From Paenibacillus sp. JZ16 (GTDB lineage Bacteria; Bacillota; Bacilli; Paenibacillales; Paenibacillaceae): 64,000 bases of DNA. The translations under genes were made by a program, and so were the position numbers. The notes beneath the pieces were generated by a model. That model was not told the origin of the DNA. It saw only the letters and a list, made by a program, of their open reading frames with translations, and did no database searches. Below are positions 1 to 64,000 of the stretch, one piece after another. The stretch is from assembly GCF_015326965.1 (NCBI RefSeq), contig NZ_CP017659.1:7329001-7393000 (forward strand). Reading direction: 5' to 3'. Every line of letters begins with the position of its first letter. Position 1 is the stretch's first letter.

Positions 1-611
1 TCAAAAAGTACTATTGCATGATGAAGCAGTCTCTTATGTTCGCCCTAAGAAAGAAAAGAAGTTGCCGAATGTTCTATCGATGAACGAAGTTGATGTTGAT
101 CTTAAAAGCACTCCATAATTTAAAACATCGTGCGATCCTATACCTTACCTATTCCTCAGGGTTACGGGTAGGGGAAGTGGTCCGGTTGAAAACTCAAGAC
201 ATTGATTTCGAGCGAAAAACGCTTCGAGTTTCTCAAGGCAAAGGTCGAAAGGACCGTCTTACCCTATTATCCGATACAGCTATGGATATTGTTCAACCGT
301 ATTTACAACAAGAAAAGCCCGAGAAATGGATGTTCCCAGGTCAACACCCAGAGCGACATATAACTGAACGAAGGGTTCAAAAAAGTGTTCGAACAAGCAC
401 GTACTGCCTCTGGAATCCAGAAAAAGGTTAGCATTCACGCCTTACGCCATTCATTCGCTACACATCTATTGAAGGTGGAATTGACATTCGCTACATTCAA
501 GAGTTGCTCGGTCATCAAAGTGTACGCACCACCGAAAAGTACACACATGTGAGTGTGAAGGACATAAGAAGGATTAAAAGTCCGTTAGACCAATTGGAAG
601 AGGAGTCGTAA
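1..611 (+). pseudogene. Tyrosine recombinase (XerC/D- or integron-integrase-like), left-truncated and frameshifted
   Basis: This is the C-terminal catalytic part of a tyrosine site-specific recombinase. Joining three frames gives a continuous domain with all catalytic boxes: Arg in SGLRVGE, Lys in the beta-hairpin GKGRKDR, H-x-x-R in HALRH, His in LLGH and the nucleophile Tyr in EKYTHV, followed by a KSPLDQL tail. Frame breaks lie near 92-96 (extra base), near 390 (a run of six A, one too many) and near 470 (one G missing). The stop is TAA at 609-611, and the N-terminal SAM-like domain would lie left of the window. The stretch between the FPG and HALRH boxes is short and lacks the extra helix that sets IntI apart from XerC/D, although the SPLD tail also occurs in IntI proteins. 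It reads toward the cassette array, the reverse of a classical intI. It may be the decayed array recombinase or an unrelated neighbour. Confidence 0.8.
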
Positions 612-625
612 ACTTGGTTGTTGAA

Positions 626-654
626 GGTGTGTTCACGAAGTTCGTAAACACCCC
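626..654 (+). terminator. Hairpin after the recombinase remnant
   Basis: An imperfect inverted repeat pairs GGTGTGTTCACGAA with TTCGTAAACACCCC. It lies 15 nt after the recombinase stop and has no clear T-run. It could be a weak terminator or part of a structured attachment region. Confidence 0.35.
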
Positions 655-671
655 AAGAGATGATATTTTTG

Positions 672-700
672 CGAAGTACGTGAATAAGACGTTAGCTGAA
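672..700 (+). other. attI-like or half-attC junction at the start of the cassette array
   Basis: This resembles the right half of the array sites: an arm ACGTGAATA followed by GACGTTAGCTG. Its R' box GTTAGCTG is the exact reverse complement of the R'' box of site 1 (CAGCTAAC near 1192), so it is the left boundary of the first cassette. It lies 60 nt after the recombinase remnant, where attI would be expected. It could equally be the surviving half of an attC whose left part was deleted. Confidence 0.55.
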
Positions 701-737
701 ATTGCTGTAATAAGAAATAAATAAGAGGTGCGGACAA

Positions 738-1142
738 ATGGAGGAGATTAGTCCTAAGTGTGCTGACAAAGAATCAATTGAAAGTCTCATAAAGAAATTA
801 CATTTACCGTCACTTACTCCGTTTTCGCAGGACTGGGAATATACGTCGGCTGATTCTTCGAGAGTAAATGAATTTATTACATTTTATGAGAATAATAAAT
901 TAAACAACAAAGAGAAATTTACGCTGATGATAGTTATAATATCTTCTTTTGATGATTATCTTTCCGAGGGAATAGGAACGGAAGACATCAAAATTTGGGA
1001 TCGAATAAAACAAAATATACTTAAAGACTATAAATTACATATCAATACCATTATCTATTGGGCACTAGAAGAGAACGACCTAGAGGATTGTTTTGCAGTC
1101 ACACCTTATATACGAGAGATCTTAGAACAAAAGAGCATGTAA
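738..1142 (+). CDS. Cassette 1: hypothetical protein, 134 aa
   Basis: I do not recognise the family. The protein is acidic, probably all-helical and soluble, with no signal peptide or membrane segment. A middle stretch (about residues 52-75, FTLMIVIISSFDDYLSEG) is hydrophobic and amphipathic. The ATG follows a ribosome binding site AAGAGGTG by 7 nt. It is a lone gene, flanked by the array boundary at 691 and by site 1, as in integron cassettes. It could be an immunity-like or adaptor protein, but nothing in the sequence proves a role. Confidence 0.7.
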   Translation: MEEISPKCADKESIESLIKKLHLPSLTPFSQDWEYTSADSSRVNEFITFYENNKLNNKEKFTLMIVIISSFDDYLSEGIGTEDIKIWDRIKQNILKDYKLHINTIIYWALEENDLEDCFAVTPYIREILEQKSM

Positions 1143-1192
1143 CTAACAACAAACAAATATCACTCGAGCATCTCAATGAAGTCAGCAACTCC

Positions 1193-1355
1193 AGCTAACA
1201 CCGTATTCACGCAGTAGACCTGACGGCCCTTGGTCTGCAGAGGCTTTTCGGGGAAGCGGAATCAGCAGACAACCCTGCACTGGCTAAGTCCGTCGGACCC
1301 GGGGCTTGCGCCCTTTAAGCCAGTGAGGGCTCGTGAATACAAGAGACGTTATGTG
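1193..1355 (+). repeat. attC-like site 1
   Basis: R'' AGCTAAC, arm GTATTCACGC, inner stem CTGCACTGGCTAAG / CTTTAAGCCAGTGAG, arm CTCGTGAATAC, R' GTTATGTG. R'' pairs exactly with the R' of the junction at 691, not with its own R'. The inner stem matches those of sites 8, 19 and 22. Confidence 0.9.
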
Positions 1356-1388
1356 AAACTACTGAAATAAATTTAAAAAGGTGTCCTG

Positions 1389-2366
1389 ATGACAAACATT
1401 GAAAAAATTAAGGCATTTCTATCTATAAAAAATTTTCTGAGTTTGAAAGATCAAGAATATTTAATTGAGAAACTAGAATTATCTGAAATTGACCTGACTA
1501 AACGCCTAAAAGGTAAAGAAACAGAGATCGAGTTGTATCTTATATTACATATGCTAGGTGTATGCAATCATATTTTAGCATTTGATGAAGGAACCTCTGT
1601 TTTGACGGGATCATATTCTCCAGACGCGATCATTGAACTGAAAAACGGATATAGATTTTTCATGGAAATTAAAAGTACGGATGACCAAATATTCAAAAAC
1701 AGCATGGGGAATCTTGAAAAGCGCATTAACTTTGCGAACTCTTTTGGATTGCCATTGTTCTTTGCAATAAAGTTAAGCGGATATTGGTCTCTTTATAATG
1801 CTGATTATTTAGTTTCAAAGAACGGACGTATTAGCCTCGTCGATGATTTCCATGACTCTGAGTTTTATACTATGTTCGAAAGCCATATGATTACTTTTCC
1901 TAATGGTTTTAAAGCTATTAGAAGGTACAAGAAAACAGAGGTAGAGGATTATATTTCAAAGCACGATGATTACGGATATATGATCAATTATGAATTGTTT
2001 TTCGATGAAAAGTTAGTATTTTCTTTTAATTCTAAAAGCGAAAAAGTGTTTTACTACTTTATTTTAGAGTCCTTAAACGACGCTATGTTGATGCAGGTAA
2101 AAGAAATCAATGAGTTAGGAAACGAAGAAATTGTAGAAATACTTCAACTAGAGTCAGATGTACTTTTATCTACTCATGGGATGTTATTAAGTCCTATCTT
2201 TCATCTGAAGCATCATTATGACTTTATGTACGATTCGACTACCTACTTTCAAGACATACTAAATAATGCGCCAACGCATCTTACTAAAGATATAATTTTT
2301 GCTCTCTTGTTAGAACTTATGCAAAATCACGTACCAATTAAGATGTTTACAAATAAGGAAGTATGA
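1389..2366 (+). CDS. Cassette 2: putative PD-(D/E)XK-superfamily nuclease, 325 aa
   Basis: A short motif typical of restriction-endonuclease-like folds is visible: Ser-Pro-Asp79 in a strand (SPDAIIEL) followed 13 residues later by Glu93-x-Lys95 (MEIKST). A helix with acidic residues (Glu45-Glu48) precedes it and could supply the fourth ligand. The C-terminal ~190 residues are helical and unassigned and may bind a partner or nucleic acid. No methyltransferase or helicase partner is adjacent, so it is a stand-alone cassette nuclease. Its role may be defence or cassette DNA processing. The ATG follows AAAAAGGTGTCCTG. Fold assignment is from motif reading only; an AP2-like or Mrr-like nuclease is possible. 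Confidence 0.65.
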   Translation: MTNIEKIKAFLSIKNFLSLKDQEYLIEKLELSEIDLTKRLKGKETEIELYLILHMLGVCNHILAFDEGTSVLTGSYSPDAIIELKNGYRFFMEIKSTDDQIFKNSMGNLEKRINFANSFGLPLFFAIKLSGYWSLYNADYLVSKNGRISLVDDFHDSEFYTMFESHMITFPNGFKAIRRYKKTEVEDYISKHDDYGYMINYELFFDEKLVFSFNSKSEKVFYYFILESLNDAMLMQVKEINELGNEEIVEILQLESDVLLSTHGMLLSPIFHLKHHYDFMYDSTTYFQDILNNAPTHLTKDIIFALLLELMQNHVPIKMFTNKEV

Positions 2367-2409
2367 CATGTGGCATGTGTTAGTTATTTCAAAGGAGACA
2401 GTAGCTTCA

Positions 2410-2502
2410 CACATAATATTCACGCTGTGGACATACGTCCTTGGTCCGGCATGCGCCGGACACCCAGCATGCGCTGGGTCGTGAATACAGGAACGTTATC
2501 TG
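2410..2502 (+). repeat. attC-like site 2
   Basis: A short site of about 93 nt. R'' CACATAAT is one base from the reverse complement of the preceding R' (GTTATGTG). Arms are TATTCACGC and GTGAATAC, R' is GTTATCTG. Two nested hairpins use GGCATGCGCC and CCAGCATGCGCTGG. Confidence 0.85.
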
Positions 2503-2536
2503 AAAGCATGGCAAAACCAATTTGGGCGGTGAAGTG

Positions 2537-2938
2537 ATGGTGTTAGCAGTTCGAAAATATCGAGAAACCGATCATGAACGAGTAATGCATTTACACATTG
2601 AAGGACTTAGACAGCACAATGCAAGCATCGGTGACCCGAGTATGGATAAGGATATGCAAAACATTTTGACAACATATATTGACAATGATGGTGATTTCTT
2701 AGTTGGAATACATGATAGCATGATCGTATGCATGGGCGCATACCGTAAACGAGAATATTTGACCGCAGAAGTTAAGAGAATAAGAGTAGATAGTGCTTAT
2801 CAAAGGCGAGGATATGGTCAAGATATATTGACTGCGTTAGAGAAGTCGGCCAAGCAAAAGGGATATGGAGAATTATTTTGGATACAACCATTAAAAACTA
2901 GATTTCAACTTATAAATTTAAAATTTATGTTAAATTAA
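2537..2938 (+). pseudogene. Cassette 3: GNAT acetyltransferase with frameshifted C-terminus
   Basis: An acetyl-CoA-dependent N-acetyltransferase of unknown substrate. The family core is clear: N-terminal VRKYRETDHERVMHLH, the acetyl-CoA loop YQRRGYGQDIL (Q/R-x-x-G-x-G) and the following helix. Translation ends as FWIQPLKTRFQ, whereas shifting one base reads LDTTIKN followed by a stop. This LDTT strand is the expected GNAT continuation, so a one-base change plus an early stop removed the last ~25-30 residues. ATG 2537 or GTG 2534 are the likely starts. There is no attC behind it: about 250 nt of AT-rich DNA leads directly to the next gene, so the cassette end has been lost. Confidence 0.7.
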
Positions 2939-3192
2939 TTGTATTGTTAGTGAGTTTGAATGATTTAAACAAAAATCAAATTTGATAAATATATAAGTTC
3001 TATAAGTGTTGTAATACTTTTACCCTGTTATTCAAAAAGTACTGGTTTAAGATAATAGAAACAATTAACAAAGGCGATTGAAAAATGAAAGTCAATTATC
3101 AATCGAAACTTAAAATTCCCTTTAAATCCAACTTAGAATTCTAATCTAAATATTGAATTTTATACTTTTAACACAGTAACTAAGAAATTAAA

Positions 3193-3846
3193 ATGAAAGA
3201 AGGAAGCGGGTTGAATACTCACTTACTAATAGAATATTTGAATGAAAATGGCACGCGATGGAGTAGTATAAGCAATAATTCTATAGAATTACCATTTGAA
3301 GTGAAGCCATATGAGTATATTTCTTTTGCAGAAAAAGATTTAGAATTAAATGATACTAGAGGTCGCATAAATGCATTATCCAATACTAAAAGAGCTTTAG
3401 ACTGTCAAATTGATTCTTTAATATACGCTTTCGGACTACATAATTTACCTAAGAAAAAACTGCGAAATATTCCTTGCAAGTTCGATCTGATTAAAGAGCT
3501 TGGAATAATTGCTCCAAGAGTTTTGTCAAAAATTAATAGTGTTAGAAACTTAGTGGAACATGAATTTGTTAGGCCAAGCCAAGAACAAGTAGAAGACTTT
3601 TATGACATAGTACATCTTTTTTTGTTAAGTACAGAAAAGTATATTTTGAATTTTCCTCATTTTTGTCAATTGGAAAATGATGAAAGAGAAGAATGGTTGA
3701 GTTTTGATTACGATAGAAAAGAAGGTTTTATTGAGTTTTCAGTTCATAGTAACGACGATAAGAAAGTTATTAAAATATATTCTTCAGATGAAAATTATAT
3801 TACAGTGTATGCATCTTTTATAAAAGTAGCTTTAAATTACAAGTGA
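3193..3846 (+). CDS. Cassette 4: putative HEPN-like protein, 217 aa
   Basis: I see a helical middle region with the motif Arg-Asn-Leu-Val-Glu-His (RNLVEH, near residue 117), matching the R-x4-6-H signature of HEPN ribonuclease domains. A long helix follows (QEQVEDFYDIVHLFLLS). The last ~60 residues are predicted beta-rich (EGFIEFSVHSND). ATG 3193 has no good ribosome binding site. TTG 3211 is preceded by GAAGGAAG and may be the real start, giving NTHLLIEYLNENG. It shares a cassette interval with the broken GNAT upstream and is closed by site 3. The role is unknown; HEPN proteins often act in toxin-antitoxin or anti-phage systems. Confidence 0.55.
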   Translation: MKEGSGLNTHLLIEYLNENGTRWSSISNNSIELPFEVKPYEYISFAEKDLELNDTRGRINALSNTKRALDCQIDSLIYAFGLHNLPKKKLRNIPCKFDLIKELGIIAPRVLSKINSVRNLVEHEFVRPSQEQVEDFYDIVHLFLLSTEKYILNFPHFCQLENDEREEWLSFDYDRKEGFIEFSVHSNDDKKVIKIYSSDENYITVYASFIKVALNYK

Positions 3847-4006
3847 AAATAAAAAAAGTGCAGATTCGACGTTTTTTTACTCGATGTAACGAAATGAGAA
3901 GGCTAGAGAAAATCTATTCAAAGATTTTTTTAAAGAAACAAAAAAGCAGACATTTAAGAAAATGAATAGGATTGAACATTAAGAGAATTGGTAAGGGCAC
4001 AGGCAG

Positions 4007-4105
4007 CATATAACAATATATTCACGCTGCGAGCATTCGCTCTTGGTCCAACATTCGTCGGACACCCGGCATACTCCGGGTCGTGAATATAGAAACGTTA
4101 TCAGA
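4007..4105 (+). repeat. attC-like site 3
   Basis: R'' CATATAAC, arms ATATTCACGC and CGTGAATAT, R' GTTATCAGA. It is of the short type with two stacked hairpins (GTCCAACATTCGTCGGAC and CCCGGCATACTCCGGG). R' pairs over nine bases with the R'' of site 4. Confidence 0.88.
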
Positions 4106-4128
4106 TATCAAATACAAGGAGTAAAAAA

Positions 4129-5474
4129 ATGAATAAAAACACATTTCAAGACTTATTACCAGAGACTCTTTATGAAAGTATAAAAACTAAGAGCTGTGGT
4201 TTTTTTGTTGGCGCTGGAGTGAGCAGTCTAAAACCAACAAATTTACCAAGCTGGAGAAACCTACTAATTCAATTCCTTGAATATGCAAAGTCAAACCAGA
4301 AATTAGAAGAACAGACACTATAAGAACTTGATAATGCTTTAGTATTAGGACAGTATTTAGAGATTGCTGAGTTTTTACAGGGAAGTTTAAAAGAAGATTA
4401 CATAAGATTTTTAAGGGGGATTTTTGATAATGAAACTCTGAACATAAATAGAAATCATGAGTTATTGGCTTCATTAGAATGTCCATTAATCATTACTACA
4501 AATTATGACAATCTTCTTGAAAAAGCTATGATTGTTCAAAGCTATAATCCGATTTCATCAACTGCAATTAATGTTGATTTACTTGAACAAATTCATAAGA
4601 TATCTCCTCGCAAAAAGATTCTAAAGATTCATGGTGATATAAACAACAGAGAAAGTTTAGTTCTTTCAGAAACGGATTACTTAAAGATACAAAATAATAA
4701 AATGTTAGATATTGTTCTTCGTAGCTTCTTTCATAGAATTTCTTTTATTTTTATAGGTTGCAGCATGAAAGATCCAGATGTATTAATTTTTTTGAAACAA
4801 ATAAAATCAATATTTGAAGGATTTACTCCTACACATTATGCATTAATAAGAAAAAGTGAAGTAAGTGAGTTAGATAAATATATTTATAAAAATATATATA
4901 ATATTGAATTCCTACTAATAGATGATTATGAAGAAGTTACACAATTTCTAGAATTGTCTCTTAAATTACAAAAAGAACAGAACAACTCTAATAATCAAGA
5001 ACTTATATTAAATGAACATTCTCAATTAAATTATTATGAATTCTGTTTAGACCAGTTTGAATACTATCATGATATCGAAATGAAGGATTATTATTTTGAT
5101 TCAGAAACTGATTATAGAAATATAAATCTGGACGATGACATTAAGATGTATCAATTTATATCGAATGTTTTAGAAGACTTTAAATCTATGGAACTTAATA
5201 AACTCCCATTGTTTCCACACGATGACCTGATTAATGTTGATAAATATATTAAAAGTACCTTAGATAATGTCATTTCATTGCCTAAAGTAAGAAAAAAACA
5301 ATTAGAAATCTTTGTAATGAAATAAATGAAGCAAATGATCATCTTGGATTTTTTGTAAAAAAATTGAAAGGATATATCAGATTGAGAAGAGTTCAACTTA
5401 GCAATGAAATTAATTCAACAGATTTAAATAGACTAATGTTAGAAAATTATCAAAAAAATTATTTTAAATTGTAA
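4129..5474 (+). pseudogene. Cassette 5: SIR2-family protein, interrupted by a nonsense codon and a frameshift
   Basis: A SIR2-like NAD-binding domain: N-terminal glycine-rich CGFFVGAGVSS, then TTNYDNLLE, KIHGD and the FIGCSMKDPD segment, as in SIR2_2 proteins that deplete NAD in anti-phage systems. TAA at 4321 interrupts the frame after 64 codons, and the same frame continues without a break through 4324-5325. A second lesion lies in the A-run near 5290-5296: one base shift extends the protein to a stop at 5472-5474 (...NYQKNYFKL). The unbroken protein would be about 448 aa with an unassigned helical C-terminal half, a common effector-plus-sensor layout. Restart at TTG 4465 would lose the Gly-rich motif. 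Sequencing error could explain either lesion. Confidence 0.75.
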
Positions 5475-5493
5475 CCAAGAAGGTCATATGACT

Positions 5494-5620
5494 TCTGATA
5501 ACATAATATTCAAGCAGCGGCTCCTAATGAAGCCTTGGTCTGTTGGAGGGATTATCGGGGAAGCAGATTCAGCAGACACATCCGACTGCGTTGGACGTCA
5601 TGAATACAGAAACGTCAGCC
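5494..5620 (+). repeat. attC-like site 4
   Basis: R'' TCTGATAAC is an exact nine-base partner of site 3 R'. Arms are ATATTCAAGC and CATGAATAC, and R' is the unusual GTCAGCC (TTA changed to TCA). The inner short hairpin is CCGACTGCGTTGG. Confidence 0.88.
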
Positions 5621-5648
5621 TAAATAAGAGAGGGAAAGAGTGGGATAG

Positions 5649-6146
5649 ATGATTCAAAGTAGATATTTATTTATATCTCGTGAAGGCAAAGTTGTAAAGA
5701 TCGCTCGGCCTAAAGATCATAAGTATAAATCTGTTCCTCAATTAGCAGGTGAGGACGTACTTGAGGTGATCTTATATTACAGGAATAAAGATAGGAAGCC
5801 GCATAAACTGCTTATGGTAGAATTTGATAGATTCCATTTGGATTCTCACGGAAATTATGAACAGACAGAAGAAGATAGAAAAAGAGCTTTTCATAATTTT
5901 CTTTCTTTTGGGATGGCTAATTTGCTTGAAGGAATAGAAGTAGAAGATAAGCCGCTACCTATACCTGTTGCTCCGATAATTCCGACAACTGCTGAGAAAA
6001 GATCATTATACAATTACATAAATGAGAAATTACCCAGTTTTTCAGATGATGCTCCCTACGTAGTAGAAAGTAAAATTGAAGCTTCTAGAGAGAAGTATGA
6101 AGAGTTTAAAAGCATGGCAAAGAAATCAAAAAAGCTGCCTAAGTAG
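5649..6146 (+). CDS. Cassette 6: hypothetical protein, 165 aa
   Basis: Family not recognised. The first ~95 residues look like an alpha/beta fold (RYLFISREGKVVKIARP, DVLEVILYYRNKDRKPHKLLMVEFDRFHLD). A proline-rich linker PLPIPVAPIIPTTAEKRS follows, and then a lysine-rich helical tail ending KSKKLPK. There is no signal peptide or membrane segment, so it is presumably cytoplasmic. The ATG sits 8 nt after AGAGAGGGAAAGAGTGGG. It is the only gene between sites 4 and 5. Confidence 0.7.
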   Translation: MIQSRYLFISREGKVVKIARPKDHKYKSVPQLAGEDVLEVILYYRNKDRKPHKLLMVEFDRFHLDSHGNYEQTEEDRKRAFHNFLSFGMANLLEGIEVEDKPLPIPVAPIIPTTAEKRSLYNYINEKLPSFSDDAPYVVESKIEASREKYEEFKSMAKKSKKLPK

Positions 6147-6158
6147 TTCGAAGAAGAA

Positions 6159-6229
6159 GCTGACATCACATAACATAATATTCACGCTGCGGGCATTCGC
6201 TGGGTCGTGAATACGGGGACGTTATAAGA
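6159..6229 (+). repeat. attC-like site 5 (minimal, ~60-70 nt)
   Basis: The shortest intact site. Two candidate R'' boxes exist: GCTGAC at 6159-6164, which pairs with the odd R' of site 4 (GTCAGC), and CACATAAC at 6167-6174 in the standard position. Arms are ATATTCACGC / CGTGAATAC, R' is GTTATAAGA. The loop is only about 20 nt, close to classical 60-bp attC elements. Confidence 0.85.
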
Positions 6230-6308
6230 AATCCCACAAAATCAAACGACTATACTAATAGGGAGGAAGAGCAAAATAGAATCCTTAATAAATCTTAGAA
6301 AAATCAAA

Positions 6309-6788
6309 ATGGATGATTATGAGACGGTTTTAGCATGGAGTAGGAATGAACTGTTCTGCTCATCAAATGGATGGGAACAGAACAGGGATGAAAAAGAGGT
6401 ATATCGATGGTGGGAAGCTTGCGTTAATACACCCTTAGATGATTTTGTACGAAAAGGGATTGAATATAAACATGAACTAATTGGCTATACGGATCTGGCT
6501 TACATAAAAGATCAGACAGCAGAGTTAGGAATTGCAATAGGTGCAAGCCATTATTGGGGTAAAGGTATAGGGTCTGAAGCAGGCAGAAGAATGATGGAAT
6601 ACGGATTAGATGAGTTTGGAATAACCATATATTACGCAGAAACAAATGAGTATAATATGGCATCTAGAAGAATGCTGGAAAAGTTAGGTTACAAAGAAAC
6701 AGGAAGAGAAGGACAAGAAGAGTACAGAGGCAAAGAAGGTCAACTAATACATTATGAATATAAAGTAGCAAACTACAAGAATGTATAG
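6309..6788 (+). CDS. Cassette 7: GNAT acetyltransferase, RimJ/RimL type
   Basis: A GNAT of the Acetyltransf_3 type that would move acetyl from acetyl-CoA to an amine, possibly a protein N-terminus or a small molecule. Visible: ELGIAIGASHYWGKGIGSEAGRRMMEYG (strand 4, acetyl-CoA loop G-K-G-I-G-S) and the C-terminal NEYNMASRRMLEKLGYKETGREGQ. In-frame codons upstream of ATG 6309 encode LINLRKIK, the usual first strand. The ribosome binding site GGGAGG (about 6261) is 9 nt from an ATA codon at about 6276, so the native start may be this ATA (or a mutated ATG). Translation from 6309 alone would lose the first beta strand. Confidence 0.85.
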   Translation: MDDYETVLAWSRNELFCSSNGWEQNRDEKEVYRWWEACVNTPLDDFVRKGIEYKHELIGYTDLAYIKDQTAELGIAIGASHYWGKGIGSEAGRRMMEYGLDEFGITIYYAETNEYNMASRRMLEKLGYKETGREGQEEYRGKEGQLIHYEYKVANYKNV

Positions 6789-6949
6789 CCATTCAAAGAA
6801 GCATTTGAGAAAGATGAAGTAGCATACGAGCTTTTCAGAACTTATCGTATCCAGAAAGATCAAAATTCATATATGGAATAAGCCACTTTAAAAATCCAGA
6901 GACAAGAAGAAAGAACATAGAGAAGAGATTGATAGAACTTAAGAGGTAA
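6789..6949 (+). pseudogene. Remnant of a YdeI/OmpD-associated (OmdA) family gene
   Basis: Two frames join near 6842 into a C-terminal piece typical of the OmdA/YdeI family: FKEAFEKDEVAYELFRT, then LSYPERSKFIYGISHFKNPE and TRRKNIEKRLIELKR to a stop at 6947-6949. There is no start and no N-terminal half. It lies between the GNAT and site 6 with no site of its own, so it is the tail of a cassette gene whose front was removed. Confidence 0.55.
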
Positions 6950-6978
6950 GTACGGGATCAGCTCCAAAGGCGGGGACA

Positions 6979-7096
6979 TCTTATAACAGAGTATCTACGC
7001 TGCGGGCATACGCCCTTGGTTCGCAAGATGAGGTAGGCAGTGGAGTGAATTCAGCTCACAACCTTGCGAGGCTAAGTCCGACGGACTCGGTACAAA
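6979..7096 (+). repeat. attC-like site 6 (right end deleted)
   Basis: R'' TCTTATAAC pairs exactly with site 5 R'. The left arm AGTATCTACGC and the first half of the inner stem (GCGAGGCTAAGTCCG) are present. The sequence then stops at GGTACAAAG and the next gene begins, with no right arm and no R' box. It is a deletion junction in the array. Confidence 0.8.
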
Positions 7097-7097
7097 G

Positions 7098-7826
7098 ATG
7101 AATTATAAATTAATTGCAATCCAGGTTGGTGAGCTAATTAAATGGAATTCATCAGTCAACGAAATAAATAGAATTGCAAATGCTATTTTTAATTTTGAGA
7201 AGCAGAATATTACTATAGATTCAATAACGTCTCAAAGAGCTCAACTAATTTATGACTGGATTATGACTCTTGCAACTAAAAGTATGATAAATGATGAAAG
7301 AAATAAACTGCTTATTCAATTTTGTCGAGAGTTAGTTGGAGATGATAATTCAGATAAGTTAGTTGATATACTATCCAATAATGGGGTTCCGTATAATTTA
7401 GTTTATAAGGATGAATTAGATAAGTTCTTACAAAGAGAATTCCATGGTGAAGTAGTAAAGCATTGTAAGGAGTTGTTCTTGAAAGGAAACTACTTTCATG
7501 CTGTATTTGAAGCAGTAAAGGCTTACAACTTTGCAGTTAAGGAAAAATCTATGAGTGAAAAAGATGGTTTTAACCTAATGATGGATGTTTTTAGCACTAA
7601 CAGTGGAGTTTTAAAAATAACAAAATGTGTAACTGAAACTGACAGAAATGTTCAGGATGGAATCAAGTTCTTTTCCTCGGGATTAATGCAGGCAATAAGG
7701 AACCCAACAGCTCACGAGCCAGCATTGTCATGGCCAATAAGCAAGCAGGATTGTAGTGATATATTAAGCTTCATATCTTTTTTATTTAGACAACTTGATA
7801 AAGCACAGTATTTTAAATCAGTATGA
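7098..7826 (+). CDS. Cassette 8: Ymh / TIGR02391 family protein (HEPN-related), 242 aa
   Basis: The C-terminal ~110 residues match the Hypoth_Ymh (TIGR02391) family: YFHAVFEAVKAYNFAVKEK, DGFNLMMDVFS, FFSSGLMQAIRNPTAHEP and DILSFISFLFRQLDKA. The R-N-P-T-A-H motif is the R-x4-H of HEPN folds, which form ribonucleases or RNA-binding dimers. Ymh proteins often lie near restriction-modification or phage-exclusion genes. The N-terminal ~120 residues are helical and unassigned. The start ATG lies directly at the truncated site 6, 12 nt past GGACTCGG, with no good ribosome binding site, so expression may have been damaged by the deletion. Confidence 0.8.
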   Translation: MNYKLIAIQVGELIKWNSSVNEINRIANAIFNFEKQNITIDSITSQRAQLIYDWIMTLATKSMINDERNKLLIQFCRELVGDDNSDKLVDILSNNGVPYNLVYKDELDKFLQREFHGEVVKHCKELFLKGNYFHAVFEAVKAYNFAVKEKSMSEKDGFNLMMDVFSTNSGVLKITKCVTETDRNVQDGIKFFSSGLMQAIRNPTAHEPALSWPISKQDCSDILSFISFLFRQLDKAQYFKSV

Positions 7827-7852
7827 TAGTAATTCAACGATAACAGTAGCAT

Positions 7853-8043
7853 CAGCTAACACTATATTCAGGCATCGGGCATTCGCCCTCGGCCCGACCG
7901 GAGTCAGAAGCGGATCGAAGAGGTATTTCAGAAGCAGGGAAGTATATCAGCCGGACACACCCGCACCGACTAACCGCATCGCGGCCGGACCCTGACGGCT
8001 CCTTAAGTCGGTGGGACGTCGTGAATACAAAAACGTTATCGGA
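7853..8043 (+). repeat. attC-like site 7
   Basis: About 191 nt. R'' CAGCTAAC, arms ATATTCAGGC / CGTGAATAC, R' GTTATCGGA. The inner stem uses ACCGACTAACCGCATCGCGG and CTTAAGTCGGTG, the module shared with sites 10, 13, 17 and 36. Confidence 0.9.
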
Positions 8044-8065
8044 AATCATTGAACGGAGGAAAAAC

Positions 8066-8875
8066 ATGATATCACAAACGTTTTTTAATTCATATATTAG
8101 GGATATCAATGACTTGGATGCGTTCACACAAGTAGCTGATTTTGGTACAGACTATTTATACAATATTAGAATTGCCGCAGATGCAGATTATTCGGAGCCA
8201 AATAACTATGAAATTGAACGCACCAGGGAAATAAAGAACTTTGCGAGCATACAAGAGAAAGAAGGCTTCCCTTATCTATATAACCTTGTGTCAGTTAGGG
8301 CGTGGAGTATTTTGGAGGCTTTCGTAGATGACTTTTTTATTCTCTATCTTTCTGAAAACTTCGAAAATCTTAATAATGATACTTTTACTAAAATCAAGGG
8401 CTCGCTAATTGATTTTGTATTTATGCCGAGGTCCGAACAGGTAGAATATCTATTTGATTTGATAAAGCTTGAATATAAGATAAACACCAAGTTAGGTATT
8501 AATAGATTTGAAGGCTTATTGAAACTTATTAAACACGATGGGAAAGTAAATGATATTGTTGCTAGACACATATATGAACTATCACAAATTAGAAATGTAA
8601 TAGTACATAGAAACGGTAGAGCGGATAACAGATTAATAGATAATTGTCCGTGGCTTAATCTAAGTAACGGACAACAAATAAAATTGGATGGACTTATGTT
8701 TACGAGGTATTTGAAGTCTATCTATTGGTACGTTTTGGAACTATTTGATAGACATTTTAATAAGACAGATAGAAGTGAATTTAAAGATTACTTACATCAT
8801 CTCAAAAATGAACAAATCAAATCCATACAAGAATTAGGAAAGCTTAAGGACCTCAGGAAGATAAGAGAGAACTGA
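8066..8875 (+). CDS. Cassette 9: putative HEPN-like protein, 269 aa
   Basis: A helical protein containing IRNVIVHRNGRAD (around residue 190), an R-x4-H motif with the H-R-N-G context seen in HEPN families. An upstream helical segment SVRAWSILEAFVDDFFILYL resembles the first HEPN helix. There is no membrane segment. ATG 8066 follows GAACGGAGGAAAAAC, a good site; in-frame codons further up belong to attC site 7. Role unknown. It may be an RNase effector or an abortive-infection component acting alone, because no antitoxin-like partner is next to it. Confidence 0.7.
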   Translation: MISQTFFNSYIRDINDLDAFTQVADFGTDYLYNIRIAADADYSEPNNYEIERTREIKNFASIQEKEGFPYLYNLVSVRAWSILEAFVDDFFILYLSENFENLNNDTFTKIKGSLIDFVFMPRSEQVEYLFDLIKLEYKINTKLGINRFEGLLKLIKHDGKVNDIVARHIYELSQIRNVIVHRNGRADNRLIDNCPWLNLSNGQQIKLDGLMFTRYLKSIYWYVLELFDRHFNKTDRSEFKDYLHHLKNEQIKSIQELGKLKDLRKIREN

Positions 8876-8904
8876 CTTGGTAAGTATACCAGGATGCCAA
8901 TGAC

Positions 8905-9068
8905 TCCCGATAACAACACATTTACGCTTCAGGCCTAACGGCCTTCGGTCCCCGAGAAGTAACTGGCATAGAAGTAGCAAAGGGGACAACCCTGCACCGG
9001 CTAAGTCTGACGACCCGCGCTACGCGCTTAAGCAGGTGAGGGTTCGTGAATGCCATAACGTTATACGC
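8905..9068 (+). repeat. attC-like site 8
   Basis: R'' TCCCGATAAC pairs over eight bases with site 7 R' (GTTATCGG). The arms CATTTACGC and CGTGAATGC covary with each other (ATTTACG / CGTGAAT), R' is GTTATACGC. The inner stem is of the site 1/19/22 type. Confidence 0.9.
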
Positions 9069-9101
9069 AATTACTGCAGATCAAAAAAATGGAGTGATAT
9101 C

Positions 9102-9698
9102 ATGGATTGGCTTACTTTTATAGTAGAAGTATTAAAAACTTTGGCTTGGCCCGTTGCTGTTTTAGTAATTGCAATAATATTAAAGAAACCCATTAAAGAT
9201 TTAATTCCTGCGCTAAAGAAATTAAGATATAAAGAATTTGAATTAGACTTTAATAAAGAATTAGAAGAGGTTGAGAGGAAGGCAGATGAGGCGCAACTCC
9301 CTCAAACAACTGAAGTTATTAAAAATCCCGAATTGTTAAATAACCCAAATACATTAGAGAGAATGAACTACATAAAAGATATTAATTTGAATTCATCTCG
9401 CGGTGGAATAATTGATTCTTGGTTACTTGTTGAGGAGGCACTTCGTAATTTAGCTGAGCAACACAGTCTAAGAAGTATTAATATGGCCCCGGTTCAAATA
9501 CTTAGAGAATTATTTCAGAAGAATATTATTACTCACGATGTTTTTGAAATCTGTGATACATTGCGAAAGATAAGGAATGAAGCAGTTCATAGTAATAATT
9601 TTAGTGCGAGCCCTAGTGAATCAAATGAATTTATTAATATGTCGTTCCGTGTATTGGCTAGTTTGAATAAACTTCTTAATGAAAGGGAAACTGCTTAA
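9102..9698 (+). CDS. Cassette 10: membrane-anchored HEPN/DUF4145-like protein, 198 aa
   Basis: One N-terminal membrane segment (about residues 7-25, IVEVLKTLAWPVAVLVIAIIL) is followed by a basic stretch. A charged coiled-coil-like linker (FNKELEEVERKADEAQ) leads to a helical C-terminal domain. That domain holds DTLRKIRNEAVHSNNF, where R-N-E-A-V-H is an R-x4-H motif, in a layout like DUF4145. The domain would face the cytoplasm. ATG 9102 follows GGAGTGATATC. The combination of membrane anchor and putative RNase domain suggests a membrane-tethered defence or stress effector, but this is inferred. Confidence 0.72.
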   Translation: MDWLTFIVEVLKTLAWPVAVLVIAIILKKPIKDLIPALKKLRYKEFELDFNKELEEVERKADEAQLPQTTEVIKNPELLNNPNTLERMNYIKDINLNSSRGGIIDSWLLVEEALRNLAEQHSLRSINMAPVQILRELFQKNIITHDVFEICDTLRKIRNEAVHSNNFSASPSESNEFINMSFRVLASLNKLLNERETA

Positions 9699-9720
9699 GC
9701 ATTTCAAGATGGCAGTAACA

Positions 9721-9865
9721 GCGCATAACAAAGTGTTCAGCATCGGGCAGCCGCCCTCGGTCTGCAGAAGTCATCCAGAGAGGTATGGGCTGCAGACACA
9801 TCCATTCCCCTAAGATAAAAGCTATCTAAGGGGAATGGACGTCATGAACACAAGAACGTTATGTG
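9721..9865 (+). repeat. attC-like site 9
   Basis: R'' GCGCATAAC (one mismatch to site 8 R'), arms GTGTTCAGC / CATGAACAC, R' GTTATGTG. The inner stem is CCCCTAAGATAAAAGCTATC followed by TAAGGGGAATG, a module shared with sites 18, 21 and 24. Confidence 0.88.
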
Positions 9866-9917
9866 AAATATTCGCATATCAAAACACAGTAAATACTATT
9901 TGTATAAGGTGACCTTA

Positions 9918-10382
9918 ATGGAGATCGTACAATCTATAAATTCTGAAGAAATCGCATTGCTAAACAAGGATGTTCATGAAATCCATGTCTCGCTCTATCC
10001 GGAGTATTTTAAGGAATATGATTTTGATGATGTGAATGAGTTCTTTAAGAAGATAATGTCTGATCCAATTTATTATTTCTATATCGTTAAAGATGAAGGT
10101 CAGTCTCTTGGTTATGTTTGGGTAGAAACTCGGGAATATCCTGAGAACGTATTTATGAAGTCATATAGATCGGTGTACATCCATCAATTAGGGGTTAGTA
10201 AAGAGCACAGAAATAAAGGGGTTGGATCTCTTATAATGAATTGGATTAATAACTTTGCCAAAGAAAATGAAGTAAATACAATTCAACTAGATTATTGGGC
10301 AGATAATGAAGGTGCTAATCATTTTTATACGAAGAATGGTTTTAAGAGCTATCGAAATTATCTTTATAAGGGAGTAGATTGA
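9918..10382 (+). CDS. Cassette 11: GNAT acetyltransferase, 154 aa
   Basis: A single-domain GNAT. YIHQLGVSKEHRNKGVGSLIM is strand 4 plus the acetyl-CoA pyrophosphate loop (R-N-K-G-V-G-S), and TIQLDYWADNEGANHFYTKNGFKSYR is the C-terminal strand-helix with the N/Y residues usual for the family. The N-terminal part (EEIALLNKDVHEIH) fits the substrate-binding helices. The substrate is unknown; small-molecule amines, including aminoglycosides, are possible but unsupported. ATG 9918 after AAGGTGACCTTA is preferred over TTG 9900. Confidence 0.88.
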   Translation: MEIVQSINSEEIALLNKDVHEIHVSLYPEYFKEYDFDDVNEFFKKIMSDPIYYFYIVKDEGQSLGYVWVETREYPENVFMKSYRSVYIHQLGVSKEHRNKGVGSLIMNWINNFAKENEVNTIQLDYWADNEGANHFYTKNGFKSYRNYLYKGVD

Positions 10383-10419
10383 AGAATCATTTGATAGTTG
10401 TTCGAGAAGGCGAATACAT

Positions 10420-10614
10420 CACTTAACATTATATTCACGCTTCGGGGCATTCGCCCCTCGGTCCGGCAGAAGTTAGAAGTGGATTCAACGAGGCTTTTCA
10501 GTTGTAGGGAAGGGAATTCAGCCGGACACATCAACACCGACTAACCGCATCGCGGCCGGCTCCATTCGGAGCCTTAAGTCGGAGGGACGTCGTGAATACG
10601 GGAACGTTAGACGA
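10420..10614 (+). repeat. attC-like site 10
   Basis: About 195 nt. R'' CACTTAAC, arms ATATTCACGC / CGTGAATAC, R' GTTAGACGA. The long left stem carries GGGGCATTCGCCCC, and the inner module is the ACCGACTAACCGC type. Confidence 0.9.
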
Positions 10615-10641
10615 AATCATTGTAAAGAAGGAAACCATTAT

Positions 10642-11274
10642 ATGAATATTAGAGGAATTATTCTTGAAGGGTTTTCAAACGCGGGTAAAACATCTCTTCT
10701 TAAAGCGATAAAACAATATCAAGCGATTGATGAATCAGCCGAGTTGAGTGTCGTAATACTTGGTGAACATTATTCTCAGATTTTGAATAATGTTCATGGG
10801 GAGTTTGTTCGATTATCAAGAGATCAGCATCTTGAACTATTAAGAGATAGAGTTGATATGCTAAAGAATTTGAATGATTGGGCGATTTATTTAGGACCAT
10901 GGAAAAGAAAATCTAGAGGACTCTTTTTTGTATTAGAGAGGTTCCATTTAAATCATCGAGTCGCATTCTCGGATTTAGAAGATACAGAAATAACTCGTAT
11001 TGAGAACGATTTGAATAAAATAGGAGCTAAATGTATCTTGTTAACTATATCTAATGATATTGTTGAAGAAAGAATAAAGAGTAGAAATCCAAATAACTGG
11101 ATTAACAAATCAAGAGAAGATATTGATCTGGCGTGCAAAGAATTAATCGAAACCCAAAATAGACTCAGAATTCAATCGTCCAAATCAATGGTACCAACAA
11201 TTGAAATAAACACTGATAATAAAGAATGGGATAAGTATGCAAAATTAATCATGGAAGATAATGACTTCGCCTAA
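10642..11274 (+). CDS. Cassette 12: P-loop NTPase, thymidylate-kinase-like, 210 aa
   Basis: A small P-loop kinase-like protein. The Walker A motif GFSNAGKTS is at residues 10-18. RFHLNHRVAF (near 100) resembles the D-R/E-R substrate-binding segment of nucleoside or dTMP kinases. CILLTISNDIVEERIKSRNP gives a strand and a lid-like Arg region. The substrate is probably a nucleoside, nucleotide or small sugar. The stop TAA is the TAA of the R'' box of site 11, so the reading frame ends inside the recombination site. The ATG follows AAGAAGGAAACC. Confidence 0.75.
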   Translation: MNIRGIILEGFSNAGKTSLLKAIKQYQAIDESAELSVVILGEHYSQILNNVHGEFVRLSRDQHLELLRDRVDMLKNLNDWAIYLGPWKRKSRGLFFVLERFHLNHRVAFSDLEDTEITRIENDLNKIGAKCILLTISNDIVEERIKSRNPNNWINKSREDIDLACKELIETQNRLRIQSSKSMVPTIEINTDNKEWDKYAKLIMEDNDFA

Positions 11275-11395
11275 CATAACATTCAGGCTTCGGGCCAGCT
11301 TTGCTGCCCCTTGGTCCCGGGAGCATATTGCGAGATGTAATTGCCGGGACACATCCATCTTCGATGGACGTCGTGAATGCGGAAACGTTAGGCGA
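11267..11395 (+). repeat. attC-like site 11
   Basis: R'' TCGCCTAAC, arms ACATTCAGGC / CGTGAATGC, R' GTTAGGCGA. Here R'' and R' are also complementary within one site, so it looks like a textbook integron core site. The inner hairpin is CATCTTCGATGG. R'' overlaps the stop codon of cassette 12. Confidence 0.92.
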
Positions 11396-11435
11396 AATGC
11401 ACAAAACAATATATATAAGGAGTTTTCCAACTAAT

Positions 11436-12131
11436 ATGAGGAGAAACCAATTAACCAAAAATGAAAAACTAACATTATGGATTTCCTTAATTGCATTATT
11501 ATTTTCGATATTTTCAGGTGCTTTTACAACGTACTATACATATCAGAAAGACAAAAAAGATGATCAGGAGATTATTGATATTGCACTCATTGAATCATCC
11601 CATGATGAGACTGTTTTTTATAAAGATTTGAACATTGGAGAAATAGGATCAGCGTTGATTCCATTGAATTATAATGTTTTAGTTTCAAATAATTCAAAAA
11701 GAACAATTTCTATCATTGATCACAAACTTACTCAGACAATTAATGGGAAGATGTTTTACTACAGCAATATTGTCGACAAAGTGACCATGAATGGTAAGGA
11801 TATTGAGTATCCAATTACAATTGAGTCAGGAGAAAGTATTAAACTTGTATTTCGTATTAATATTCTAATAAAAAAAGAAGTAGATGATCTTATTCAGAAA
11901 AAATATAGTTATAATTCAAAAATCCCATTCAATGATTTACATAGATATTTGCTTAGTAATGGTTATGATCTTTACGGAAATAAGGTCAAAGCAACATTTT
12001 TTGAAGATAATACTTACATGATGGAATCAGATGATTATAAAGCTCCTACTTATAAAGTTACTTTTAGAACCTCAAAACATAACGACTTTACTCAAATAAT
12101 TAGTGACAGTGATATAGCTGAAAACTTTTAA
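11436..12131 (+). CDS. Cassette 13: single-span membrane protein with beta-rich domain, 231 aa
   Basis: One membrane helix near residues 12-32 (LTLWISLIALLFSIFSGAF) is followed by a charged KDKKDDQE stretch. A beta-rich domain of about 190 residues then carries repeats of hydrophobic-polar alternation (YNVLVSNNSKRTISIIDH). Family not recognised. The architecture (short cytoplasmic tail, one helix, beta domain) resembles cassette 16. ATG 11436 lies 14 nt after AAGGAG. Longer in-frame starts lie inside attC site 11. Function unknown; an envelope sensor or superinfection-exclusion-like protein is conceivable. Confidence 0.72.
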   Translation: MRRNQLTKNEKLTLWISLIALLFSIFSGAFTTYYTYQKDKKDDQEIIDIALIESSHDETVFYKDLNIGEIGSALIPLNYNVLVSNNSKRTISIIDHKLTQTINGKMFYYSNIVDKVTMNGKDIEYPITIESGESIKLVFRINILIKKEVDDLIQKKYSYNSKIPFNDLHRYLLSNGYDLYGNKVKATFFEDNTYMMESDDYKAPTYKVTFRTSKHNDFTQIISDSDIAENF

Positions 12132-12140
12132 AGCATGCAC

Positions 12141-12333
12141 TCCGCCTAACACCATATTCGCGCATCGTGCCTTTCGGCCCTCGGTCAGGCACGAGGTTAG
12201 GAGTGAAGGTCGATGAGGCATTTCAGTTTCAGGAAGCGGGATCAGCCGGACACATCCGCACCACCTAACCGCATCGCGGCCGCCCTTCGGGCTTAAGGTG
12301 GTGGGACGTCGTGAATATAAGAACGTTAGCCGA
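12141..12333 (+). repeat. attC-like site 12
   Basis: R'' TCCGCCTAAC pairs over eight bases with site 11 R', not with its own R' GTTAGCCGA. Arms are CATATTCGCGC / CGTGAATAT. The inner module is ACCACCTAACCGCATCGCGG with CTTAAGGTGGTG, a compensated variant of the ACCGACTAAC type. Confidence 0.92.
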
Positions 12334-12359
12334 AATTTATTATAAGGAGAAGGATAACT

Positions 12360-13247
12360 TTGTCTAGTATTTTTCTAAGTCATACTAGTTTAGATAAACC
12401 ATTTGTCGAAAAATTAGCTAGGGACTTAAAACGAATTGGTATCAATGTCTGGTTTGACAAGTGGGAGATAAAAATAGGTGAATCAATTACATGGCGAATT
12501 GAAGAAGGTATTCGTGAAAACGAATATCTTGGAATAGTGTTGTCGCCTGAAGCGTTAGGCTCAGAATGGGTGAAAAGCGAATTGGGAGCCGCATGGGTAA
12601 AACAAATGCAACTAAGAAAAGTATTTGTAATACCTATCTATTATAGAGACTGTGACATACCGCTTTTTTTATCAGATAGAAAGTTTGCTGATTTTAGAAC
12701 AAATTATGAACAGGGATTCGGAGAATTAGCAAGTATATTTGGTATAGAAGAGACAGAAGCAATTACTCAAGATAATTGGAGGAAGTTTACAAAGTCTAGA
12801 AAAGTTGATTGGAAGAAATATAAAATTAAAGAATTTGAAGATCTGGTCACTACGCTGGTTGATAGAGCAATTGATTATAACTGGTCAACTTGGGTTGGTG
12901 GAACAGCTAATGAATATTCAATTACTCTACATACTGTGACGGGAACTGGAAAGAAGTCAATCTCCATTAAATTAGTTGGAGATAATAATGCCTATATGGC
13001 TACATTACAGTATGCATATAATCCAAATCATTTGAGAGCTAGCGATTTTGATTTGTATCTTGGGAATTCTGTTGATGCATGTGACGAGTTTGTATGGAGA
13101 CAGATGGAGAGTTTTAAACGAGAACATGGAACTTCAAATAAGAAGTCTGAACATTCTACACATAGGTTTTCAAAAGGAAATGAAATACATGAAGCTGCGA
13201 TAGAGATGATAAGAAAATTCAATTGGTATAAAGGAGATAAACTCTAG
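12360..13247 (+). CDS. Cassette 14: TIR-domain protein, 295 aa
   Basis: The N-terminal ~140 residues form a TIR domain. SIFLSHTSLDKPFVEKLARD is box 1 and the first helix, then GINVWFDKWEIKIGESITWR. LSPEALGSEWVKSELGAAWV includes the Glu74 expected for NAD-cleaving TIR enzymes (S-E-W-x-x-x-E context). The C-terminal ~130 residues (from about 165, VDRAIDYNWSTWVGG) are unassigned and beta-rich, possibly a sensor. Bacterial TIR proteins commonly act as NADases or signal generators in anti-phage defence (Thoeris, CBASS, short Argonaute). No such partner is adjacent, so it may act alone. The start is TTG 12360 after AAGGAGAAGGATAAC. Confidence 0.88.
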   Translation: MSSIFLSHTSLDKPFVEKLARDLKRIGINVWFDKWEIKIGESITWRIEEGIRENEYLGIVLSPEALGSEWVKSELGAAWVKQMQLRKVFVIPIYYRDCDIPLFLSDRKFADFRTNYEQGFGELASIFGIEETEAITQDNWRKFTKSRKVDWKKYKIKEFEDLVTTLVDRAIDYNWSTWVGGTANEYSITLHTVTGTGKKSISIKLVGDNNAYMATLQYAYNPNHLRASDFDLYLGNSVDACDEFVWRQMESFKREHGTSNKKSEHSTHRFSKGNEIHEAAIEMIRKFNWYKGDKL

Positions 13248-13264
13248 TAGATTCAAGCCGAAAC

Positions 13265-13437
13265 TTCGGCTAACATTATATTCACGCAGCGGATCCTTTC
13301 GGCTCCTCGGTCCGCAAGAAGCGATTAGCGAAGAAGTGCAGTCAGCGGACACATCCGCACCGACTAACCGCATCGCGGCCGCTCCCGTTGGTCGCTTAAG
13401 TCGGCTGGACGTCGTGAATACGGGAACGTTAGCCGAC
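13265..13437 (+). repeat. attC-like site 13
   Basis: R'' TTCGGCTAAC is a perfect ten-base partner of site 12 R' (GTTAGCCGAA). Arms ATATTCACGC / CGTGAATAC, R' GTTAGCCGA, inner module ACCGACTAACCGC. Confidence 0.92.
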
Positions 13438-13476
13438 AGAATCAATAATAATAGAACAGAGGGTCGGGTAGACCCT

Positions 13477-13764
13477 CTAAATGTCAGAGTTCTGTAACTC
13501 ACAAAAGAGTTGTAGAGCATCTTTGAAACCTTGTATGTAGATACTTCTTTCTAGGATGGACTGGAGAGAAATTTGAGCGTCTTCGTAAAGAAAAGCTGTA
13601 TGTTGAAGTTGATCGGGTAAAGCTTCACGAAGCGTTCTGAAATATTGATCTGTTTCTAAAGTAAGTTGACTGTATTCGGTATGATGTTCTGAAAGTTCAG
13701 TGTAGAGTAATTCCAATCGTATTCTTATGAGTGGTTCTGCTAATGAATCTAATGTATTAACCAT
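13477..13764 (-). CDS. Cassette 15a: small helical protein on the opposite strand, 95 aa
   Basis: The only array gene I support on the minus strand. It starts at the ATG complementary to 13762-13764, 7 nt after AAAGGAGG, an excellent ribosome binding site. The protein is all-helical: repeated LxxLL-like heptads (LIRIRLELLYTELSEHHTEY) and QSILERSIYIQGFKDALQLF. Its helical pattern recalls small DUF6809-type Bacillales proteins, but I cannot assign it. It faces an Xre-type regulator gene across a 150-nt region with promoters and operator-like repeats. The pair could be a toxin-antitoxin-like or self-regulated module. It ends just inside the cassette, 40 nt from site 13. Confidence 0.72.
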   Translation of the reverse strand: MVNTLDSLAEPLIRIRLELLYTELSEHHTEYSQLTLETDQYFRTLREALPDQLQHTAFLYEDAQISLQSILERSIYIQGFKDALQLFCELQNSDI

Positions 13765-13780
13765 ATGTTAGACCTCCTTT

Positions 13781-13852
13781 TTAACTCTATAGAGCTATTA
13801 TATAACTCTACAAGGTTAAGTACAAGGTGGATATTTGACTTTATAGAGTTAA
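13781..13852. promoter_or_regulatory. Operator-like repeats between the divergent pair
   Basis: The motif TTAACTCTATAGAG occurs at 13781-13794, a partial copy TAACTCTAC at 13803-13811, and an inverted copy CTTTATAGAGTTAA at 13839-13852. They flank and overlap the minus-strand promoter, so they are likely binding sites for the adjacent Xre-type regulator. Confidence 0.6.
13797..13825 (-). promoter_or_regulatory. SigA-type promoter of cassette 15a
   Basis: On the minus strand, TTGTAC (complement of 13820-13825), a 17-nt spacer and a perfect TATAAT (complement of 13797-13802) stand about 30 nt before the start codon. An operator-like repeat lies inside the spacer. Confidence 0.7.
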
Positions 13853-13866
13853 TACTTCACTTTTCG

Positions 13867-13895
13867 TTGATGATTGCTGGTAAGAGATATAAGAT
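13867..13895 (+). promoter_or_regulatory. Probable promoter of cassette 15b
   Basis: TTGATG at 13867-13872, a 17-nt spacer and TAAGAT at 13890-13895 stand about 20 nt before the start codon of the HTH gene. The match is moderate. Confidence 0.5.
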
Positions 13896-13915
13896 GGAAT
13901 TATGGAGGGGGAAAA

Positions 13916-14143
13916 ATGAGCATTATAAAGTGTAATATAAGAGAACTTATGGCAGAGCATCGCATAGATGATATAACTGAATTGATGGCGAAATCAGGAT
14001 TAAGTCGGAATTCAATTAACAAGTTATACAGGGAAACCAATATAGAAACAACAAAATTAGAAACCTTATTCAAGCTATGCGATACATTTAACTGCAAATT
14101 ATCTGATCTGATTGAATATGTACCTGCAGAAGATACAGAGTGA
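13916..14143 (+). CDS. Cassette 15b: Xre/Cro-type HTH regulator, 75 aa
   Basis: A one-domain helix-turn-helix protein: ELMAEHRIDDITELMAKSGLSRNSINKLYRET contains helices 2 and 3 (A-x-x-S-G-L-S-x-x-x-I). The C-terminal FKLCDTFNCKLSDLIEYVP is the conserved last helix of the Cro/C1 HTH_26 type. It should bind the TTAACTCTATAGAG repeats upstream and repress the divergent pair. ATG 13916 follows GGAGGGGGAAAA, one of the strongest ribosome binding sites in the array. A longer in-frame start (13874) has no such site. Confidence 0.88.
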   Translation: MSIIKCNIRELMAEHRIDDITELMAKSGLSRNSINKLYRETNIETTKLETLFKLCDTFNCKLSDLIEYVPAEDTE

Positions 14144-14166
14144 AAGTCGATTCATGAAGAGATTCC

Positions 14167-14296
14167 GTCGTCTAACATAATATTCAAGCTGCGGCTCCTA
14201 ACGGAGCCTTGTTCTGCTGGATGGATTTCAGGGAAGCGGACTCAGCAGACACATCCGACTTCGTCGGACGTCGTGAATACGGGAACGTTATACGAC
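14167..14296 (+). repeat. attC-like site 14
   Basis: R'' GTCGTCTAAC (one mismatch to site 13 R'), arms ATATTCAAGC / CGTGAATAC, R' GTTATACGAC. The inner hairpin CCGACTTCGTCGG is shared with sites 4 and 26. Confidence 0.9.
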
Positions 14297-14318
14297 ATGA
14301 TTTAAGGAGCGAAAAAAA

Positions 14319-14924
14319 TTGAAAAGAAAAAGATTTAATTTCCGAAGGGAAATTGGCTGGGCAGAGATAATTGCAAGTATTGCTTTAATTTTTGCTGTAG
14401 GACCAATAATTATTGATTACCTTACTTATAAGAGTCAAGACTCAAAGATAGAAGTTACACAAGAGGTTCCAAAGGTCTTCTTGTTTATAGACTCGAAAGA
14501 TGGAAAACAAAAAATGTTTACTTATAACAGATTAGTTGTAACAAACACAGGTGGTAAAACGGTTACGTTAAATGGGTTTCAACCTAACGATATGCCTCCG
14601 GTAATATTAAATGTAGTAGATGGAAGAATATCAAATCAAACAGTGGAATACAGTATCTTTCCTCTTGACTTCCTTATGGAGGACATAAAAAATGAACCAG
14701 ATAAAATATTTAATCTGAAGAAGACCAGTTTAGAAGCACTATCAGTAATCAACGAATCAATAGAACCAGGAATAACAAAGGTTTTGAACTACGGAATTGT
14801 ATTTGAACCATTTGACATAAACAAAAAGCAATTGAGTGACTTAATTTTAATAAATTTCAATATTAAATTTAGTGACGGATATGAATATTCATTTAAACAA
14901 GGTTATCCTGTTTCGGAGGAGTAA
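14319..14924 (+). CDS. Cassette 16: single-span membrane protein with beta-rich domain, 201 aa
   Basis: A basic N-terminus KRKRFNFRRE precedes a membrane helix (about residues 14-35, WAEIIASIALIFAVGPIIIDYL). A beta-sandwich-like domain follows (KVFLFIDSKDGKQKMFTYNRLVVTN). Family not recognised. The layout matches cassette 13 although sequences differ, so the two may be independent members of one architectural class. It starts at TTG 14319 after AAGGAGCGAAAAAAA. No catalytic motif is visible. Confidence 0.72.
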   Translation: MKRKRFNFRREIGWAEIIASIALIFAVGPIIIDYLTYKSQDSKIEVTQEVPKVFLFIDSKDGKQKMFTYNRLVVTNTGGKTVTLNGFQPNDMPPVILNVVDGRISNQTVEYSIFPLDFLMEDIKNEPDKIFNLKKTSLEALSVINESIEPGITKVLNYGIVFEPFDINKKQLSDLILINFNIKFSDGYEYSFKQGYPVSEE

Positions 14925-14929
14925 ATCAC

Positions 14930-15056
14930 GTCGTATAACAGCATATTCACACATCGGGCATTCTCCCTCGGTCCGGCAGGAGATATTGGCAGTGAGTTGA
15001 AGCAACCGGACACATTCGACTACGGGACGTCGTGAATATACGAAACGTTATACGAC
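14930..15056 (+). repeat. attC-like site 15
   Basis: R'' GTCGTATAAC is a perfect ten-base partner of site 14 R'. Arms CATATTCACAC / CGTGAATATA, R' GTTATACGAC. Confidence 0.92.
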
Positions 15057-15096
15057 AGACCGAAGCAATTATTATATAAAGGTGAGGGATTAAAGC

Positions 15097-15540
15097 ATGG
15101 AAACCTTAAAATTAGTCCCGGCACTGTTAAGTGATGTTGACATTTTAAGTGAAATGAATAAAGAGCTTATTGAAGATGAAAAAAGCGAAAACTCTATGAC
15201 AATAAATGAATTAACGATTAGAATGAAAGACTTTTTAAATAGTGATTGGAAAGCAATATTACTTGTCCTGGGTGAACAGATTGTTGGTTATGCCTTATAC
15301 CTAGAAAGAGTGGACGTAAATAATAGGAAGGACAAAACCGTATATTTAAGACAATATTTTATCAGAAGGCAATATCGAAGAAGCGGGTTGGGAAAAAGAG
15401 GGGTTGATTTAATGAGAACGGAATTGTTCCAGGATACAACCATATCAATTGATGTACTTGAGAGTAATCCAGGAGGGAAAAGATTTTGGGAAGAGATAGG
15501 ATTTAAGAAATATTATACAAACATGAGGTTAAAACCATAG
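15097..15540 (+). CDS. Cassette 17: GNAT acetyltransferase, 147 aa
   Basis: A full-length GNAT: N-terminal KLVPALLSDVDILSEMNKELIEDE, TVYLRQYFIRRQYRRSGLGKRGVDLM with the acetyl-CoA loop R-R-S-G-L-G-K, and a C-terminal TISIDVLESNPGGKRFWEEIGFKKY. FW-E-x-x-G-F is the family C-terminal motif. It acetylates an unknown amine in the cytoplasm. The ATG follows AAAGGTGAGGGATTAAAGC. Single gene between sites 15 and 16. Confidence 0.9.
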   Translation: METLKLVPALLSDVDILSEMNKELIEDEKSENSMTINELTIRMKDFLNSDWKAILLVLGEQIVGYALYLERVDVNNRKDKTVYLRQYFIRRQYRRSGLGKRGVDLMRTELFQDTTISIDVLESNPGGKRFWEEIGFKKYYTNMRLKP

Positions 15541-15566
15541 GGTTTAGAGGGTAACTCAAGTGGTCG

Positions 15567-15737
15567 GTCGTATAACACCGTATTCACGCTGCGGCCGGCT
15601 GACGCTGACCTGGGTCGCCGCGAGGATTTTCGAGGAAGCGTAATCAGTCGACAACCCTGCGAGGCTAAGTGGCGGAGCCACCCGGCCCTAACGGGCCTTA
15701 AGCCTCTTAGGTTCGTGAATACAAGAACGTTATACGA
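15567..15737 (+). repeat. attC-like site 16
   Basis: R'' GTCGTATAAC pairs perfectly with site 15 R'. Arms CGTATTCACGC / CGTGAATAC, R' GTTATACGA. The inner module CTGCGAGGCTAAG / CTTAAGCCTCTTAG is shared with sites 25 and 27-29. Confidence 0.92.
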
Positions 15738-15767
15738 AACCACTTAGGAAACCAAGGAGGATTTACA

Positions 15768-16313
15768 ATGATTTGGGAGTCATCCTATTGGAAAGATGAT
15801 CTCTTAGCACTATCTAAGAAGATTAATAATAAATATCGAGTAACTCCTTTTTCTGAGGAAATAGCAGTCGAAGTAGAGAAAGATATAATGATTGCTTTGT
15901 ATTCAATTCGGAAGCTCGAAGAAGCACGTGAATTATCTTCTAATACTAAAGAAATTGAGTTAGAAGTAAAATCATATAAAAATCAAAAAAATGTCACTCT
16001 TTTAAACTGGCATAAAGTTGGTGACTTATTTGATTTGAATAACCCCGTTAATGAAAAGATGCGAGCAAATCATCTATATAATCAAATAATACATAGTTAC
16101 ATCTTTCTGATTTCTACAGATGAATCAGAAGCTATAAATGGGTTTTTCTTTTGTTCTGACAGAATGCGAAATAGGAAACTATATTATATTGAATTAGATG
16201 AGTTAAATAAATTTATTACAACTGTAGGCAATGATTATCCAGTTAGACAAAGTTTTGATTACGACGAAGCAATTAAAGATTATAAAATCGATACACATAT
16301 AGAAAGTAATTAA
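15768..16313 (+). CDS. Cassette 18: hypothetical protein, 181 aa
   Basis: Family not recognised. It starts MIWESSYWKDDLL and is helical in the first ~75 residues, with a coiled-coil-like stretch (IRKLEEARELSSNTKEIELEVK). A mixed domain follows (YIFLISTDESEAINGFFFCSDRMRNRKLYYIELDEL). There is no signal peptide or membrane helix. The ATG lies 8 nt after AAGGAGGA. Function unknown; the cassette context suggests an accessory role. Confidence 0.72.
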   Translation: MIWESSYWKDDLLALSKKINNKYRVTPFSEEIAVEVEKDIMIALYSIRKLEEARELSSNTKEIELEVKSYKNQKNVTLLNWHKVGDLFDLNNPVNEKMRANHLYNQIIHSYIFLISTDESEAINGFFFCSDRMRNRKLYYIELDELNKFITTVGNDYPVRQSFDYDEAIKDYKIDTHIESN

Positions 16314-16348
16314 ATGTATTTGAAAGTGTGTTCAAAGTAGAGCTGGCA

Positions 16349-16517
16349 TCGGATAACACCATATTCTCACTTCGGTCCATTCGACCCTCGGTCCGCGAGA
16401 AGTAATTGTCAGAGAAGCGAATTTAGCGGACACACCTGCACCGACTAACCGCGTCGCGGCCGGCTCCTGGCGGAGCCTTAAGTCGGTGAGGCGTCGTGAA
16501 TACAACAACGTTATGTG
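16349..16517 (+). repeat. attC-like site 17
   Basis: R'' TCGGATAAC (one mismatch to site 16 R'), arms ATATTCTCAC / CGTGAATAC, R' GTTATGTG. The inner module is ACCGACTAACCGCGTCGCGG. Confidence 0.9.
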
Positions 16518-16558
16518 AAATACCGGGAACTGATTATTTAAGGAGAGGGGAGAGATTC

Positions 16559-17041
16559 ATGGAGCAAGTAGATATAACTAAAACCCTCGAAGAACTTGAA
16601 GGAGAAGGCTGGAGTGAACCAGTTTTTAGCTCTGGATTGGTAGTCCGTTCTCATGAACTAAGAAAGAAACCTTTAAATGAGTTCAATCTTGAAGACCTGA
16701 GACTATTAATACTACTACAAACTAGTTTAGATATTCTTTTGCCTTTAGCACTGGAGCGATTAGCTGAGAACCCCTTACAATATGGTGACTTATATGTTGG
16801 AGATTTATTTTGCTCAATACTAAGAGTCGATAAAGAATATTGGGAAAATAACATAGAAATAAAGAACGAATTGGATGAAGTAATAAGAATTTACGAAAAT
16901 GCCAGAGAAACAGTAGATAATTATATTCAGGAAGCCGGTACATCCCATAACGTTATATTCACGCTGCAGGGCTTACGCTCCTTGGTCGCCAGATGTATAA
17001 TAATCGAAGAAGATAACTCGGACGCGCACGAGCCGACCTAA
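16559..17041 (+). CDS. Cassette 19: CdiI-like immunity protein, orphan, 160 aa
   Basis: Similar to immunity proteins of contact-dependent growth inhibition systems: TLEELEGEGWSEPVFSSGLV, RKKPLNEFNLEDLRLLILLQ, LPLALERLAENPLQYGDLYV and GDLFCSILRVDKEYW. Such proteins bind and neutralise a cognate toxin domain in the cytoplasm. No CdiA, Rhs or other toxin gene is nearby, so this is an orphan immunity gene. The natural family end is near residue 128. The frame then runs through the left half of attC site 18 and stops at 17039-17041, adding about 33 residues encoded by the recombination site. ATG 16559 follows AGGAGAGGGGAGAGATTC. Confidence 0.8.
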   Translation: MEQVDITKTLEELEGEGWSEPVFSSGLVVRSHELRKKPLNEFNLEDLRLLILLQTSLDILLPLALERLAENPLQYGDLYVGDLFCSILRVDKEYWENNIEIKNELDEVIRIYENARETVDNYIQEAGTSHNVIFTLQGLRSLVARCIIIEEDNSDAHEPT

Positions 17042-17094
17042 GATAGGAGCAATCTAAGGCCGGCTCAAGTCGTGAATATGGGAACGTTAAGCGA
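16943..17094 (+). repeat. attC-like site 18
   Basis: R'' TCCCATAAC (one mismatch to site 17 R'), arms ATATTCACGC / CGTGAATAT, R' GTTAAGCGA. The inner stem CCTAAGATAGGAGC followed by AATCTAAGG is of the site 9/21/24 type. The end of the cassette 19 frame is encoded here. Confidence 0.9.
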
Positions 17095-17135
17095 AACCCC
17101 TGGATAGAAAAATGAAAACAAAAGGTGTAGAGACA

Positions 17136-17510
17136 ATGAACAATAAAGAGTTTGAATCGCTCATTAAGCAACCAGCCAATATCCGATATGAGTACTTCAT
17201 TAAGCAAGTCGTAGACAAAGAAGAGATTTGGGGATTATATGATGATGGCTGGGCAGCAAGCGCTGACGATGAGGGGAATTACTTATTTCCTTTTTGGCCT
17301 CGGGAAGAGTTTGCCGAATACTGTGCAATTGGTGATTGGAGTAATTATAAGGTAGAAGCCATCGATCTTCAGGAATTCATTGAGTTTTTTTTGTTGAGAA
17401 TGGTAGAAGATGGAGTTAAACCCTCTATATTTTTTAATAATGATGATTCGGTAGTATTAGAAGTGGAAGTGCTAAAATACGATTTGGAAAGAGAATTAGA
17501 GAACTATTAG
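17136..17510 (+). CDS. Cassette 20: DUF2750 family protein, 124 aa
   Basis: It matches the DUF2750 family: RYEYFIKQVVDKEEIWGLYDDGW, then DDEGNYLFPFWPREEFAEYC and VEAIDLQEFIEFFL. The family is small, cytoplasmic and of unknown function, sometimes found near toxin-immunity genes. ATG 17136 follows AAAGGTGTAGAGACA. An earlier ATG (17112) in frame has no good ribosome binding site. Length fits the family. Confidence 0.88.
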   Translation: MNNKEFESLIKQPANIRYEYFIKQVVDKEEIWGLYDDGWAASADDEGNYLFPFWPREEFAEYCAIGDWSNYKVEAIDLQEFIEFFLLRMVEDGVKPSIFFNNDDSVVLEVEVLKYDLERELENY

Positions 17511-17550
17511 AGACCAGTAATGATGTAGTATTTCGAGGAAGTCAGGGGCA

Positions 17551-17713
17551 TCGCATAACATCACATTCACGCATCGGGGCTTACGCCCCTCGGTCCGTAA
17601 GAAGTATTTTCGGAGAAGTTGTTTCAGCGGACAACCCTGCACCGGCTAAGTCTGACGACCCGCGCTACGCTCTTAAGCCGATGAGGGTTCGTGAATGCCT
17701 GAACGTTATCGGA
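17551..17713 (+). repeat. attC-like site 19
   Basis: R'' TCGCATAAC (one mismatch to site 18 R'), arms CACATTCACGC / CGTGAATGC, R' GTTATCGGA. The inner module is CTGCACCGGCTAAG with CTTAAGCCGATGAG. Confidence 0.9.
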
Positions 17714-17757
17714 GACTCATGCAAAGCTAAGCTATTTAAGGATTAGGAAGTGATCAA

Positions 17758-18203
17758 TTGATTAAGCATTTCATTGATTTGTCAGATCAAGAGCTATGTA
17801 AGTTCCTCACCTATTGCATGTTTCGAATGAAGAAAGAATAATTCAACAATGCAAACTCTATAAGACCAGTGAAGATAGATCGCTTCATGGGATATATTTG
17901 AAAGACATATTAGTTGGAATCATTGGTTTAATACATAACCCTGATGAAATTGAAATTAAACACATTGCTATCGAAACCGAATATAGACATAGAGGAATTG
18001 GACAAGAATTAGTAAGGGCAATATCAAAGTTATATCCTGATCTAGAATTAATTGCTGAAACGAATAAAGACGCAGTGAGTTTTTATAAGAAAGTCGGCTT
18101 TATGATTACAAATCTTGGAGAGAAATATCCTGGAATAGAGCGTTTTAAATGCGTATATAAGAACATTGAAGGAGATTTCGAAGGTATTTCGAGGAAGGCT
18201 TGA
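17758..18203 (+). pseudogene. Cassette 21: GNAT acetyltransferase with probable N-terminal frameshift
   Basis: The frame from TTG 17814 encodes a GNAT core: IGLIHNPDEIEIKHIAIETE, YRHRGIGQELVRAIS (acetyl-CoA loop R-G-I-G-Q) and ELIAETNKDAVSFYKKVGFM. Its start lacks a ribosome binding site. TTG 17758, preceded by AGGAAGTGATCAA, opens another frame (IKHFIDLSDQELCKFLTY) that looks like the missing first strand and helix, but stops at 17841. A one- or two-base change near 17812 would join the two. Substrate unknown. Confidence 0.68.
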
Positions 18204-18206
18204 GTA

Positions 18207-18406
18207 TCCGATCACAACGTATTTACGTTGTGTCGCTATCGCTCCTTGGTCCGACCGAAGTAGGAAGAAGAGGGTTCAGGGAAGGTAATTCAGTAGCAGA
18301 GAAGCGTAGTCAGCCGGACAACCTTGCACTGCCTAACCGCGTTGCGGCCGTTTCCCTCCGGTCACTTAAGGCAGTGAAGGTTCGTGAATACAAAAACGTT
18401 AGATGA
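18207..18406 (+). repeat. attC-like site 20
   Basis: The longest site (200 nt). R'' TCCGATCAC pairs with site 19 R' GTTATCGGA except for one base in the otherwise invariant AAC, which may make it a poor recombination partner. Arms are CGTATTTACG / CGTGAATAC, R' is GTTAGATGA, inner module ACTGCCTAACCGC / CTTAAGGCAGT. Confidence 0.88.
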
Positions 18407-18439
18407 AATAACGATGAATTTTATATAGGAGGCGTTTCG

Positions 18440-19219
18440 TTGAAGTATTCTACCATTGTCTTAGATTTGGATGGCACATTTTTAAATTCTAAAAAGCAAG
18501 TCTCTGAAAGAAACTTTGAAGCCGTACTTTCCTGTTATCAAAGGGGGATGAGAATAATCTTTGCAACAGCACGCCCTCCTAGAACTGTAAAGTTTTTTCT
18601 TCCAAAAGAGTTGTTGGAGATTGGAGCGTTTGTGTATTATAACGGAGCACAAACAATATGTAATAAATCCAAGACCGAATTTTGTGAATCAATTCCATCT
18701 GATTTAACTTCTGAAATCATCGATTATTGCTTACATCATTATCCGCAACTAGATATGACAATGGAAGTAAAAGATGAATGGTTTGGCTTACGCGAATATG
18801 ATTATACTACCACAATGAATGCAAGGTCTAACCCAATAATTAAATCATTGGAAGAATTAAAACAATATGAAGCTACAAAGATATTACTCTCCGGCAAAAA
18901 TCAGATTCCAGGACTTATTTCGAAGTTTGGACAGCAAGTAAATATACTGATTACGGATAATAATCAATTGATTCAAATAATGCCACTTCAAGCATCGAAA
19001 GAGTTAGCAATTACTAGACTTTGCAATATATACAATGAAGAACTGGATTCACTGATTGTATTTGGTAATGATCACAATGATTTAGGACTGTTCAAGTCAG
19101 CTGGATATTCAATAGCAATGGGGAATGCAGTAGTTGAATTGAAAGATATTGCAGATGAAATAACAGAAACTAATGATAACGATGGAGTAGCAATAATCTT
19201 AGAAAGATTGTGTGGGTAA
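18440..19219 (+). CDS. Cassette 22: Cof-type HAD phosphatase, 259 aa
   Basis: A haloacid dehalogenase superfamily phosphatase of the Cof/IIB type. Motif I is DLDGTFLN (near residue 10, nucleophile Asp). RIIFATARPPR is motif II (Thr in FATARP). The cap domain spans about 85-190. LIVFGNDHNDLGLFKSAGYSIAMGNA is motif IV with the Asp pair for Mg. It hydrolyses phosphorylated sugars or cofactors; the exact substrate is unclear. It starts at TTG 18440 after ATAGGAGGCG. Length is normal for the family. One gene between sites 20 and 21. Confidence 0.9.
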   Translation: MKYSTIVLDLDGTFLNSKKQVSERNFEAVLSCYQRGMRIIFATARPPRTVKFFLPKELLEIGAFVYYNGAQTICNKSKTEFCESIPSDLTSEIIDYCLHHYPQLDMTMEVKDEWFGLREYDYTTTMNARSNPIIKSLEELKQYEATKILLSGKNQIPGLISKFGQQVNILITDNNQLIQIMPLQASKELAITRLCNIYNEELDSLIVFGNDHNDLGLFKSAGYSIAMGNAVVELKDIADEITETNDNDGVAIILERLCG

Positions 19220-19231
19220 CTCAAGGTTACA

Positions 19232-19382
19232 TCATCTAACACAATATTCGCACTGCGAGCCATTCGGCTCTTGATCTGTCAGAAGTATATTGAGGAAGAT
19301 GAATCAGGAAGATACATCCATTCCCCTAAGATAAGAGCTATCTAAGAGGAATGGGCGTCTCGAATACCCAAACGTTATAGGA
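19232..19382 (+). repeat. attC-like site 21
   Basis: R'' TCATCTAAC is a perfect nine-base partner of site 20 R'. Arms are ATATTCGCAC / CTCGAATAC, R' GTTATAGGA. The inner stem CCCCTAAGATAAGAGC followed by TATCTAAGAGG closely matches site 9. Confidence 0.92.
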
Positions 19383-19414
19383 AATCATTGAAAGAATGAA
19401 AGGAATATGAAAGT

Positions 19415-20265
19415 ATGCGCATAGATGAATCATATAAAACATTAAAACTGAATTATGCATACCAAATTGCCTCTATTGCTGCGATATAATTACTAGTAAA
19501 AACATAGATGAAAAATTCAATGAATATTTATGGTTTTTCGCGAGAGATCGAGATGAATATTTCTCTGAGTTAGTACAAGGGAATGAAATTAAGTTACAAA
19601 AACCTCATAAAGAATCAATATTATATAAATTTATTAGTGATCTATTAGTTATGATTTTAACAAAAAAGGAATATTGGTTTGTGGATGATTTTTATAATTT
19701 TGAACATGAAGAAATAGAATCATATATATTACAGAACTTTATCGAGCCATTAGAAGTGTATAACCCCAAAATTAATAAATATAGAATTATCCTAGAAGAA
19801 CTAAAAACTCAATCAACTGAAGAGAATAGGGATCAATACGAAGAGAAGATAAAAGATATTATTAATGAAATAATGGATTTGTTTATTGCAGGTAATAACA
19901 GTATAGAAGATGAGACTTTCTATCTTTTGTTTAATGTTAAGTTGTTTTTATATTATTTTAATGAGTTATTGTCTGAATACGTATCGGAAAGTGAATGTAT
20001 AAATATTAATAGGGTTAGAGTACCAACATGGCTCAAAAAAGGTGTATTCTTCAGAGATAATGGAAGATGTCAAAATTGTTCTAGGGATTTGTCTGGAATT
20101 ATTAATGTTAACCCAGAAAGGGGTTTACATTTTGATCATATAGTTTCATTAGAAAACGGAGGATCAAATGATCCGACTAATTTTCAATTATTATGTTCTG
20201 ACTGTAACTTGAAGAAATCAACAAAGAATAAAAAACCTAAATTATTGTATCAGTTCTATTGGTAG
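19415..20265 (+). pseudogene. Cassette 23: HNH endonuclease with N-terminal frameshift
   Basis: The C-terminal domain is a clear HNH nuclease: CQNCSRDL zinc-type Cys pair, LHFDHIVSLENGG (D-H-I), NDPTNFQLLCSDCNLKKSTKNKK. It would cut DNA with a metal ion. The N-terminal ~170 residues are helical and unassigned. ATG 19415 after AAAGGAATATGAAAGT opens RIDESYKTLKLNYAYQI, which stops at 19489. The downstream frame, open from about 19475 (CDIITSKNIDEKFNEYLWFF) to 20265, lacks a start before 19651. One missing base near 19470-19480 separates them; repaired length would be about 283 aa. Restart at ATG 19651 would keep the nuclease domain. Confidence 0.72.
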
Positions 20266-20328
20266 AATACTTTTCTTGTATTAACAATAACCAGGAAATT
20301 AGTAGGTTTTACAATGATGCCAATGACA

Positions 20329-20492
20329 TCGCATAACAGCATTTTCACGCGGCGGACCTGGCGCCCCTTGGTCTGCAGAAGGTTTTCAGAGAAGCAGATT
20401 CAGCAGACAACCCTGCACTGGCTAAGTCCGTCGGACCCGGGGTTTACACCCCTTAAGCCAGTGAGGGTTCGTGAATACAAAACGTTAGGTGA
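20329..20492 (+). repeat. attC-like site 22
   Basis: R'' TCGCATAAC, arms CATTTTCACGC / CGTGAATAC, R' GTTAGGTGA. The inner module is nearly identical to site 1 (CTGCACTGGCTAAGTCCGTC ... TTAAGCCAGTGAGGG), although the outer arms differ. Confidence 0.9.
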
Positions 20493-20525
20493 AATATCAC
20501 GAAAAACCAATTGAGGTGAAGATTT

Positions 20526-21182
20526 TTGTTAAGACCTATCAATGAATATCCAAAAGACAAGAAAGTAGCAGGAATTCATAGTTTACCTATTACTGAAGAT
20601 GGATCCGTTATTTTTGTATGGGATATAAATGAAAAAACATTGACTACCGTCGGAGGTCGAATCGAAGAAGGGGAAGATCTCGATTCAGCACTCAATCGTG
20701 AAACGATTGAAGAAGCAGGGATTGAATTAGAAGATAAAAGAATACCGATAGCTTCTTGGTATTGGGATAATACAGACACTTATACCGTGTTTGTCATTGC
20801 TCGGGTTAAAAAGTATGTAAATTTACCAGTAGGATTTGAAACATCGGGTAGAGTGGTAATGAATTTTGAAACTGCACGTCAACTAATAACAAAGTTAGAA
20901 GGGATAAGTCATAGAATTGAACTATTAAATTTAGCCGAACAAGAAAGTATTAAGCTATTAAATCAAAGGGTTTCGGAACAGTTATACCGACTAAAAGACA
21001 AAAATGAAAATCGATTTTTACACCCTAACTTGATGAACGATCGCTTCAGGGTAATTGGTCGTCACACTCTAGTCCAAGACAGTTATGAACAAGAGTTAAT
21101 TCAAATAGAATCATTAGGGCCAAGTTATACCGGAGGATACATTCTTGTTTCACCAAATGATATACAAAAGTTAAAAACTTAG
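20526..21182 (+). CDS. Cassette 24: Nudix hydrolase, 218 aa
   Basis: The Nudix box is complete at about residues 43-66: GGRIEEGEDLDSALNRETIEEAGI (G-x5-E-x7-R-E-x-x-E-E-x-G). It should hydrolyse a nucleoside diphosphate linked to another moiety, with Mg. A helical C-terminal extension of ~110 residues (LAEQESIKLLNQRVSEQLYRL) is not part of the usual fold and may decide the substrate. It starts at TTG 20526 after TTGAGGTGAAGATTT. Confidence 0.88.
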   Translation: MLRPINEYPKDKKVAGIHSLPITEDGSVIFVWDINEKTLTTVGGRIEEGEDLDSALNRETIEEAGIELEDKRIPIASWYWDNTDTYTVFVIARVKKYVNLPVGFETSGRVVMNFETARQLITKLEGISHRIELLNLAEQESIKLLNQRVSEQLYRLKDKNENRFLHPNLMNDRFRVIGRHTLVQDSYEQELIQIESLGPSYTGGYILVSPNDIQKLKT

Positions 21183-21209
21183 TGGGGGTTCTCAGAGAAG
21201 TCATGATAC

Positions 21210-21325
21210 TCCCCATAACACCGCATTCACGCATCGACGCCCTTGATCGCAGACGAGGATTCGAAGAAGTGGTTGCTGCCACAACTCCCTTCGGGAGTTC
21301 GTGAATGCGAGGAACGTTATGCGCC
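21210..21325 (+). repeat. attC-like site 23
   Basis: A short site of 116 nt. R'' TCCCCATAAC, arms GCATTCACGC / CGTGAATGC, R' GTTATGCGCC. The inner hairpin ACTCCCTTCGGGAGT is shared with decayed site 33. Confidence 0.88.
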
Positions 21326-21367
21326 ATTACCGGTAAATATTAAAGATAATATTTAAGGAGATAATTT

Positions 21368-22018
21368 ATGAAAGGTAAGATACTCTTATTATTTTTTATT
21401 ACGATAGTGTTTTCATCTTGTCAAAATATTAGTCAATCGACTATCTTGAACAGCGAAATTAAATCAATAATGAATTCTGAACTGCTTCCTGATGTAGTGA
21501 GTACAGGTAATGGAACAGAATCGAAAGAAATAACTGAAGGTCGATCAGATCCTTCTAACAATGAAGTGTTATCCATGAGCATTGGGAACTATGATTTGAC
21601 TGGAGAATTTTATGATGAAATGCTTCGAAATCCTATAGATCATGATTATGAAGTGGAATTTAATGAATTACAAAATTCCAATGAGTTTACAACATTTGGA
21701 TGGGGGGCGTTGGAAAGCAAATATACAGAGATTTGGGATAAAGAGTTGAATCAAATATATAAAAAGCTTCTTTCAAAGTTGGATAGAGAACCAAGAGAAG
21801 CACTAATTGAATCGCAGAAAGAATGGTTACAGTATCACTTAAGGGAAACAAAATTTGTAGAGAAGACATTTATTAATAATGGTTACCTAGGATCACAAGG
21901 ATCGGTAAGCCTAGGCACGGTTTTAAAGGAGAGAATTAGGGAAAGAACAATGCAATTATTTGAATATCGATATTTGCTAGATGGTGAAGTTGAGTTTTTA
22001 TACCAAAGTAAAAAATAG
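21368..22018 (+). CDS. Cassette 25: LprI-domain lipoprotein, 216 aa
   Basis: An N-terminal lipoprotein signal ends in FSSCQ, with Cys18 as the lipidation site, so the protein should be anchored on the outer face of the membrane. The C-terminal region (about 120-195) fits the LprI/DUF1311 domain, which is linked to lysozyme inhibition in some bacteria: WDKELNQIYKKLLSKL, PREALIESQKEWLQYHLRE. Two Cys residues usual in LprI are missing here. ATG 21368 after TTTAAGGAGATAATTT. Confidence 0.8.
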   Translation: MKGKILLLFFITIVFSSCQNISQSTILNSEIKSIMNSELLPDVVSTGNGTESKEITEGRSDPSNNEVLSMSIGNYDLTGEFYDEMLRNPIDHDYEVEFNELQNSNEFTTFGWGALESKYTEIWDKELNQIYKKLLSKLDREPREALIESQKEWLQYHLRETKFVEKTFINNGYLGSQGSVSLGTVLKERIRERTMQLFEYRYLLDGEVEFLYQSKK

Positions 22019-22068
22019 AGTTGGAATCTTGATCAAAGGTTTTTAGGTGATGCTTCGAAGACAGTAAC

Positions 22069-22220
22069 GGTGCATAACACTGTATTCACGCTGCGGGGCT
22101 ACCACCCCTTGGTTGTCAGATGTACAATCATGGAAGAACACTCAGACAACAAACGACCCTGCCTAAGATAAGAGCTATCTAAGGCTGGGTCGTTTCGTGA
22201 ATACGGGAACGTTATACGTA
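22069..22220 (+). repeat. attC-like site 24
   Basis: R'' GGTGCATAAC (one mismatch to site 23 R'), arms GTATTCACGC / CGTGAATAC, R' GTTATACGTA. The inner stem CCTAAGATAAGAGC followed by TATCTAAGG is of the site 9/18/21 type. Confidence 0.9.
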
Positions 22221-22309
22221 ATTACTCAAAGCGAAAATCAGCACTTTTGCTTTATCAGGTAAACTTAAAGAACATGAAATCATACCCTAAGAGAAAAGGA
22301 GCGTTTAAT

Positions 22310-23113
22310 ATGATTAGTATCTATGATTGGTTCGGATATGAACTGCCTATTGAAGAACGATATCGCTTGATCAAGAAAGCAGGTTTTGATGGTGTGATGC
22401 TTTGGTGGAGTGAAGGCTTTGGTCGTGGAGAACATCGAAGCGGAGCACGACTTGCACGAGAAGCGGGGCTAACGATTGAAAACATTCATGCCCCTATCGA
22501 ATATCAAAATGATCTTTGGTTAGCTAATTTGGCGGGTGAAGCTTTGGTCAATTGCTACTTGGAATGTATTGAAGACTGTTCGAATCTAGAAATACCAACA
22601 ATAGTCATACATCTTCCGGATGAAAAACATATACATAACCCTTTTGCTATGGATAGATTTAAACACATTGTGGACAGAGCGGAACAGCGAGGAGTTAGCC
22701 TTGCTTTAGAGAACTTATGGAATTTAACAAACTTGACACACGTATTGAACGAAGTGGATTCGCCGCAAGTCGGTTTTTGTTACGATGTAAGTCACCACTA
22801 TCGATATTATCCAGAATATGATTTTTTGTCCGTGTACGGTGAACGATTAAAAGCTACGCACCTGCATGATAATAACGGAAGCTACGCTCAACATGGATTG
22901 CCTTATGATGGCACGCTTGACTGGGCTGTAATTATGCGAAAAATAGTAGAGGCTGATTATTCAGGACCCACCTCTATTGAAGCGATGAACTGGGATTATC
23001 TTAACCTGTCTGTTGAAGAATTTTTAGTAAGAGCATTTAAACAAGCAAAAAAGTTAGAACAATTAAAGTTGGAATTCAGCAGCCTTTCAAAGCAGAGCAG
23101 TAACTACGTATAA
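22310..23113 (+). CDS. Cassette 26: sugar phosphate isomerase/epimerase-like TIM barrel, 267 aa
   Basis: A xylose-isomerase-like TIM barrel (AP endonuclease 2 superfamily). Metal ligands of the fold are visible: TIENIHAPIE, TIVIHLPDE, LALENLWN (Glu), VGFCYDVSHH (Asp/His), LKATHLHDNNG (His-x-His-Asp) and PTSIEAMNW (Glu). It likely isomerises or epimerises a sugar or inositol derivative in the cytoplasm, though DNA-repair relatives exist. ATG 22310 follows AAAAGGAGCG. The stop TAA is the TAA of the R'' box of site 25. Confidence 0.87.
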   Translation: MISIYDWFGYELPIEERYRLIKKAGFDGVMLWWSEGFGRGEHRSGARLAREAGLTIENIHAPIEYQNDLWLANLAGEALVNCYLECIEDCSNLEIPTIVIHLPDEKHIHNPFAMDRFKHIVDRAEQRGVSLALENLWNLTNLTHVLNEVDSPQVGFCYDVSHHYRYYPEYDFLSVYGERLKATHLHDNNGSYAQHGLPYDGTLDWAVIMRKIVEADYSGPTSIEAMNWDYLNLSVEEFLVRAFKQAKKLEQLKLEFSSLSKQSSNYV

Positions 23114-23268
23114 CATAGTATCTACGCCGCGGCCCATTCGGCCCTTGGTCTGCAAGGGGCATTTCGAAGAAGTGACTCAGCAGACAACCTTGCGAGGCTA
23201 AATCCGTGGGACCCGGCGCGTTCGCAACTTAAGCCTCTCGGGTTCGTAGATACGGGAACGTTAGATGA
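23105..23268 (+). repeat. attC-like site 25
   Basis: R'' TACGTATAAC is a perfect ten-base partner of site 24 R' and clearly mismatches its own R' GTTAGATGA. The arms AGTATCTACGC and CGTAGATAC are a compensated variant (ATCTACG / CGTAGAT) of the usual ATTCACG / CGTGAAT pair. Confidence 0.93.
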
Positions 23269-23298
23269 AATCATTTAAGGTGTATAAGGAGAAAAGAC

Positions 23299-24396
23299 AT
23301 GAGAAGAACAATAATGTACTATCCCAGTATAGCTATACCAGACGGAAATTGGTTAAGAAAATCATTGCTCTACTGGGACGAAGTGAGCTCTATTGTTCCT
23401 AGAACTGTAGAATATGATTTATATTCTAGTAACCACTTAATTGCAGAATTAAAGAATGAAGGACATTATCGTCCAATTTATCCTGACCAGATAATGAATA
23501 GTGAGTATTTTAATGATTTTGAGAAAGAATGTATTGATAAAATTAAAAACTATCGAAAGAAATTTGATAATCCAAATTACAGAGCAAACTTTCGACCAGA
23601 TCCAATTCAATTACATACCGAAAAATTGATTAATAAATATGATATTCATAGAGATAAGATGTCTTATCGAATTATGCAGTTGCTTAAACGTGAGGAATTA
23701 ATTTCTTCTAGTGATGACTGGATGAGTTTTGACAATGAACTAGCAACTTTATATATGTCCGTATTGGCAAAATACTCAGCATTGAACGATGTGAATTTCA
23801 CGGTAATTGGTACAGATAAAATAGCTGCAATTAATAGTATATACCCAGTAAAACGTCTCTCTAAGAAACCATGGAGCTATAAATCACCTGTAGTTAATTT
23901 GTCATTAAATATTTTACCGACTCCTTGTGATGATGTTTCATATAAGAAAATAATGAATTTCAAAATGAAATATAGAGATGAATTACTTGCTTTTCGAAAC
24001 ATCATTAATGAGTTCGAAAATCAGATTAGCAACTGTGAAACAGAATTTGAAATGAAAGAAAAATCAATAAATTTTAAAGAGATGATCGAAAGAGGAACAA
24101 GAGAAGCAATGAGTATGTTAAAAGGATCTGGTATAAACTTTTTCTTATCATCACTCAGATCCATAATAAATCTTAAGTCACCAACTATGATTGCCACATA
24201 CACTGGCATAGTAGGACAGAGGATTTCTGATCTTCATCCTGCAGTTAGCTTAGCCGGAATTGGTATAGCTGGTGCAGTTGATATTTCGGTTAATTATATG
24301 ACAATTAGTAAAAGTACAAAGGATAAACTTGCAGGCAAGGGGTTTTTGTATCTATATAACGCTAGACGTAAAGGTATCATTAATGACTTCATCTAA
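23299..24396 (+). CDS. Cassette 27: DUF6236-like protein, 365 aa
   Basis: The start RRTIMYYPSIAIPDGNWLRKSLLYWDEVSSIVP resembles the DUF6236 family (Y-Y-P ... W-L-K ... L-Y-W-D). The rest is helical, with a long coiled-coil-like segment near 225-270 (FENQISNCETEFEMKEKSIN). A mildly hydrophobic glycine-rich stretch lies near 315-335 (AVSLAGIGIAGAVDISVNY). Function unknown. ATG 23299 follows AAGGAGAAAAGAC. The stop TAA is supplied by R'' of site 26. It is one of the largest intact cassette genes. Confidence 0.75.
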   Translation: MRRTIMYYPSIAIPDGNWLRKSLLYWDEVSSIVPRTVEYDLYSSNHLIAELKNEGHYRPIYPDQIMNSEYFNDFEKECIDKIKNYRKKFDNPNYRANFRPDPIQLHTEKLINKYDIHRDKMSYRIMQLLKREELISSSDDWMSFDNELATLYMSVLAKYSALNDVNFTVIGTDKIAAINSIYPVKRLSKKPWSYKSPVVNLSLNILPTPCDDVSYKKIMNFKMKYRDELLAFRNIINEFENQISNCETEFEMKEKSINFKEMIERGTREAMSMLKGSGINFFLSSLRSIINLKSPTMIATYTGIVGQRISDLHPAVSLAGIGIAGAVDISVNYMTISKSTKDKLAGKGFLYLYNARRKGIINDFI

Positions 24397-24513
24397 CATC
24401 ATATTCAGGCTTCGGGGCATTAGCCCCTTGGTCCCAGGAGTGACTCGAAAGAAGCATATGTGTGGACACATCCGACTTCGTCGGACGTCTTGAATATACG
24501 AGACGTTATATGC
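24388..24513 (+). repeat. attC-like site 26
   Basis: R'' TTCATCTAAC is a perfect ten-base partner of site 25 R'. Arms are ATATTCAGGC / CTTGAATAT, R' GTTATATGC. The inner hairpin is CCGACTTCGTCGG. R'' carries the stop codon of cassette 27. Confidence 0.92.
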
Positions 24514-24561
24514 AATCAGGCAAGGGATAAAGACCATTATATTAAATTTAAGGAGATACTA

Positions 24562-25001
24562 ATGATAGAAATACTAGAAGAACCAGTAGGAAATACATAC
24601 AGGCAATTAATATCATTGGCATTTAACATCTGTGATGAGTTCATCTTAGTCAAGAGAGATCAAATTGAGTTAAGTAAAAACAGTGAATTACTAATCGAAG
24701 AGTTAAACCCATATGTAAAAGCGATGAAGAAACAAGAGGAATGGCCTGAACACGACTGTTTGGACATTATGCGGATGTCTATTATTTTGATTGCATACCA
24801 GAATTGGAACAATTATTGATTCATAAGGCGGAAAGACTTTATCAATGGAAGCAACCTGAATTATTAGAAGATCTATGTTTTTATAAAGACAAAGAAGAAT
24901 GGTTAATAACCGTGGCCCATGAAAATCTAGGATATATCAGAACTACCGTCCGAGAAGAAATTGTAAGGATTAGAGAGATCGAAGGGATTATGATTTATTG
25001 A
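24562..25001 (+). pseudogene. Cassette 28: hypothetical protein, broken by a one-base deletion
   Basis: The first frame (24562-24819) begins MIEILEEPVGNTYRQLISLA and the second (to 25001) carries ELEQLLIHKAERLYQW, PELLEDLCFYKDKEEWL and TVAHENLGYI. Joining them near 24745, where CCTGAACAC probably lost a G, gives EEWPGTRLFGHYADVYYFD and one continuous protein of about 146 aa. The family is a small cytoplasmic one of unknown function that I know from Bacillales by its W-P-G-T and P-E-D-L-C motifs. ATG 24562 follows AAGGAGATACTA. Confidence 0.7.
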
Positions 25002-25046
25002 TAAAGGCAAAAAGCGAAAGTGAGTAATTCGATGAGGAGCCTGACA

Positions 25047-25209
25047 GCATTTAACATTGCATTCACGCTGCGGCTCCTAACGGCCCCTTGGTCTATAGAA
25101 GTTAAAGCTATGAAGTGTGGCAGCAGACAACTCTGCGAGGCTGGTCTTCGACCCGGCGACGTTGTCGCATTAAGCCTCTCGAGTTCGTGAATACGGGAAC
25201 GTTATCGGA
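25047..25209 (+). repeat. attC-like site 27
   Basis: R'' GCATTTAAC (one mismatch to site 26 R'), arms GCATTCACGC / CGTGAATAC, R' GTTATCGGA. The inner module is CTGCGAGGC / TTAAGCCTCTCG. Confidence 0.9.
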
Positions 25210-25249
25210 AATTCATGTAAATTAATTTAACATTATATGGAGGCTCAAC

Positions 25250-25849
25250 ATGAAAGAATCTGTTACACCTGAATATAAATTAGGTTTGTTTTACTTGTCG
25301 GGGCCCATAGAAGAAAGCGATCTTTTATTAATAAGCTCTGATTTGAATGAGAATGGAATTCAATTTATACCTTTAGATAAAAACGGAAAAGTTACTGCTT
25401 CGATTGATGAATTTTCTAATGTTTTTTCATTCTTAGTTAATTCTCCATTAGCTATGGCGTTGGTTTCAGGTATTCTTGCTAGTGCAACGTGGGATAGTAT
25501 AAAAACTGTAATATTACGTACTTTTAAAAAAGTAAAAAACAAAAAATGTAACAAGATAACGAGAAATGGCGTTGAGGAGAAGCAAATAACATTTGGGATT
25601 GAAGTGAAAATTAATGATGATCATTACAATTTTAATTTTAATGGAATATCATCGGATGAAGCAATGCGCGAAGCTCTAGATAAAATTATTCCTTTGCTAC
25701 AGAGTAAACAATCGCTATCAAGTGAAACAAACCACTTGTCAGGATCTGGTTTACCTAATTATATTGCAACTTATGACGAGGTATCGAAAATATGGATCGT
25801 TAGAGAAACCAATAAAATCATATTAGACAAAATAGAGAATTCCAAGTAA
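25250..25849 (+). CDS. Cassette 29: hypothetical protein with one hydrophobic segment, 199 aa
   Basis: Family not recognised. A hydrophobic stretch at about residues 58-78 (FSFLVNSPLAMALVSGILASA) could be a membrane helix or a buried helix. A lysine-rich region follows (TFKKVKNKKCNK), then a beta-rich part (KQITFGIEVKINDDHYNFNF). This hydrophobic-basic arrangement occurs in some effector or pore-forming components, but no domain is clear. ATG 25250 follows ATGGAGGCTCAAC. Confidence 0.68.
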   Translation: MKESVTPEYKLGLFYLSGPIEESDLLLISSDLNENGIQFIPLDKNGKVTASIDEFSNVFSFLVNSPLAMALVSGILASATWDSIKTVILRTFKKVKNKKCNKITRNGVEEKQITFGIEVKINDDHYNFNFNGISSDEAMREALDKIIPLLQSKQSLSSETNHLSGSGLPNYIATYDEVSKIWIVRETNKIILDKIENSK

Positions 25850-25877
25850 TTAAGCTAATTCGAAGAGGATATGAACA

Positions 25878-26038
25878 TCCGATAACATCTTATCTACGCT
25901 GCGGGCTGTACTGCCCTTGGTTCGCAAGAAGCGGTATGCGATGATGTGATTTCAGCTCACAACCCTGCGAGGCTAAGTCCGTCGGACCCGGTCACGGGCT
26001 CCCTTCCTCGGGTTCGTAGATACACAAACGTTAGATGA
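25878..26038 (+). repeat. attC-like site 28
   Basis: R'' TCCGATAAC is a perfect nine-base partner of site 27 R'. The arms are the variant pair TTATCTACGC / CGTAGATAC, R' GTTAGATGA. Confidence 0.92.
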
Positions 26039-26061
26039 AATTGCCAATGAAGGAGAGTTCA

Positions 26062-26700
26062 ATGAAGTTAACATCAATTCGCAAAAAAGTAAGAGGATTC
26101 AGAAGAAGAGCTAGAAAGCTACCGTTATGGGGGAATCATTTCAAAAACCTTGATCTTGATATATTAATAAAGTACAGAAAAGAGTATGTAAAGTTATGGA
26201 TTAATCCATTCTGTAACTTGTATCAAATTAGTAATTCTGAAGTAGGTAAGAAGATTCCGCCCTATAGATTTAGAAACCAAATACTATTTCAACTTATTGA
26301 AATATATCTTGAGTGGGAAAGGAAGTTAAAAGAGCTAGATGAACCATATTATTTGAAGATTTGGATAGGTGATCCTGAGTTTACTAACTCACAGGTTGTT
26401 ACTGCTATTAATTCGGAAATTAGTTGTTATGAACATATTTTTATTAAAGATACTGAACCTAAGCCATTTCCATACATCAATAACCATCCGAGCTTTATAT
26501 CGTTCACTTGGGAAAGGTGTGTTAATGGTTATTTTATTTGGGAAAGTGATTTAGAATCCATAGGAGAAATCAGTGATATTGAAAGAAAGGCATATAAAAT
26601 ATCGGAAGAATCTATTAACGGAAAAATTGAAAGAAGTTTTTATATAAGAACTGGAGACATGTGGACAGGGAGTATTCGAAGAAGCGGCAACATCACCTAA
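26062..26700 (+). CDS. Cassette 30: hypothetical protein, 212 aa
   Basis: Family not recognised. A very basic N-terminus (KLTSIRKKVRGFRRRARKLPLW) suggests nucleic-acid or membrane contact. The rest is aromatic-rich (YEHIFIKDTEPKPFPYINN, WERCVNGYFIWESD). There is no signal peptide. ATG 26062 follows GAAGGAGAGTTCA. The stop TAA is the TAA of the R'' box of site 29. Confidence 0.7.
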   Translation: MKLTSIRKKVRGFRRRARKLPLWGNHFKNLDLDILIKYRKEYVKLWINPFCNLYQISNSEVGKKIPPYRFRNQILFQLIEIYLEWERKLKELDEPYYLKIWIGDPEFTNSQVVTAINSEISCYEHIFIKDTEPKPFPYINNHPSFISFTWERCVNGYFIWESDLESIGEISDIERKAYKISEESINGKIERSFYIRTGDMWTGSIRRSGNIT

Positions 26701-26856
26701 CATAGTATCTACGCTTTGGGCTACGCCCCTGGTTCGCAAGAAGAGGTAAGCAGAGAAGTGAAATCAGCTCAGAACCCTGCGAGGCTAAGTCCTGAGGACC
26801 CAGTCGCTGACGCTCCTTAAGCCTCTCGGGTTCGTAGATACAAGAACTTTATACGA
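26693..26856 (+). repeat. attC-like site 29
   Basis: R'' TCACCTAAC (one mismatch to site 28 R'), arms AGTATCTACGC / CGTAGATAC. R' is TTTATACGA instead of GTTATACGA: the G beside the expected cut is changed, which may impair recombination here. Confidence 0.9.
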
Positions 26857-26889
26857 AACTACCAATTAATTTAATAAAGGAGATATCTC

Positions 26890-28491
26890 ATGGATGAGAC
26901 AATTAGTTCTTTTCGTAAAGAAGAAAAACCTGATGAAGTAATGAAAGAGATAATTGAAAGATATAGATTATTAAATCCGGAAACTGTGTTGAAACTTTTT
27001 AATTATATTATAGTTAAATCGAATATGAATTTTAAGGAAAATAACAAATCAGATTTCTCACTAAAATTATTTCTAGATATTATCTATTTGTATTCTTGTA
27101 ATGGTTATCTAGGAAATAAGGAAACAATAGATTTTGAAGAGGAGTATTCATATATTAGTGAAAAAATCGAATTAATACAGGACATTTATTATTGGTCAAT
27201 TGTTGAAGAGAATAAAACCCACACTGATAGTATCACTACCGATGCATTTATGTCCTATCATTTTGATTACCATCTAATCACATTGAGACAATACAATAAC
27301 TTTATCAATTCTAATTCAGAATTGTTTAATAATAATTTTGGTGGAGACTTTAAGAGTAATGAAATAGTTAAAGGGATTTATGCCCTTATGAAAATAGAGT
27401 TTTGTCTAAAGGAGAATAAGCATCTTGAACTAATTCATAACTATTATATAGAACATCATCCCGAGTTATTTGCTTTTGTAGGTAATATGCCATTCTACTT
27501 ATTAATTCCAAAGCTATTGGCTGAAAGAATATTAATAAACTATAATATTCCACTAGCATTTATAGATACTTTTATTAAAGAAATCCAAATATCTAAAGAG
27601 GAATTAATACACTATCCTACGGATATAAAAAAAATTACAAACCACACGGTAGGGTATTCTTATAATAATCTTTTGCTTTTTCCAAGAACCTATTTTATTT
27701 TAGATAGGTTATTAAACAATATGCTTTTTGATAATAAAAGCTTTCTTTCAAAAAAAGGTGACATTACAGAAAACTATTGCATGGAAATTTTATTGAATTT
27801 ATTTGAAGAATCAAAAATATTTAAGGGCTTATATGATGAAATGGGTAATGAGCAAGACATAATTGTACTTCATAACGATACAGTTATAGTTTTTGAATGT
27901 AAATCATCTACGCTTCGTGAACCTTTTAGAAACTATATGAAATCGAAAGTACGTTTAGCTGAAGATTTTAAAGAAAGTATTCAAAAGGCTTATAACCAGG
28001 GACTCAGAGTAATTGAGAATATCCGTAATGGCACGGCAGTTTATTATGATAATGATAATAAGAATAAGAGAAATCTTATTCTTAATTTAAATATAATTAA
28101 ACCGGAAAATGTAATAATTGTTGCAGTAACACTAACTACTTATTTAAGCTTAGCCAATAAGATACATCTATTACTTGAACGGGGAGCAGAATCAAATCAA
28201 TATCCATGGGCTATTGATGTATTTTCACTGGAGCATATTGTTAATAAATGCAAAAGAGACTTCGATTCTGATTATTTAATTAAATATATTCGAGCAAGGA
28301 TAGAGACATTTGGATCTACATTTTCTAGTGCTGCAGATGAGGTATCATATTTTGGTTTTTATACAAAATACAACAGATTTTATAATGGAGCAAATTATAA
28401 TGCATTTATGATGCTTGGACCAGGCTATTCAAGTTTCGTAATAGATGAGGAGAAAGAAAACTTTTTATCGTTATCAGAATTAGGTTTATAA
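26890..28491 (+). CDS. Cassette 31: large protein with PD-(D/E)XK nuclease motif, 533 aa
   Basis: The largest cassette gene. The N-terminal ~290 residues are helical and unassigned. Near the middle lies a nuclease-like core: Asp323 in NEQDIIVL, then strand VIVFECKSS with Glu336-x-Lys338, the D-(D/E)-x-K pattern of restriction-endonuclease-like folds. A helix (EDFKESIQKAYNQGLRVIENI) follows, as in nuclease-related domains. The helix before the core (GDITENYCMEIL) has a Glu in the usual upstream position. It could be a stand-alone anti-phage nuclease. ATG 26890 follows AAAGGAGATATCTC. Confidence 0.72.
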   Translation: MDETISSFRKEEKPDEVMKEIIERYRLLNPETVLKLFNYIIVKSNMNFKENNKSDFSLKLFLDIIYLYSCNGYLGNKETIDFEEEYSYISEKIELIQDIYYWSIVEENKTHTDSITTDAFMSYHFDYHLITLRQYNNFINSNSELFNNNFGGDFKSNEIVKGIYALMKIEFCLKENKHLELIHNYYIEHHPELFAFVGNMPFYLLIPKLLAERILINYNIPLAFIDTFIKEIQISKEELIHYPTDIKKITNHTVGYSYNNLLLFPRTYFILDRLLNNMLFDNKSFLSKKGDITENYCMEILLNLFEESKIFKGLYDEMGNEQDIIVLHNDTVIVFECKSSTLREPFRNYMKSKVRLAEDFKESIQKAYNQGLRVIENIRNGTAVYYDNDNKNKRNLILNLNIIKPENVIIVAVTLTTYLSLANKIHLLLERGAESNQYPWAIDVFSLEHIVNKCKRDFDSDYLIKYIRARIETFGSTFSSAADEVSYFGFYTKYNRFYNGANYNAFMMLGPGYSSFVIDEEKENFLSLSELGL

Positions 28492-28522
28492 AGATAGATA
28501 GTAATTCTACGAGGTAAGTAGC

Positions 28523-28695
28523 TTTGTATAACATCATATCCACACATCGGAGCCTGACGGCTCCTCGGTCCGCCCGAAGAGATCGGCAGGAGTAGAATCA
28601 GTCGGACACATCCGCACCGACTAAGCACAGTCGCGCCCGGGTGCTATCGCAGTCTTAAGTCATTGGGACGTCGTGGATACAGTAACGTTATAGGA
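28523..28695 (+). repeat. attC-like site 30
   Basis: R'' TTTGTATAAC (one mismatch to site 29 R'), arms CATATCCACAC / CGTGGATAC (compensated A-C-A change), R' GTTATAGGA. The inner module is a decayed ACCGACTAAG type. Confidence 0.88.
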
Positions 28696-28730
28696 AATCA
28701 GCACAAAACATATTTATGGAGGATTAACAA

Positions 28731-29333
28731 TTGAAGATAGTTAGTCAAGTTCAAGAAGATGAAGTAATAGCAGAATTCTTATTTGCAGAGGTTAACTCAG
28801 ATAGATTTAAGGAAGGAATATTAAATGCACTTGGAGACCATGATGTGAATTTACTTATTAAACCTAATTTGAATGATCAAGCCGAGAACCAAATTAGACG
28901 AGATATTCTGGGTCAGACAAGGGGGTTCGGTCGCAATACGGATTTGTTTGAGAATTTTCCTACAGAAGTTAAATGGTATAAAGCTTTCTTTGAGAAGCAA
29001 GATCTAAACGAAGTAATGTACATCAACTATAGTTATTGGAATGAATTATCAAGTAATACTAGACTTCCTTTGCAGGCATCGAAAAATATCATGAATCAAA
29101 TTGAAGTCTTTGGAATTAGTAACCAAGGATTTCTAGATATCAACTTAGCTCTCAAGAACGGTAAAGTTTTTCCAAGATTAATATTTGTGTCTATGAATGA
29201 GAATTCGCGAGTAGTTGTATTAGAAGGTCACGCGCGGTTAACGGCTTATCATTTAGATAACGATTATATACCTGATGAACTTGAAGTAATTATCGGGTTC
29301 TCTGATGAGTTTAGCGTATGGGACTTATATTAA
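28731..29333 (+). CDS. Cassette 32: ParB/Srx-like domain protein, 200 aa
   Basis: The C-terminal part (about 130-195) has PRLIFVSMNENSRVVVLEGHARLTAYHL, with the E-G-H-A-R-L-T-A segment that in ParB-like and sulfiredoxin-like folds binds nucleotide (usual G-x-H-R). The N-terminal part (LFAEVNSDRFKEGILNAL) is unassigned. It may be a CTP- or ATP-using small enzyme, or a DNA-binding accessory protein. It starts at TTG 28731 after ATGGAGGATTAACAA. There is no attC between this gene and the next one. Confidence 0.6.
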   Translation: MKIVSQVQEDEVIAEFLFAEVNSDRFKEGILNALGDHDVNLLIKPNLNDQAENQIRRDILGQTRGFGRNTDLFENFPTEVKWYKAFFEKQDLNEVMYINYSYWNELSSNTRLPLQASKNIMNQIEVFGISNQGFLDINLALKNGKVFPRLIFVSMNENSRVVVLEGHARLTAYHLDNDYIPDELEVIIGFSDEFSVWDLY

Positions 29334-29405
29334 GAACATTTTGTAGGTTGTTCATAGATATTAATGCAAATCTGAATTAGAAACTATTCTGGGGAAGGTG
29401 TCTTC

Positions 29406-30221
29406 ATGGACAAGAAGTCTGTAAATAGAGGATCAATCCTTATTGGCGCTGGCGAAGTTGGCGTAACCATTTCGGAAAACATGGATAAGAATGTTGTTCA
29501 TAAGACAAACAGGCTCTATTGGGATACAAAAGGCAATGACTTCTTAAGAGCAATTTCACTTCCTTATTATGGAGGGTTTATCTCAGAAGAAAAATGCCAG
29601 CTCTTTGGCGATATCTCAGGAAAAAAACTGCTGGAGATCGGCTGCGGCAACGGCCAATCCTTGCAATATCAAGGGGAACGAAACGCATCTGAACTATGGG
29701 CTGTGGATATATCGGAAAAACAAATTGAAAAGGCAACGCAGCATTTGGAATCGCTCGGTCTATCGGCAAAATTCATCTGTTCTCCCATGGAAGAAGAATG
29801 CGGCATACCGGCGGATTATTTTGACTATGTTTATTCGATTTATGCCATCGGTTGGACAACCGACCTTGAAGGTACCTTTTGCCGTATCGCTACGTATCTT
29901 AAAAAAGATGGTGTATTTATTTTCAGTTGGTCTCATCCTATACACAGATGCGTTACTGATGATAATGGTAGGTTTGTTTTTAGAAAGAGTTATTTCGATG
30001 AAGCTTGGTATCCGGTAGCTGTTGATGAAGGTGAGCTATTATTAGCGGACCGTAAGCTATCAACCTATGTGAACGCTCTGGCGAAAGCGGGATTTGTAAT
30101 TGAGCAATTGATTGAGCAAACTGATGATGAGATTATGCAATCGCGGGACGATAAAAGCGATTTGGCCAAGAGAGCGAGGATGCTTCCTGTAACCTTAGTG
30201 ATTAAGGCAAGAAATCTATAA
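29406..30221 (+). CDS. Class I SAM-dependent methyltransferase, 246-271 aa
   Basis: A Rossmann-fold methyltransferase: motif I LLEIGCGNGQS, motif II acidic end LWAVDIS, and ADYFDYVYSIYAIGW before a DGVFIFSWSHP strand. The substrate is unclear; the family includes small-molecule methylases. ATG 29406 has GGGGAAGGTG upstream, but an internal ATG at 29481 (DKNVVHKTNRLYWDTKGNDF) matches the usual family start, so the first 25 residues may be extra. Its G+C is higher than most cassette genes. It shares one inter-site interval with cassette 32, so either a site was lost or the two moved as one unit. Confidence 0.87.
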   Translation: MDKKSVNRGSILIGAGEVGVTISENMDKNVVHKTNRLYWDTKGNDFLRAISLPYYGGFISEEKCQLFGDISGKKLLEIGCGNGQSLQYQGERNASELWAVDISEKQIEKATQHLESLGLSAKFICSPMEEECGIPADYFDYVYSIYAIGWTTDLEGTFCRIATYLKKDGVFIFSWSHPIHRCVTDDNGRFVFRKSYFDEAWYPVAVDEGELLLADRKLSTYVNALAKAGFVIEQLIEQTDDEIMQSRDDKSDLAKRARMLPVTLVIKARNL

Positions 30222-30283
30222 TATCTGATGACAAAGCGAAGCATGTATAAAGAACTTTAGAGGTATTGAGGAAGGCATTGACA

Positions 30284-30351
30284 TCCGATAACACTATTTT
30301 CACGCATCGGGCATACGCCCTCGGTCCGGTAGAAGATAGAACGTTAGGCGA
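30284..30351 (+). repeat. attC-like site 31 (collapsed)
   Basis: R'' TCCGATAAC and left arm TATTTTCACGC with hairpin CGGGCATACGCCCTCG are present. The sequence then jumps to AGAACGTTAGGCG, so the right arm and inner stem are deleted but both R boxes remain. Confidence 0.75.
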
Positions 30352-30390
30352 AATCCTCAAAGTATTCAGAATAGGTGGGGAAGCATTAAA

Positions 30391-30663
30391 TTGCTTCCTA
30401 ACAGTAGAACTATTTTCAGAAGGGACCTGCTGATGAGAAGAAGATATTCTATTGAAAAAGCAGAGTGGTCAGAAACAAGAGAAAAAAAGTATCAACAAGA
30501 CTGTAGAGATATTGTATTTAAGTTCGATGATGAGCTTTTACAGCAAGATGACGCCGTTTATTTAAATAGAAAAGAAGGACAAACTATGGTGATAAAGCCT
30601 TTAAATCAAAAAACATTTTGGTACGAAATATGGTTAAAACTCAAAGACATCTATAATACATAA
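30391..30663 (+). CDS. Cassette 33: hypothetical protein, 76-90 aa
   Basis: Family not recognised. It is short, basic and charged (RRRYSIEKAEWSETREKKYQQD; NRKEGQTMVIKPLNQK), with no membrane segment. TTG 30391 follows GGTGGGGAAGCATTAAA. ATG 30433 is an alternative that would give 76 residues. It may be a fragment of a longer gene. Confidence 0.55.
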   Translation: MLPNSRTIFRRDLLMRRRYSIEKAEWSETREKKYQQDCRDIVFKFDDELLQQDDAVYLNRKEGQTMVIKPLNQKTFWYEIWLKLKDIYNT

Positions 30664-30750
30664 TGAAACATAGAATTTAAAAGACAGTTTAAAACCTAGG
30701 CAGATCTGATTGAAGATCCTTGTGAGCAACATCAGGAAGTCGAGGACTAC

Positions 30751-30848
30751 GTCTAACATAATATTCACGCTGCGGACTTTCGTCCTTGGCCCAGCATTCG
30801 CCGGGCGCTCAGCAGACGCTGAGTCGTGAATACAGAAACGTTAGATGA
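30751..30848 (+). repeat. attC-like site 32
   Basis: R'' GTCTAAC, arms ATATTCACGC / CGTGAATAC, R' GTTAGATGA. It is of the short type with two stacked hairpins as in sites 2 and 3. It is intact and lies within the decaying part of the array. Confidence 0.88.
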
Positions 30849-30885
30849 ATTCGCTAGAAGATAATGAAAGTAGGTGCAATCATAG

Positions 30886-31641
30886 GTGTATCTAAACCAG
30901 TTTCATGCAATGATTGGATCACTCTTTGGGGAATTACTTATTAAATTTAAAGATCAAGGGGAATATGGTTTCACCAATAAAACTCAAAGAGAATGTAAAC
31001 GAATTGGCTATTCAACGAATATTACACCGGAATTGATTGAACAAGCATATGAGAAAAAGATCGATATAATGATAACTCATCATGACGCTTGGAATTTCAT
31101 CTATGGAATGAAGGACGAGTGCGTGCGCAGGCTCAAAGCTTATGATATTGCCCACTTCTTCATACATTTACCTTTGGACTATGCTAATTTTGGTACAGGA
31201 CAGTCGTTATTAAATGAAATCGGTCAAATACAAATGATCCAAGGATCATACTATTTGAATGGAGAAAGTCGAATCGGGATAGGAGAATTGCTTGAGACAA
31301 TTACATTCAATGAGTTAGTGACTCGATTGAAATTGCAATGCAATGAAGAGGTAAAGGCTTGGAACTTTGGAACGCAGTCAATTCAGCGAATCGGAATCCT
31401 TACGGGAGCAGGCGATGGTACGAAACATGTAAGAGAAGCTTTGGAAGCACAGTGTGATGTCTATATAACAGGGGAGAAGACGTTATATACAATTCAGTAT
31501 GCTGAATTTTCAAAGATCAATTTGATTGTAGGGAGCCACACATTTACCGAGGTGTTTGGAGTTCGATCGCTTGCAAATAAAGTCCGAGAGTCGTTTCCGG
31601 AAATCGAAATTGTATACATTGAAGAAAAACATATGGAATAG
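30886..31641 (+). CDS. Cassette 34: Nif3-like dinuclear metal centre protein, 251 aa
   Basis: A member of the Nif3/YqfO (GTP cyclohydrolase 1 type 2) family. Metal-binding signatures are visible: ITHHDAWNF (His-His), HLPLDYANFGTGQSLL (H-x-x-x-D), and a C-terminal ILTGAGDGTKHVREALEAQCDVYITGE. The family forms hexameric rings; its true reaction is debated. It starts at GTG 30886 after AAAGTAGGTGCAATCATAG. Length is that of the short family form without the central insert. It is not near rpoD or trmK as chromosomal copies are, so this is an accessory paralogue. Confidence 0.85.
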   Translation: MYLNQFHAMIGSLFGELLIKFKDQGEYGFTNKTQRECKRIGYSTNITPELIEQAYEKKIDIMITHHDAWNFIYGMKDECVRRLKAYDIAHFFIHLPLDYANFGTGQSLLNEIGQIQMIQGSYYLNGESRIGIGELLETITFNELVTRLKLQCNEEVKAWNFGTQSIQRIGILTGAGDGTKHVREALEAQCDVYITGEKTLYTIQYAEFSKINLIVGSHTFTEVFGVRSLANKVRESFPEIEIVYIEEKHME

Positions 31642-31666
31642 ATTGTGAGGGTAATTCAAAGCGACT

Positions 31667-31772
31667 TTGACTAACAGCATTCACGCATCGGCTGACGTTC
31701 TCGGCCGCAGACGTGGATTCGAGGAAGTGATTGCCGCGGCAACTCCCTACGGGAGTTCGTGAGTGCGAGGAA
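31667..31772 (+). repeat. attC-like site 33 (R' lost)
   Basis: R'' TTGACTAAC, left arm GCATTCACGC, inner hairpin ACTCCCTACGGGAGT and right arm CGTGAGTGC are recognisable and match site 23. The sequence then reads GAGGAAGCC, with no GTTA box. Confidence 0.78.
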
Positions 31773-31785
31773 GCCAAAAGCTATT

Positions 31786-31951
31786 TAGACAATAAATACA
31801 AACCAGATGGATCATATCTGGACTTGAAATCTTTAGGATAACCCATATTCATGTAAGGCAAGCAGGTAGCTGGTCTGAACAATTCGATTTATTATTTCGA
31901 GATTACTTAAGAACTCATGAAGAATATGTAAGGGAGAACGAAACAATGAAA
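31786..31951 (+). pseudogene. Remnant of a GrpB (UPF0157) family gene
   Basis: Two frames join near 31843 into a GrpB-like C-terminal piece: KYKPDGSYLDLKSLG, then ITHIHVRQAGSWSEQF and DLLFRDYLRTHEEYVREN. No start or N-terminal half is present. It abuts the next HAD gene and follows the damaged site 33, marking a deletion in the array. Confidence 0.55.
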
Positions 31952-32566
31952 AAGTACATACTCTTCGATCATGATGGTGTTCTGGTTGATACAGAATACT
32001 GGTATTACAAAGCGGGAGAACGCGCTCTGGCTGACATTGGATTTACCTTGGATAAAGATCAATACCTCCGCGACATGACCCAGTCGCTGGGCACTTGGTC
32101 CCAAGCTAGGGCGGCAGGCATTAATGAACAGACGATAAGCAAGCAGCGTGAGGTCCGCAACGTCTATTATCAGGAATATCTAAGAACAGAAACCATAGAG
32201 ATTGAAGGCGTAGTTGAAACTCTAGCCGAACTGTCAAAGTACGTCCGCATGGCCATCGTGACGACTGCAAAACGTGCGGATTTTCAACTTATTCACGAAA
32301 AGCGCCAGATTAGACAATTCATGGATTTCGTCCTTGTTCGAGAAGACTATGAGCGCACCAAGCCGCACCCGGAACCATACTTGACCGGCCTAAAGCGCTT
32401 GGGAGCTACCAAAGAAGAGACCCTGGTTGTAGAGGATTCAAACAGAGGGTTGAACTCAGCCGTGGCGGCTGGTATCGACTGTGTTATTGTCCATAACGAC
32501 TTCACCAAAACACATGACTTCTCACAGGCCAGCTATCGAATCAAGACTATTCTGAAAGTAACCTGA
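31946..32566 (+). CDS. Cassette 35: HAD-family hydrolase, beta-phosphoglucomutase-like, 206 aa
   Basis: Motif I is FDHDGVLVDTE (nucleophile Asp near residue 8), AIVTTAKRAD is motif II, VREDYERTKPHPEPYL has the motif III Lys, and VVEDSNRGLNSAVAAG is motif IV. A small helical cap of the beta-phosphoglucomutase type lies between residues ~15 and 80. It hydrolyses or mutates a phosphorylated metabolite. The ATG follows TAAGGGAGAACGAAACA. The G+C is higher than its neighbours. Confidence 0.9.
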   Translation: MKKYILFDHDGVLVDTEYWYYKAGERALADIGFTLDKDQYLRDMTQSLGTWSQARAAGINEQTISKQREVRNVYYQEYLRTETIEIEGVVETLAELSKYVRMAIVTTAKRADFQLIHEKRQIRQFMDFVLVREDYERTKPHPEPYLTGLKRLGATKEETLVVEDSNRGLNSAVAAGIDCVIVHNDFTKTHDFSQASYRIKTILKVT

Positions 32567-32651
32567 GAGGGCATTCGCCAGCACGTCCCGTACTCACGTT
32601 TTAAATGATATAAGTGATTGGGTTTACAAGATTTCATGAACGGTCAGGAAT

Positions 32652-32726
32652 AGATCACCTACCGCGTCACGGCCGCTCTTTGGGCTTAAGGTGATGGGAC
32701 GTCGTGAACACTACAACGTTTTGTGA
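32652..32726 (+). repeat. attC-like site 34 (right half only)
   Basis: Inner module ATCACCTACCGCGTCACGG with CTTAAGGTGATG, right arm CGTGAAC and a drifted R' GTTTTGTG are present. The left arm and R'' have been lost or have decayed in the ~80 nt after the HAD gene. Confidence 0.7.
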
Positions 32727-32769
32727 ATCATAGTGTGATATTTAATGAAAGTATCTAAAGGAGTCCTGT

Positions 32770-33345
32770 ATGAAGACAATTATCTATATGGTTAGGCATG
32801 GGGAATCACCATATAATGAAGGAAATGAAAGAATAAGAGGGCTTACCCCAACAGGAAAGGCTGATATTGAAAAAGTAACGAAGTTACTTATAGGTGAAGG
32901 AATAGATAAGATTATATCAAGTCCTTATACTCGAGCAATTCTTAGTGTTGAGGGATTGGCCAAGCACTTAAAGTTAGATATTGAGGTATTTGAAAATCTT
33001 AGAGAACGTCATTTTGCATCTTATATTATTGATAATGCAGAGTTAATTTCTAGTATCAGAGAGAGTTTTAATGACCCTGATTATACCTTGCTGGGTGGAG
33101 AGTCTAATGCAGATTGTCAGAAAAGAGCAATCTCAGTTCTAAAGCTCATATTTAAAGAGCACAGAGGGAAGAGAATAGCAATTGGGACTCATGGTCTTGT
33201 AATGACTTTGATGATGAATCATTTTGATTCAGCTTTTGGCTTGGAGTTTTTGAATCAATTAAAGAAACCAGATATTTATAAAATGCAGTTTGATGACTTA
33301 GAATTAGAAGAGGTAACGAGAATGTGGAATGACCAGATTTCTTAA
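32770..33345 (+). CDS. Cassette 36: histidine phosphatase family protein, 191 aa
   Basis: A phosphoglycerate-mutase-like phosphatase: N-terminal YMVRHGESPYNEGNERIRGLTPTGKADIEK has the R-H-G catalytic motif and the second Arg. IISSPYTRAILSVEGLA carries the next conserved Arg. RIAIGTHGLVMTLMMNH holds the second His. It removes phosphate through a phospho-histidine intermediate; substrate unknown. ATG 32770 follows AAAGGAGTCCTGT. Confidence 0.9.
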   Translation: MKTIIYMVRHGESPYNEGNERIRGLTPTGKADIEKVTKLLIGEGIDKIISSPYTRAILSVEGLAKHLKLDIEVFENLRERHFASYIIDNAELISSIRESFNDPDYTLLGGESNADCQKRAISVLKLIFKEHRGKRIAIGTHGLVMTLMMNHFDSAFGLEFLNQLKKPDIYKMQFDDLELEEVTRMWNDQIS

Positions 33346-33370
33346 GGTTTATCGAAGAGGACTGCGGTAT

Positions 33371-33411
33371 TACATAACAGAGTATTCGCTACGGGGACAA
33401 GCCCCTTAAAT
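33371..33411 (+). repeat. attC-like site 35 (left fragment)
   Basis: R'' TACATAAC and a left arm AGTATTCGC with hairpin CGGGGACAAGCCCC are present. The next sequence is unrelated and leads to the Nudix gene, so the right half is missing. Confidence 0.65.
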
Positions 33412-33431
33412 ATATTTTGGGAGGCGACTTC

Positions 33432-33485
33432 ATGAAGCGTTTAGAAGACCATTATAAAACCTCGATTAAAGGAATTGAAGCTTAA
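33432..33485 (+). CDS. 17-codon ORF ahead of the Nudix gene
   Basis: ATG 33432 follows TTTGGGAGGCGACTTC, a strong ribosome binding site. The ORF stops at TAA 33483-33485, and the next ATG (33486) begins at once. It could be a leader peptide giving translational coupling to the Nudix gene, whose own ribosome binding site is weak, or the N-terminal stub of a lost cassette gene. Confidence 0.35.
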   Translation: MKRLEDHYKTSIKGIEA

Positions 33486-34034
33486 ATGCAGTTGATTAGA
33501 AAAATTACTGATCATGAGATTCTCGGAGGCCCTATTAAATTGATAGAGCCAGTGTCACGATTTGCTTCAAGAGGTGTGTTAATTGATGGAGCGTTGAATG
33601 TAGCCATGATGTACATGTCAAAACCTGATCTATACAAATTGCCAGGAGGAGGAATCGAAGAAAAAGAAACAAAAGAGCAGTCTTTCTTAAGGGAGATTAA
33701 AGAAGAGACTGGATATGAGGCAGAATCAACTTATGAACTGGGGTATATTGAAGAACATAAAGCAAAAAATAACTTTTTGCAGATATCTTATTGTTGGATA
33801 GCAAATGTAAGGAAAAGGATATGCAGTTTAAACCTAAGTGAAAGTGAAAAACAACTCGGTATGACGGTTAAATGGATGACATTAGATGAGGCATTAGAAG
33901 TAATGAGCGAGTCACTTATACATTGTAATGAGTACTCAACAAAATTCATGATTATACGAGATAAGACAATCCTTGAAATTGCTTACGAAATAATAACAAA
34001 GAGTGAAAAGAATATTTGGGGTAACTCGAAGTAG
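33486..34034 (+). CDS. Cassette 37: Nudix hydrolase, 182 aa
   Basis: The Nudix box is complete: PGGGIEEKETKEQSFLREIKEETGYEAE (G-x5-E-x7-R-E-x-x-E-E-x-G). It should cleave a nucleoside-diphosphate-type substrate with Mg. The N-terminal region (FASRGVLIDGALNVAMMYMS) is the first sheet and TVKWMTLDEALEVM a late strand-helix. It is typical of MutT/ADP-ribose-type small Nudix proteins. Its ATG directly follows the stop of a short upstream ORF. Confidence 0.88.
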   Translation: MQLIRKITDHEILGGPIKLIEPVSRFASRGVLIDGALNVAMMYMSKPDLYKLPGGGIEEKETKEQSFLREIKEETGYEAESTYELGYIEEHKAKNNFLQISYCWIANVRKRICSLNLSESEKQLGMTVKWMTLDEALEVMSESLIHCNEYSTKFMIIRDKTILEIAYEIITKSEKNIWGNSK

Positions 34035-34041
34035 TCCTAAC

Positions 34042-34216
34042 CTCCTATAACAAAGTATTCACGTAGCGGGCCGACTGACGTCGTCCCTTGGTCCGCCCGA
34101 AGCATTTCATGGAAGCTGAATCAGGCGGACAACCCTGACCGACTAACCGCATCGCGGCCGGCTCCTCCAGAGCCTTAGTCGGTGAGGATTCGTAGATACA
34201 CATAAACGTTAACTGA
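34042..34216 (+). repeat. attC-like site 36
   Basis: An intact site in the distal region. R'' CTCCTATAAC, arms AGTATTCACG and a variant CGTAGATAC that no longer matches it well, R' GTTAACTGA, inner module ACCGACTAACCGCATCGCGG. The mixed arms suggest recombination between site types or drift. Confidence 0.82.
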
Positions 34217-34255
34217 AATTGCTGTCAATGTACATAAAAGAAAGGAATAAAAACA

Positions 34256-34861
34256 ATGAATAAATCTGCTTTTACAATTGCAGTAAGTGGACCATCTGGT
34301 TCAGGTAAGAGTACATTAACAAAGCAATTAAGAGATAAACTTGTTGATGCAATCTCATTCCACTTTGATGACTATGCTTCAACTAATAAATATCCAGATG
34401 ATTTTGTGGAGTGGTTGGAAAAAGGTGCCGACCCTAAATTAGTTCAAAACCCAAATTTTAATAGAGACTTAAATGAGTTGGTTCAAGGCAAATCGATAAA
34501 ACTACCTAACAACCAAATGGTAAAATCAGAAAAATACATTATAGTCGAAGAACCATTCGGTAGAGGTCGGGAAGGAATGGCCGAATTAATTGATTTCGTA
34601 ATCTGTATTGATATTCCATTAGAGGTAGCACTGGCTCGTAGGATTTTAAGAGGGATACAAAATGCTGAGTACTCTCCAAGTGAAACTTTAAAAAACTTCG
34701 AAGAATATTTGTCTCAGTATCTTATCGTAGTGCGAAATTTATACCAAGCTATAAATTCAAATGTCATGGCCGATTGTGATTTAATTGTATCTGGTCTTGA
34801 ACCAATGGATGTAATTACGGACAAAATAATAATAGAGCTTGAGAAACGAAGTATTATATAA
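34256..34861 (+). CDS. Cassette 38: uridine-kinase-like P-loop protein, 201 aa
   Basis: Walker A GPSGSGKST lies at residues 12-20. SFHFDDYAS resembles the D-D-x-Y substrate-binding motif of uridine kinase and related enzymes. IVEEPFGRGREGM and VICIDIPLEVALARRILRG give the Walker B-like strand and the lid with Arg residues. It likely phosphorylates a nucleoside or similar small molecule. ATG 34256 follows AAAGGAATAAAAACA. Confidence 0.82.
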   Translation: MNKSAFTIAVSGPSGSGKSTLTKQLRDKLVDAISFHFDDYASTNKYPDDFVEWLEKGADPKLVQNPNFNRDLNELVQGKSIKLPNNQMVKSEKYIIVEEPFGRGREGMAELIDFVICIDIPLEVALARRILRGIQNAEYSPSETLKNFEEYLSQYLIVVRNLYQAINSNVMADCDLIVSGLEPMDVITDKIIIELEKRSII

Positions 34862-34864
34862 CTC

Positions 34865-35098
34865 AAAGAAGAAGAGATACTAGAAGCTATTAATTTATTT
34901 ACAAGAGCTAAGGAAGACAACTATGAAGAATTCATTGATAAAACATTAAAGAACCGAATAGCTAGAAATGTAAAGATAGCTGATATTAAAGAGAATATGA
35001 ATTCATCAAGAATACAAGATCCTTCAGAACAAGATTACCTGCGACTCGAGAAATATAAAAGAGCATTGGAAAGACTGGAAAGACAATTTGAAAGTTAA
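34865..35098 (+). pseudogene. C-terminal remnant of a small HD / (p)ppGpp-hydrolase-like gene
   Basis: An open frame of 78 codons without a start codon: FTRAKEDNYEEFIDKTLKN, then RIARNVKIADIKENMNSSRI and SEQDYLRLEKYKRALERL. V-K-x-A-D-x-x-x-N-M-(D/N) followed by L-x-K-Y-x-x-A is the C-terminal signature of small HD-domain proteins annotated as GTP pyrophosphokinases. The N-terminal half with the HD metal site is missing. It follows the kinase gene directly without a recombination site. Confidence 0.6.
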
Positions 35099-35114
35099 TC
35101 AAGAAGAGGGTATA

Positions 35115-35153
35115 GGCGTAACACCATGTTCACGCTTCGGGCCATTCACCCAC
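35115..35153 (+). repeat. attC-like site 37 (left fragment)
   Basis: R'' GGCGTAAC followed by arm CATGTTCACGC and CTTCGGGCCATTC. The rest of the site is missing and the glyoxalase-like gene begins 30 nt later. Confidence 0.6.
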
Positions 35154-35183
35154 AGAAAATTTGTACACGAGGAGAAAAAAACT

Positions 35184-35639
35184 ATGGAAAAAAATAAGTT
35201 ACTAAGAATGGACAATGTCGGCATCGTTGTAGAATCCCTTGATGACGCAATTTCTTTCTTCGAGGAGATTGGCTTGACCCTCGAAGGGCGAACGACTGTC
35301 GAAGGGGAATGGGCTGGTCGCGTAACCGGACTAGGTACTCAGTGTGTAGAGATTGCTATGATGGTTACCCCAGATGGCCACAGCCGACTTGAACTTTCGC
35401 GATTTCTCACCCCACCTACGATATCCGATCACCGGACGGCTCCTGTAAACTCCCTTGGTTATTTACGCGTCATGTTCACAGTTCAAAACATTGATGAGAT
35501 GGTATCCAGACTCACTACTAAGCATGGTGCGCAACTCGTTGGCGAAATGGTTCAATACGAGGATTCGTATCGGCTCTGCTACATTCGTGGAACCGAAGGA
35601 CTTCTAATCGGTTTGGCGGAACAACTCGGTAACAAATAA
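35184..35639 (+). CDS. Cassette 39: VOC (glyoxalase/bleomycin-resistance) family protein, 151 aa
   Basis: Two beta-alpha-beta-beta-beta modules of the vicinal oxygen chelate fold: RMDNVGIVVESLDDAISFFEEIGL and GYLRVMFTVQNIDEMVSRL. A terminal strand has YIRGTEGLLIGLAEQL with Glu. Members are metal-dependent lyases, dioxygenases or binding proteins; the exact role is unclear. ATG 35184 follows ACGAGGAGAAAAAA. An upstream in-frame ATG at 35088 lies in the previous remnant. No complete recombination site precedes it. Confidence 0.88.
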   Translation: MEKNKLLRMDNVGIVVESLDDAISFFEEIGLTLEGRTTVEGEWAGRVTGLGTQCVEIAMMVTPDGHSRLELSRFLTPPTISDHRTAPVNSLGYLRVMFTVQNIDEMVSRLTTKHGAQLVGEMVQYEDSYRLCYIRGTEGLLIGLAEQLGNK

Positions 35640-35744
35640 ATAAGTGACGTTTTTTTTGAAAAAACTCTACTGAAATATACGTTAATAGAGTAAAAAAACA
35701 AAAAAAGTAAAGCTGTGTGGAAGTATCTCGAAGAAATTGGGTGC

Positions 35745-35875
35745 GTCATGTAACAGCGTATTCACGCATTGAGTATTCGCCAATGGTCCGGGGATGTTAT
35801 TGGCTTGGAAGTATAGGCAGCGGACACTTCAATATTCGTCGGACGTCGTGAATACTGATTACGGAGATCATTATA
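35745..35875 (+). repeat. attC-like site 38 (R' lost), last site of the array
   Basis: R'' CATGTAAC, arms CGTATTCACGC / CGTGAATAC and hairpin ATTCGTCGG are present. R' has drifted to CTGATTACGG with no GTTA. No further site was seen between here and the window end. Confidence 0.72.
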
Positions 35876-35970
35876 ATTTAATGAATTACGCGACTACGGC
35901 CAAACTTAGTAAAAACTATGATGTATATAGATTAAAAGAAGGGTGTAATTGTAGGGGAGCGTAGCTAATT

Positions 35971-36552
35971 GTGAAGAAATCCTACTTGTTTTTACTTATT
36001 CTGGTTATTTTGTTGTTATCGGCTTGTCAATCATCAGAACAATTAAAGCCGATAAAAGAAGAAACCATTGATTTCGACTTAAACACTGCAATAGAAATGG
36101 TTGAGAAGAAAGAGAAAATGATCATTGATTTAGCATTGAGAGAAAAGGTGTCAAAACTGGAGTATAAGGAATTAGAGAAATCTTTTACCGAAGAGTTTGG
36201 AGTCCATGCTAAGGATATTCTATCCATATTATTTATCCATAATATGGATTCTGATCCCGAGTCAGATATGTATGTAGAGCAGAACACATTATACCCTACA
36301 CTCTTTCATAAAGGAATAACTATAACAAATGCGGTCGTTTATAAGAGTTACTTCGAGAATGAGTTTTTTAATCAAACTAGATTAAGCATTGAGGAAGAAT
36401 ATGTTGGTGATGATGAGAAGTTAAAGGATTGGAAAAGAGAATACATATTTATTCCAAACAAAAATGGAGAATGGGAATTAAATGGATTTTCTGGAGTGAT
36501 GAATTTCTTAGACGAAGATTATAATATGAATTATTTAGAGTTAAAGAGGTAA
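35971..36552 (+). CDS. Cassette 40: lipoprotein of unknown function, 193 aa
   Basis: The signal peptide KKSYLFLLILVILLLSACQ has a lipobox L-S-A-C with Cys19, so the mature protein should be lipid-anchored outside the cell. The mature part begins with a charged helix (DLNTAIEMVEKKEKMIID). It ends with a small beta domain (EYIFIPNKNGEWELNGFSG). Family not recognised. It starts at GTG 35971 after TAGGGGAGCGTAGCTAATT. It is the last intact gene of the cassette-type region. Confidence 0.78.
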   Translation: MKKSYLFLLILVILLLSACQSSEQLKPIKEETIDFDLNTAIEMVEKKEKMIIDLALREKVSKLEYKELEKSFTEEFGVHAKDILSILFIHNMDSDPESDMYVEQNTLYPTLFHKGITITNAVVYKSYFENEFFNQTRLSIEEEYVGDDEKLKDWKREYIFIPNKNGEWELNGFSGVMNFLDEDYNMNYLELKR

Positions 36553-36555
36553 ATA

Positions 36556-36687
36556 GTTAACCATGGAAGACCATCACATGTCTTAGTGGGCCAGACCGAT
36601 TATGCAAAAAAAATTCAAGTTGGCAAAGGAACTTACTTGGTTGCTTATCATAACGAGGGTTATACTATTATTAATGAGCCTATTTAG
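36556..36687 (+). pseudogene. Unidentified open remnant at the array end
   Basis: A 43-codon frame without a convincing start reads VNHGRPSHVLVGQTDYAKKI, then QVGKGTYLVAYHNEGYTIIN and a TAG. It looks like real coding sequence (a C-terminal beta-rich end), but I cannot name the family. It overlaps the start of the next remnant by two bases. Confidence 0.4.
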
Positions 36688-36841
36688 GCTGCTGCGTTAT
36701 GCCGAGTCTCATAGTCTGGTTTTAACCGGCTATTTCTACGAGGATCTCCTTCTGGATGAATAATCTATTAAGGACTACGCACCGATTGAAGAATACGAGC
36801 AGCATGAATCGAACAAAAAAGTGGTGGTTAAATTGGGGTAA
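36686..36841 (+). pseudogene. C-terminal remnant of a MerR/GyrI-like regulator
   Basis: The frame reads RLLRYAESHSLVLTGYFYED, then LLLDE, a TAA, and SIKDYAPIEEYEQHESNKKV to a stop. The A-E-x-H-x-L-x-x-T-G-Y-F-Y-E segment resembles the effector-binding tail of MerR-type regulators. It marks decayed chromosomal DNA at the right boundary of the array. Confidence 0.4.
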
Positions 36842-36885
36842 CCGTTAAAGATTTACTGCAGCTGCCTTCATTTAGAGGAGCTCAG

Positions 36886-38415
36886 GTGGTCACTGGAACA
36901 AGCAGGCTTCATCAGACCGTGTCCTCTTTATCTGTGTTAGAGGTGGCGGATGTCAATTTCTTCTCGCAAATTATTCAAACCGTTCAAGAAGAATGGTATG
37001 CCGAAGAACTGGTCATTAGCTCTTTTTATTCCATTAAGGACAGCGTGGAGCAGCAATGCAAAACGGTTCAATATTTGCATGACCTTGGTGAAGTGGGATT
37101 GATTTTGTACTATGTTGGCATTATCATGCCAGATATAGCCGATGAAGTGCGCGAGCTGGCCGAATCTCTGAATTTTATTATCATTTGCATGCCGAGAAAC
37201 GATTACTCTCTTAGGTACAATGAAGTTATTTATGAAGTCATGGAGGCCATCGTAAGCAATCAGAATGTGAATGAGCATTTCGTGAATGAATCACTGGAAA
37301 AGGTCTCGCTGCTGCCGGAACATTTGCGGAGCGTGGAAATTACCCTTAAACTGCTGTCGGACCGGATGAAAGCGAACATCGTTCTGACAAACAGCAGCCT
37401 GGATATCATCAATCGTGTCATGTGGCCGCGGAATTCCTCGCTCGATGTTGCGAATTTAATCCGGTCCATGGCGCCCTCCATTTTGAATGACAGAATAGGA
37501 GAAGGCGAGCTGGATTCGTCCTGCTTTGTTGAATACAAACGTGTGCATCAAAAAAACGGGGAGATCCTTTACCTGTTTCTCATTAAAGAGAATACGAAGC
37601 TGCCGCCGAAGACGATGGAGCAAGTCAGCGAGGTGGTGCAGGTGGCCATCAATTTGTGGGGAGACAAGCATAACGAGGTCAGCGAATACGCTTTGGTTAA
37701 AGCCATCGTGAATGATGAAAGCGAAAAAATGCGCAGATTGGCCAGTTTGCTCCATATTGACGTTTCCGCCATCCAAATGATGTGGCTCGTTTACATCCGG
37801 GATTTGTCGGAGGAAAGAAGGATAAGGGAAGACTTGAAAGCGCATCTCTCGCAATATTATAAAACCGCGGTCATTCAAACGATCGATCACTGCGTTGTTG
37901 TGTTGCTGGGGAATTGCTCCTATAAATACAATGAGTTTGAAATCGCAGTGGAATATATCGAAACCACGAGTCTCACCGCTGAAATATCAAGCATCGTTTA
38001 TTCTCCGAGGATGCGGAACACCCAGGACGTACGCCGTATGTACCAGCTCGTAAACGGAGTCTCTAAAGAGGTTCACCGCATCTATCATAACCGCAAACTA
38101 TACACCGCGGCTGAAGTCCGTTCCATGAAACGGGCCATAGACCTCAGCAAACAAGGGGAAGAGATGACGGAAGAATGCTTGTCCGTTTTGGAGCCTATCA
38201 TGGACGACCCTGACGCATTGAACACCCTGATGACTTTTCTTCTGGATGCGAAGGGGAATATGGATGACTGCAGCAAGCTGTTGTTCGTCCACAAAAATAC
38301 GGTGAAATATCGCATTAAAAAAATTTGCGAGCTCATAGGATATGATGTGACCATCAATTCGGAATCGTACGATGTTTATACGGCCTGCATGGTCTACCGT
38401 CACATCCATAACTAA
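36886..38415 (+). CDS. PucR-family transcriptional regulator, 509+ aa
   Basis: A PucR-type regulator, often controlling purine or allantoin-like catabolism. The N-terminal domain (VSSLSVLEVADVNFF, SLNFIIICMPRNDYSLRY) and the C-terminal HTH_30 (CSKLLFVHKNTVKYRIKKICELIGYDV) are clear; the middle is a GGDEF-like linker. In-frame codons before GTG 36886 encode VTVKDLLQLPSFRGAQ, the invariant family start. They open at ATT 36832, which directly follows a stop, so translation may begin at this rare ATT, or the start was damaged near the array boundary. The downstream permease-hydantoinase genes are the likely targets. Confidence 0.88.
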   Translation: MVTGTSRLHQTVSSLSVLEVADVNFFSQIIQTVQEEWYAEELVISSFYSIKDSVEQQCKTVQYLHDLGEVGLILYYVGIIMPDIADEVRELAESLNFIIICMPRNDYSLRYNEVIYEVMEAIVSNQNVNEHFVNESLEKVSLLPEHLRSVEITLKLLSDRMKANIVLTNSSLDIINRVMWPRNSSLDVANLIRSMAPSILNDRIGEGELDSSCFVEYKRVHQKNGEILYLFLIKENTKLPPKTMEQVSEVVQVAINLWGDKHNEVSEYALVKAIVNDESEKMRRLASLLHIDVSAIQMMWLVYIRDLSEERRIREDLKAHLSQYYKTAVIQTIDHCVVVLLGNCSYKYNEFEIAVEYIETTSLTAEISSIVYSPRMRNTQDVRRMYQLVNGVSKEVHRIYHNRKLYTAAEVRSMKRAIDLSKQGEEMTEECLSVLEPIMDDPDALNTLMTFLLDAKGNMDDCSKLLFVHKNTVKYRIKKICELIGYDVTINSESYDVYTACMVYRHIHN

Positions 38416-38420
38416 AAAGT

Positions 38421-38464
38421 TCCGATGTTTTGTCCAATAAGACAAAAACATCGGATTTTTTTTT
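38421..38464 (+). terminator. Rho-independent terminator after the PucR gene
   Basis: A perfect stem TCCGATGTTTTGTC / GACAAAAACATCGGA (one bulged A) with a six-base loop is followed by nine T. It lies 6 nt after the stop codon. Confidence 0.9.
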
Positions 38465-38546
38465 GTTATCTGAAAAAGACGCTGACCTGCTTCATCTTTT
38501 ACAATAAGAAACAAATATTCGAACCAACAAGATTAGGGGGGATCAT

Positions 38547-39812
38547 ATGAAAGCCGTTAAAAAGCATCAATCCTGGTTCAGTCTCGGAATCATCTGGGCC
38601 GGCGCGGTCATTAGCATCCCGAGTTTGTTGGTAGGGAATGCGCTTGTCGCAGGAATGGGATTATCCACAGCACTGCTCGTCACGTTGGCAGGCTACGCAA
38701 TCATTGTACTGCTCATGATTTTGCAGGGCATTCAAAGCACGGACTTAGGAAAGCCGACCGTTCAGGTCGCAGCTCAGGTATTCGGCAAAACAGGGTCTCG
38801 TACGATTCTGTCGATTATCCTCGCGATTGCGTGTCTTGGCTGGTTCGGGATCCAGGCGAATGTGTGCGGCGCAGCCTTGGCAGACCTGCTAGCCAAAACC
38901 GGAGTGAACATGCCGGTGCCATTGGCATCTCTTATATGCGGTTTCGTGATGGTGATATCGGCCGTCTATGGCGTTAAAGTGCTGCGGGTGATCAGTTATA
39001 TCGCCGTTCCTTTATTGGTGGGAATCAGCATATTTGGTCTTATCGAAGCCTTGACCGGTGACTCCCTGCAGATCATTCAGCATTATAAGCCTGAGGGAGC
39101 GATGAGCTTTACGGACGGGCTGGCGGTAACGCTGGGTTCATTTGCCCTGGGTGCAGTCATCGCGGGAGATTATTCGCAATTTTCTGGAAAACGGTCCGAT
39201 GTCCTGAAAGCGGCTCTAATCGGGATTGTTCCGGCAGGCTTGCTGATGATCGGTGCAGGGGCTGTCCTGACGATTGCTTACCAAGCCAGCGATATTACAG
39301 CAACCTTTTTGAGCATTACGACTCCGTTTGTTGGCGGCGTGGTGTTGATCCTGGCTACGTGGAAGACCAACCTCGTGAACGCGATTTCAGGCGGATTTGC
39401 CTTCATTAACGTGTTCAACGTATCGAAGGAAAAAGAAAAATGGGCCGTCGGCATCGCGGGAACCATTGGGACCGTATTGGCCGTCGTCGGTATACTGAAC
39501 TATTTCACTCCGATCATGTCCATCCTGTCGGCTATGGTTCCACCGGTTGCAGGCGTGATGATCGCATCTTACTGGATGCTTGGAAGAGGGGATAAGAGCC
39601 GCTGGCATGAGGTCGAAGGCGTGAATACACTGGGCGTCGTTTCCTGGCTGTTGGGTGCGGTGATTGCTAGTACCCCTGTTGTGTTATCCTTGTTCCCAAG
39701 CTTGCCGCAAGTACCGAATCAGCCGTTGATCGGGATTGTTATTTCTTTTGTCGTGTATTATGCAGGCTATCGTTTATCGGCTCAGAAAACCGTTATATTG
39801 GAGGAATCATGA
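38547..39812 (+). CDS. NCS1-family (cytosine/hydantoin-type) permease, 421 aa
   Basis: A polytopic membrane protein with about 12 hydrophobic segments, from WFSLGIIWAGAVISIPSLLVG to PLIGIVISFVVYYAGY. It resembles the CodB branch of the nucleobase-cation-symport-1 family, which imports cytosine, hydantoins or allantoin with a cation. TMs 1 and 6 carry the expected G-rich and N/Q residues (GSFALGAVIAGDYSQFSGKRSD). ATG 38547 follows TTAGGGGGGATCAT. The next gene starts right after its stop, so they are cotranscribed. Confidence 0.9.
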   Translation: MKAVKKHQSWFSLGIIWAGAVISIPSLLVGNALVAGMGLSTALLVTLAGYAIIVLLMILQGIQSTDLGKPTVQVAAQVFGKTGSRTILSIILAIACLGWFGIQANVCGAALADLLAKTGVNMPVPLASLICGFVMVISAVYGVKVLRVISYIAVPLLVGISIFGLIEALTGDSLQIIQHYKPEGAMSFTDGLAVTLGSFALGAVIAGDYSQFSGKRSDVLKAALIGIVPAGLLMIGAGAVLTIAYQASDITATFLSITTPFVGGVVLILATWKTNLVNAISGGFAFINVFNVSKEKEKWAVGIAGTIGTVLAVVGILNYFTPIMSILSAMVPPVAGVMIASYWMLGRGDKSRWHEVEGVNTLGVVSWLLGAVIASTPVVLSLFPSLPQVPNQPLIGIVISFVVYYAGYRLSAQKTVILEES

Positions 39813-40916
39813 ATGAGATATTTAGATAAAGCAGCTGTTGAAAACATCGCCGTTGGCGCAGCATTTCTGGGAACCGGCGGAGGGGGAGACCCTTACATCG
39901 GTAAATTGATGGCTCTCTCGGCCATTGAGAAGTTTGGTCCTGTAAAACTATGCTCAGTCGATGAGATTGAGGATGAGGACTTTTTCATTCCGGCCGCGAT
40001 GATGGGGGCGCCATCCGTATTAGTGGAGAAATTCCCCAGAGGGGACGAGTTTGTTAAGGTTTTTCAAAAATTAGCAAATTACTTGGGAGAAGAACAGATC
40101 GCCGGCACGTTTCCGATGGAAGCGGGAGGCGTCAATTCCATGATTCCCATCGTTGTTGCGGCGCAGCTGGGATTGCCTCTGATCGACTGTGACGGTATGG
40201 GGCGGGCGTTCCCGGAGCTGCAGATGGTGACGTTTAACCTGGACGGCATTCCGGCGACACCGATGGCGATTACGGATGAAAAAGGGAATATCGGCATCTT
40301 TGAGACCATTGATAATAAGTGGACGGAACGGCTCGCCAGAGCGGCCACGGTTGAAATGGGCGCCAGTGCTTTAGTAAGTCTGTACCCGGCAACGGGTGCT
40401 CAAATGAAGCAAAGCGGCGTTCATCATATCGTGACCCTCTCCGAACAGATTGGAGAAATCATTACATCGAAGAATCGGGACGCAGGCGATAAGCTTCAAG
40501 AGCTGCTGAACCTTGTGTCCGGCTATGAGCTTTTCCAAGGTAAAATCGTGGATGTCATCCGGGAAACCAAGGGCGGTTTTAACCTCGGTCAAATGCATCT
40601 CGATGGAATCGAGGCACATAAAGACGGAGTGATGAAGGTTCATTTCCAAAATGAAAACCTGGTTGCCGAAAAGAACGGTCAAGTTATAGCGATGACCCCC
40701 GATTTGATCTGTCTGGTTGATTACGAAACCTTGTCGCCTGTAACTACGGAGAGCCTGAAATACGGTAAACGCGTACGGGTTATTGGACTGCCCGCTCATG
40801 ATAAGTGGAGAACGGAAAAAGGAATCCAGACGGCAGGACCAAGATACTTCGGATATGATTACGATTATGTTCCTATTGAGGAAATGGTGAAAAAGGCGGT
40901 GGCTGAGAATGTATAG
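39813..40916 (+). CDS. DUF917 (S-methyl-thiohydantoin desulfurase-like) family protein, 367 aa
   Basis: DUF917 family: the start MRYLDKAAVENIAVGAAFLGTGGGGDPYIGKL has the conserved G-T-G-G-G-G-D-P. FPMEAGGVNSMIPIVVAAQLGLPLIDCDGMGRAFPELQM is the second signature. Family members accompany hydantoinase-type genes. The ATG directly follows the permease stop and the ORF overlaps the next gene by 8 nt, so translation is coupled. It probably takes part in the same catabolic step. Confidence 0.9.
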   Translation: MRYLDKAAVENIAVGAAFLGTGGGGDPYIGKLMALSAIEKFGPVKLCSVDEIEDEDFFIPAAMMGAPSVLVEKFPRGDEFVKVFQKLANYLGEEQIAGTFPMEAGGVNSMIPIVVAAQLGLPLIDCDGMGRAFPELQMVTFNLDGIPATPMAITDEKGNIGIFETIDNKWTERLARAATVEMGASALVSLYPATGAQMKQSGVHHIVTLSEQIGEIITSKNRDAGDKLQELLNLVSGYELFQGKIVDVIRETKGGFNLGQMHLDGIEAHKDGVMKVHFQNENLVAEKNGQVIAMTPDLICLVDYETLSPVTTESLKYGKRVRVIGLPAHDKWRTEKGIQTAGPRYFGYDYDYVPIEEMVKKAVAENV

Positions 40917-42459
40917 AATCGGGATCGATGTAGGCGGCACCAACACAGACGCCATCATTTTGGATGAGAATTATCATCTGGTTCATGCGGTGAAATCACC
41001 AACAAGTCTAGATATTAGAACGGGTATTGAAACCTCGCTCCGGAATTTGCTGCAGGAATCGAATATGGATAAAACCCAAATCACGCATGCCATGTTAGGT
41101 ACAACCCAGTGCACGAATGCCATTGTTGAGCGCAAAAAGCTGGCCCAAGTCGGCGTCATTCGTCTGGGTTACCCGGCAACGGCTTCCGTTGCGCCGTACA
41201 CGTCCTGGCCTGAGGATATGGTTCGGAAGCTGTCGGGTAAATATGCACTCGTTCATGGCGGATATGAATATGACGGCCAAGTGCTTGGAGAAGTCGACGA
41301 AGCTGAAATTATAGCTCTTTTAGAGGAATGGGGGAGCAGTGTCGAGTCCATCGCGGTCATTGGTGTGTTTTCATCCATTAAAAATGATCAGGAGCTACAG
41401 GTTCGAGATCTCATCCATCAAGTGTATGGACCGGAATTCCCTGTTTCCTGTTCTTCCCTGATCGGTTCGGTCGGTTTAATCGAGAGGGAAAATGCGACCA
41501 TACTGAATGCAGCATTGTGCAAGGTTATTGAAACGACAACCCAAGGATTTGTGCAGGCGTTAGAAGAAGAAGGCATTACAGACGCAGCGGTGTTTTTATG
41601 CCAGAATGACGGTACCTTAATGTCGATCGATTACGCTAAACAATTTCCGATCCTAACCATTGCATGCGGGCCAACGAACAGCATACGCGGTGCCTCTTAT
41701 TTGGCGAAGATCAAAGATACGATGGTTCTCGATGTGGGAGGGACTACATCGGACATTGGGGTTTTGCAGGACGGGTTCCCAAGAGAATCCTCGGTTGCAG
41801 TCGAGGTTGGCGATATCCGCACGAATTTCCGCATGCCGGATATTATCTCCGTTGGGCTGGGAGGCGGAAGTATTGTGCGTTCGGAGAAAGGTAAAATTAC
41901 GGTGGGACCTGACAGCGTAGGATACAAGATTGGACAGGAAGCGCTGGTCTTTGGCGGACATACGCTGACTACAACAGACATTGCCGTACGACTTGGTCTC
42001 GCGGACGTCGGGGATAAGAGCTTGGTAGCGCATCTGGATGAAGACTTCGCTAAAAAGGTGCAAGCTGAAATTGCAACCATCATTGAGCAGGCCATTGATA
42101 AAATGAAGACATCCTCGGGAGATGTTGAGCTTGTATTGGTAGGCGGCGGCAGTGTCGTTATACCGGATACGATTCGCGGGGTATCTCATATGATTAAGCC
42201 TGAGAACGGGGGCGTAGCCAACGCCATTGGCGCGTGTATTGCTCAAATCAGTGGACAATATGAACAAATTTATATCTATTCTACTGAGCCACGTGAGGAT
42301 TCATTAAAAGATGCGCAAGAAAAAGCCGTGCAGCAGGCGGTGCTGGCTGGCGCTGATCCGGCTACGGTGGAGCTCGTGGAAGTGGAAGAAACCCCGCTGG
42401 CTTATCATCCGGGAAATGCGACGAGACTGAGAGTGAAAGTCGTAGGAAACATGAAGTAG
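40909..42459 (+). CDS. Hydantoinase/oxoprolinase family protein, 516 aa
   Basis: A HyuA-type ATP-dependent ring-opening enzyme. The N-terminal actin-like start is MYRIGIDVGGTNTDAIILDE. AMLGTTQCTNAIVER is the conserved T-x-T-N-A segment. TMVLDVGGTTSDIGVLQDG is the second phosphate loop, and SVGLGGGSIVR and VLVGGGSVVIPD follow. It hydrolyses hydantoin- or 5-oxoproline-like rings with ATP. It is somewhat shorter than HyuA, as usual for the form paired with DUF917. It is the last gene of the permease-DUF917-HyuA operon. Confidence 0.92.
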   Translation: MYRIGIDVGGTNTDAIILDENYHLVHAVKSPTSLDIRTGIETSLRNLLQESNMDKTQITHAMLGTTQCTNAIVERKKLAQVGVIRLGYPATASVAPYTSWPEDMVRKLSGKYALVHGGYEYDGQVLGEVDEAEIIALLEEWGSSVESIAVIGVFSSIKNDQELQVRDLIHQVYGPEFPVSCSSLIGSVGLIERENATILNAALCKVIETTTQGFVQALEEEGITDAAVFLCQNDGTLMSIDYAKQFPILTIACGPTNSIRGASYLAKIKDTMVLDVGGTTSDIGVLQDGFPRESSVAVEVGDIRTNFRMPDIISVGLGGGSIVRSEKGKITVGPDSVGYKIGQEALVFGGHTLTTTDIAVRLGLADVGDKSLVAHLDEDFAKKVQAEIATIIEQAIDKMKTSSGDVELVLVGGGSVVIPDTIRGVSHMIKPENGGVANAIGACIAQISGQYEQIYIYSTEPREDSLKDAQEKAVQQAVLAGADPATVELVEVEETPLAYHPGNATRLRVKVVGNMK

Positions 42460-42462
42460 AAG

Positions 42463-42508
42463 GGAGGCTTCACATAAATTTATACAACTTGTGTGAGGCT
42501 CTTTTTTG
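42463..42508 (+). terminator. Terminator after the hydantoinase gene
   Basis: An imperfect stem GAGGCTTCACATAA / TTGTGTGAGGCTC with a short loop is followed by six T, directly after the operon end. Confidence 0.8.
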
Positions 42509-42631
42509 TACTTAAAGATATGATGGCAGAGGCACTTACAAAGCGAGACAACTGGCAACCTTTCAGACAAGGGATTGGGTGTATGATGAACTGCAGTTTA
42601 CTTTCAAATCATGCGGACTTGTGATGTTCAG

Positions 42632-42772
42632 GGCGAGGCTAATAATGGTCAGGAAGCATTGGAACTGCTGGGTTCAATCAACCCGGATGTCATTTTGATG
42701 GATTTGAATATGCCGGTCATGGGCGGACTTGAAGCGATTCAAGCTTTGGAACGCGGAATATTAAAAATGTAG
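42632..42772 (+). pseudogene. Response-regulator receiver-domain fragment
   Basis: A 46-codon piece of a NarL-type receiver domain: GEANNGQEALELLGSINPDV and ILMDLNMPVMGGLEAIQALE, including the phospho-acceptor Asp (L-M-D-L-N-M-P). Both ends are missing and a stop follows ERGILKM. It lies between two terminators. With the MMPL exporter remnant downstream it recalls a YdfHI-YdfJ type module that has decayed. Confidence 0.7.
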
Positions 42773-42776
42773 ATTT

Positions 42777-42813
42777 AAAAGCATGCGAGAGCAATCATTC
42801 GCATGCTTTTTTT
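42777..42813 (+). terminator. Terminator behind the receiver fragment
   Basis: A perfect stem AAAGCATGCGA / TCGCATGCTTT with an 11-nt loop and a run of T. Confidence 0.85.
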
Positions 42814-42823
42814 GCGCCTATGT

Positions 42824-42895
42824 TGCCCGAAGGGGCAGAGTTATCCTTTCCCTTTTGGACGATGCTGCAGAAGCCTCCCCAGTGTAAGATAGGGG
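42824..42895 (+). promoter_or_regulatory. Repeated promoter-like element, copy 1 (before the LtaS gene)
   Basis: TGCCCGAAGGGGCA, then CCCTTTTGGACGATGC at 42850-42865, and 24 nt after GATGC begins TAAGATAGGG (42885). Copy 2 at 44815-44885 has the same blocks at nearly the same spacing. The region 17 nt before TAAGAT lacks a good -35 box, so the TTGGACGATGC block may bind an activator. Confidence 0.6.
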
Positions 42896-42941
42896 CTAGT
42901 GGCCGGCACACCAAATCTGAACAACTGAGGAACGGAGAGAA

Positions 42942-44806
42942 ATGCAAAAAATAATGAATGCAAGAGGAAGACTTCTTGTTGTCTTTAGTGTAGTTCTGCT
43001 GTTGAAAAGCATGGTCGCCTGGTACGTCGTATTTAACGAAGGGCCGGGTTGGGGCACGGTGATTACGGAATTTCCGTTTTTTCTGATCGTGTTCAGTTTG
43101 ATTGAATGGTTCGCCGCAAAACGAAAGATGTTGTATTACATGCTGTCTAACTTCCTGATGTCATTAATCTATTTTGCCATATTGATGTATTACAAATATT
43201 ATGGTGTGATCCCTACTTATCATCATTTGCAACAAGCCCAAAAAATCACGCATGTGGGAGAAAGTACGTACTCCCTGATTGCACCGTACTATTTATTTGT
43301 TTTTTTGGATGTCGTTCTCTTCATCTTCTTCATGTTTCGATCAAAGTATATTGCAAAATGGAAGCAATGGGGCATGCAACCGCTCAGTAAAAAGGCTCTC
43401 GCTTGCACGTTTTCCGTCTCGCTCGGACTCTGTGTTTTTAATGTCTGGTCTAATCAGGCCAATATGAATGAAATCAAAAAGGCAGGGAGCATGGGGATTC
43501 TAAATTATGAAGTCTATACCTTACTTGCCGATGCTTTCGATGAAGAAGAAATGATAGACTCCAAAGACATTACGCAGCAGAGGCTACATTCGATAAAAGG
43601 TGTCACAATGCCGACGGTATCGAAATATTTTGGCCTTGATCAAGGGAAAAATTTGATTATCGTACAGCTGGAATCGTTTCAGAACTTTCTCATCGGTTTA
43701 ACTTTGGACGGTCATGAGATTACCCCGAATCTAAATCGACTGGCTCGGGAGAACACGTATTTTCATAACTTCTATGCGAATACCGGACAAGGAACGACGT
43801 CGGATGCCGAATTCGTGGTGAATACTTCTTTCTATGTCCCCCAAACGAGCCTGCTACCTCTTCGGATTACATGGAGAAGGAATTGCCGAGTTTGCCCCGG
43901 CTTCTAAATCAATACCAGTATTATACAGCCACTTTCCATACGAACCGTGTTGATTTTTGGAACCGGAACGATTTGTATAAAGCGGTCGGCTTTAAAACTT
44001 ATTATGATCAGGCTTTCTTCGGCAAGGACGATTATATCGCCTTCGGCTCCTCCGATGAGGTGCTTTACGAGAAAACGCTGCCGGAGTTAGTCCGTTTGGA
44101 TGCGAATTCGCAGCCTTTTTATGCCATGGTGATTTCCATGAGCGCACATCATCCTTATCATATTCCGGAGGAAAAGTATAGAATGACCCTGCCAGAGGAA
44201 TACGAGGGTACCCTTTTGGGAGACTACCTTCGCGCGCAAAATTATGCGGACGATGCGATGGGGCAATTTCTGGAGGGTTTGAAGAAAAGCGGATTATGGG
44301 ATGATTCCCTCCTTGTTTTTTATGGCGACCATCAAGGTTTGCCGATGTACACACTGGACCGCAAGGAGAAAGAACTTCTGAAATCTTTGATCGGACATAA
44401 GTACGATTACGTCGATATGTTCAACGTTCCACTAATTATACACTCGCCGGGCGGGCAGCTGCCGAAGGTGATGGCCGGCACGGGCGGACAAATCGATATA
44501 CTTCCAACGGTGGCTAATTTGCTGGGTTTACCGCTGAAGGATCAGCTGTATTTTGGCCAGGACTTGTTCAACCAGAGCAGTAATCTGATACCGCTGAGGC
44601 ATTTTCTGCCGACCGGATCGTTTCTTAACGACACGAGTATTTATGTGACTGGCAACGATTATGAGGATGGAAGCAATTACAGTTTAGAAGATAATCGCCT
44701 CATTCAGAACGGTTCCACAAAGAACCAATTCGAAGCGGGGCAACTGCTCCTGAATCTGTCCAACAGCTATCTTCGGCAACTGCCGAACCGGGATGATTCT
44801 CGGTGA
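42942..44806 (+). pseudogene. LtaS-type lipoteichoic acid synthase, split by a one-base deletion
   Basis: A membrane-bound sulfatase-fold enzyme that polymerises glycerol-phosphate on the outer cell face. The N-terminal five hydrophobic segments (about residues 9-165) are followed by the sulfatase domain: LIIVQLESFQNFLIG, TGQGTTSDAEFVVNTSFYV (catalytic Thr), FYGDHQGLP and GQIDILPTVANLLGL. The frame breaks near 43843, where the protein should read VPPNEPATSSDYMEKELPSL: GTCCCCCAAACG lacks one C of a run. The first half stops at 43907 and the second restarts at 43871. If this is not a sequencing error, the enzyme is inactive. Confidence 0.85.
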
Positions 44807-44814
44807 GGAGGGGC

Positions 44815-44885
44815 TGCCCGAAAGGGCAACCGACCGGAGCCCTTTTGGACGATGCGGCTTGCTCTTTCCAACTGTAAGATAGGGT
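44815..44885 (+). promoter_or_regulatory. Repeated promoter-like element, copy 2 (before the glycosyltransferase gene)
   Basis: TGCCCGAAAGGGCA, CCCTTTTGGACGATGC at 44840-44855, and TAAGATAGGG from 44875. The block order and the 24-nt GATGC-to-TAAGAT spacing equal copy 1, while the DNA in between has diverged. This suggests a conserved protein-binding promoter. Confidence 0.6.
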
Positions 44886-44928
44886 CATGTTAGAAGTTAA
44901 GCTCACTTGAACGAGGAGGTGACGTGAT

Positions 44929-45651
44929 ATGGCTCGACTTTCAGTGATTGCGACGATCTATAACGAAGGGCGAAATATAAACGATCTTTACTTGGACATT
45001 ATTGAAGCGATGAGAGACCAACTTGAAAACTATGAAATTGTGTTTGTGAATGACGGCAGTCGTGATGGCAGTTCGCGGCAATTAAATGAGATCGCTCAAT
45101 ACGATCGGCGGGTAAAGGTCATTCATTTGGCTCGAAATTATGGTCCGGCAGCAGCAATTTGGGCTGGAATCCGACACTCCGATGGAGATCTCATTGCATT
45201 AATGGATGCCGGCCTTCAGACAGATCCTCGGGATATATTCAGAATGATGCCTTTCATTGAAAGAATGGATTGTGTCAATGGCAGATGGAGAGATATTCCG
45301 GAGTCATGGATCCAAAGGTTGTCTTACCGAACCGGAAATCACATTCGCAGATGGATCACCCGCGGGAAGCTTCAGGATTCGGCTTGTCCCCTGAAGCTTT
45401 TCAGAAGGGAAGTAGCGGATAGCTTGTATTTTTTCAAGGGGATGCACCGCTTTATATCGACAATGGCGCAGATGAACGGATTTTCAGTCATTGAGGTGTC
45501 AGTCAGCTACCGAAAACGAAGAAACGGCGGACCTGGCCCCCATGCTCTGAAAAATATTTTTGCGGGATGTATGGATGCCATGGTGGTTCGCTGCCTTAGC
45601 AAGCGAATGGTCCGTTACAAAATCAGGAAAGTGCAGCAGTTTTCAAACTGA
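44929..45651 (+). CDS. Family 2 glycosyltransferase, 240 aa
   Basis: A GT-A fold glycosyltransferase of the dolichol-phosphate-mannose-synthase/GtrB type: LSVIATIYNEGRNINDLYLD, NYEIVFVNDGSRDGSSRQL (D-G-S), GDLIALMDAGLQTDPRD (usual D-x-D replaced by D-A-G), and a FRREVADSLYFFKGMHRFI segment. It probably moves a sugar from a nucleotide donor to a lipid carrier or teichoic acid. Unlike GtrB it has no C-terminal membrane helices. It stands after promoter element copy 2, and the MMPL remnant follows closely. Confidence 0.85.
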   Translation: MARLSVIATIYNEGRNINDLYLDIIEAMRDQLENYEIVFVNDGSRDGSSRQLNEIAQYDRRVKVIHLARNYGPAAAIWAGIRHSDGDLIALMDAGLQTDPRDIFRMMPFIERMDCVNGRWRDIPESWIQRLSYRTGNHIRRWITRGKLQDSACPLKLFRREVADSLYFFKGMHRFISTMAQMNGFSVIEVSVSYRKRRNGGPGPHALKNIFAGCMDAMVVRCLSKRMVRYKIRKVQQFSN

Positions 45652-45695
45652 GTGTCGACAGCTGGATTCCGATAGGAATGCGAGGAGAGAGAAAA

Positions 45696-47306
45696 GTGGC
45701 AAAATGGTTGTTTAAGCTCGGAAGTTGGACGGGTTCAAATAGTAAAAAGGTGATTACGGCTTTTATATTGCTCATGGCCCTATTGGGCGCACTGATCCTG
45801 AGTATGGGCACGGCGTTAAGTGAGGATGTTTCCATACCGGGGACCGAATCGGAAAAGGCCATGACTATTTTGCAGGAACAATTTACAGGCGGCGAACAGA
45901 AAGGGCAAGTCAACATTGTTTTTAAAGCTCCCGCAAATGAAACTTTGGATTCGGGAAAAAACAAAGCGGTGATTAGCGACCTGCTTGCAAAGATCCAGGG
46001 AGATCAGGCGATTATTTCCGTCGCAACGCCGTATGAGCTTGGGAATATTAACCTGGATAGACACATTGGTTATTTCTGTCGTTATGTATAATTCTTCCGC
46101 GGATCACGTGTCTCAAGCGTCCAAAGACAGGGTGGAAGACAGCTTGAAGCTGACAAGGGAACAAGGCATGGAGACAGGGTTAGGCGGGACTGTGAAATTT
46201 CAACAAACCAAAGCAGGCGGAGGACCGGGAGAAGTTTTGGGCATAGCCATAGCTTATGTGATATTGGCGTTTACTTTTGCTTCCTTGCTTGTGGCGGGAA
46301 TGCCCATACTTATCGCACTACCCGTTCTTCCATTTGAATCTCGGACTCCCTGACGATGGGAATAAGCCGTATGAAACGGCGGAGAGACAAGGGTACGATT
46401 TGCTAACGGAAGCGTATGGAGCCGGATTTCATTTTACATTAGTCGTGATTGCGGATCCTGCCAATCAGGAGGCTGCCGCTCCGGACAAGTTGAAGGCCCT
46501 GTCGGAACAAATTAGCGGATTGGATCACGTAAAAAGCGCTACGCCTGCGATGCCTAACCCAAATGGCGATATGCTCTTAATGAGTGTCACCCCGGAGGAT
46601 GGGCCAAACGCTCCGGAAACCAAAGACCTCGTAAATGAGATCAGGGCTCTGTCCGATGAGGGGAGCGTAGAGTTGTTGGTTACAGGAGCTACGGCCATTA
46701 ATATAGATATCACCGAACAAATCATGAGCGCTTTACCGACCTTTGCCATTCTCATTGTTGCTTTCGCTTTTGTACTCATGATGGTCGTTTTCAGATCCTT
46801 GCTTGTCCCGTTAAAAGCGGTTCTCGGTTTTGTTCTTTCCATTGGCGCAACTTTAGGATTTACGGTATTCATTGTGCAGGACGGCAATTTCCTTGATCTG
46901 TTCGGCTTCCCCGGGGAGAGCGCGATCCTGTTCCTCTTGCCGGTGCTGTGTATCGGCATCCTGTTTGGTTTATCCATGGATTATGAGGTCTTCCTCGTAA
47001 GCAGAATGCGCGAAGAATTTGCGCATACCGGCGATGCGAAAAAAGCGATTCATCTCCCATGATCCTACGATCAAGCAAATGGGACTGGCCCTGGCAGTCG
47101 GCGTTTTGTTCGATGCCTTTGTCGTGAGATTGGCGATTGTACCCGCCGTGATGACTTTACTGGGCAAATCCGCTTGGTACTTCCCTAAATGGTTAGATAA
47201 AATACTCCCTAACTTCGATATTGAAGGGGAGACGATCATGAAAGACTATTCCGAAAAGGGCAAAGAGCCAAAGTCCTATGCCGGGCAAGTCCGGTTGAAT
47301 GAATGA
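45696..47306 (+). pseudogene. MMPL/RND-type exporter (YdfJ-like), internally deleted and frameshifted
   Basis: Pieces of an MMPL transporter lie in order: the N-terminus (KKVITAFILLMALLGALILS) to 46091, a piece in another frame (SADHVSQASKDRVEDSLKL, IAIAYVILAFTFASLLVAGMP), the second half from about 46320 (FGLSMDYEVFLVSRMREEF) and a final piece to 47306 (MGLALAVGVLFDAFVVRLAI). Several membrane segments between these pieces are missing, and about four joints are visible near 46070, 46320 and 47055. The gene is about two-thirds of the usual length and cannot make an intact exporter. It starts at GTG 45696 after CGAGGAGAGA. Confidence 0.85.
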
Positions 47307-47412
47307 TAATAAGGATTAGCATTTCTTTAACATTTTTGAAGCAATTCATAAACAACACATAGGTAAGGTAGAGACATGCCATTTAACTACGAGATAGGAG
47401 AGGAGATTTACA

Positions 47413-48420
47413 ATGATGAAAGAGACAATTTATTTGCTAACGGGTGCCGCCGGATTTTTGGGCAACAACATTTCCCACAAGCTGGTTTCTGAAGGGAAAA
47501 AAGTGCGTGCGCTGGTATTGAACGGCGATCCGGCGGTGAAATATGTACCGAGCGAGGCGGAGGTTGTGTTTGGCGATCTGACGGATATGAGGTCGTTGGA
47601 GGCTTTCTTTGAAGTACCTGAACATCATGAAGTCATTGTGATTCATTGCGCCAGCCTCGTGACAACGTCTCCCGAACCAAGCCAAAAGGTTTACGACGTC
47701 AATGTAACCGGGACTCAAAATGTAGTAGATCTGTGCGTGGCCAAGCGGGTGAAAAAGTTGGTGCATGTGAGTTCTACCGGGGCCATTCTTGAAGAGCCGC
47801 ATGGACAAGTGATCAAAGAGCCGGAACAGTTTTACCCGGATCGGGTAGTCGGCTATTATGCAAAAACCAAAGCCATCGCGACGCAATATGTTTTGGAGGC
47901 GGTGCGAAATAAAGGTCTGGATGCCTCGATCATCTATCCGTCAGGAATAGCGGGACCAAACGATAGTGCTTTTGGTCCGTTGGTGAGTTTTGTGATTCGC
48001 TATTGCCTGGGAGAAATTCGCGTAGGAGTTGACGGGTCTTTCAATGCTGTAGATGTTCGCGATCTTGCGGACGGCATCATGGCATGCACCGAGCAAGGAC
48101 GGCAGGGAGAAGGGTACATTTTGAGCAATGAGATGGTGCCGATGCGGAAGATGTTTGATCTGATCAGCGAAGCCAGCGGCGCCAAACAGGTCGAAACCAT
48201 TCTGACCCCGGAGCAGATGCAGGCCATGTCGCAAGGAAGTATGGTCGAATCCGAAGGTGGATCCAATCCGGAAGCTTTAAAATTTGAAATCTATAACTTA
48301 ACCCGGAATAATCAGTTCTCATCCGAGAAGGCGGAGAGTGAGCTCGGCTTCCGCACGAGACCGTTTCAGGAAACAATCGCGGACACGGTAGCATGGCTCC
48401 GCAGCGAGGGGATCCTCTAA
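47413..48420 (+). CDS. NAD(P)-dependent epimerase/dehydratase, extended SDR, 335 aa
   Basis: A Rossmann-fold short-chain dehydrogenase. The N-terminal LLTGAAGFLGNNISHKL is the G-x-x-G-x-x-G cofactor loop, KLVHVSSTGAI holds the catalytic Ser and VVGYYAKTKAIATQYV the Y-x-x-x-K pair. The family resembles dihydroflavonol-4-reductase-like proteins. It reduces or epimerises a sugar nucleotide, lipid or small carbonyl; substrate unknown. ATG 47413 follows TAGGAGAGGAGATTTACA. Intact despite decayed neighbours. Confidence 0.9.
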   Translation: MMKETIYLLTGAAGFLGNNISHKLVSEGKKVRALVLNGDPAVKYVPSEAEVVFGDLTDMRSLEAFFEVPEHHEVIVIHCASLVTTSPEPSQKVYDVNVTGTQNVVDLCVAKRVKKLVHVSSTGAILEEPHGQVIKEPEQFYPDRVVGYYAKTKAIATQYVLEAVRNKGLDASIIYPSGIAGPNDSAFGPLVSFVIRYCLGEIRVGVDGSFNAVDVRDLADGIMACTEQGRQGEGYILSNEMVPMRKMFDLISEASGAKQVETILTPEQMQAMSQGSMVESEGGSNPEALKFEIYNLTRNNQFSSEKAESELGFRTRPFQETIADTVAWLRSEGIL

Positions 48421-48533
48421 CCTTTACTCCAATTTTTCATAAAAAAATGATGACCAGGGTCTGCCAAGAGATAAAAGATATCAATGTATAGCAGCTCCGG
48501 GGAAGGAGACGTCGTGAAGCGAACAGGCAGAAA

Positions 48534-48559
48534 AGGCCGCAAACATATGCGGCTTTTTC
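48534..48559 (+). terminator. Terminator-like hairpin
   Basis: GCCGCA / TGCGGC with a six-base loop is followed by TTTTTCT. It lies 115 nt after the epimerase stop. Confidence 0.75.
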
Positions 48560-48666
48560 TGCTGTTGAGCGTTCAACGTCGTTTTTTTTCTTTATTTTGC
48601 TTTGCATTGTGAACCTCGTGAATCCGCTCATGAAGTACACAAGCTTGATCGAGCAACCCCAATTGG

Positions 48667-49073
48667 ATGTTCCTTATGATTGGTACGGTTTCCGAATTCA
48701 GAGCAGCCAAGCCATTCTTCTGGAGGAAAAAGAAAAGCTGGCAGCCGAAGGTGTTAAAACAGCTGAGCAAATGGAAGTCGGTATCATGGTGGAAATCCCG
48801 TCTACGGCCGTACTGGCCGATCAATTTGCCCAAGAAGTCGACTTCTTCAGCATAGGCACCAATGATCTAATCCAATATACGATGGCCGCCGATCCGTTGG
48901 GGGCCGTTCCGATCTTGCTCGGGCTGGGGCTCGACGAGTTCTCCATGAGCGCAACATCCATCCTTCCGACACGCGCGCAAATTAAAGATCTGAACAGTCA
49001 GGAGCTTTTTCGATCCTATGGGATAGATAGACGAGCCTTTGTTTGTTACAGACATGATCTTTTGTATCATTGA
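48667..49073 (+). pseudogene. ptsI: ptsI (PTS enzyme I) remnant
   Basis: Fragments of the PEP-binding C-terminal domain: [14 protein letters not shown] in one frame, then after a shift near 48710 [40 protein letters not shown] and [18 protein letters not shown]. The sequence then jumps to [20 protein letters not shown] and ARAQIKDL-like residues: the segment with the catalytic Cys (usual W-C-G-E-M-A-G-D-P) is deleted at D-P. The N-terminal domains are absent. It is a non-functional extra copy; the true gene must lie elsewhere. Confidence 0.82.
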
Positions 49074-49327
49074 ACCAAGTAGCTTGAGACAACAAGGCGG
49101 AAGAAAAATGATCCGGATACCCGTGAATTGTCTGCTATTATCATACGCCGGCTGCTCATGTGCTTACGTATGATAACGATTAATCCCACGATCCGTATCA
49201 GGGGATTCCCGTCCAGCAGGCTTTGTCGCCAGATAATGTGTTTCCTTATTGAGCAAATTGGTGTGTTCTGATCTGGTTTTCGATCTAGAAATCATAAGTA
49301 TCAGGCTATAGCAAAGTTGAGTCCACA

Positions 49328-50221
49328 TTATTTCAGACTTTGGCGGTACTTCAACGGTGTCGTGCCAATCACCTTTTTGAATAGACGGATGAAATAAGAC
49401 GGATTGGAGATACCGACGTTATGGCCTATTTGTTCGATGGACAGCGAAGTCGTTTGAAGGAGCCGGCAAGCGATTTTTATTCTCCTTGCGGTGAGATATT
49501 GGGAAATACTGCTGCCCGTTTCATTTTGAAACAAACGGGATAGGTAAAACTTCGATAAATGCATGGCCTCTGCTATATCGTCCAGCTTAACATCTTCGTG
49601 ATAATGGGATTCGATCCACTGCATCATCTGCTCGGCATAACCCATTTGGCGCAGATTGAGAGCACGGGTGCCTTCTGGTTGATTCCGTTGAAGCAAGAAA
49701 GATAGGGCATTAAGAATTTGCAAAATAAGCATTAGCGAATACTCAAAACCGGTCTCCCCTGTTGAGCTGCTGATTTGAGTATTCTTTTCATGTACGGCGA
49801 AAACGTGCTCTAAATAATCAAATGTGTCGCTGAGATTAACAGCCGGCAAGGCGTGGTCTCCCTGCCATAATTCAACGAAAGTGGAATGAAGCGACCGAAA
49901 CGGGCGGAGTTTCTCTTCAAATGCGTAAGGGTCGAAATGAATTTTGGAGCGAATATAAGGCTGCTCCGGGCTGATATTGGCATAAACCTTGTGCAACTGA
50001 AACGGCTGAAAGAAAAAGAGCATATTGCGTCGGATCTCGTATGTTTTCTGATTCACGATGATTGTTCCGTTTCCTTCGTGAACGACGAGGATCTCGCAGC
50101 ATTGATGCCAATGATAGAAGCCGGAGAATGGACCTGTTGATACACTGCGGTGATCCCATATCAGCGTCTTATCGTTTAGTGGAACCCGTTCGAATAAATA
50201 ACGCACGTTTATCGCTCCCAC
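49328..50221 (-). CDS. AraC-family transcriptional regulator, 297 aa
   Basis: The N-terminal cupin-like sensing domain (GFYHWHQCCEILVVHEGNGTIIVN) is followed by two C-terminal helix-turn-helix motifs: KLDDIAEAMHLSKFYLSRLF and SIEQIGHNVGISNPSYFIRLFKKVIGTTPLKYRQ. It probably binds a sugar or uronate and controls the divergent GH88 gene across a 135-nt intergenic region. No signal peptide. The start ATG (complement of 50219-50221) follows AGGAGTGGGAGCGATAA. Confidence 0.92.
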   Translation of the reverse strand: MGAINVRYLFERVPLNDKTLIWDHRSVSTGPFSGFYHWHQCCEILVVHEGNGTIIVNQKTYEIRRNMLFFFQPFQLHKVYANISPEQPYIRSKIHFDPYAFEEKLRPFRSLHSTFVELWQGDHALPAVNLSDTFDYLEHVFAVHEKNTQISSSTGETGFEYSLMLILQILNALSFLLQRNQPEGTRALNLRQMGYAEQMMQWIESHYHEDVKLDDIAEAMHLSKFYLSRLFQNETGSSISQYLTARRIKIACRLLQTTSLSIEQIGHNVGISNPSYFIRLFKKVIGTTPLKYRQSLK

Positions 50222-50356
50222 TCCTCATTTATGGTTCAAGTATAGCGCGATCATGGCAAGATTTGAATATTTTTCAACTAAGACTGAAAACAATTGTTAG
50301 ATGACCGGCGGTATACTTTAAGCGTATAAGGCAAATGGAGGAAGGAAGAGAACCCG

Positions 50357-51508
50357 ATGTTAAACGTGAATGAACTTAATTGGATTAACGAGGTAATGAA
50401 CAAAGTGAAGTTGAAAATGGAGCGGGTGAGCGAGAAATCACGCGACAAAATTCCGTACACCACGCTGCAAGGGGTACACGACGACCGATCGGTACATAAC
50501 CCCTCCAATACCGTCGCAGATGGCATCAATTGGTGGACGAACGGTTACTGGGCGGGCATGATGTGGCTTATGTATCATGAAACTGGCGATGATAAGTACA
50601 AGGATATCGCTGCCGTTTCAGAGAAGAAACTGGACCAATGCTTTGCCGATTATTACGGGCTGCATCATGATGTGGGCTTTATGTGGCTTCCGACCAGCGT
50701 GGCAAGTTATAAGGTTACGAAAAATGCGGAGTCCCGTAAGCGAGCGTTGCATGCGGCAAATTTATTGGCAGGCCGGTTCAATTTGGCCGGCGGATATATA
50801 CGGGCATGGAATGATCTGGATGAAGGGGATACCCGGGGATGGGCAATCATTGACTGTATGCTGAATATTCCCCTTCTATATTGGGCCTCTGAAGAGACGG
50901 GGGATCCCCGGTTCGCTCAAATTGCTGTAAAGCATGCTGACACAACTATGCAGGCATTTGTGAGGCGGGACGGCTCCGTGAATCATATCGTTGAATTTGA
51001 TCCTGCTAACGGTGGGGTTATTCGAACATACGGCGGACAGGGTTACGAGGAAGGATCCTCCTGGACGAGAGGCCAAGCCTGGGGACTATATGGGTTTATC
51101 ATGAGTTATCGGCATACGGGAAAGCGAGAATATTTAGATACAGCCAAGCGAATTGCCCACTATTTCATCGCAAATATACCGGAGGACGGAATCATTCCGG
51201 TCGATTTTAGGCAACCTCCAGAACCGAAGCTAGAGGACGACACCGCCGCCGCCATTGCAGCTTGTGGATTGATTGAAATCGCAAAGTCGGTTGGCGCGTA
51301 TGAGCAGGAACTTTATCTGAAGTCGGCAATTAAACTGCTCAAAACTTTGGATTTGCGCTGTGATTGGACGGATCGCACCGATGCGCTTGTCCAATACGGT
51401 TCGGCTTCATACCACGCGCAACACCATCACCATCCGATCATATACGGTGATTTTTATTTCATGGAGGCGATATTTAAATTGAAAAGACACGATTTCTATT
51501 TGTGGTAG
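50357..51508 (+). CDS. GH88 unsaturated glucuronyl hydrolase, 383 aa
   Basis: An (alpha/alpha)6-barrel enzyme of family GH88, which removes 4,5-unsaturated uronic acid from oligosaccharides made by lyases. Likely catalytic acids are Asp105 (HHDVGFMW) and Asp166 (GWAIIDCMLN). The segments YGGQGYEEGSSWTRGQAWGLYGF and the C-terminal QYGSASYHAQHHHHPIIYGDFY are typical. There is no signal peptide, so it acts on imported oligosaccharides. ATG 50357 follows GGAGGAAGGAAGAGAACCCG. It opens the polysaccharide locus. Confidence 0.93.
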   Translation: MLNVNELNWINEVMNKVKLKMERVSEKSRDKIPYTTLQGVHDDRSVHNPSNTVADGINWWTNGYWAGMMWLMYHETGDDKYKDIAAVSEKKLDQCFADYYGLHHDVGFMWLPTSVASYKVTKNAESRKRALHAANLLAGRFNLAGGYIRAWNDLDEGDTRGWAIIDCMLNIPLLYWASEETGDPRFAQIAVKHADTTMQAFVRRDGSVNHIVEFDPANGGVIRTYGGQGYEEGSSWTRGQAWGLYGFIMSYRHTGKREYLDTAKRIAHYFIANIPEDGIIPVDFRQPPEPKLEDDTAAAIAACGLIEIAKSVGAYEQELYLKSAIKLLKTLDLRCDWTDRTDALVQYGSASYHAQHHHHPIIYGDFYFMEAIFKLKRHDFYLW

Positions 51509-51627
51509 TCCAAACGTCCATTTGTGAAAAAGCGATATCTCACTGAAACGGGTTTTAGAAACTATGTTAAAATGAGATTGAATTGACGGGTGCATGATAT
51601 TTTCACTGAATTCAAGGAGATATCCCC

Positions 51628-53415
51628 ATGAGAAGTATGAACTTTCGGCTGATGGTGTTCTTTTGCAGCCTGCTTATTCCGACGCTTGTGATGATGGGGA
51701 TCTATTCGTACCGTCTGGCATCTTCCGTAGTAGAAGAGAAGACCAGCGCCGCCGTTTTGAACTCACTGGAACAGAAAGCGAAAAATTTGGAAGTTAAAAT
51801 GCAAGCCTATAAAAAATACATGGATTTGGTCATCTATACGCCGGAATTCTTGAATGTTGTCAAATCCAACAGCTTCGATAAAACGTCCTATAGTACAACC
51901 CGCGCCTACCGGGAATTGAAAGAGATCCTTGATGCTATATTTTTCGAGGACGACATGGTGAAAGCGTTTGCGGTGTATAAAAATGAAGAACTGGTCTATA
52001 AGTACGGCAATGACATTGTGGACGAAGAGAAATTCAAGCAAAATCCCATCTATACTCAGACCAAAGCCGCCAACGGTGCCCTATATTTCGGAGGCACGCT
52101 GAAGTTGGGACTCCAGCACGGTGAGGAAAACCTGTATATCGGTTACGGCCGGGAGCTTATCGATTATAATTCGGTTGACAATACGGACTTGGGAAGTGTG
52201 TTTTTGTTCATGGATATTCGAAGCTTCTCCGTCCTTATCGACGATATCCACGAAATGTCGTTCATTACGGATAACGAAGGTCATGTGCTCGCATCGCCGG
52301 ACTCATCCCAAATATTCACCAACATCAAGGATAGGCCAAAATACAGGAAGGCGTATGAGAGCAATGCAAGCGGGTATTATGTGGACGGATCGGATAGCGG
52401 CAACTTCGTCATCACTTATTATACGTTGCCGAATTGGAATTTAAAAATTGTGCAAGTCATGCTGCGCAAAGAAATCATCGGAGAAACGAGCAATATTCTG
52501 TTTGCGACGATGAGCGTTTCCTTGCTGATCTTTGTACTTCTCGTCATCACCGCGTTACTTCTGTCCAGAAATGTCTCCAAGCCCGTCAAACAAATCAAAG
52601 AGGCCATGAAAAAAATTCAGGCCGGCGACTTTGATACGAGGCTGGACGTGAAATCCCGGGACGAATTCGGCAGCATTGCAGTAAGCTTGAATTTCATGGC
52701 CGTTCAGCTCAAGGGACTGCTGGACAAGCTGATCCAAGAGGAAAGAAGAAGAAGCGAAACCGAGTTCAGTATGCTGCAATATCAGATCAACCCCCATTTT
52801 CTGCATAATGTATTAGCGACGATAAGGCTGTCCGCGGTATCGAATCACGATCCGGACACGGCGGAGATGCTGCAGAAACTGTCAAGGCTTTTAAGACGTA
52901 CGCTGGCCAACGCAGGGAGGATGGTTACCCTGGAAACGGAGCTGTGTAATATTCGGGATTTCGTAGACATTCAGAAGGTGCTGTCTAACGAAAATATCAG
53001 AATGGTTTATGAGATCGTTGAGCCTTCAGTCAACTGCTTGATCCCGAACATGCTGCTTCAACCGCTAGTTGAGAACACAATCATTCACGGCTTTGGAGAA
53101 GGGATGAGCGCCCCCGAGATTCGAATCTCTTCGCATCTGGATCACGATGGGCTTCAACTAATTGTTGAGGACAACGGAATAGGGATGACCGAAGAAACGA
53201 TGAAAAGGCTTCAAGAAAATAAACATCAGAATGGGATGTCCTATAACAGTATTGGGATCATGAATGTGAACAGGCGGATCAAGCTCTACTTTGGCGACGA
53301 CAGCGGCTTGTTTTTCGAGAGAGCGGAAGGAAGGGGCACCAAGGCTATCATCGTTTTGAAGACTTCCACAGACGGCGGAGGAACACGCTATGAAAAAAAT
53401 TCTGCTGGTAGATGA
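51628..53415 (+). CDS. YesM-type sensor histidine kinase, 595 aa
   Basis: Membrane-bound sensor kinase. Two membrane segments (about residues 7-28 and 292-314) flank an extracellular Cache-like domain, then a HAMP linker (SKPVKQIKEAMKKIQAGDFD). A His_kinase segment with His390 (QYQINPHFLHNVLATI) and an ATPase domain (NTIIHGFGEG, VEDNGIGM, SIGIMNVNRRI) follow. It overlaps the YesN-type gene by 26 nt. Such pairs respond to external pectin or xylan fragments and switch on the adjacent ABC transporter. ATG 51628 follows AAGGAGATATCCCC. Confidence 0.94.
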   Translation: MRSMNFRLMVFFCSLLIPTLVMMGIYSYRLASSVVEEKTSAAVLNSLEQKAKNLEVKMQAYKKYMDLVIYTPEFLNVVKSNSFDKTSYSTTRAYRELKEILDAIFFEDDMVKAFAVYKNEELVYKYGNDIVDEEKFKQNPIYTQTKAANGALYFGGTLKLGLQHGEENLYIGYGRELIDYNSVDNTDLGSVFLFMDIRSFSVLIDDIHEMSFITDNEGHVLASPDSSQIFTNIKDRPKYRKAYESNASGYYVDGSDSGNFVITYYTLPNWNLKIVQVMLRKEIIGETSNILFATMSVSLLIFVLLVITALLLSRNVSKPVKQIKEAMKKIQAGDFDTRLDVKSRDEFGSIAVSLNFMAVQLKGLLDKLIQEERRRSETEFSMLQYQINPHFLHNVLATIRLSAVSNHDPDTAEMLQKLSRLLRRTLANAGRMVTLETELCNIRDFVDIQKVLSNENIRMVYEIVEPSVNCLIPNMLLQPLVENTIIHGFGEGMSAPEIRISSHLDHDGLQLIVEDNGIGMTEETMKRLQENKHQNGMSYNSIGIMNVNRRIKLYFGDDSGLFFERAEGRGTKAIIVLKTSTDGGGTRYEKNSAGR

Positions 53416-55030
53416 CAATAAGAAAATACTGGAACTGCTCCGCTCAATCATCCCTTGGCAAGAATCCGGTTTCTGTCTGGCCGGACTGGCTGCGGACGGA
53501 AGCGAAGCGCTCAAGCTGGCGAAAGATGCGAACATCGACATCCTCATTACGGATTTGCGGATGCCCGTCATGGACGGAATCGAGCTGATCCGCCGCTTCC
53601 GGGAGTTATGTCCGCATGCAAAGATTCTCGTGCTCAGTTCGTATAACGAGTTCAATATGGTTAGAGAAGCCTTCAAGCTGGGCTCCAACGAATATATCTT
53701 AAAGACCGAGTTGAATCCGGAAGTGTTCATCCAACTGCTGAATCAGTTTGCGGAAGAGATCGATTCGGACAAAGAAGAGAGAACATTCGGCAAACCGGCG
53801 GACAAGGTCGCCCGTCACGGCCGGACGGACGACAGCCGTCGGGAGTTGTACGTAAACAGGCATTATATAAAGGGTAGCTTGTTGAATCAACTCGTGCGTG
53901 GATATGTAAAGGATGAAGATCTGTTGCATAAGGACTTGATCTCTCTGGATATCCAAATGACCATAGGATGCTGCAGAGTCATGCAGATTAGTGCGGATAA
54001 TTTCAACAGCTTGATGAAGAACGTATGGAATGGGGATGAACAATTTTTTTCGTTTGCGGTCCTGAACATTATGGACGAGGTGATTCGCGCTTTTTATACG
54101 GCAGACTGTTTCTATACCTCGTCCGGGGAGTTTGTCGTCGTTTGTTATGCGCCGCAACCGGAGTCGCTATCCGGCTCTAACCTGTTCGAGACTGTTTTTG
54201 TTCAATTGAAGAAAGCCTTGTCGAATTATTTGAAGGTCAAAATATCGGGGGGGTTGTGCCTGATGCCCGGGGATACGTCCAGCTTGAAAAAGCTGTACGA
54301 AGATGCCTGCTCCGCGTGCCGGTCCAAGTTTATTTATGGACAGGGAAAGCTGCTTTGCGGTGTAAACGTAAACGTTTGCTCCAAGTCCCGCAGTCGCTCG
54401 ATGCGAATCGCGGAAAGGGTCGAATATCTTCGGAGCGCGTTGAAGAGCATGAATTCGGGTCTTTTGCGCAATGCGTATGAGATTTTGTGTTTGGAGGAAT
54501 CGGAAGTTGATATCCAGGAGTACGGAGAGGTTACCAGACTTTTCGAGAAGTATTTAATCGTGATCGACGAGTTCGCAGAAGTCAATGGCATGTCGCAGGT
54601 TTGTGGCACCTATCTCTCCAGCTTTGACGATAACAATTACGACACCTGGTCGGTTGAGCAGTTGAACCAATGGCTCAAGAGCTTGTTGAACGTAATCGCC
54701 GGCCAGTTCGTCACCTATAATGATACCGTCTCCAGGGTCATTGTGTATGTCAGGGATCACTACGCTCAGAATATTTCTCTTCAATCGGTTGCCGAGGAGG
54801 TAGGGATGAACCGGTCCCAACTGAGCAAGCTTATCAAAAAGGAACTTGGGGTCACTTTTCCCGAGTACTTGAATAGCATCCGACTGGACAAAGCCAAGGA
54901 ATTGATCGCCGGAAGCCGATACAAACTGTATGAAATCGCAGAAAAGTGCGGCTACAGCAACTTTGAGCATTTCAGTCGGGTGTTCAAGAAGGTGACGGGA
55001 AGTTCGCCGAAGGAATGGGTACGAGGGTAG
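53390..55030 (+). CDS. YesN-type response regulator with AraC HTH, 546 aa
   Basis: The N-terminal receiver domain has the acidic pair D8-D9 (LLVDDN), phospho-acceptor Asp55 (LITDLRMPVMDGIEL) and Lys in YILKTE. A ~290-residue linker follows. The C-terminus has two AraC-type HTH motifs: SLQSVAEEVGMNRSQLSKLIKKELGVTFPEY and KLYEIAEKCGYSNFEHFSRVFKKVTGSSPKEW. Activated by the overlapping YesM kinase, it likely induces the transporter and glycosidase genes that follow. A terminator lies behind it. Confidence 0.94.
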   Translation: MKKILLVDDNKKILELLRSIIPWQESGFCLAGLAADGSEALKLAKDANIDILITDLRMPVMDGIELIRRFRELCPHAKILVLSSYNEFNMVREAFKLGSNEYILKTELNPEVFIQLLNQFAEEIDSDKEERTFGKPADKVARHGRTDDSRRELYVNRHYIKGSLLNQLVRGYVKDEDLLHKDLISLDIQMTIGCCRVMQISADNFNSLMKNVWNGDEQFFSFAVLNIMDEVIRAFYTADCFYTSSGEFVVVCYAPQPESLSGSNLFETVFVQLKKALSNYLKVKISGGLCLMPGDTSSLKKLYEDACSACRSKFIYGQGKLLCGVNVNVCSKSRSRSMRIAERVEYLRSALKSMNSGLLRNAYEILCLEESEVDIQEYGEVTRLFEKYLIVIDEFAEVNGMSQVCGTYLSSFDDNNYDTWSVEQLNQWLKSLLNVIAGQFVTYNDTVSRVIVYVRDHYAQNISLQSVAEEVGMNRSQLSKLIKKELGVTFPEYLNSIRLDKAKELIAGSRYKLYEIAEKCGYSNFEHFSRVFKKVTGSSPKEWVRG

Positions 55031-55067
55031 AGTGATGAAACAAACCTCATCATAAAGCGGTCGGAAG

Positions 55068-55102
55068 CACCACTCCCACTATAGTTAAGGGAGTGGTTTT
55101 TG
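55068..55102 (+). terminator. Terminator after the YesN-type gene
   Basis: A stem CCACTCCC / GGGAGTGG with an 11-nt loop is followed by TTTTTT. It separates the regulatory pair from the ABC transporter operon. Confidence 0.88.
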
Positions 55103-55222
55103 CGTTCAGCGGCGGCTCTTATTTGGTCTCGGAGTCACAAAACATCAAGAAAACCACCACAAAATATCATTCAATTGCGCCCGGCACCTTGTTACACTTA
55201 TCCCACAAGGAGTTGATAGAGA

Positions 55223-56179
55223 ATGAAAGCGAGAGAAATGACAACAGGCGCAGTCAAGCGGCAAGGCCCGACCCTTCCGGCACCTATCGCGAAAATCGTA
55301 AAGCAAAAGTACCTCTTCCTGTTGCTTTTGCCGGGCTTGGTTTACTTTTTTATTTTTAAATATTACCCGATGTATGGGGTAACCATTGCGTTCAAGGAAT
55401 ATGATCCGAACCTTGGCATCATCAACAGTCCCTGGGCAGGGCTAAAGTACTTCCAACGGCTGTTCGAGACGCCCTATATCCTCACTTTGGTCGAAAACAC
55501 ATTAAAAATCAGTCTTCTGAAGATCATACTTGGTTTTCCGGCCCCGATCCTATTCGCTTTATTATTAAACGAAATCACGCACACTTTATTTAAAAGAACG
55601 CTGCAAACGATCTCTTATCTCCCCCACTTTCTGTCCTGGGTCGTTGTGGCGGGGGTCGCGTTTCAAATTTTTTCTCCCAGTTATGGACTTTATGGGTATA
55701 TATACAATTTGTTCGGATGGGAAACGGGGGTTCCGCTGGCGGATACAGACACCTTCATCCCGATTCTGATCGGTACGGATATTTGGAAAGAAATCGGATA
55801 TGGCAGCATTATTTATTTGGCTGCGCTCGCGGGTATCGGGAGCGAGATGTATGAAGCGGCAAGGATTGACGGTGCGGGTCGGTTTAAGCAATGCCTGTAC
55901 ATCACGCTGCCGAGCCTGATTCCCATTATCTCGATGATGTTTATCCTCCGGCTGGGAAATATTTTGGACGGCGGCTTCGATCAGATCTTTAATTTGTATT
56001 CGCCAGCCGTATATGGCGTATCGGATATTATCGACACGTATGTCTATCGGATTGGCTTGGAAAATTTCGAATATAGCTTCTCGACAGCCGTAGGCTTGTG
56101 CAAGTCGGTCATCGGGGCCGTATTGGTGGTCTCAGCCAACTGGGTGGTCGGCAAATTTACGGAACGCAGTATTTGGTAA
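55223..56179 (+). CDS. ABC sugar transporter permease, LplB type, 318 aa
   Basis: A binding-protein-dependent permease with six membrane segments, beginning after a basic cytoplasmic tail (KQKYLFLLLLPGLVYFFIFKYYPMYG). The EAA loop that docks the ATPase is EAARIDGAGRFKQCLYITLP (about residues 212-231). It imports oligosaccharides with the following permease and lipoprotein. No ATPase is encoded here; a shared MsmX-type ATPase is normally used. ATG 55223 follows AAGGAGTTGATAGAGA. Confidence 0.94.
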   Translation: MKAREMTTGAVKRQGPTLPAPIAKIVKQKYLFLLLLPGLVYFFIFKYYPMYGVTIAFKEYDPNLGIINSPWAGLKYFQRLFETPYILTLVENTLKISLLKIILGFPAPILFALLLNEITHTLFKRTLQTISYLPHFLSWVVVAGVAFQIFSPSYGLYGYIYNLFGWETGVPLADTDTFIPILIGTDIWKEIGYGSIIYLAALAGIGSEMYEAARIDGAGRFKQCLYITLPSLIPIISMMFILRLGNILDGGFDQIFNLYSPAVYGVSDIIDTYVYRIGLENFEYSFSTAVGLCKSVIGAVLVVSANWVVGKFTERSIW

Positions 56180-56191
56180 GGGGATATTCAG

Positions 56192-57079
56192 ATGAAAATT
56201 AGAAAAAGTTTGTCCGAGAAAACCTTTGATCTGTTCAACGCCGTGTTCATGATTGCCTTATGCCTTACGATTGTATTCCCTTTCTGGCAACAGATCGTCA
56301 TCTCCTTTAGCCCGCCGGGTGAAGCAAATAGTATCGGTCTGCATCTGTATCCGGAAAACCCGACAATGGATGCGTATAAACGGATTTTTGCCGGCGGCAC
56401 CATTTTGAAAGCGTATTTTTGGACGATTTTGAGGACGGTGCTGGGAACGTTATTGACGTTATTGGTAACGGCCATGATGGCTTATCCGCTCTCCAAAAAA
56501 TGGTTTTATGGGCGTCCTTTATGGATGGGGCTTGTCGTATTCACGATGTTTTTTAGCGGAGGATTGGTTCCGACCTTCTTGCTGGTGCGGGATCTTCATA
56601 TGATCAATACGATTTGGGCCTTGGTTCTTCCGGGTTTATGCAGTGCTTGGAACATTCTGATCATTCGAAACTTTTTTGTATCGATCCCGGAGGAAGTAGA
56701 GGAGAGCGCAAAGATCGATGGAGCGAATGATTTGTATGTCTTTTACAAAATTATTATACCTCTGTCAACTCCAGTCTTGGCAACCGTAGCCTTGTGGACG
56801 ATGGTCTTCCATTGGAACTCATGGTTCGATGCCTTGATCTACAATACTAACGGACAGATTAAGGTGCTGCAGATGCTGCTGAGGGAAGTCCTGCAGGATG
56901 CAAATATGATGACGGATGCAAGCATGCTGATGGATCCGGCGTCGGAAGGCAGTCATTATACGCCGGAATCGGTCAAGGCTGCGATCTTAATGCTCGTTGT
57001 TACTCCGATCCTGTGCGTATATCCCTTCTTGCAGAAATATTTTGTGAAGGGCATCATGATCGGGGCCGTAAAGGGATAA
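56192..57079 (+). CDS. ABC sugar transporter permease, LplC/YtcP type, 295 aa
   Basis: The second permease of the importer, with six membrane segments (NAVFMIALCLTIVFPFWQQIV onward). The EAA-type loop is EESAKIDGANDLYVFYKIIIPLSTPVL. Its C-terminal end FVKGIMIGAVKG is typical of the family. It starts 12 nt after the first permease with GGGGATATTCAG as ribosome binding site, so the two are cotranscribed. Confidence 0.94.
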   Translation: MKIRKSLSEKTFDLFNAVFMIALCLTIVFPFWQQIVISFSPPGEANSIGLHLYPENPTMDAYKRIFAGGTILKAYFWTILRTVLGTLLTLLVTAMMAYPLSKKWFYGRPLWMGLVVFTMFFSGGLVPTFLLVRDLHMINTIWALVLPGLCSAWNILIIRNFFVSIPEEVEESAKIDGANDLYVFYKIIIPLSTPVLATVALWTMVFHWNSWFDALIYNTNGQIKVLQMLLREVLQDANMMTDASMLMDPASEGSHYTPESVKAAILMLVVTPILCVYPFLQKYFVKGIMIGAVKG

Positions 57080-57130
57080 TACCGAACATGAATAGAATTC
57101 GGATTCTCTGTTTTCTCAAACCGTTTATAG

Positions 57131-57148
57131 CGACAATGTCGTTATAAT
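57131..57148 (+). promoter_or_regulatory. Palindrome next to a -10-like box before the solute-binding protein gene
   Basis: An 11-nt palindrome CGACAATGTCG is followed directly by TTATAAT. No good -35 box is seen. It may be an operator or processing signal that raises expression of the binding protein. Confidence 0.35.
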
Positions 57149-57176
57149 AGATTAATTATCAGAATTAAAGGGGGTA

Positions 57177-58799
57177 ATGCGTTTGTTAATCAAAAGGATG
57201 ATTGTCGCATCTCTTGCGGCAGTAATGTTGGTGGGTACGCTGGCCGGCTGCTCGGGTAAGGACAACGAATCTTCGGCATCCGGTTCTTCGACAACGCCAA
57301 TGAGTAAGAATTACAACTTCAAGATGCTCGGAATGCGCCTCACGCCAAATAAGGATTCTGAGATCATGAAGAAGTTTAACGAGAATCTGGGGGGGCATAC
57401 GCTGGAGGTGACGGGGGTTCCCGACCCGGATTATCTCGCCAAAATTCAATTGCTGCTGTCGGCTCAGGATTTGCCGGATATCTTCTTGACCTGGAGCAAT
57501 CAAATCGTGTTGGAAAAGGCAACGGCAAGATTTACGGAAGACGAGTTCAAGCAGTACATGCCGGATGTGTATAACCTGGCACTTAAAAACTTCGAAAACA
57601 ACGGGTACTCAAAGGAAAGTATGTTCTCGCGAATGATGGTGGACGGCAAATTCGCCGGAGTGGGCGTAGGGCAGCAACTCTTGCAGACGCCATACGGAAT
57701 GATTGTTCGCACCGACATGTTGGATTCTCTCGGAAAGCCGATGCCGCAGACGATTGCGGATTGGGATGACGTGTTCAAGGCCTATAAAGAGAAATATCCG
57801 GACAAATATCCCCTTGCGGCCAGAGGCAAGGACTGGATCGTCGGGGCGTTCCGATGGCAGATGGGAGCATACGGCGTGTCCGTGGACGGCTGGCATCTTA
57901 AAGACGGAAAACTGATGTATGGTCCCTTTATGACCGAAATGAGAGAGGCTCTGGCCCAATTACAGCAATGGTATAAAGAGGGGTATATCAATCCCGAATG
58001 GGTGACGATGGACTCCAACACGTATAATAATGAATTTTACAATGGCAATACCTTATTCATGCAAGTGGCCAGTACGACGGGGAATGTTGTGAAACCGCCG
58101 TATATTCCGGGCTCTCCGCCCGACCTGGCAGCTGCGAAAATCCCGGGAATTCAGCTTGAGTGGGGGCCATATCCGACATTAGGCCAGGGGGAAAAGCCCA
58201 TTTATGTCGCGTCCGATTTGTTGAACGGGACCAATTTCCTGGCGTTCGGAAGCCATTTAGAAAAGGATCGGGACAAACTGCATGCTGCCATGGAAGTCGT
58301 CAATCAAACGTTGGGCAAAGATATGATCATCCTGCGGAATTATGGAATCGAAGGGAAAACGTTCGATTATGTCGATGGTGCCCCGGTGATCAAGGCGGAA
58401 CTGAACAATGACGATGCCAAGCAGAAAGAAGGCTTCGGTTGGATGGGAGCCTTGTCCCAGCTTGGAAACGACTGGGACCTGGCAAAGGATTTCATGCCGA
58501 AAGCCGTCAAAGATCAGTTGGCCACATTGATTGAAGATCCGAATGGCGTTTACGGGGCGAATAACCTGGCGGTAACGGTAACCACTCCTCCGGGGCCGAT
58601 TACCTCGCCATCGGGCGAAGATCTGAACGTTATGAACAAAGCGATGTTCGACCAGTGGATGACATTGTACACCCAGATCATCGCGGGCAAGAAGTCGCTG
58701 GAAGACTACGACGCATTTGTCGAGCAATGGAAAAAGCAAGGCGGCGATGATATGACGGAAGCCGTAAATCGGCTCTATCTGAAGGATTGGAAGCAATGA
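57177..58799 (+). CDS. ABC transporter extracellular solute-binding lipoprotein, LplA type, 540 aa
   Basis: The signal peptide RLLIKRMIVASLAAVMLVGTLAGC has its lipobox Cys at residue 25, so the mature protein is anchored outside the membrane. It is a family 1-like solute-binding protein (SAQDLPDIFLTWSNQIV, PQTIADWDDVFKAYKEKYPD) that captures oligosaccharides for the two permeases upstream. Length and layout are typical for the LplA/YtcQ group. The ATG lies 6 nt after AAAGGGGGTAATGCG (start region at 57177, TTG). Confidence 0.93.
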   Translation: MRLLIKRMIVASLAAVMLVGTLAGCSGKDNESSASGSSTTPMSKNYNFKMLGMRLTPNKDSEIMKKFNENLGGHTLEVTGVPDPDYLAKIQLLLSAQDLPDIFLTWSNQIVLEKATARFTEDEFKQYMPDVYNLALKNFENNGYSKESMFSRMMVDGKFAGVGVGQQLLQTPYGMIVRTDMLDSLGKPMPQTIADWDDVFKAYKEKYPDKYPLAARGKDWIVGAFRWQMGAYGVSVDGWHLKDGKLMYGPFMTEMREALAQLQQWYKEGYINPEWVTMDSNTYNNEFYNGNTLFMQVASTTGNVVKPPYIPGSPPDLAAAKIPGIQLEWGPYPTLGQGEKPIYVASDLLNGTNFLAFGSHLEKDRDKLHAAMEVVNQTLGKDMIILRNYGIEGKTFDYVDGAPVIKAELNNDDAKQKEGFGWMGALSQLGNDWDLAKDFMPKAVKDQLATLIEDPNGVYGANNLAVTVTTPPGPITSPSGEDLNVMNKAMFDQWMTLYTQIIAGKKSLEDYDAFVEQWKKQGGDDMTEAVNRLYLKDWKQ

Positions 58800-58841
58800 T
58801 AGGCTCGCAAGGCCGCTGATTTGATGTTGTGATTTAATCTA

Positions 58842-58902
58842 TTAGGCAGGAGGAGAAGTCAAGCGCGGTTTGACAACTTCTTCTGCCTATAAAATTTTTT
58901 CA
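58842..58902 (+). terminator. Terminator-like hairpin after the solute-binding protein gene
   Basis: An imperfect stem AGGCAGGAGGAGAAGTCAA / TTGACAACTTCTTCTGCCT with a short GC loop is followed by ATAAAATTTTTTC. It may reduce readthrough into the GH97 gene. Confidence 0.75.
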
Positions 58903-58941
58903 TAGAAAGAGTTATTACTCAATATGGAGAGAGGGTACATC

Positions 58942-60792
58942 ATGATAGAAGCAAAGCATGGAGTGAATAGCATTGAACTGGATGTGGACGAGAGGGGACA
59001 GATATGGTACACCGTTAAGCGCCATGGGTCTGCGGTGGTAGTGCCTTCAAGACTGGGGCTTCGCTTGGCCAAGGACCTTCCATTAACCGATGGTTTTAAA
59101 ATAAGGAGCGTAACCAAAACCAATATGGAGGGCTCATGGGCCCCTTTATATGGGGAGCGCGCAGAGATTGACGACTCTTATGAAGAGGCTGTCGTCTGCT
59201 TGGAGGATGGTTCCGGGAGATTTATGGAAGTTCATATGCGGGCCTATTCGGAGGGAACCGCTTTTCAATACGTGATACCGGAGCAGGAGCTCATCAAGGA
59301 ATTTACACTGGTTGAAGAAGAGACCCGCTTTACATTCCCGCAAGGAAGCCTAGCTTGGGAAGAGCATGGGGTGGAAGGGAAATACTTCGTCAAGCCGGTC
59401 GGCGATGTGAACGGATATTGTGAACGTCCATTCGCCGTGCGGTTGCCCGAAGGCGGCTATGTCCTCGTTCATGAAGCCGGGTTAAGCGATTATGCCAGAA
59501 TGCTCATGGTTCGGGACGAGCAGGCGGACAACACCTTAAAAGTGCATCTGTCCGGACATTTGTGCGGACTTTACAGCGCGGAGGATTATGTAGGTTACGG
59601 CTTCACCTTAAATGAGGACGAAGAGGACAGCATGGAGTCCCAAGTCGCAGGACGCACGCCCTTTGCGACACCTTGGCGTATGTTTATCCTTGCGGATCAT
59701 GCGGCGGAATTGTTGGGCCGGAGCAACCTCGTTCTAAATCTGAGCGAGCCGGTCAATAACGAAGCGTTCCCTTATGTCAAGCCAGGGAAGGCATTGCGGG
59801 ATATACAGCTGTCTACTTCGAGCGCATTCCAATGCATCGATTTTTGTGCGGATCATGGTCTTCAATATGTTTTATTTGACGGGGGCTGGTATGGCTCGCT
59901 TGATTCGCTGGAGAATAAGGCAATCGATCCGAGAAGGGAAGATCCCGAGCGCGATCTCGATCTGAAGAAAGTCATAGCTTACGGCAAAGAGAGAGGGATT
60001 GGCGTATTCCTGTATGTGGATAGAACCGCTGCCGAGCCGTATCTGGATGTCGCCCTGCCGATCTGGAAGGAGTGGGGAATTGCGGGGATCAAATTAGGCT
60101 TTGTGAAAGTTGGGCCCCAGGAATGGACGCGCTGGCTTGTGGAGGCAGTCAGGAAATGCCATGAATACGGCTTGATGGTCAACGTTCATGACGCCTACCG
60201 CCCGACAGGCCTTTCGCGGACTTACCCCAACCTGCTTACGCAGGAAGGGATTCGCGGCAACGAGCATTTTCCTACCGCCGGGCATAACGCAACCTTGCCG
60301 TTTGTGCGGTTCCCGGCCGGTGCCGGCGATTATACGCTTTGCTATTTTGACCAACGATTGAAGGTAACCCACGCGCATATGTTGGCGATGGGGGTTATCG
60401 TCTATAGCCCGATGCAAATGATGTTTTGGTATGATAAGCCATCGGATTGGAACGGGGAGCCGGAGATCGAATTCTGGGAGAAGCTGCCGGTCACCTGGGA
60501 CGAGACCGTCGGACTTGCCGGCGAGATTGGGGAGTATGCCGCGATGGCCCGACGCAAGAACGAGGAATGGTTCATCGGCTGCATTAACAATGAGAACCCC
60601 CGCACGCTGCACATTCCGCTTTCCTTTCTGCAAGCCGGAGTGAAGTACGCCGTGCGAATCTATGAAGACCGGCCGGAGCTGGATACCCGCACGAAGGTTG
60701 GCATTCGTTCCGCGGAAGCCGTTAAGGAATCGATGCTCGAATTGAAGCTGATGGGTTCCGGAGGAGTTGCGCTGTACTTAAAACCCTTGTAG
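58942..60792 (+). CDS. GH97 family glycoside hydrolase, 616 aa
   Basis: A GH97 alpha-glycosidase with an N-terminal beta-sandwich (to about 250) and a (beta/alpha)8 barrel. Landmarks: YVLFDGGWYGSL, GIAGIKLGFVKVGPQEWTRW, GLMVNVHDAYRPTGLSRTYP, LLTQEGIRGNEHFP (Glu, conserved base or acid) and the C-terminal beta domain. In retaining GH97 enzymes an Asp nucleophile sits in the G-I-K-x-D-F strand. Here it is Gly (G-I-K-L-G-F), as in inverting members, while the residue after N-V-H is Asp rather than Glu. There is no signal peptide, so it is cytoplasmic. ATG 58942 has GGAGAGAGGG upstream and is preferred over 58924. Confidence 0.88.
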   Translation: MIEAKHGVNSIELDVDERGQIWYTVKRHGSAVVVPSRLGLRLAKDLPLTDGFKIRSVTKTNMEGSWAPLYGERAEIDDSYEEAVVCLEDGSGRFMEVHMRAYSEGTAFQYVIPEQELIKEFTLVEEETRFTFPQGSLAWEEHGVEGKYFVKPVGDVNGYCERPFAVRLPEGGYVLVHEAGLSDYARMLMVRDEQADNTLKVHLSGHLCGLYSAEDYVGYGFTLNEDEEDSMESQVAGRTPFATPWRMFILADHAAELLGRSNLVLNLSEPVNNEAFPYVKPGKALRDIQLSTSSAFQCIDFCADHGLQYVLFDGGWYGSLDSLENKAIDPRREDPERDLDLKKVIAYGKERGIGVFLYVDRTAAEPYLDVALPIWKEWGIAGIKLGFVKVGPQEWTRWLVEAVRKCHEYGLMVNVHDAYRPTGLSRTYPNLLTQEGIRGNEHFPTAGHNATLPFVRFPAGAGDYTLCYFDQRLKVTHAHMLAMGVIVYSPMQMMFWYDKPSDWNGEPEIEFWEKLPVTWDETVGLAGEIGEYAAMARRKNEEWFIGCINNENPRTLHIPLSFLQAGVKYAVRIYEDRPELDTRTKVGIRSAEAVKESMLELKLMGSGGVALYLKPL

Positions 60793-60878
60793 AGGTTGTT
60801 CGGTCCTGAAAACCCGACTTTTTGAACTCGCACTTGGAACGGTTGTCGAGCAACACAAATTTGTTTGGAGGAAGATAA

Positions 60879-63800
60879 ATGAGTAGGACCGTCGTATATC
60901 CGGCGCCGGCCGGCGCACCAGGCAAGGACGATTTTGCCGTCCGGGTAAGAGTGCCCGATGGAGAATGGCAAGAGCTGTTCGTTTATTGTGTAAAGGTAGA
61001 CATGCATGAGATACGGGAAGCCTCGATGGTTTATTTCGATATGGAGGGGGAAGTGGAGGTTGAGGTCACCAGCCTTCGGGCAGATATTCACGAAGCCGTC
61101 ATTCGCCCCCGGTCCACCGGAATCACATACGAGCTGCTGGGGAATACCCTGGTATTCCGATTGGATAATCCGCGTAAGTTATCCATTGAAGTGAACGGTG
61201 ATCGATTCCATAATCTGCATTTGTTCGCTAATCCGTTGGAGACGGATGCGCCGGACCCGTCCGGAGAGAATGTGGATGTCATAGAGCCGGGCATTCATCG
61301 CAAGGAGCATCTGAAAGCTTTGGCCCAGCGTGAAAACAGAATGTTAAGCGCGCCGAACGTCATCTATTTCGCTCCGGGAATGCATTGGATTGAGGAAACG
61401 CTTCTGCACATCCCGTCCGATACTACGGTCTATCTCGCCGGAGGAGCGGTATTGATGGGTTCCCTCGTCTGTACGCATGCAGAAAATGTGACGATTTGCG
61501 GTCGAGGCATCATCTATTTGGAACCTTTTCACCGTTTCTCGGCCTTTCGAGCGATACGGCTGCAGTACTCGCGCAATGTCCTTGTCGAAGGGGTTATCGC
61601 GGTGGACCCCCCGCATTACAGCATTTACATCGGGCAGTCGGAGAACATCACGATCCGGAACTTCAAAGCCTTCAGCACCCGCGGTTGGTCCGACGGGATT
61701 GACGTCATGGCCAGTTCCCGCATTGAGATCGACGACATCTTCATGCGCAATTCCGATGATTGCATCGCGATCTACGGAAGTCGGTGGCAATACGAGGGTA
61801 ACTCGAGCCATATCAGGGTCCGGAATGCTATCTTGTGGGCGGATGTCGCCCATGCCTTGAACATGGGGGGCCACGGGAACCACCTGGAGAATGGAGATAC
61901 GATTCACGATATCCGGTTTGAGAACATCGATGTACTGGAGCATCATGAGCCGCAGCCCGGTTATCGAGGAGCCCTGTCGATTAATGCGGGCGACAACAAT
62001 GTCGTAAGGGATATCGTTTATGAGAATATTCGAGTGGAGGACATCGAGACGTGTCAATTATTCGATATTCGGGTGCTCTGGAACGAGAAGTATAACCCCG
62101 TGCCGGGCAAGGCGATTGAGAATGTTGTCTTTAGGAATATCACTTATGACGGAAAAAAGACATATCCGTCCCGGATACACGGGTATGACGCGGAACGGGG
62201 AGTGACCGGCGTTCGGTTTATTGATGTGCGGATCAATGGATCCTACCTGAGTGATCTTGATCTGGATCATTTCGACGTTAATGAGCATGCAACTCGCATA
62301 TCTCTCGAACGGTCAGGTCAAATGGTTCGAGAGGAGTTGCAAGTGCTGGTCGACCGGGCCGAGCGATTGCTCGAAGAGAACGGGTGCTATTATACGGAAG
62401 GAGCTAAGCTGGCACTCTTGGATATGCTCCGCCCTGCCAAAGCGGCTTTGGCTGGCCACGCCCCACTCCCATTCATCCGAAATCGGGAATTTTTCCTGCC
62501 CCGGGAGGAAGAGGCGGCTCAGTTTGCCTTGGAGCGGTATACCATGGTGCCTCCGTTCAGGGACAGGGGGAGCGTATACAGCCGTTATGGGCTCAAAGCG
62601 GCTTTGGAATGGTTTGAAGGCCAGGATCTTCGCAACGGCGGACTCGATGCATTGCGGGAGAGGATCGCGCTAGTCGTAAGCAAAGCTAGGGAACTGCTTA
62701 GTCAGTCCCGTCTAGGAAAGGCGCCGGGTTGTTACAGCCGGGAAGCGGCTGTGCGCTTGGAAGAAGCGGTACGCAAGGTTGAGGAAGCGATGCTCGCTAA
62801 CCTTCAACCGGAATGCGGCAACCTCGCTGCGCTGGCGAAAGCGGCTGCAGCTTGCTTCGACCGTCTCCGTGAATTCCGCCATTCCCGGGTGCTGCGAACC
62901 GATATCGATTTGACAGCCTCCCTATATCTGACCCAAGAGGGCCTGGAGCGGGTGAAGACCAACATCGCTGCCGATCCTCTGCTTAAGGGACAATATGAAC
63001 AGATTGCCCGGATCTCGGATCTGTATAGCCCGGAGGACATCGAACGTGTCATGTCTCTCGTCATGAGCGGGGAAGACCGGTATCAGGAGATGAACCAACA
63101 CTTTTATTTGTGGAGTTCGACAGATAAACTCATCAACTTCAAAACGCCGGCCGGAGCGGCGAAAGCAACCGTTTCGTTCGTACTGCCGGCTGAGGAGAAC
63201 GAACAAGAAGGATTGGGCCATGTCTGGATCGACAATGTAGCGATTCTGTCGGCGAACGGCGAGAATCTGAACATTCCCAACGGCGGTTTCGACGAAGGAG
63301 AGGGGGAGCCCTTCGCTTGGCGCCCCCAGTCTATGAGGGGCAATCCTGTTATGGAATGGGAGAGCCGGTACCCCTTCTGCGGCGGCGGGGACCGGAAGCG
63401 GCCAGGGGTGTCCAATCCGTCTTCGCAGGTCTGCGTTTCAAGCCCGAAAGTGGGAGCTAATCGTTCGCTTTATATCTGTAACCCGACCGGACAAGACGAA
63501 GGGGCATGGGTCTGTACGCAGGATGTTGCGGTAGACGGCGAGGGGATGTACACACTGACTTTCCAGGCCAAGCTGGACGGGAAGCTTAAGCGGGGGCTGA
63601 AGGCGGTCATCACATTCAAGAATCGGACTGACCAGGTTATCGGCACCTACAGCTGTTACTTCAATCGCAAGTCTTCGTTGCCCGGGGGAGGCTTCTTGCT
63701 TCCCATGCAGTGCGACGCCATTCAATACGCGCTGACAGGGGATTTAACGTTGGCTCACAAGGTCAAGAACCAACTCCTGTACATTTTCCATGATTTTTGT

Positions 63801-64000
63801 CAGGGAGCGGAGCATTGGATGGTCACAAACCTGCGCCCGGAGGGCAGCGACAGCTACGGCGCCGTTCAAGGCGGGAGAGTGCTGTGCGCGGCAGCGGTAA
63901 GCTATTCCTTGATTCGCAATGCCGATGTCTTTGCCGAAGAGGAGAAAGCGCGCTTCTATGCGTTGACGGAATATATGCTGCGGTACATGCTGGACCTGCG
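60879..64000 (+). CDS. Giant GH28-like right-handed beta-helix protein, partial (>1,040 aa)
   Basis: Open from ATG 60879 (after TTTGGAGGAAGATAA) to the window edge. Residues ~145-465 form a pectinase-like beta-helix: IYFAPGMHWIEETLLHIPSD, GWSDGIDVMASSRIEIDDIF and MRNSDDCIAIYGSRW (the D-D pair of GH28 active sites), then VAHALNMGGHGN and the repeats FENIDVLEHH, YENIRVEDIE, FRNITYDGK. A helical region (about 470-740) and a beta-sandwich, carbohydrate-binding-like domain (about 745-930) follow. The last part (EYMLRYMLDL) looks helical, perhaps an alginate-lyase-like barrel. No signal peptide is visible. It likely cleaves a uronate-containing oligosaccharide in the same pathway as the GH88 and GH97 enzymes. 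Confidence 0.85.
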   Translation, partial: MSRTVVYPAPAGAPGKDDFAVRVRVPDGEWQELFVYCVKVDMHEIREASMVYFDMEGEVEVEVTSLRADIHEAVIRPRSTGITYELLGNTLVFRLDNPRKLSIEVNGDRFHNLHLFANPLETDAPDPSGENVDVIEPGIHRKEHLKALAQRENRMLSAPNVIYFAPGMHWIEETLLHIPSDTTVYLAGGAVLMGSLVCTHAENVTICGRGIIYLEPFHRFSAFRAIRLQYSRNVLVEGVIAVDPPHYSIYIGQSENITIRNFKAFSTRGWSDGIDVMASSRIEIDDIFMRNSDDCIAIYGSRWQYEGNSSHIRVRNAILWADVAHALNMGGHGNHLENGDTIHDIRFENIDVLEHHEPQPGYRGALSINAGDNNVVRDIVYENIRVEDIETCQLFDIRVLWNEKYNPVPGKAIENVVFRNITYDGKKTYPSRIHGYDAERGVTGVRFIDVRINGSYLSDLDLDHFDVNEHATRISLERSGQMVREELQVLVDRAERLLEENGCYYTEGAKLALLDMLRPAKAALAGHAPLPFIRNREFFLPREEEAAQFALERYTMVPPFRDRGSVYSRYGLKAALEWFEGQDLRNGGLDALRERIALVVSKARELLSQSRLGKAPGCYSREAAVRLEEAVRKVEEAMLANLQPECGNLAALAKAAAACFDRLREFRHSRVLRTDIDLTASLYLTQEGLERVKTNIAADPLLKGQYEQIARISDLYSPEDIERVMSLVMSGEDRYQEMNQHFYLWSSTDKLINFKTPAGAAKATVSFVLPAEENEQEGLGHVWIDNVAILSANGENLNIPNGGFDEGEGEPFAWRPQSMRGNPVMEWESRYPFCGGGDRKRPGVSNPSSQVCVSSPKVGANRSLYICNPTGQDEGAWVCTQDVAVDGEGMYTLTFQAKLDGKLKRGLKAVITFKNRTDQVIGTYSCYFNRKSSLPGGGFLLPMQCDAIQYALTGDLTLAHKVKNQLLYIFHDFCQGAEHWMVTNLRPEGSDSYGAVQGGRVLCAAAVSYSLIRNADVFAEEEKARFYALTEYMLRYMLDL

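What the first reader, a model, noticed from the sequence alone, without database searches (positions are those of the whole stretch)
1..36552. A ~36-kb integron-like gene-cassette array in a Paenibacillus-like Gram-positive
Seen: about 38 imperfect palindromes, each with an R''-type box ending in TAAC, complementary arms (ATTCACGC / GTGAATAC) and an R'-type box CGTTA, separate about 40 mostly single, small, unrelated genes, nearly all on one strand. Known: this is the layout of chromosomal integrons, studied mainly in Gammaproteobacteria such as Vibrio. Inference: a large mobile or formerly mobile integron in a Firmicute would widen the host range of the system, with a site family unlike classical attC.
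Basis: partly seen in the sequence, partly recalled or inferred. Interest (0 to 1): 0.95.

Follow-up and report, generated by a model that had tools for sequence, protein, structure and literature searches.

The report
Integron with a HARP-domain recombinase
This Paenibacillus-type chromosome carries a 36-kb row of about 32 gene cassettes beside a broken recombinase gene, and some of the same cassettes sit between other neighbours in other species; they were likely moved by an enzyme unlike the known integron integrase, in a group of bacteria reported to almost lack integrons.

Summary
Window 1196-34211 holds 27 sites by strict pattern and 32 with less regular ones; 31 of 32 cassettes have their longest ORF on the + strand. 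The box at a cassette's 5' end is complementary to the box at its own 3' end, not to that in its palindrome (0 of 20,000 permutations; 213 cassettes in 20 loci). Nineteen cassette pairs, 89-98% identical, are shared between genomes in largely unrelated surroundings. Two sister species share both chromosomal flanks but hold mostly different arrays; the left break is at the attI-like site. So this is an integron-like array, but not a canonical integron: the adjacent recombinase, broken here and intact in relatives, lacks the ~40-residue IntI insertion (26 of 26; present in 24 of 24 IntI), lies outside the IntI clade and has a predicted HARP-like N-terminal domain. Its sites are predicted to fold as hairpins with a ~19-bp R stem. 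Profile matches occur in 103 of 296 genomes of the order and 40 of 398 of the phylum. Recombination is untested.

The parts
1..611 (+). 3' part of the adjacent tyrosine recombinase gene (pseudogene, several frames; continues upstream of the window, where much of the HARP-like half is missing)
   Evidence: three-frame translations; profile match G000:C1:7329084-7329608
626..652 (.). imperfect palindrome between recombinase stop and attI-like site (possible extra binding site; inferred)
   Evidence: sequence
671..702 (+). attI-like insertion site, crossover GTTA at 691-694; first cassette starts here
   Evidence: similar site after the recombinase stop in relatives; similarity to two sister species ends at 702
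691..34211 (+). cassette array with 32 attC-like sites, one cassette before each
1196..1351 (+). attC-like site 1
2409..2498 (+). attC-like site 2 (R'' degenerate)
4011..4100 (+). attC-like site 3
5499..5617 (+). attC-like site 4
6171..6224 (+). attC-like site 5, shortest (54 bp)
7857..8038 (+). attC-like site 6
8911..9063 (+). attC-like site 7
9726..9861 (+). attC-like site 8
10424..10609 (+). attC-like site 9
11272..11390 (+). attC-like site 10
12147..12328 (+). attC-like site 11
13271..13431 (+). attC-like site 12
14173..14290 (+). attC-like site 13
14936..15050 (+). attC-like site 14
15573..15732 (+). attC-like site 15
16354..16513 (+). attC-like site 16
16948..17089 (+). attC-like site 17
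17556..17708 (+). attC-like site 18
18212..18401 (+). attC-like site 19 (R'' degenerate)
19237..19377 (+). attC-like site 20
20334..20487 (+). attC-like site 21
21216..21319 (+). attC-like site 22
22075..22214 (+). attC-like site 23
23111..23263 (+). attC-like site 24
24394..24508 (+). attC-like site 25
25052..25204 (+). attC-like site 26
25883..26033 (+). attC-like site 27
26698..26851 (+). attC-like site 28
28529..28690 (+). attC-like site 29
30754..30843 (+). attC-like site 30
32581..32721 (+). attC-like site 31 (degenerate; 3' half clear)
34048..34211 (+). attC-like site 32
21316..22214 (+). cassette with an LprI-domain gene, ~96% identical in arrays of four other genomes and 94% in G091
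35119..35850 (+). decayed distal end of the array: half-sites at 35119 and 35751
35850..36796 (.). distal flank: similarity resumes at 35850 (G090, continuing from 36602) or 36796 (G091)

Best explanation
This is the cassette array of an integron-like gene-capture system, whose cassettes were likely excised and inserted by a tyrosine recombinase of a family that lacks the IntI-specific insertion and instead has a predicted HARP-like N-terminal domain, which would help bind folded single-stranded sites. Shown: cassettes run from G^TTA to the next site and are modular; the end boxes of one cassette match each other, as they must if they sit together in a circular form; cassettes recur in other species with other neighbours; an attI-like sequence lies between the recombinase gene and the first cassette; the gene is broken in this genome, and no intact copy was found in it. 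Inferred: the bottom strand of the circular cassette folds into a ~19-bp R stem, an asymmetric internal loop, an 8-bp L stem and up to three hairpins; the recombinase binds the R and L stems, cuts at the GTTA of the R box and joins the cassette at attI, next to its own gene; the HARP-like domain, whose known relatives act on forked or annealing DNA, takes over the hairpin-recognition job that the extra domain does in IntI. With the enzyme gone, this array is probably a fossil that can move only in trans.
Confidence: 0.88

Rival explanations
1. A canonical IntI integron that reached a Firmicute by horizontal transfer.
For: Layout, G^TT crossover and folded sites are as in integrons; TIGR02249 scores 192-223 bits.
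Against: No match over the TIGR02249 cut-off (265) in 40 of 40 relatives or in 10 of 10 genomes of other loci, whereas 49 of 249 Pseudomonadota genomes have one. IntI insertion absent in 26 of 26. IntI forms its own clade, 100/100.
Confidence: 0.02
2. The array is real and mobile, but another recombinase (host XerC/D, a mobile IntI, or an element in trans) moves the cassettes and the adjacent HARP-type gene is a bystander.
For: The adjacent gene is broken or truncated here and in G090/G091 although the arrays differ strongly; no biochemical link.
Against: Co-location at the insertion end, same strand, with an attI-like site, in many genomes and more than one phylum; in the window and its near relatives attI-like and attC-like sites share the CGTGAA half-site; no IntI found in the genomes searched.
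Confidence: 0.07
3. An ordinary interspersed palindromic repeat or terminator family dropped between genes.
For: Palindromes follow most genes of the array.
Against: Complementarity links the two ends of a cassette, not the two ends of a palindrome; sites are concentrated in the array and two small clusters; no Rfam match in window 1-40000.
Confidence: 0.01
4. A generic variable island (defence island or prophage hotspot) whose contents change by homologous recombination in the flanks.
For: SIR2, TIR and HNH genes are present; flanks are conserved.
Against: Single cassettes with matching ends recur in different contexts and species; recombination in the flanks would swap blocks, not single bordered cassettes.
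Confidence: 0.02

Closest known systems
Sedentary chromosomal integrons with IntI (Vibrio and others)
   Same: Tandem same-strand cassettes, folded recombination sites, G^TT crossover, R'/R'' matched within a cassette, attI next to the recombinase gene (integron features recalled)
   Different: Recombinase lacks the IntI-specific domain and has a predicted HARP-like N-terminus; gene points into the array; R stem ~19 bp, mostly uninterrupted L arm, predicted multi-hairpin top (7-bp R box and extrahelical bases of classical attC are recalled)
Reverse integron of Treponema denticola (PMC4909258, passages)
   Same: Integrase gene in the same direction as the array
   Different: The passages call its integrase IntI; no HARP domain mentioned in those seen
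Archaeal integrons (PMC9668308, passages)
   Same: Integron outside the usual hosts; attC-type folding
   Different: Their IntI are said to carry the IntI-specific domain; ours lack it
The only complete Firmicutes integron in that survey, Limnochorda pilosa (PMC9024848, passages)
   Same: Firmicute host
   Different: Found with an IntI-based tool; not compared with this family here
XerA/XerC/XerD recombinases
   Same: Catalytic fold; no IntI insertion; NF040815 XerA scores 213-224 bits against a cut-off of 220, reached by 1 of 6
   Different: Shorter, about 300 aa, without the N-terminal extension; coupled cassettes in 0 of 12 control loci, nine of them only 3-4 kb long
HARP domain of SMARCAL1 and T4 UvsW (PMC4666394, PMC9243424, passages)
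   Same: Predicted fold of the N-terminal domain: five strands and two main helices
   Different: Joined to a recombinase, not to a helicase

Membership tests
Integron (IntI-defined) | Integrase with the IntI-specific additional domain near patch III | tested here: not met
   Motif distance 66-69 residues in 26 of 26 against 108-120 in 24 of 24 IntI; below TIGR02249 cut-off in 6 of 6
Integron (IntI-defined) | Recombinase falls in the IntI clade | tested here: not met
   IntI one clade 100/100; HARP-type rows outside it
Integron (works like) | Tandem cassettes, one orientation, separated by palindromic sites | tested here: met
Integron (works like) | R' at 5' end complementary to R'' at 3' end of the same cassette | tested here: met
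Integron (works like) | attI-like sequence between recombinase gene and first cassette | tested here: met
   By sequence and by the synteny break only; function not tested
Integron (works like) | Predicted folding favours the bottom strand | tested here: met
   184 of 213 by energy model; not by experiment
Integron (works like) | Cassettes exchanged at the predicted borders between genomes | tested here: met
Integron (works like) | Recombination catalysed by the adjacent enzyme | not testable with these tools
   Needs an assay
Integron (IntI-defined) | Integrase gene divergent from the array (most classes; recalled) | tested here: not met
   Same strand in the array loci; reverse integrons are known
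Integron (IntI-defined) | Pc promoter driving cassettes | not tested
   -
HARP domain (PF07443) | Match to the Pfam profile | tested here: inconclusive
   At or above cut-off in 3 of 9, 0 of 6, 0 of 9; E<=0.05 in 23 of 57; E<=1 in 6 of 11 N-terminal pieces, best 0.0005
HARP domain (PF07443) | Fold of five strands and two helices, like UvsW and SMARCAL1 | tested here: inconclusive

The most novel reading that the evidence does not exclude
There is a second great class of integrons, run by HARP-domain integrases, in Bacillota and Bacteroidota and perhaps Spirochaetota and archaea, overlooked because integron searches are built on IntI; its sites are cloverleaf-topped hairpins read through a fork-binding domain, and the classical IntI of Proteobacteria is one derived branch that lost HARP and gained its own insertion.
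Probability: 0.35. Interest if true: 0.96.

Novelty: new variant of a known kind. Interest (0 to 1): 0.92.

Why it matters
An integron survey reports integrons as extremely rare in Firmicutes and calls such gaps intriguing (PMC9024848 passages). A recombinase family without the IntI domain but with cassette arrays, matching 103 of 296 sampled genomes of the order (about 50 at full length), would answer that: the systems were there but outside the search model. It would also show that the IntI insertion is not the only way to handle folded single-stranded sites, and would open a large pool of mobile genes, including likely phage-defence genes, in Gram-positive bacteria.

Tried and rejected
Canonical IntI integron: rejected. 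Interspersed repeat: rejected. Structured RNA: no Rfam match at gathering threshold in window 1-40000. The first generic palindrome finder was too noisy by counts and was replaced by tests of end-box coupling. That coupled detector is not general: on 15 IntI loci it found an array in 1 (5' side) and in 0 on the 3' side, so its negatives elsewhere mean little. In one search only loci with an ORF of 330 aa or more matching one motif, and 2.5 kb or more downstream, were counted (21 loci); of its 15 positives, three (L206, L215, L218) rest on one cassette; its quick HARP regex labelled 8 of 21 'noHARPmotif' and was not used. The 28 automatic sites in the window include one at 25798 that is not in the hand list and is probably false; it also entered. 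One search was given 20 of the loci with three or more sites; five Bacteroidota loci with three or more (L047, L058, L086, L107, L111) were not given. The full-length model against PDB gave recombinases in the 50 rows shown. The N-terminal profile and sequence against PDB sequences gave SMARCAL1 HARP only at E 0.27 and 0.53, behind unrelated entries. The quick tree was replaced by the careful one. Of 48 candidates in the IntI and Xer lists for the tree, 8 gave no ORF by my motif and were left out; 1 of 16 Xer rows could not be measured. The label 'HARP-type' in the tree rests for several rows only on an N-terminal extension aligned to the query, not on Pfam. The matches include remnants and some that lack the N-terminal part, so 103 of 296 is an upper figure. 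Short flank matches (54-179 nt, 6 of 19 pairs) I took for neighbouring sites without checking. The species of the window genome was not settled. Assembly errors in the broken recombinase are not excluded.
Full report
What is there. The window is bases 7,329,001-7,393,000 of a 7.42-Mb single-contig genome. From 1196 to 34211 it holds 27 sites by a strict pattern and 32 with five less regular ones, plus half-sites. Between sites lie cassettes; the longest ORF is on the + strand in 31 of 32. G+C is 31-40% in 2-kb steps up to 36 kb and 44-55% from 38 kb on. By Pfam the contents include several GNAT acetyltransferases, SIR2 and TIR genes (which match Thoeris and other defence models in PADLOC), HNH, NUDIX, HAD, a methyltransferase, a CDI immunity protein and a lysozyme-inhibitor domain; many have no family (39 array ORFs and one flank ORF scanned).

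Why it is a cassette array. In an integron a cassette passes through a circle in which its 5' box and its 3' box lie side by side in one site; once inserted, they are separated by the gene. So complementarity should join the two ends of a cassette, not the two ends of a palindrome. This holds in the window (4.97 of 8 within cassette, 3.69 within palindrome, 3.39 elsewhere; 0 of 20,000 permutations; 31 cassettes) and reaches about 12 nt beyond GTTA. In 20 loci of the order with at least three sites each, 213 cassettes give 9.02 of 12 against 5.50 (same palindrome, 234 sites) and 5.15 (other), permutation maximum 6.03. Sixteen loci are significant alone (at most 23 of 2000 permutations). L025, L028 and L034 have only 5, 3 and 2 cassettes and are not; L151 (6 cassettes) shows no signal. 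A search by end-box coupling alone found 240 sites in 30 loci, and their arms match 6.93 of 9 against 5.83 permuted (maximum 6.05), with paired variants such as GTATTCACG/CGTGAATAC, GTATCTACG/CGTAGATAC and GTGTTCACG/CGTGAACAC: structure is kept while sequence changes. In 45 of the 240 the arms match at four or fewer positions at the fixed offset used.

Mobility. Among 212 cassettes of 15 genomes (19 loci), 19 pairs between different genomes are 89-98% identical over at least 95% of the shorter one. In 7 the match runs end to end in both, from the crossover to TAAC; in 9 one member lies in a longer interval, I think because a site between was missed; in 3 it stops about 45 nt before TAAC in one member. 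Beyond the cassettes only short matches (54-179 nt) appear, in 6 of the 19 pairs. The window cassette at 21316-22214 is about 96% identical in G004, G014, G064 and G083; rpoB of G000 and G083 is 79.4% identical. The close species G091 and G090 (rpoB G000-G091 97.3%, G090-G091 98.5%) share the upstream flank in blocks of 89-95% identity, with gaps and one 70-71% block between them, up to window 702, and a downstream flank of 5.7-5.9 kb at 94% from 36796 and 36602, with G090 already alike from 35850. The intervals between are about 35-36 kb, 64 kb (G091) and 24 kb (G090) and share only a few blocks. The left break lies at the attI-like site.

The recombinase. Window 1-611 plus upstream sequence is a tyrosine recombinase pseudogene: much of the first half of its N-terminal domain, seen in G090, is missing and the frame is broken repeatedly. 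G090 keeps that half but its frame is broken; G091 has an open frame over the catalytic part but lacks much of the N-terminal half. A search of G000 with an intact relative found no match at E<=1e-40. Intact relatives, mostly about 350-415 aa, sit at the same place in other genomes. In the genus sample 26 of 100 genomes match at E<=1e-40, many as remnants; in the order (which I take to be Paenibacillales) 103 of 296 and in the phylum 40 of 398 match a 20-row profile at E<=1e-60, intact, broken or without the N-terminal part. By hand count of the listing, 51 of the 296 have a match from the first 25 to beyond position 340 of 365 without an internal stop. All six intact proteins tested fall below the integron-integrase cut-off (192-223 bits against 265) and match that profile in two pieces, with a gap where IntI has its own domain (profile positions 180-234). 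The distance between two motifs is 66-69 residues in 26 of 26, 64-74 in 15 Xer-type rows and 108-120 in 24 of 24 IntI. In the tree (66 rows) IntI is one clade (100/100); Bacillota HARP-type rows group at 96/64 with six HARP-less rows as their sister (97/93), Bacteroidota rows at 94/88, two Spirochaetota rows at 95/85; one Undinarchaeota HARP-type row is sister to IntI (99/89); all of these together group at 90/73. This hints that IntI came from HARP-type stock, on one archaeal sequence and moderate support.

The sites. On the DNA energy model the bottom strand of the reconstituted circular site is more stable than the top in 184 of 213 (mean -36.6 against -34.2 kcal/mol), and the reconstituted junction is more stable than the array junction in 185 of 213. 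The six folds printed show a long R stem, an asymmetric internal loop, an L stem and one to three hairpin arms. Position 7 after GTTA is A in the 5' box of 30 of 32 window sites and C (top strand) in the 3' box of 30 of 32: a mismatch on the top strand, a wobble on the bottom. The attI-like site after the recombinase stop has the crossover and, in the window and its near relatives, the CGTGAA half-site (loci not counted).

Beyond Paenibacillaceae. With a stricter test (end boxes plus perfect 6-bp arms; shuffle means 0-0.10) 15 of 21 loci with an intact ORF have coupled cassettes downstream, 12 of them two or more, and 0 of 21 upstream: 6 of 6 loci of the order, 3 of 6 other Bacillota loci, and 6 of 9 Bacteroidota loci, among them Rufibacter, Natronoflexus and Algibacter. 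Six have none, and the detector misses classical sites, so this neither proves nor excludes arrays elsewhere.

Known work. [quoted passage not shown] PMC9668308 and PMC2426708 (passages) define IntI by the additional domain. PMC8618304 (passages) lists Firmicutes among phyla with detected integrons. Searches of the held PMC library showed me no HARP-linked integrase and no Paenibacillus integron in their listings; 'HARP domain' with 'integrase' gave 0 papers. Most subscription journals and all preprints are outside it, so this is no proof that nobody has seen it.

Verdict. Integron-like by the structural and comparative tests run; not an IntI integron by two defining tests; recombination, the role of the HARP-like domain, and present-day activity in this genome are inferred.

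Noticed in passing
G000:C1:490.9-494.0 kb (L143) and 773.7-774.8 kb (L144): Two small extra clusters of complete attC-like sites with cassettes elsewhere in the same chromosome; no search for a recombinase beside them was made. A decayed-looking third pair lies near 7.417-7.419 Mb (L145).
   Followed up: partly
window 6171-6224: A 54-bp site that keeps R and L arms and a minimal loop, suggesting that the extra hairpins are dispensable or that it is decayed.
   Followed up: no
window 4129-5325 and 12360-13247: Broken SIR2 gene and a TIR gene resembling Thoeris and other defence proteins, in separate cassettes.
   Followed up: partly
L258 (Chryseobacterium sp. SNU WT5 plasmid), 11929-24961: Related recombinase annotated 'integron integrase' on a plasmid, followed by small, mostly same-strand genes with a group II intron maturase among them: possibly a plasmid-borne array.
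   Followed up: no
L102 8810-10837, L111 8630-10741: Array-linked recombinases of 676-704 aa that seem to hold a second, degenerate recombinase-like unit before the active one.
   Followed up: no
L095, L098 (Sphingobium), L194, L196, L197, L200 (same phylum as the window): Recombinases without the N-terminal extension that are sister to the Bacillota HARP-type branch in the tree; no coupled cassettes found in the stretches held.
   Followed up: partly
G137, G143, G153, G161: Some genomes of the family have two separate matches to the recombinase, the second often broken or partial.
   Followed up: no
L155 cassettes 3 and 14 (G091): The same cassette twice in one array, 97.5% identical over its full length.
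   Followed up: partly
window 626-652: Imperfect palindrome between recombinase stop and attI-like site, also present in G090 and G091.
   Followed up: no
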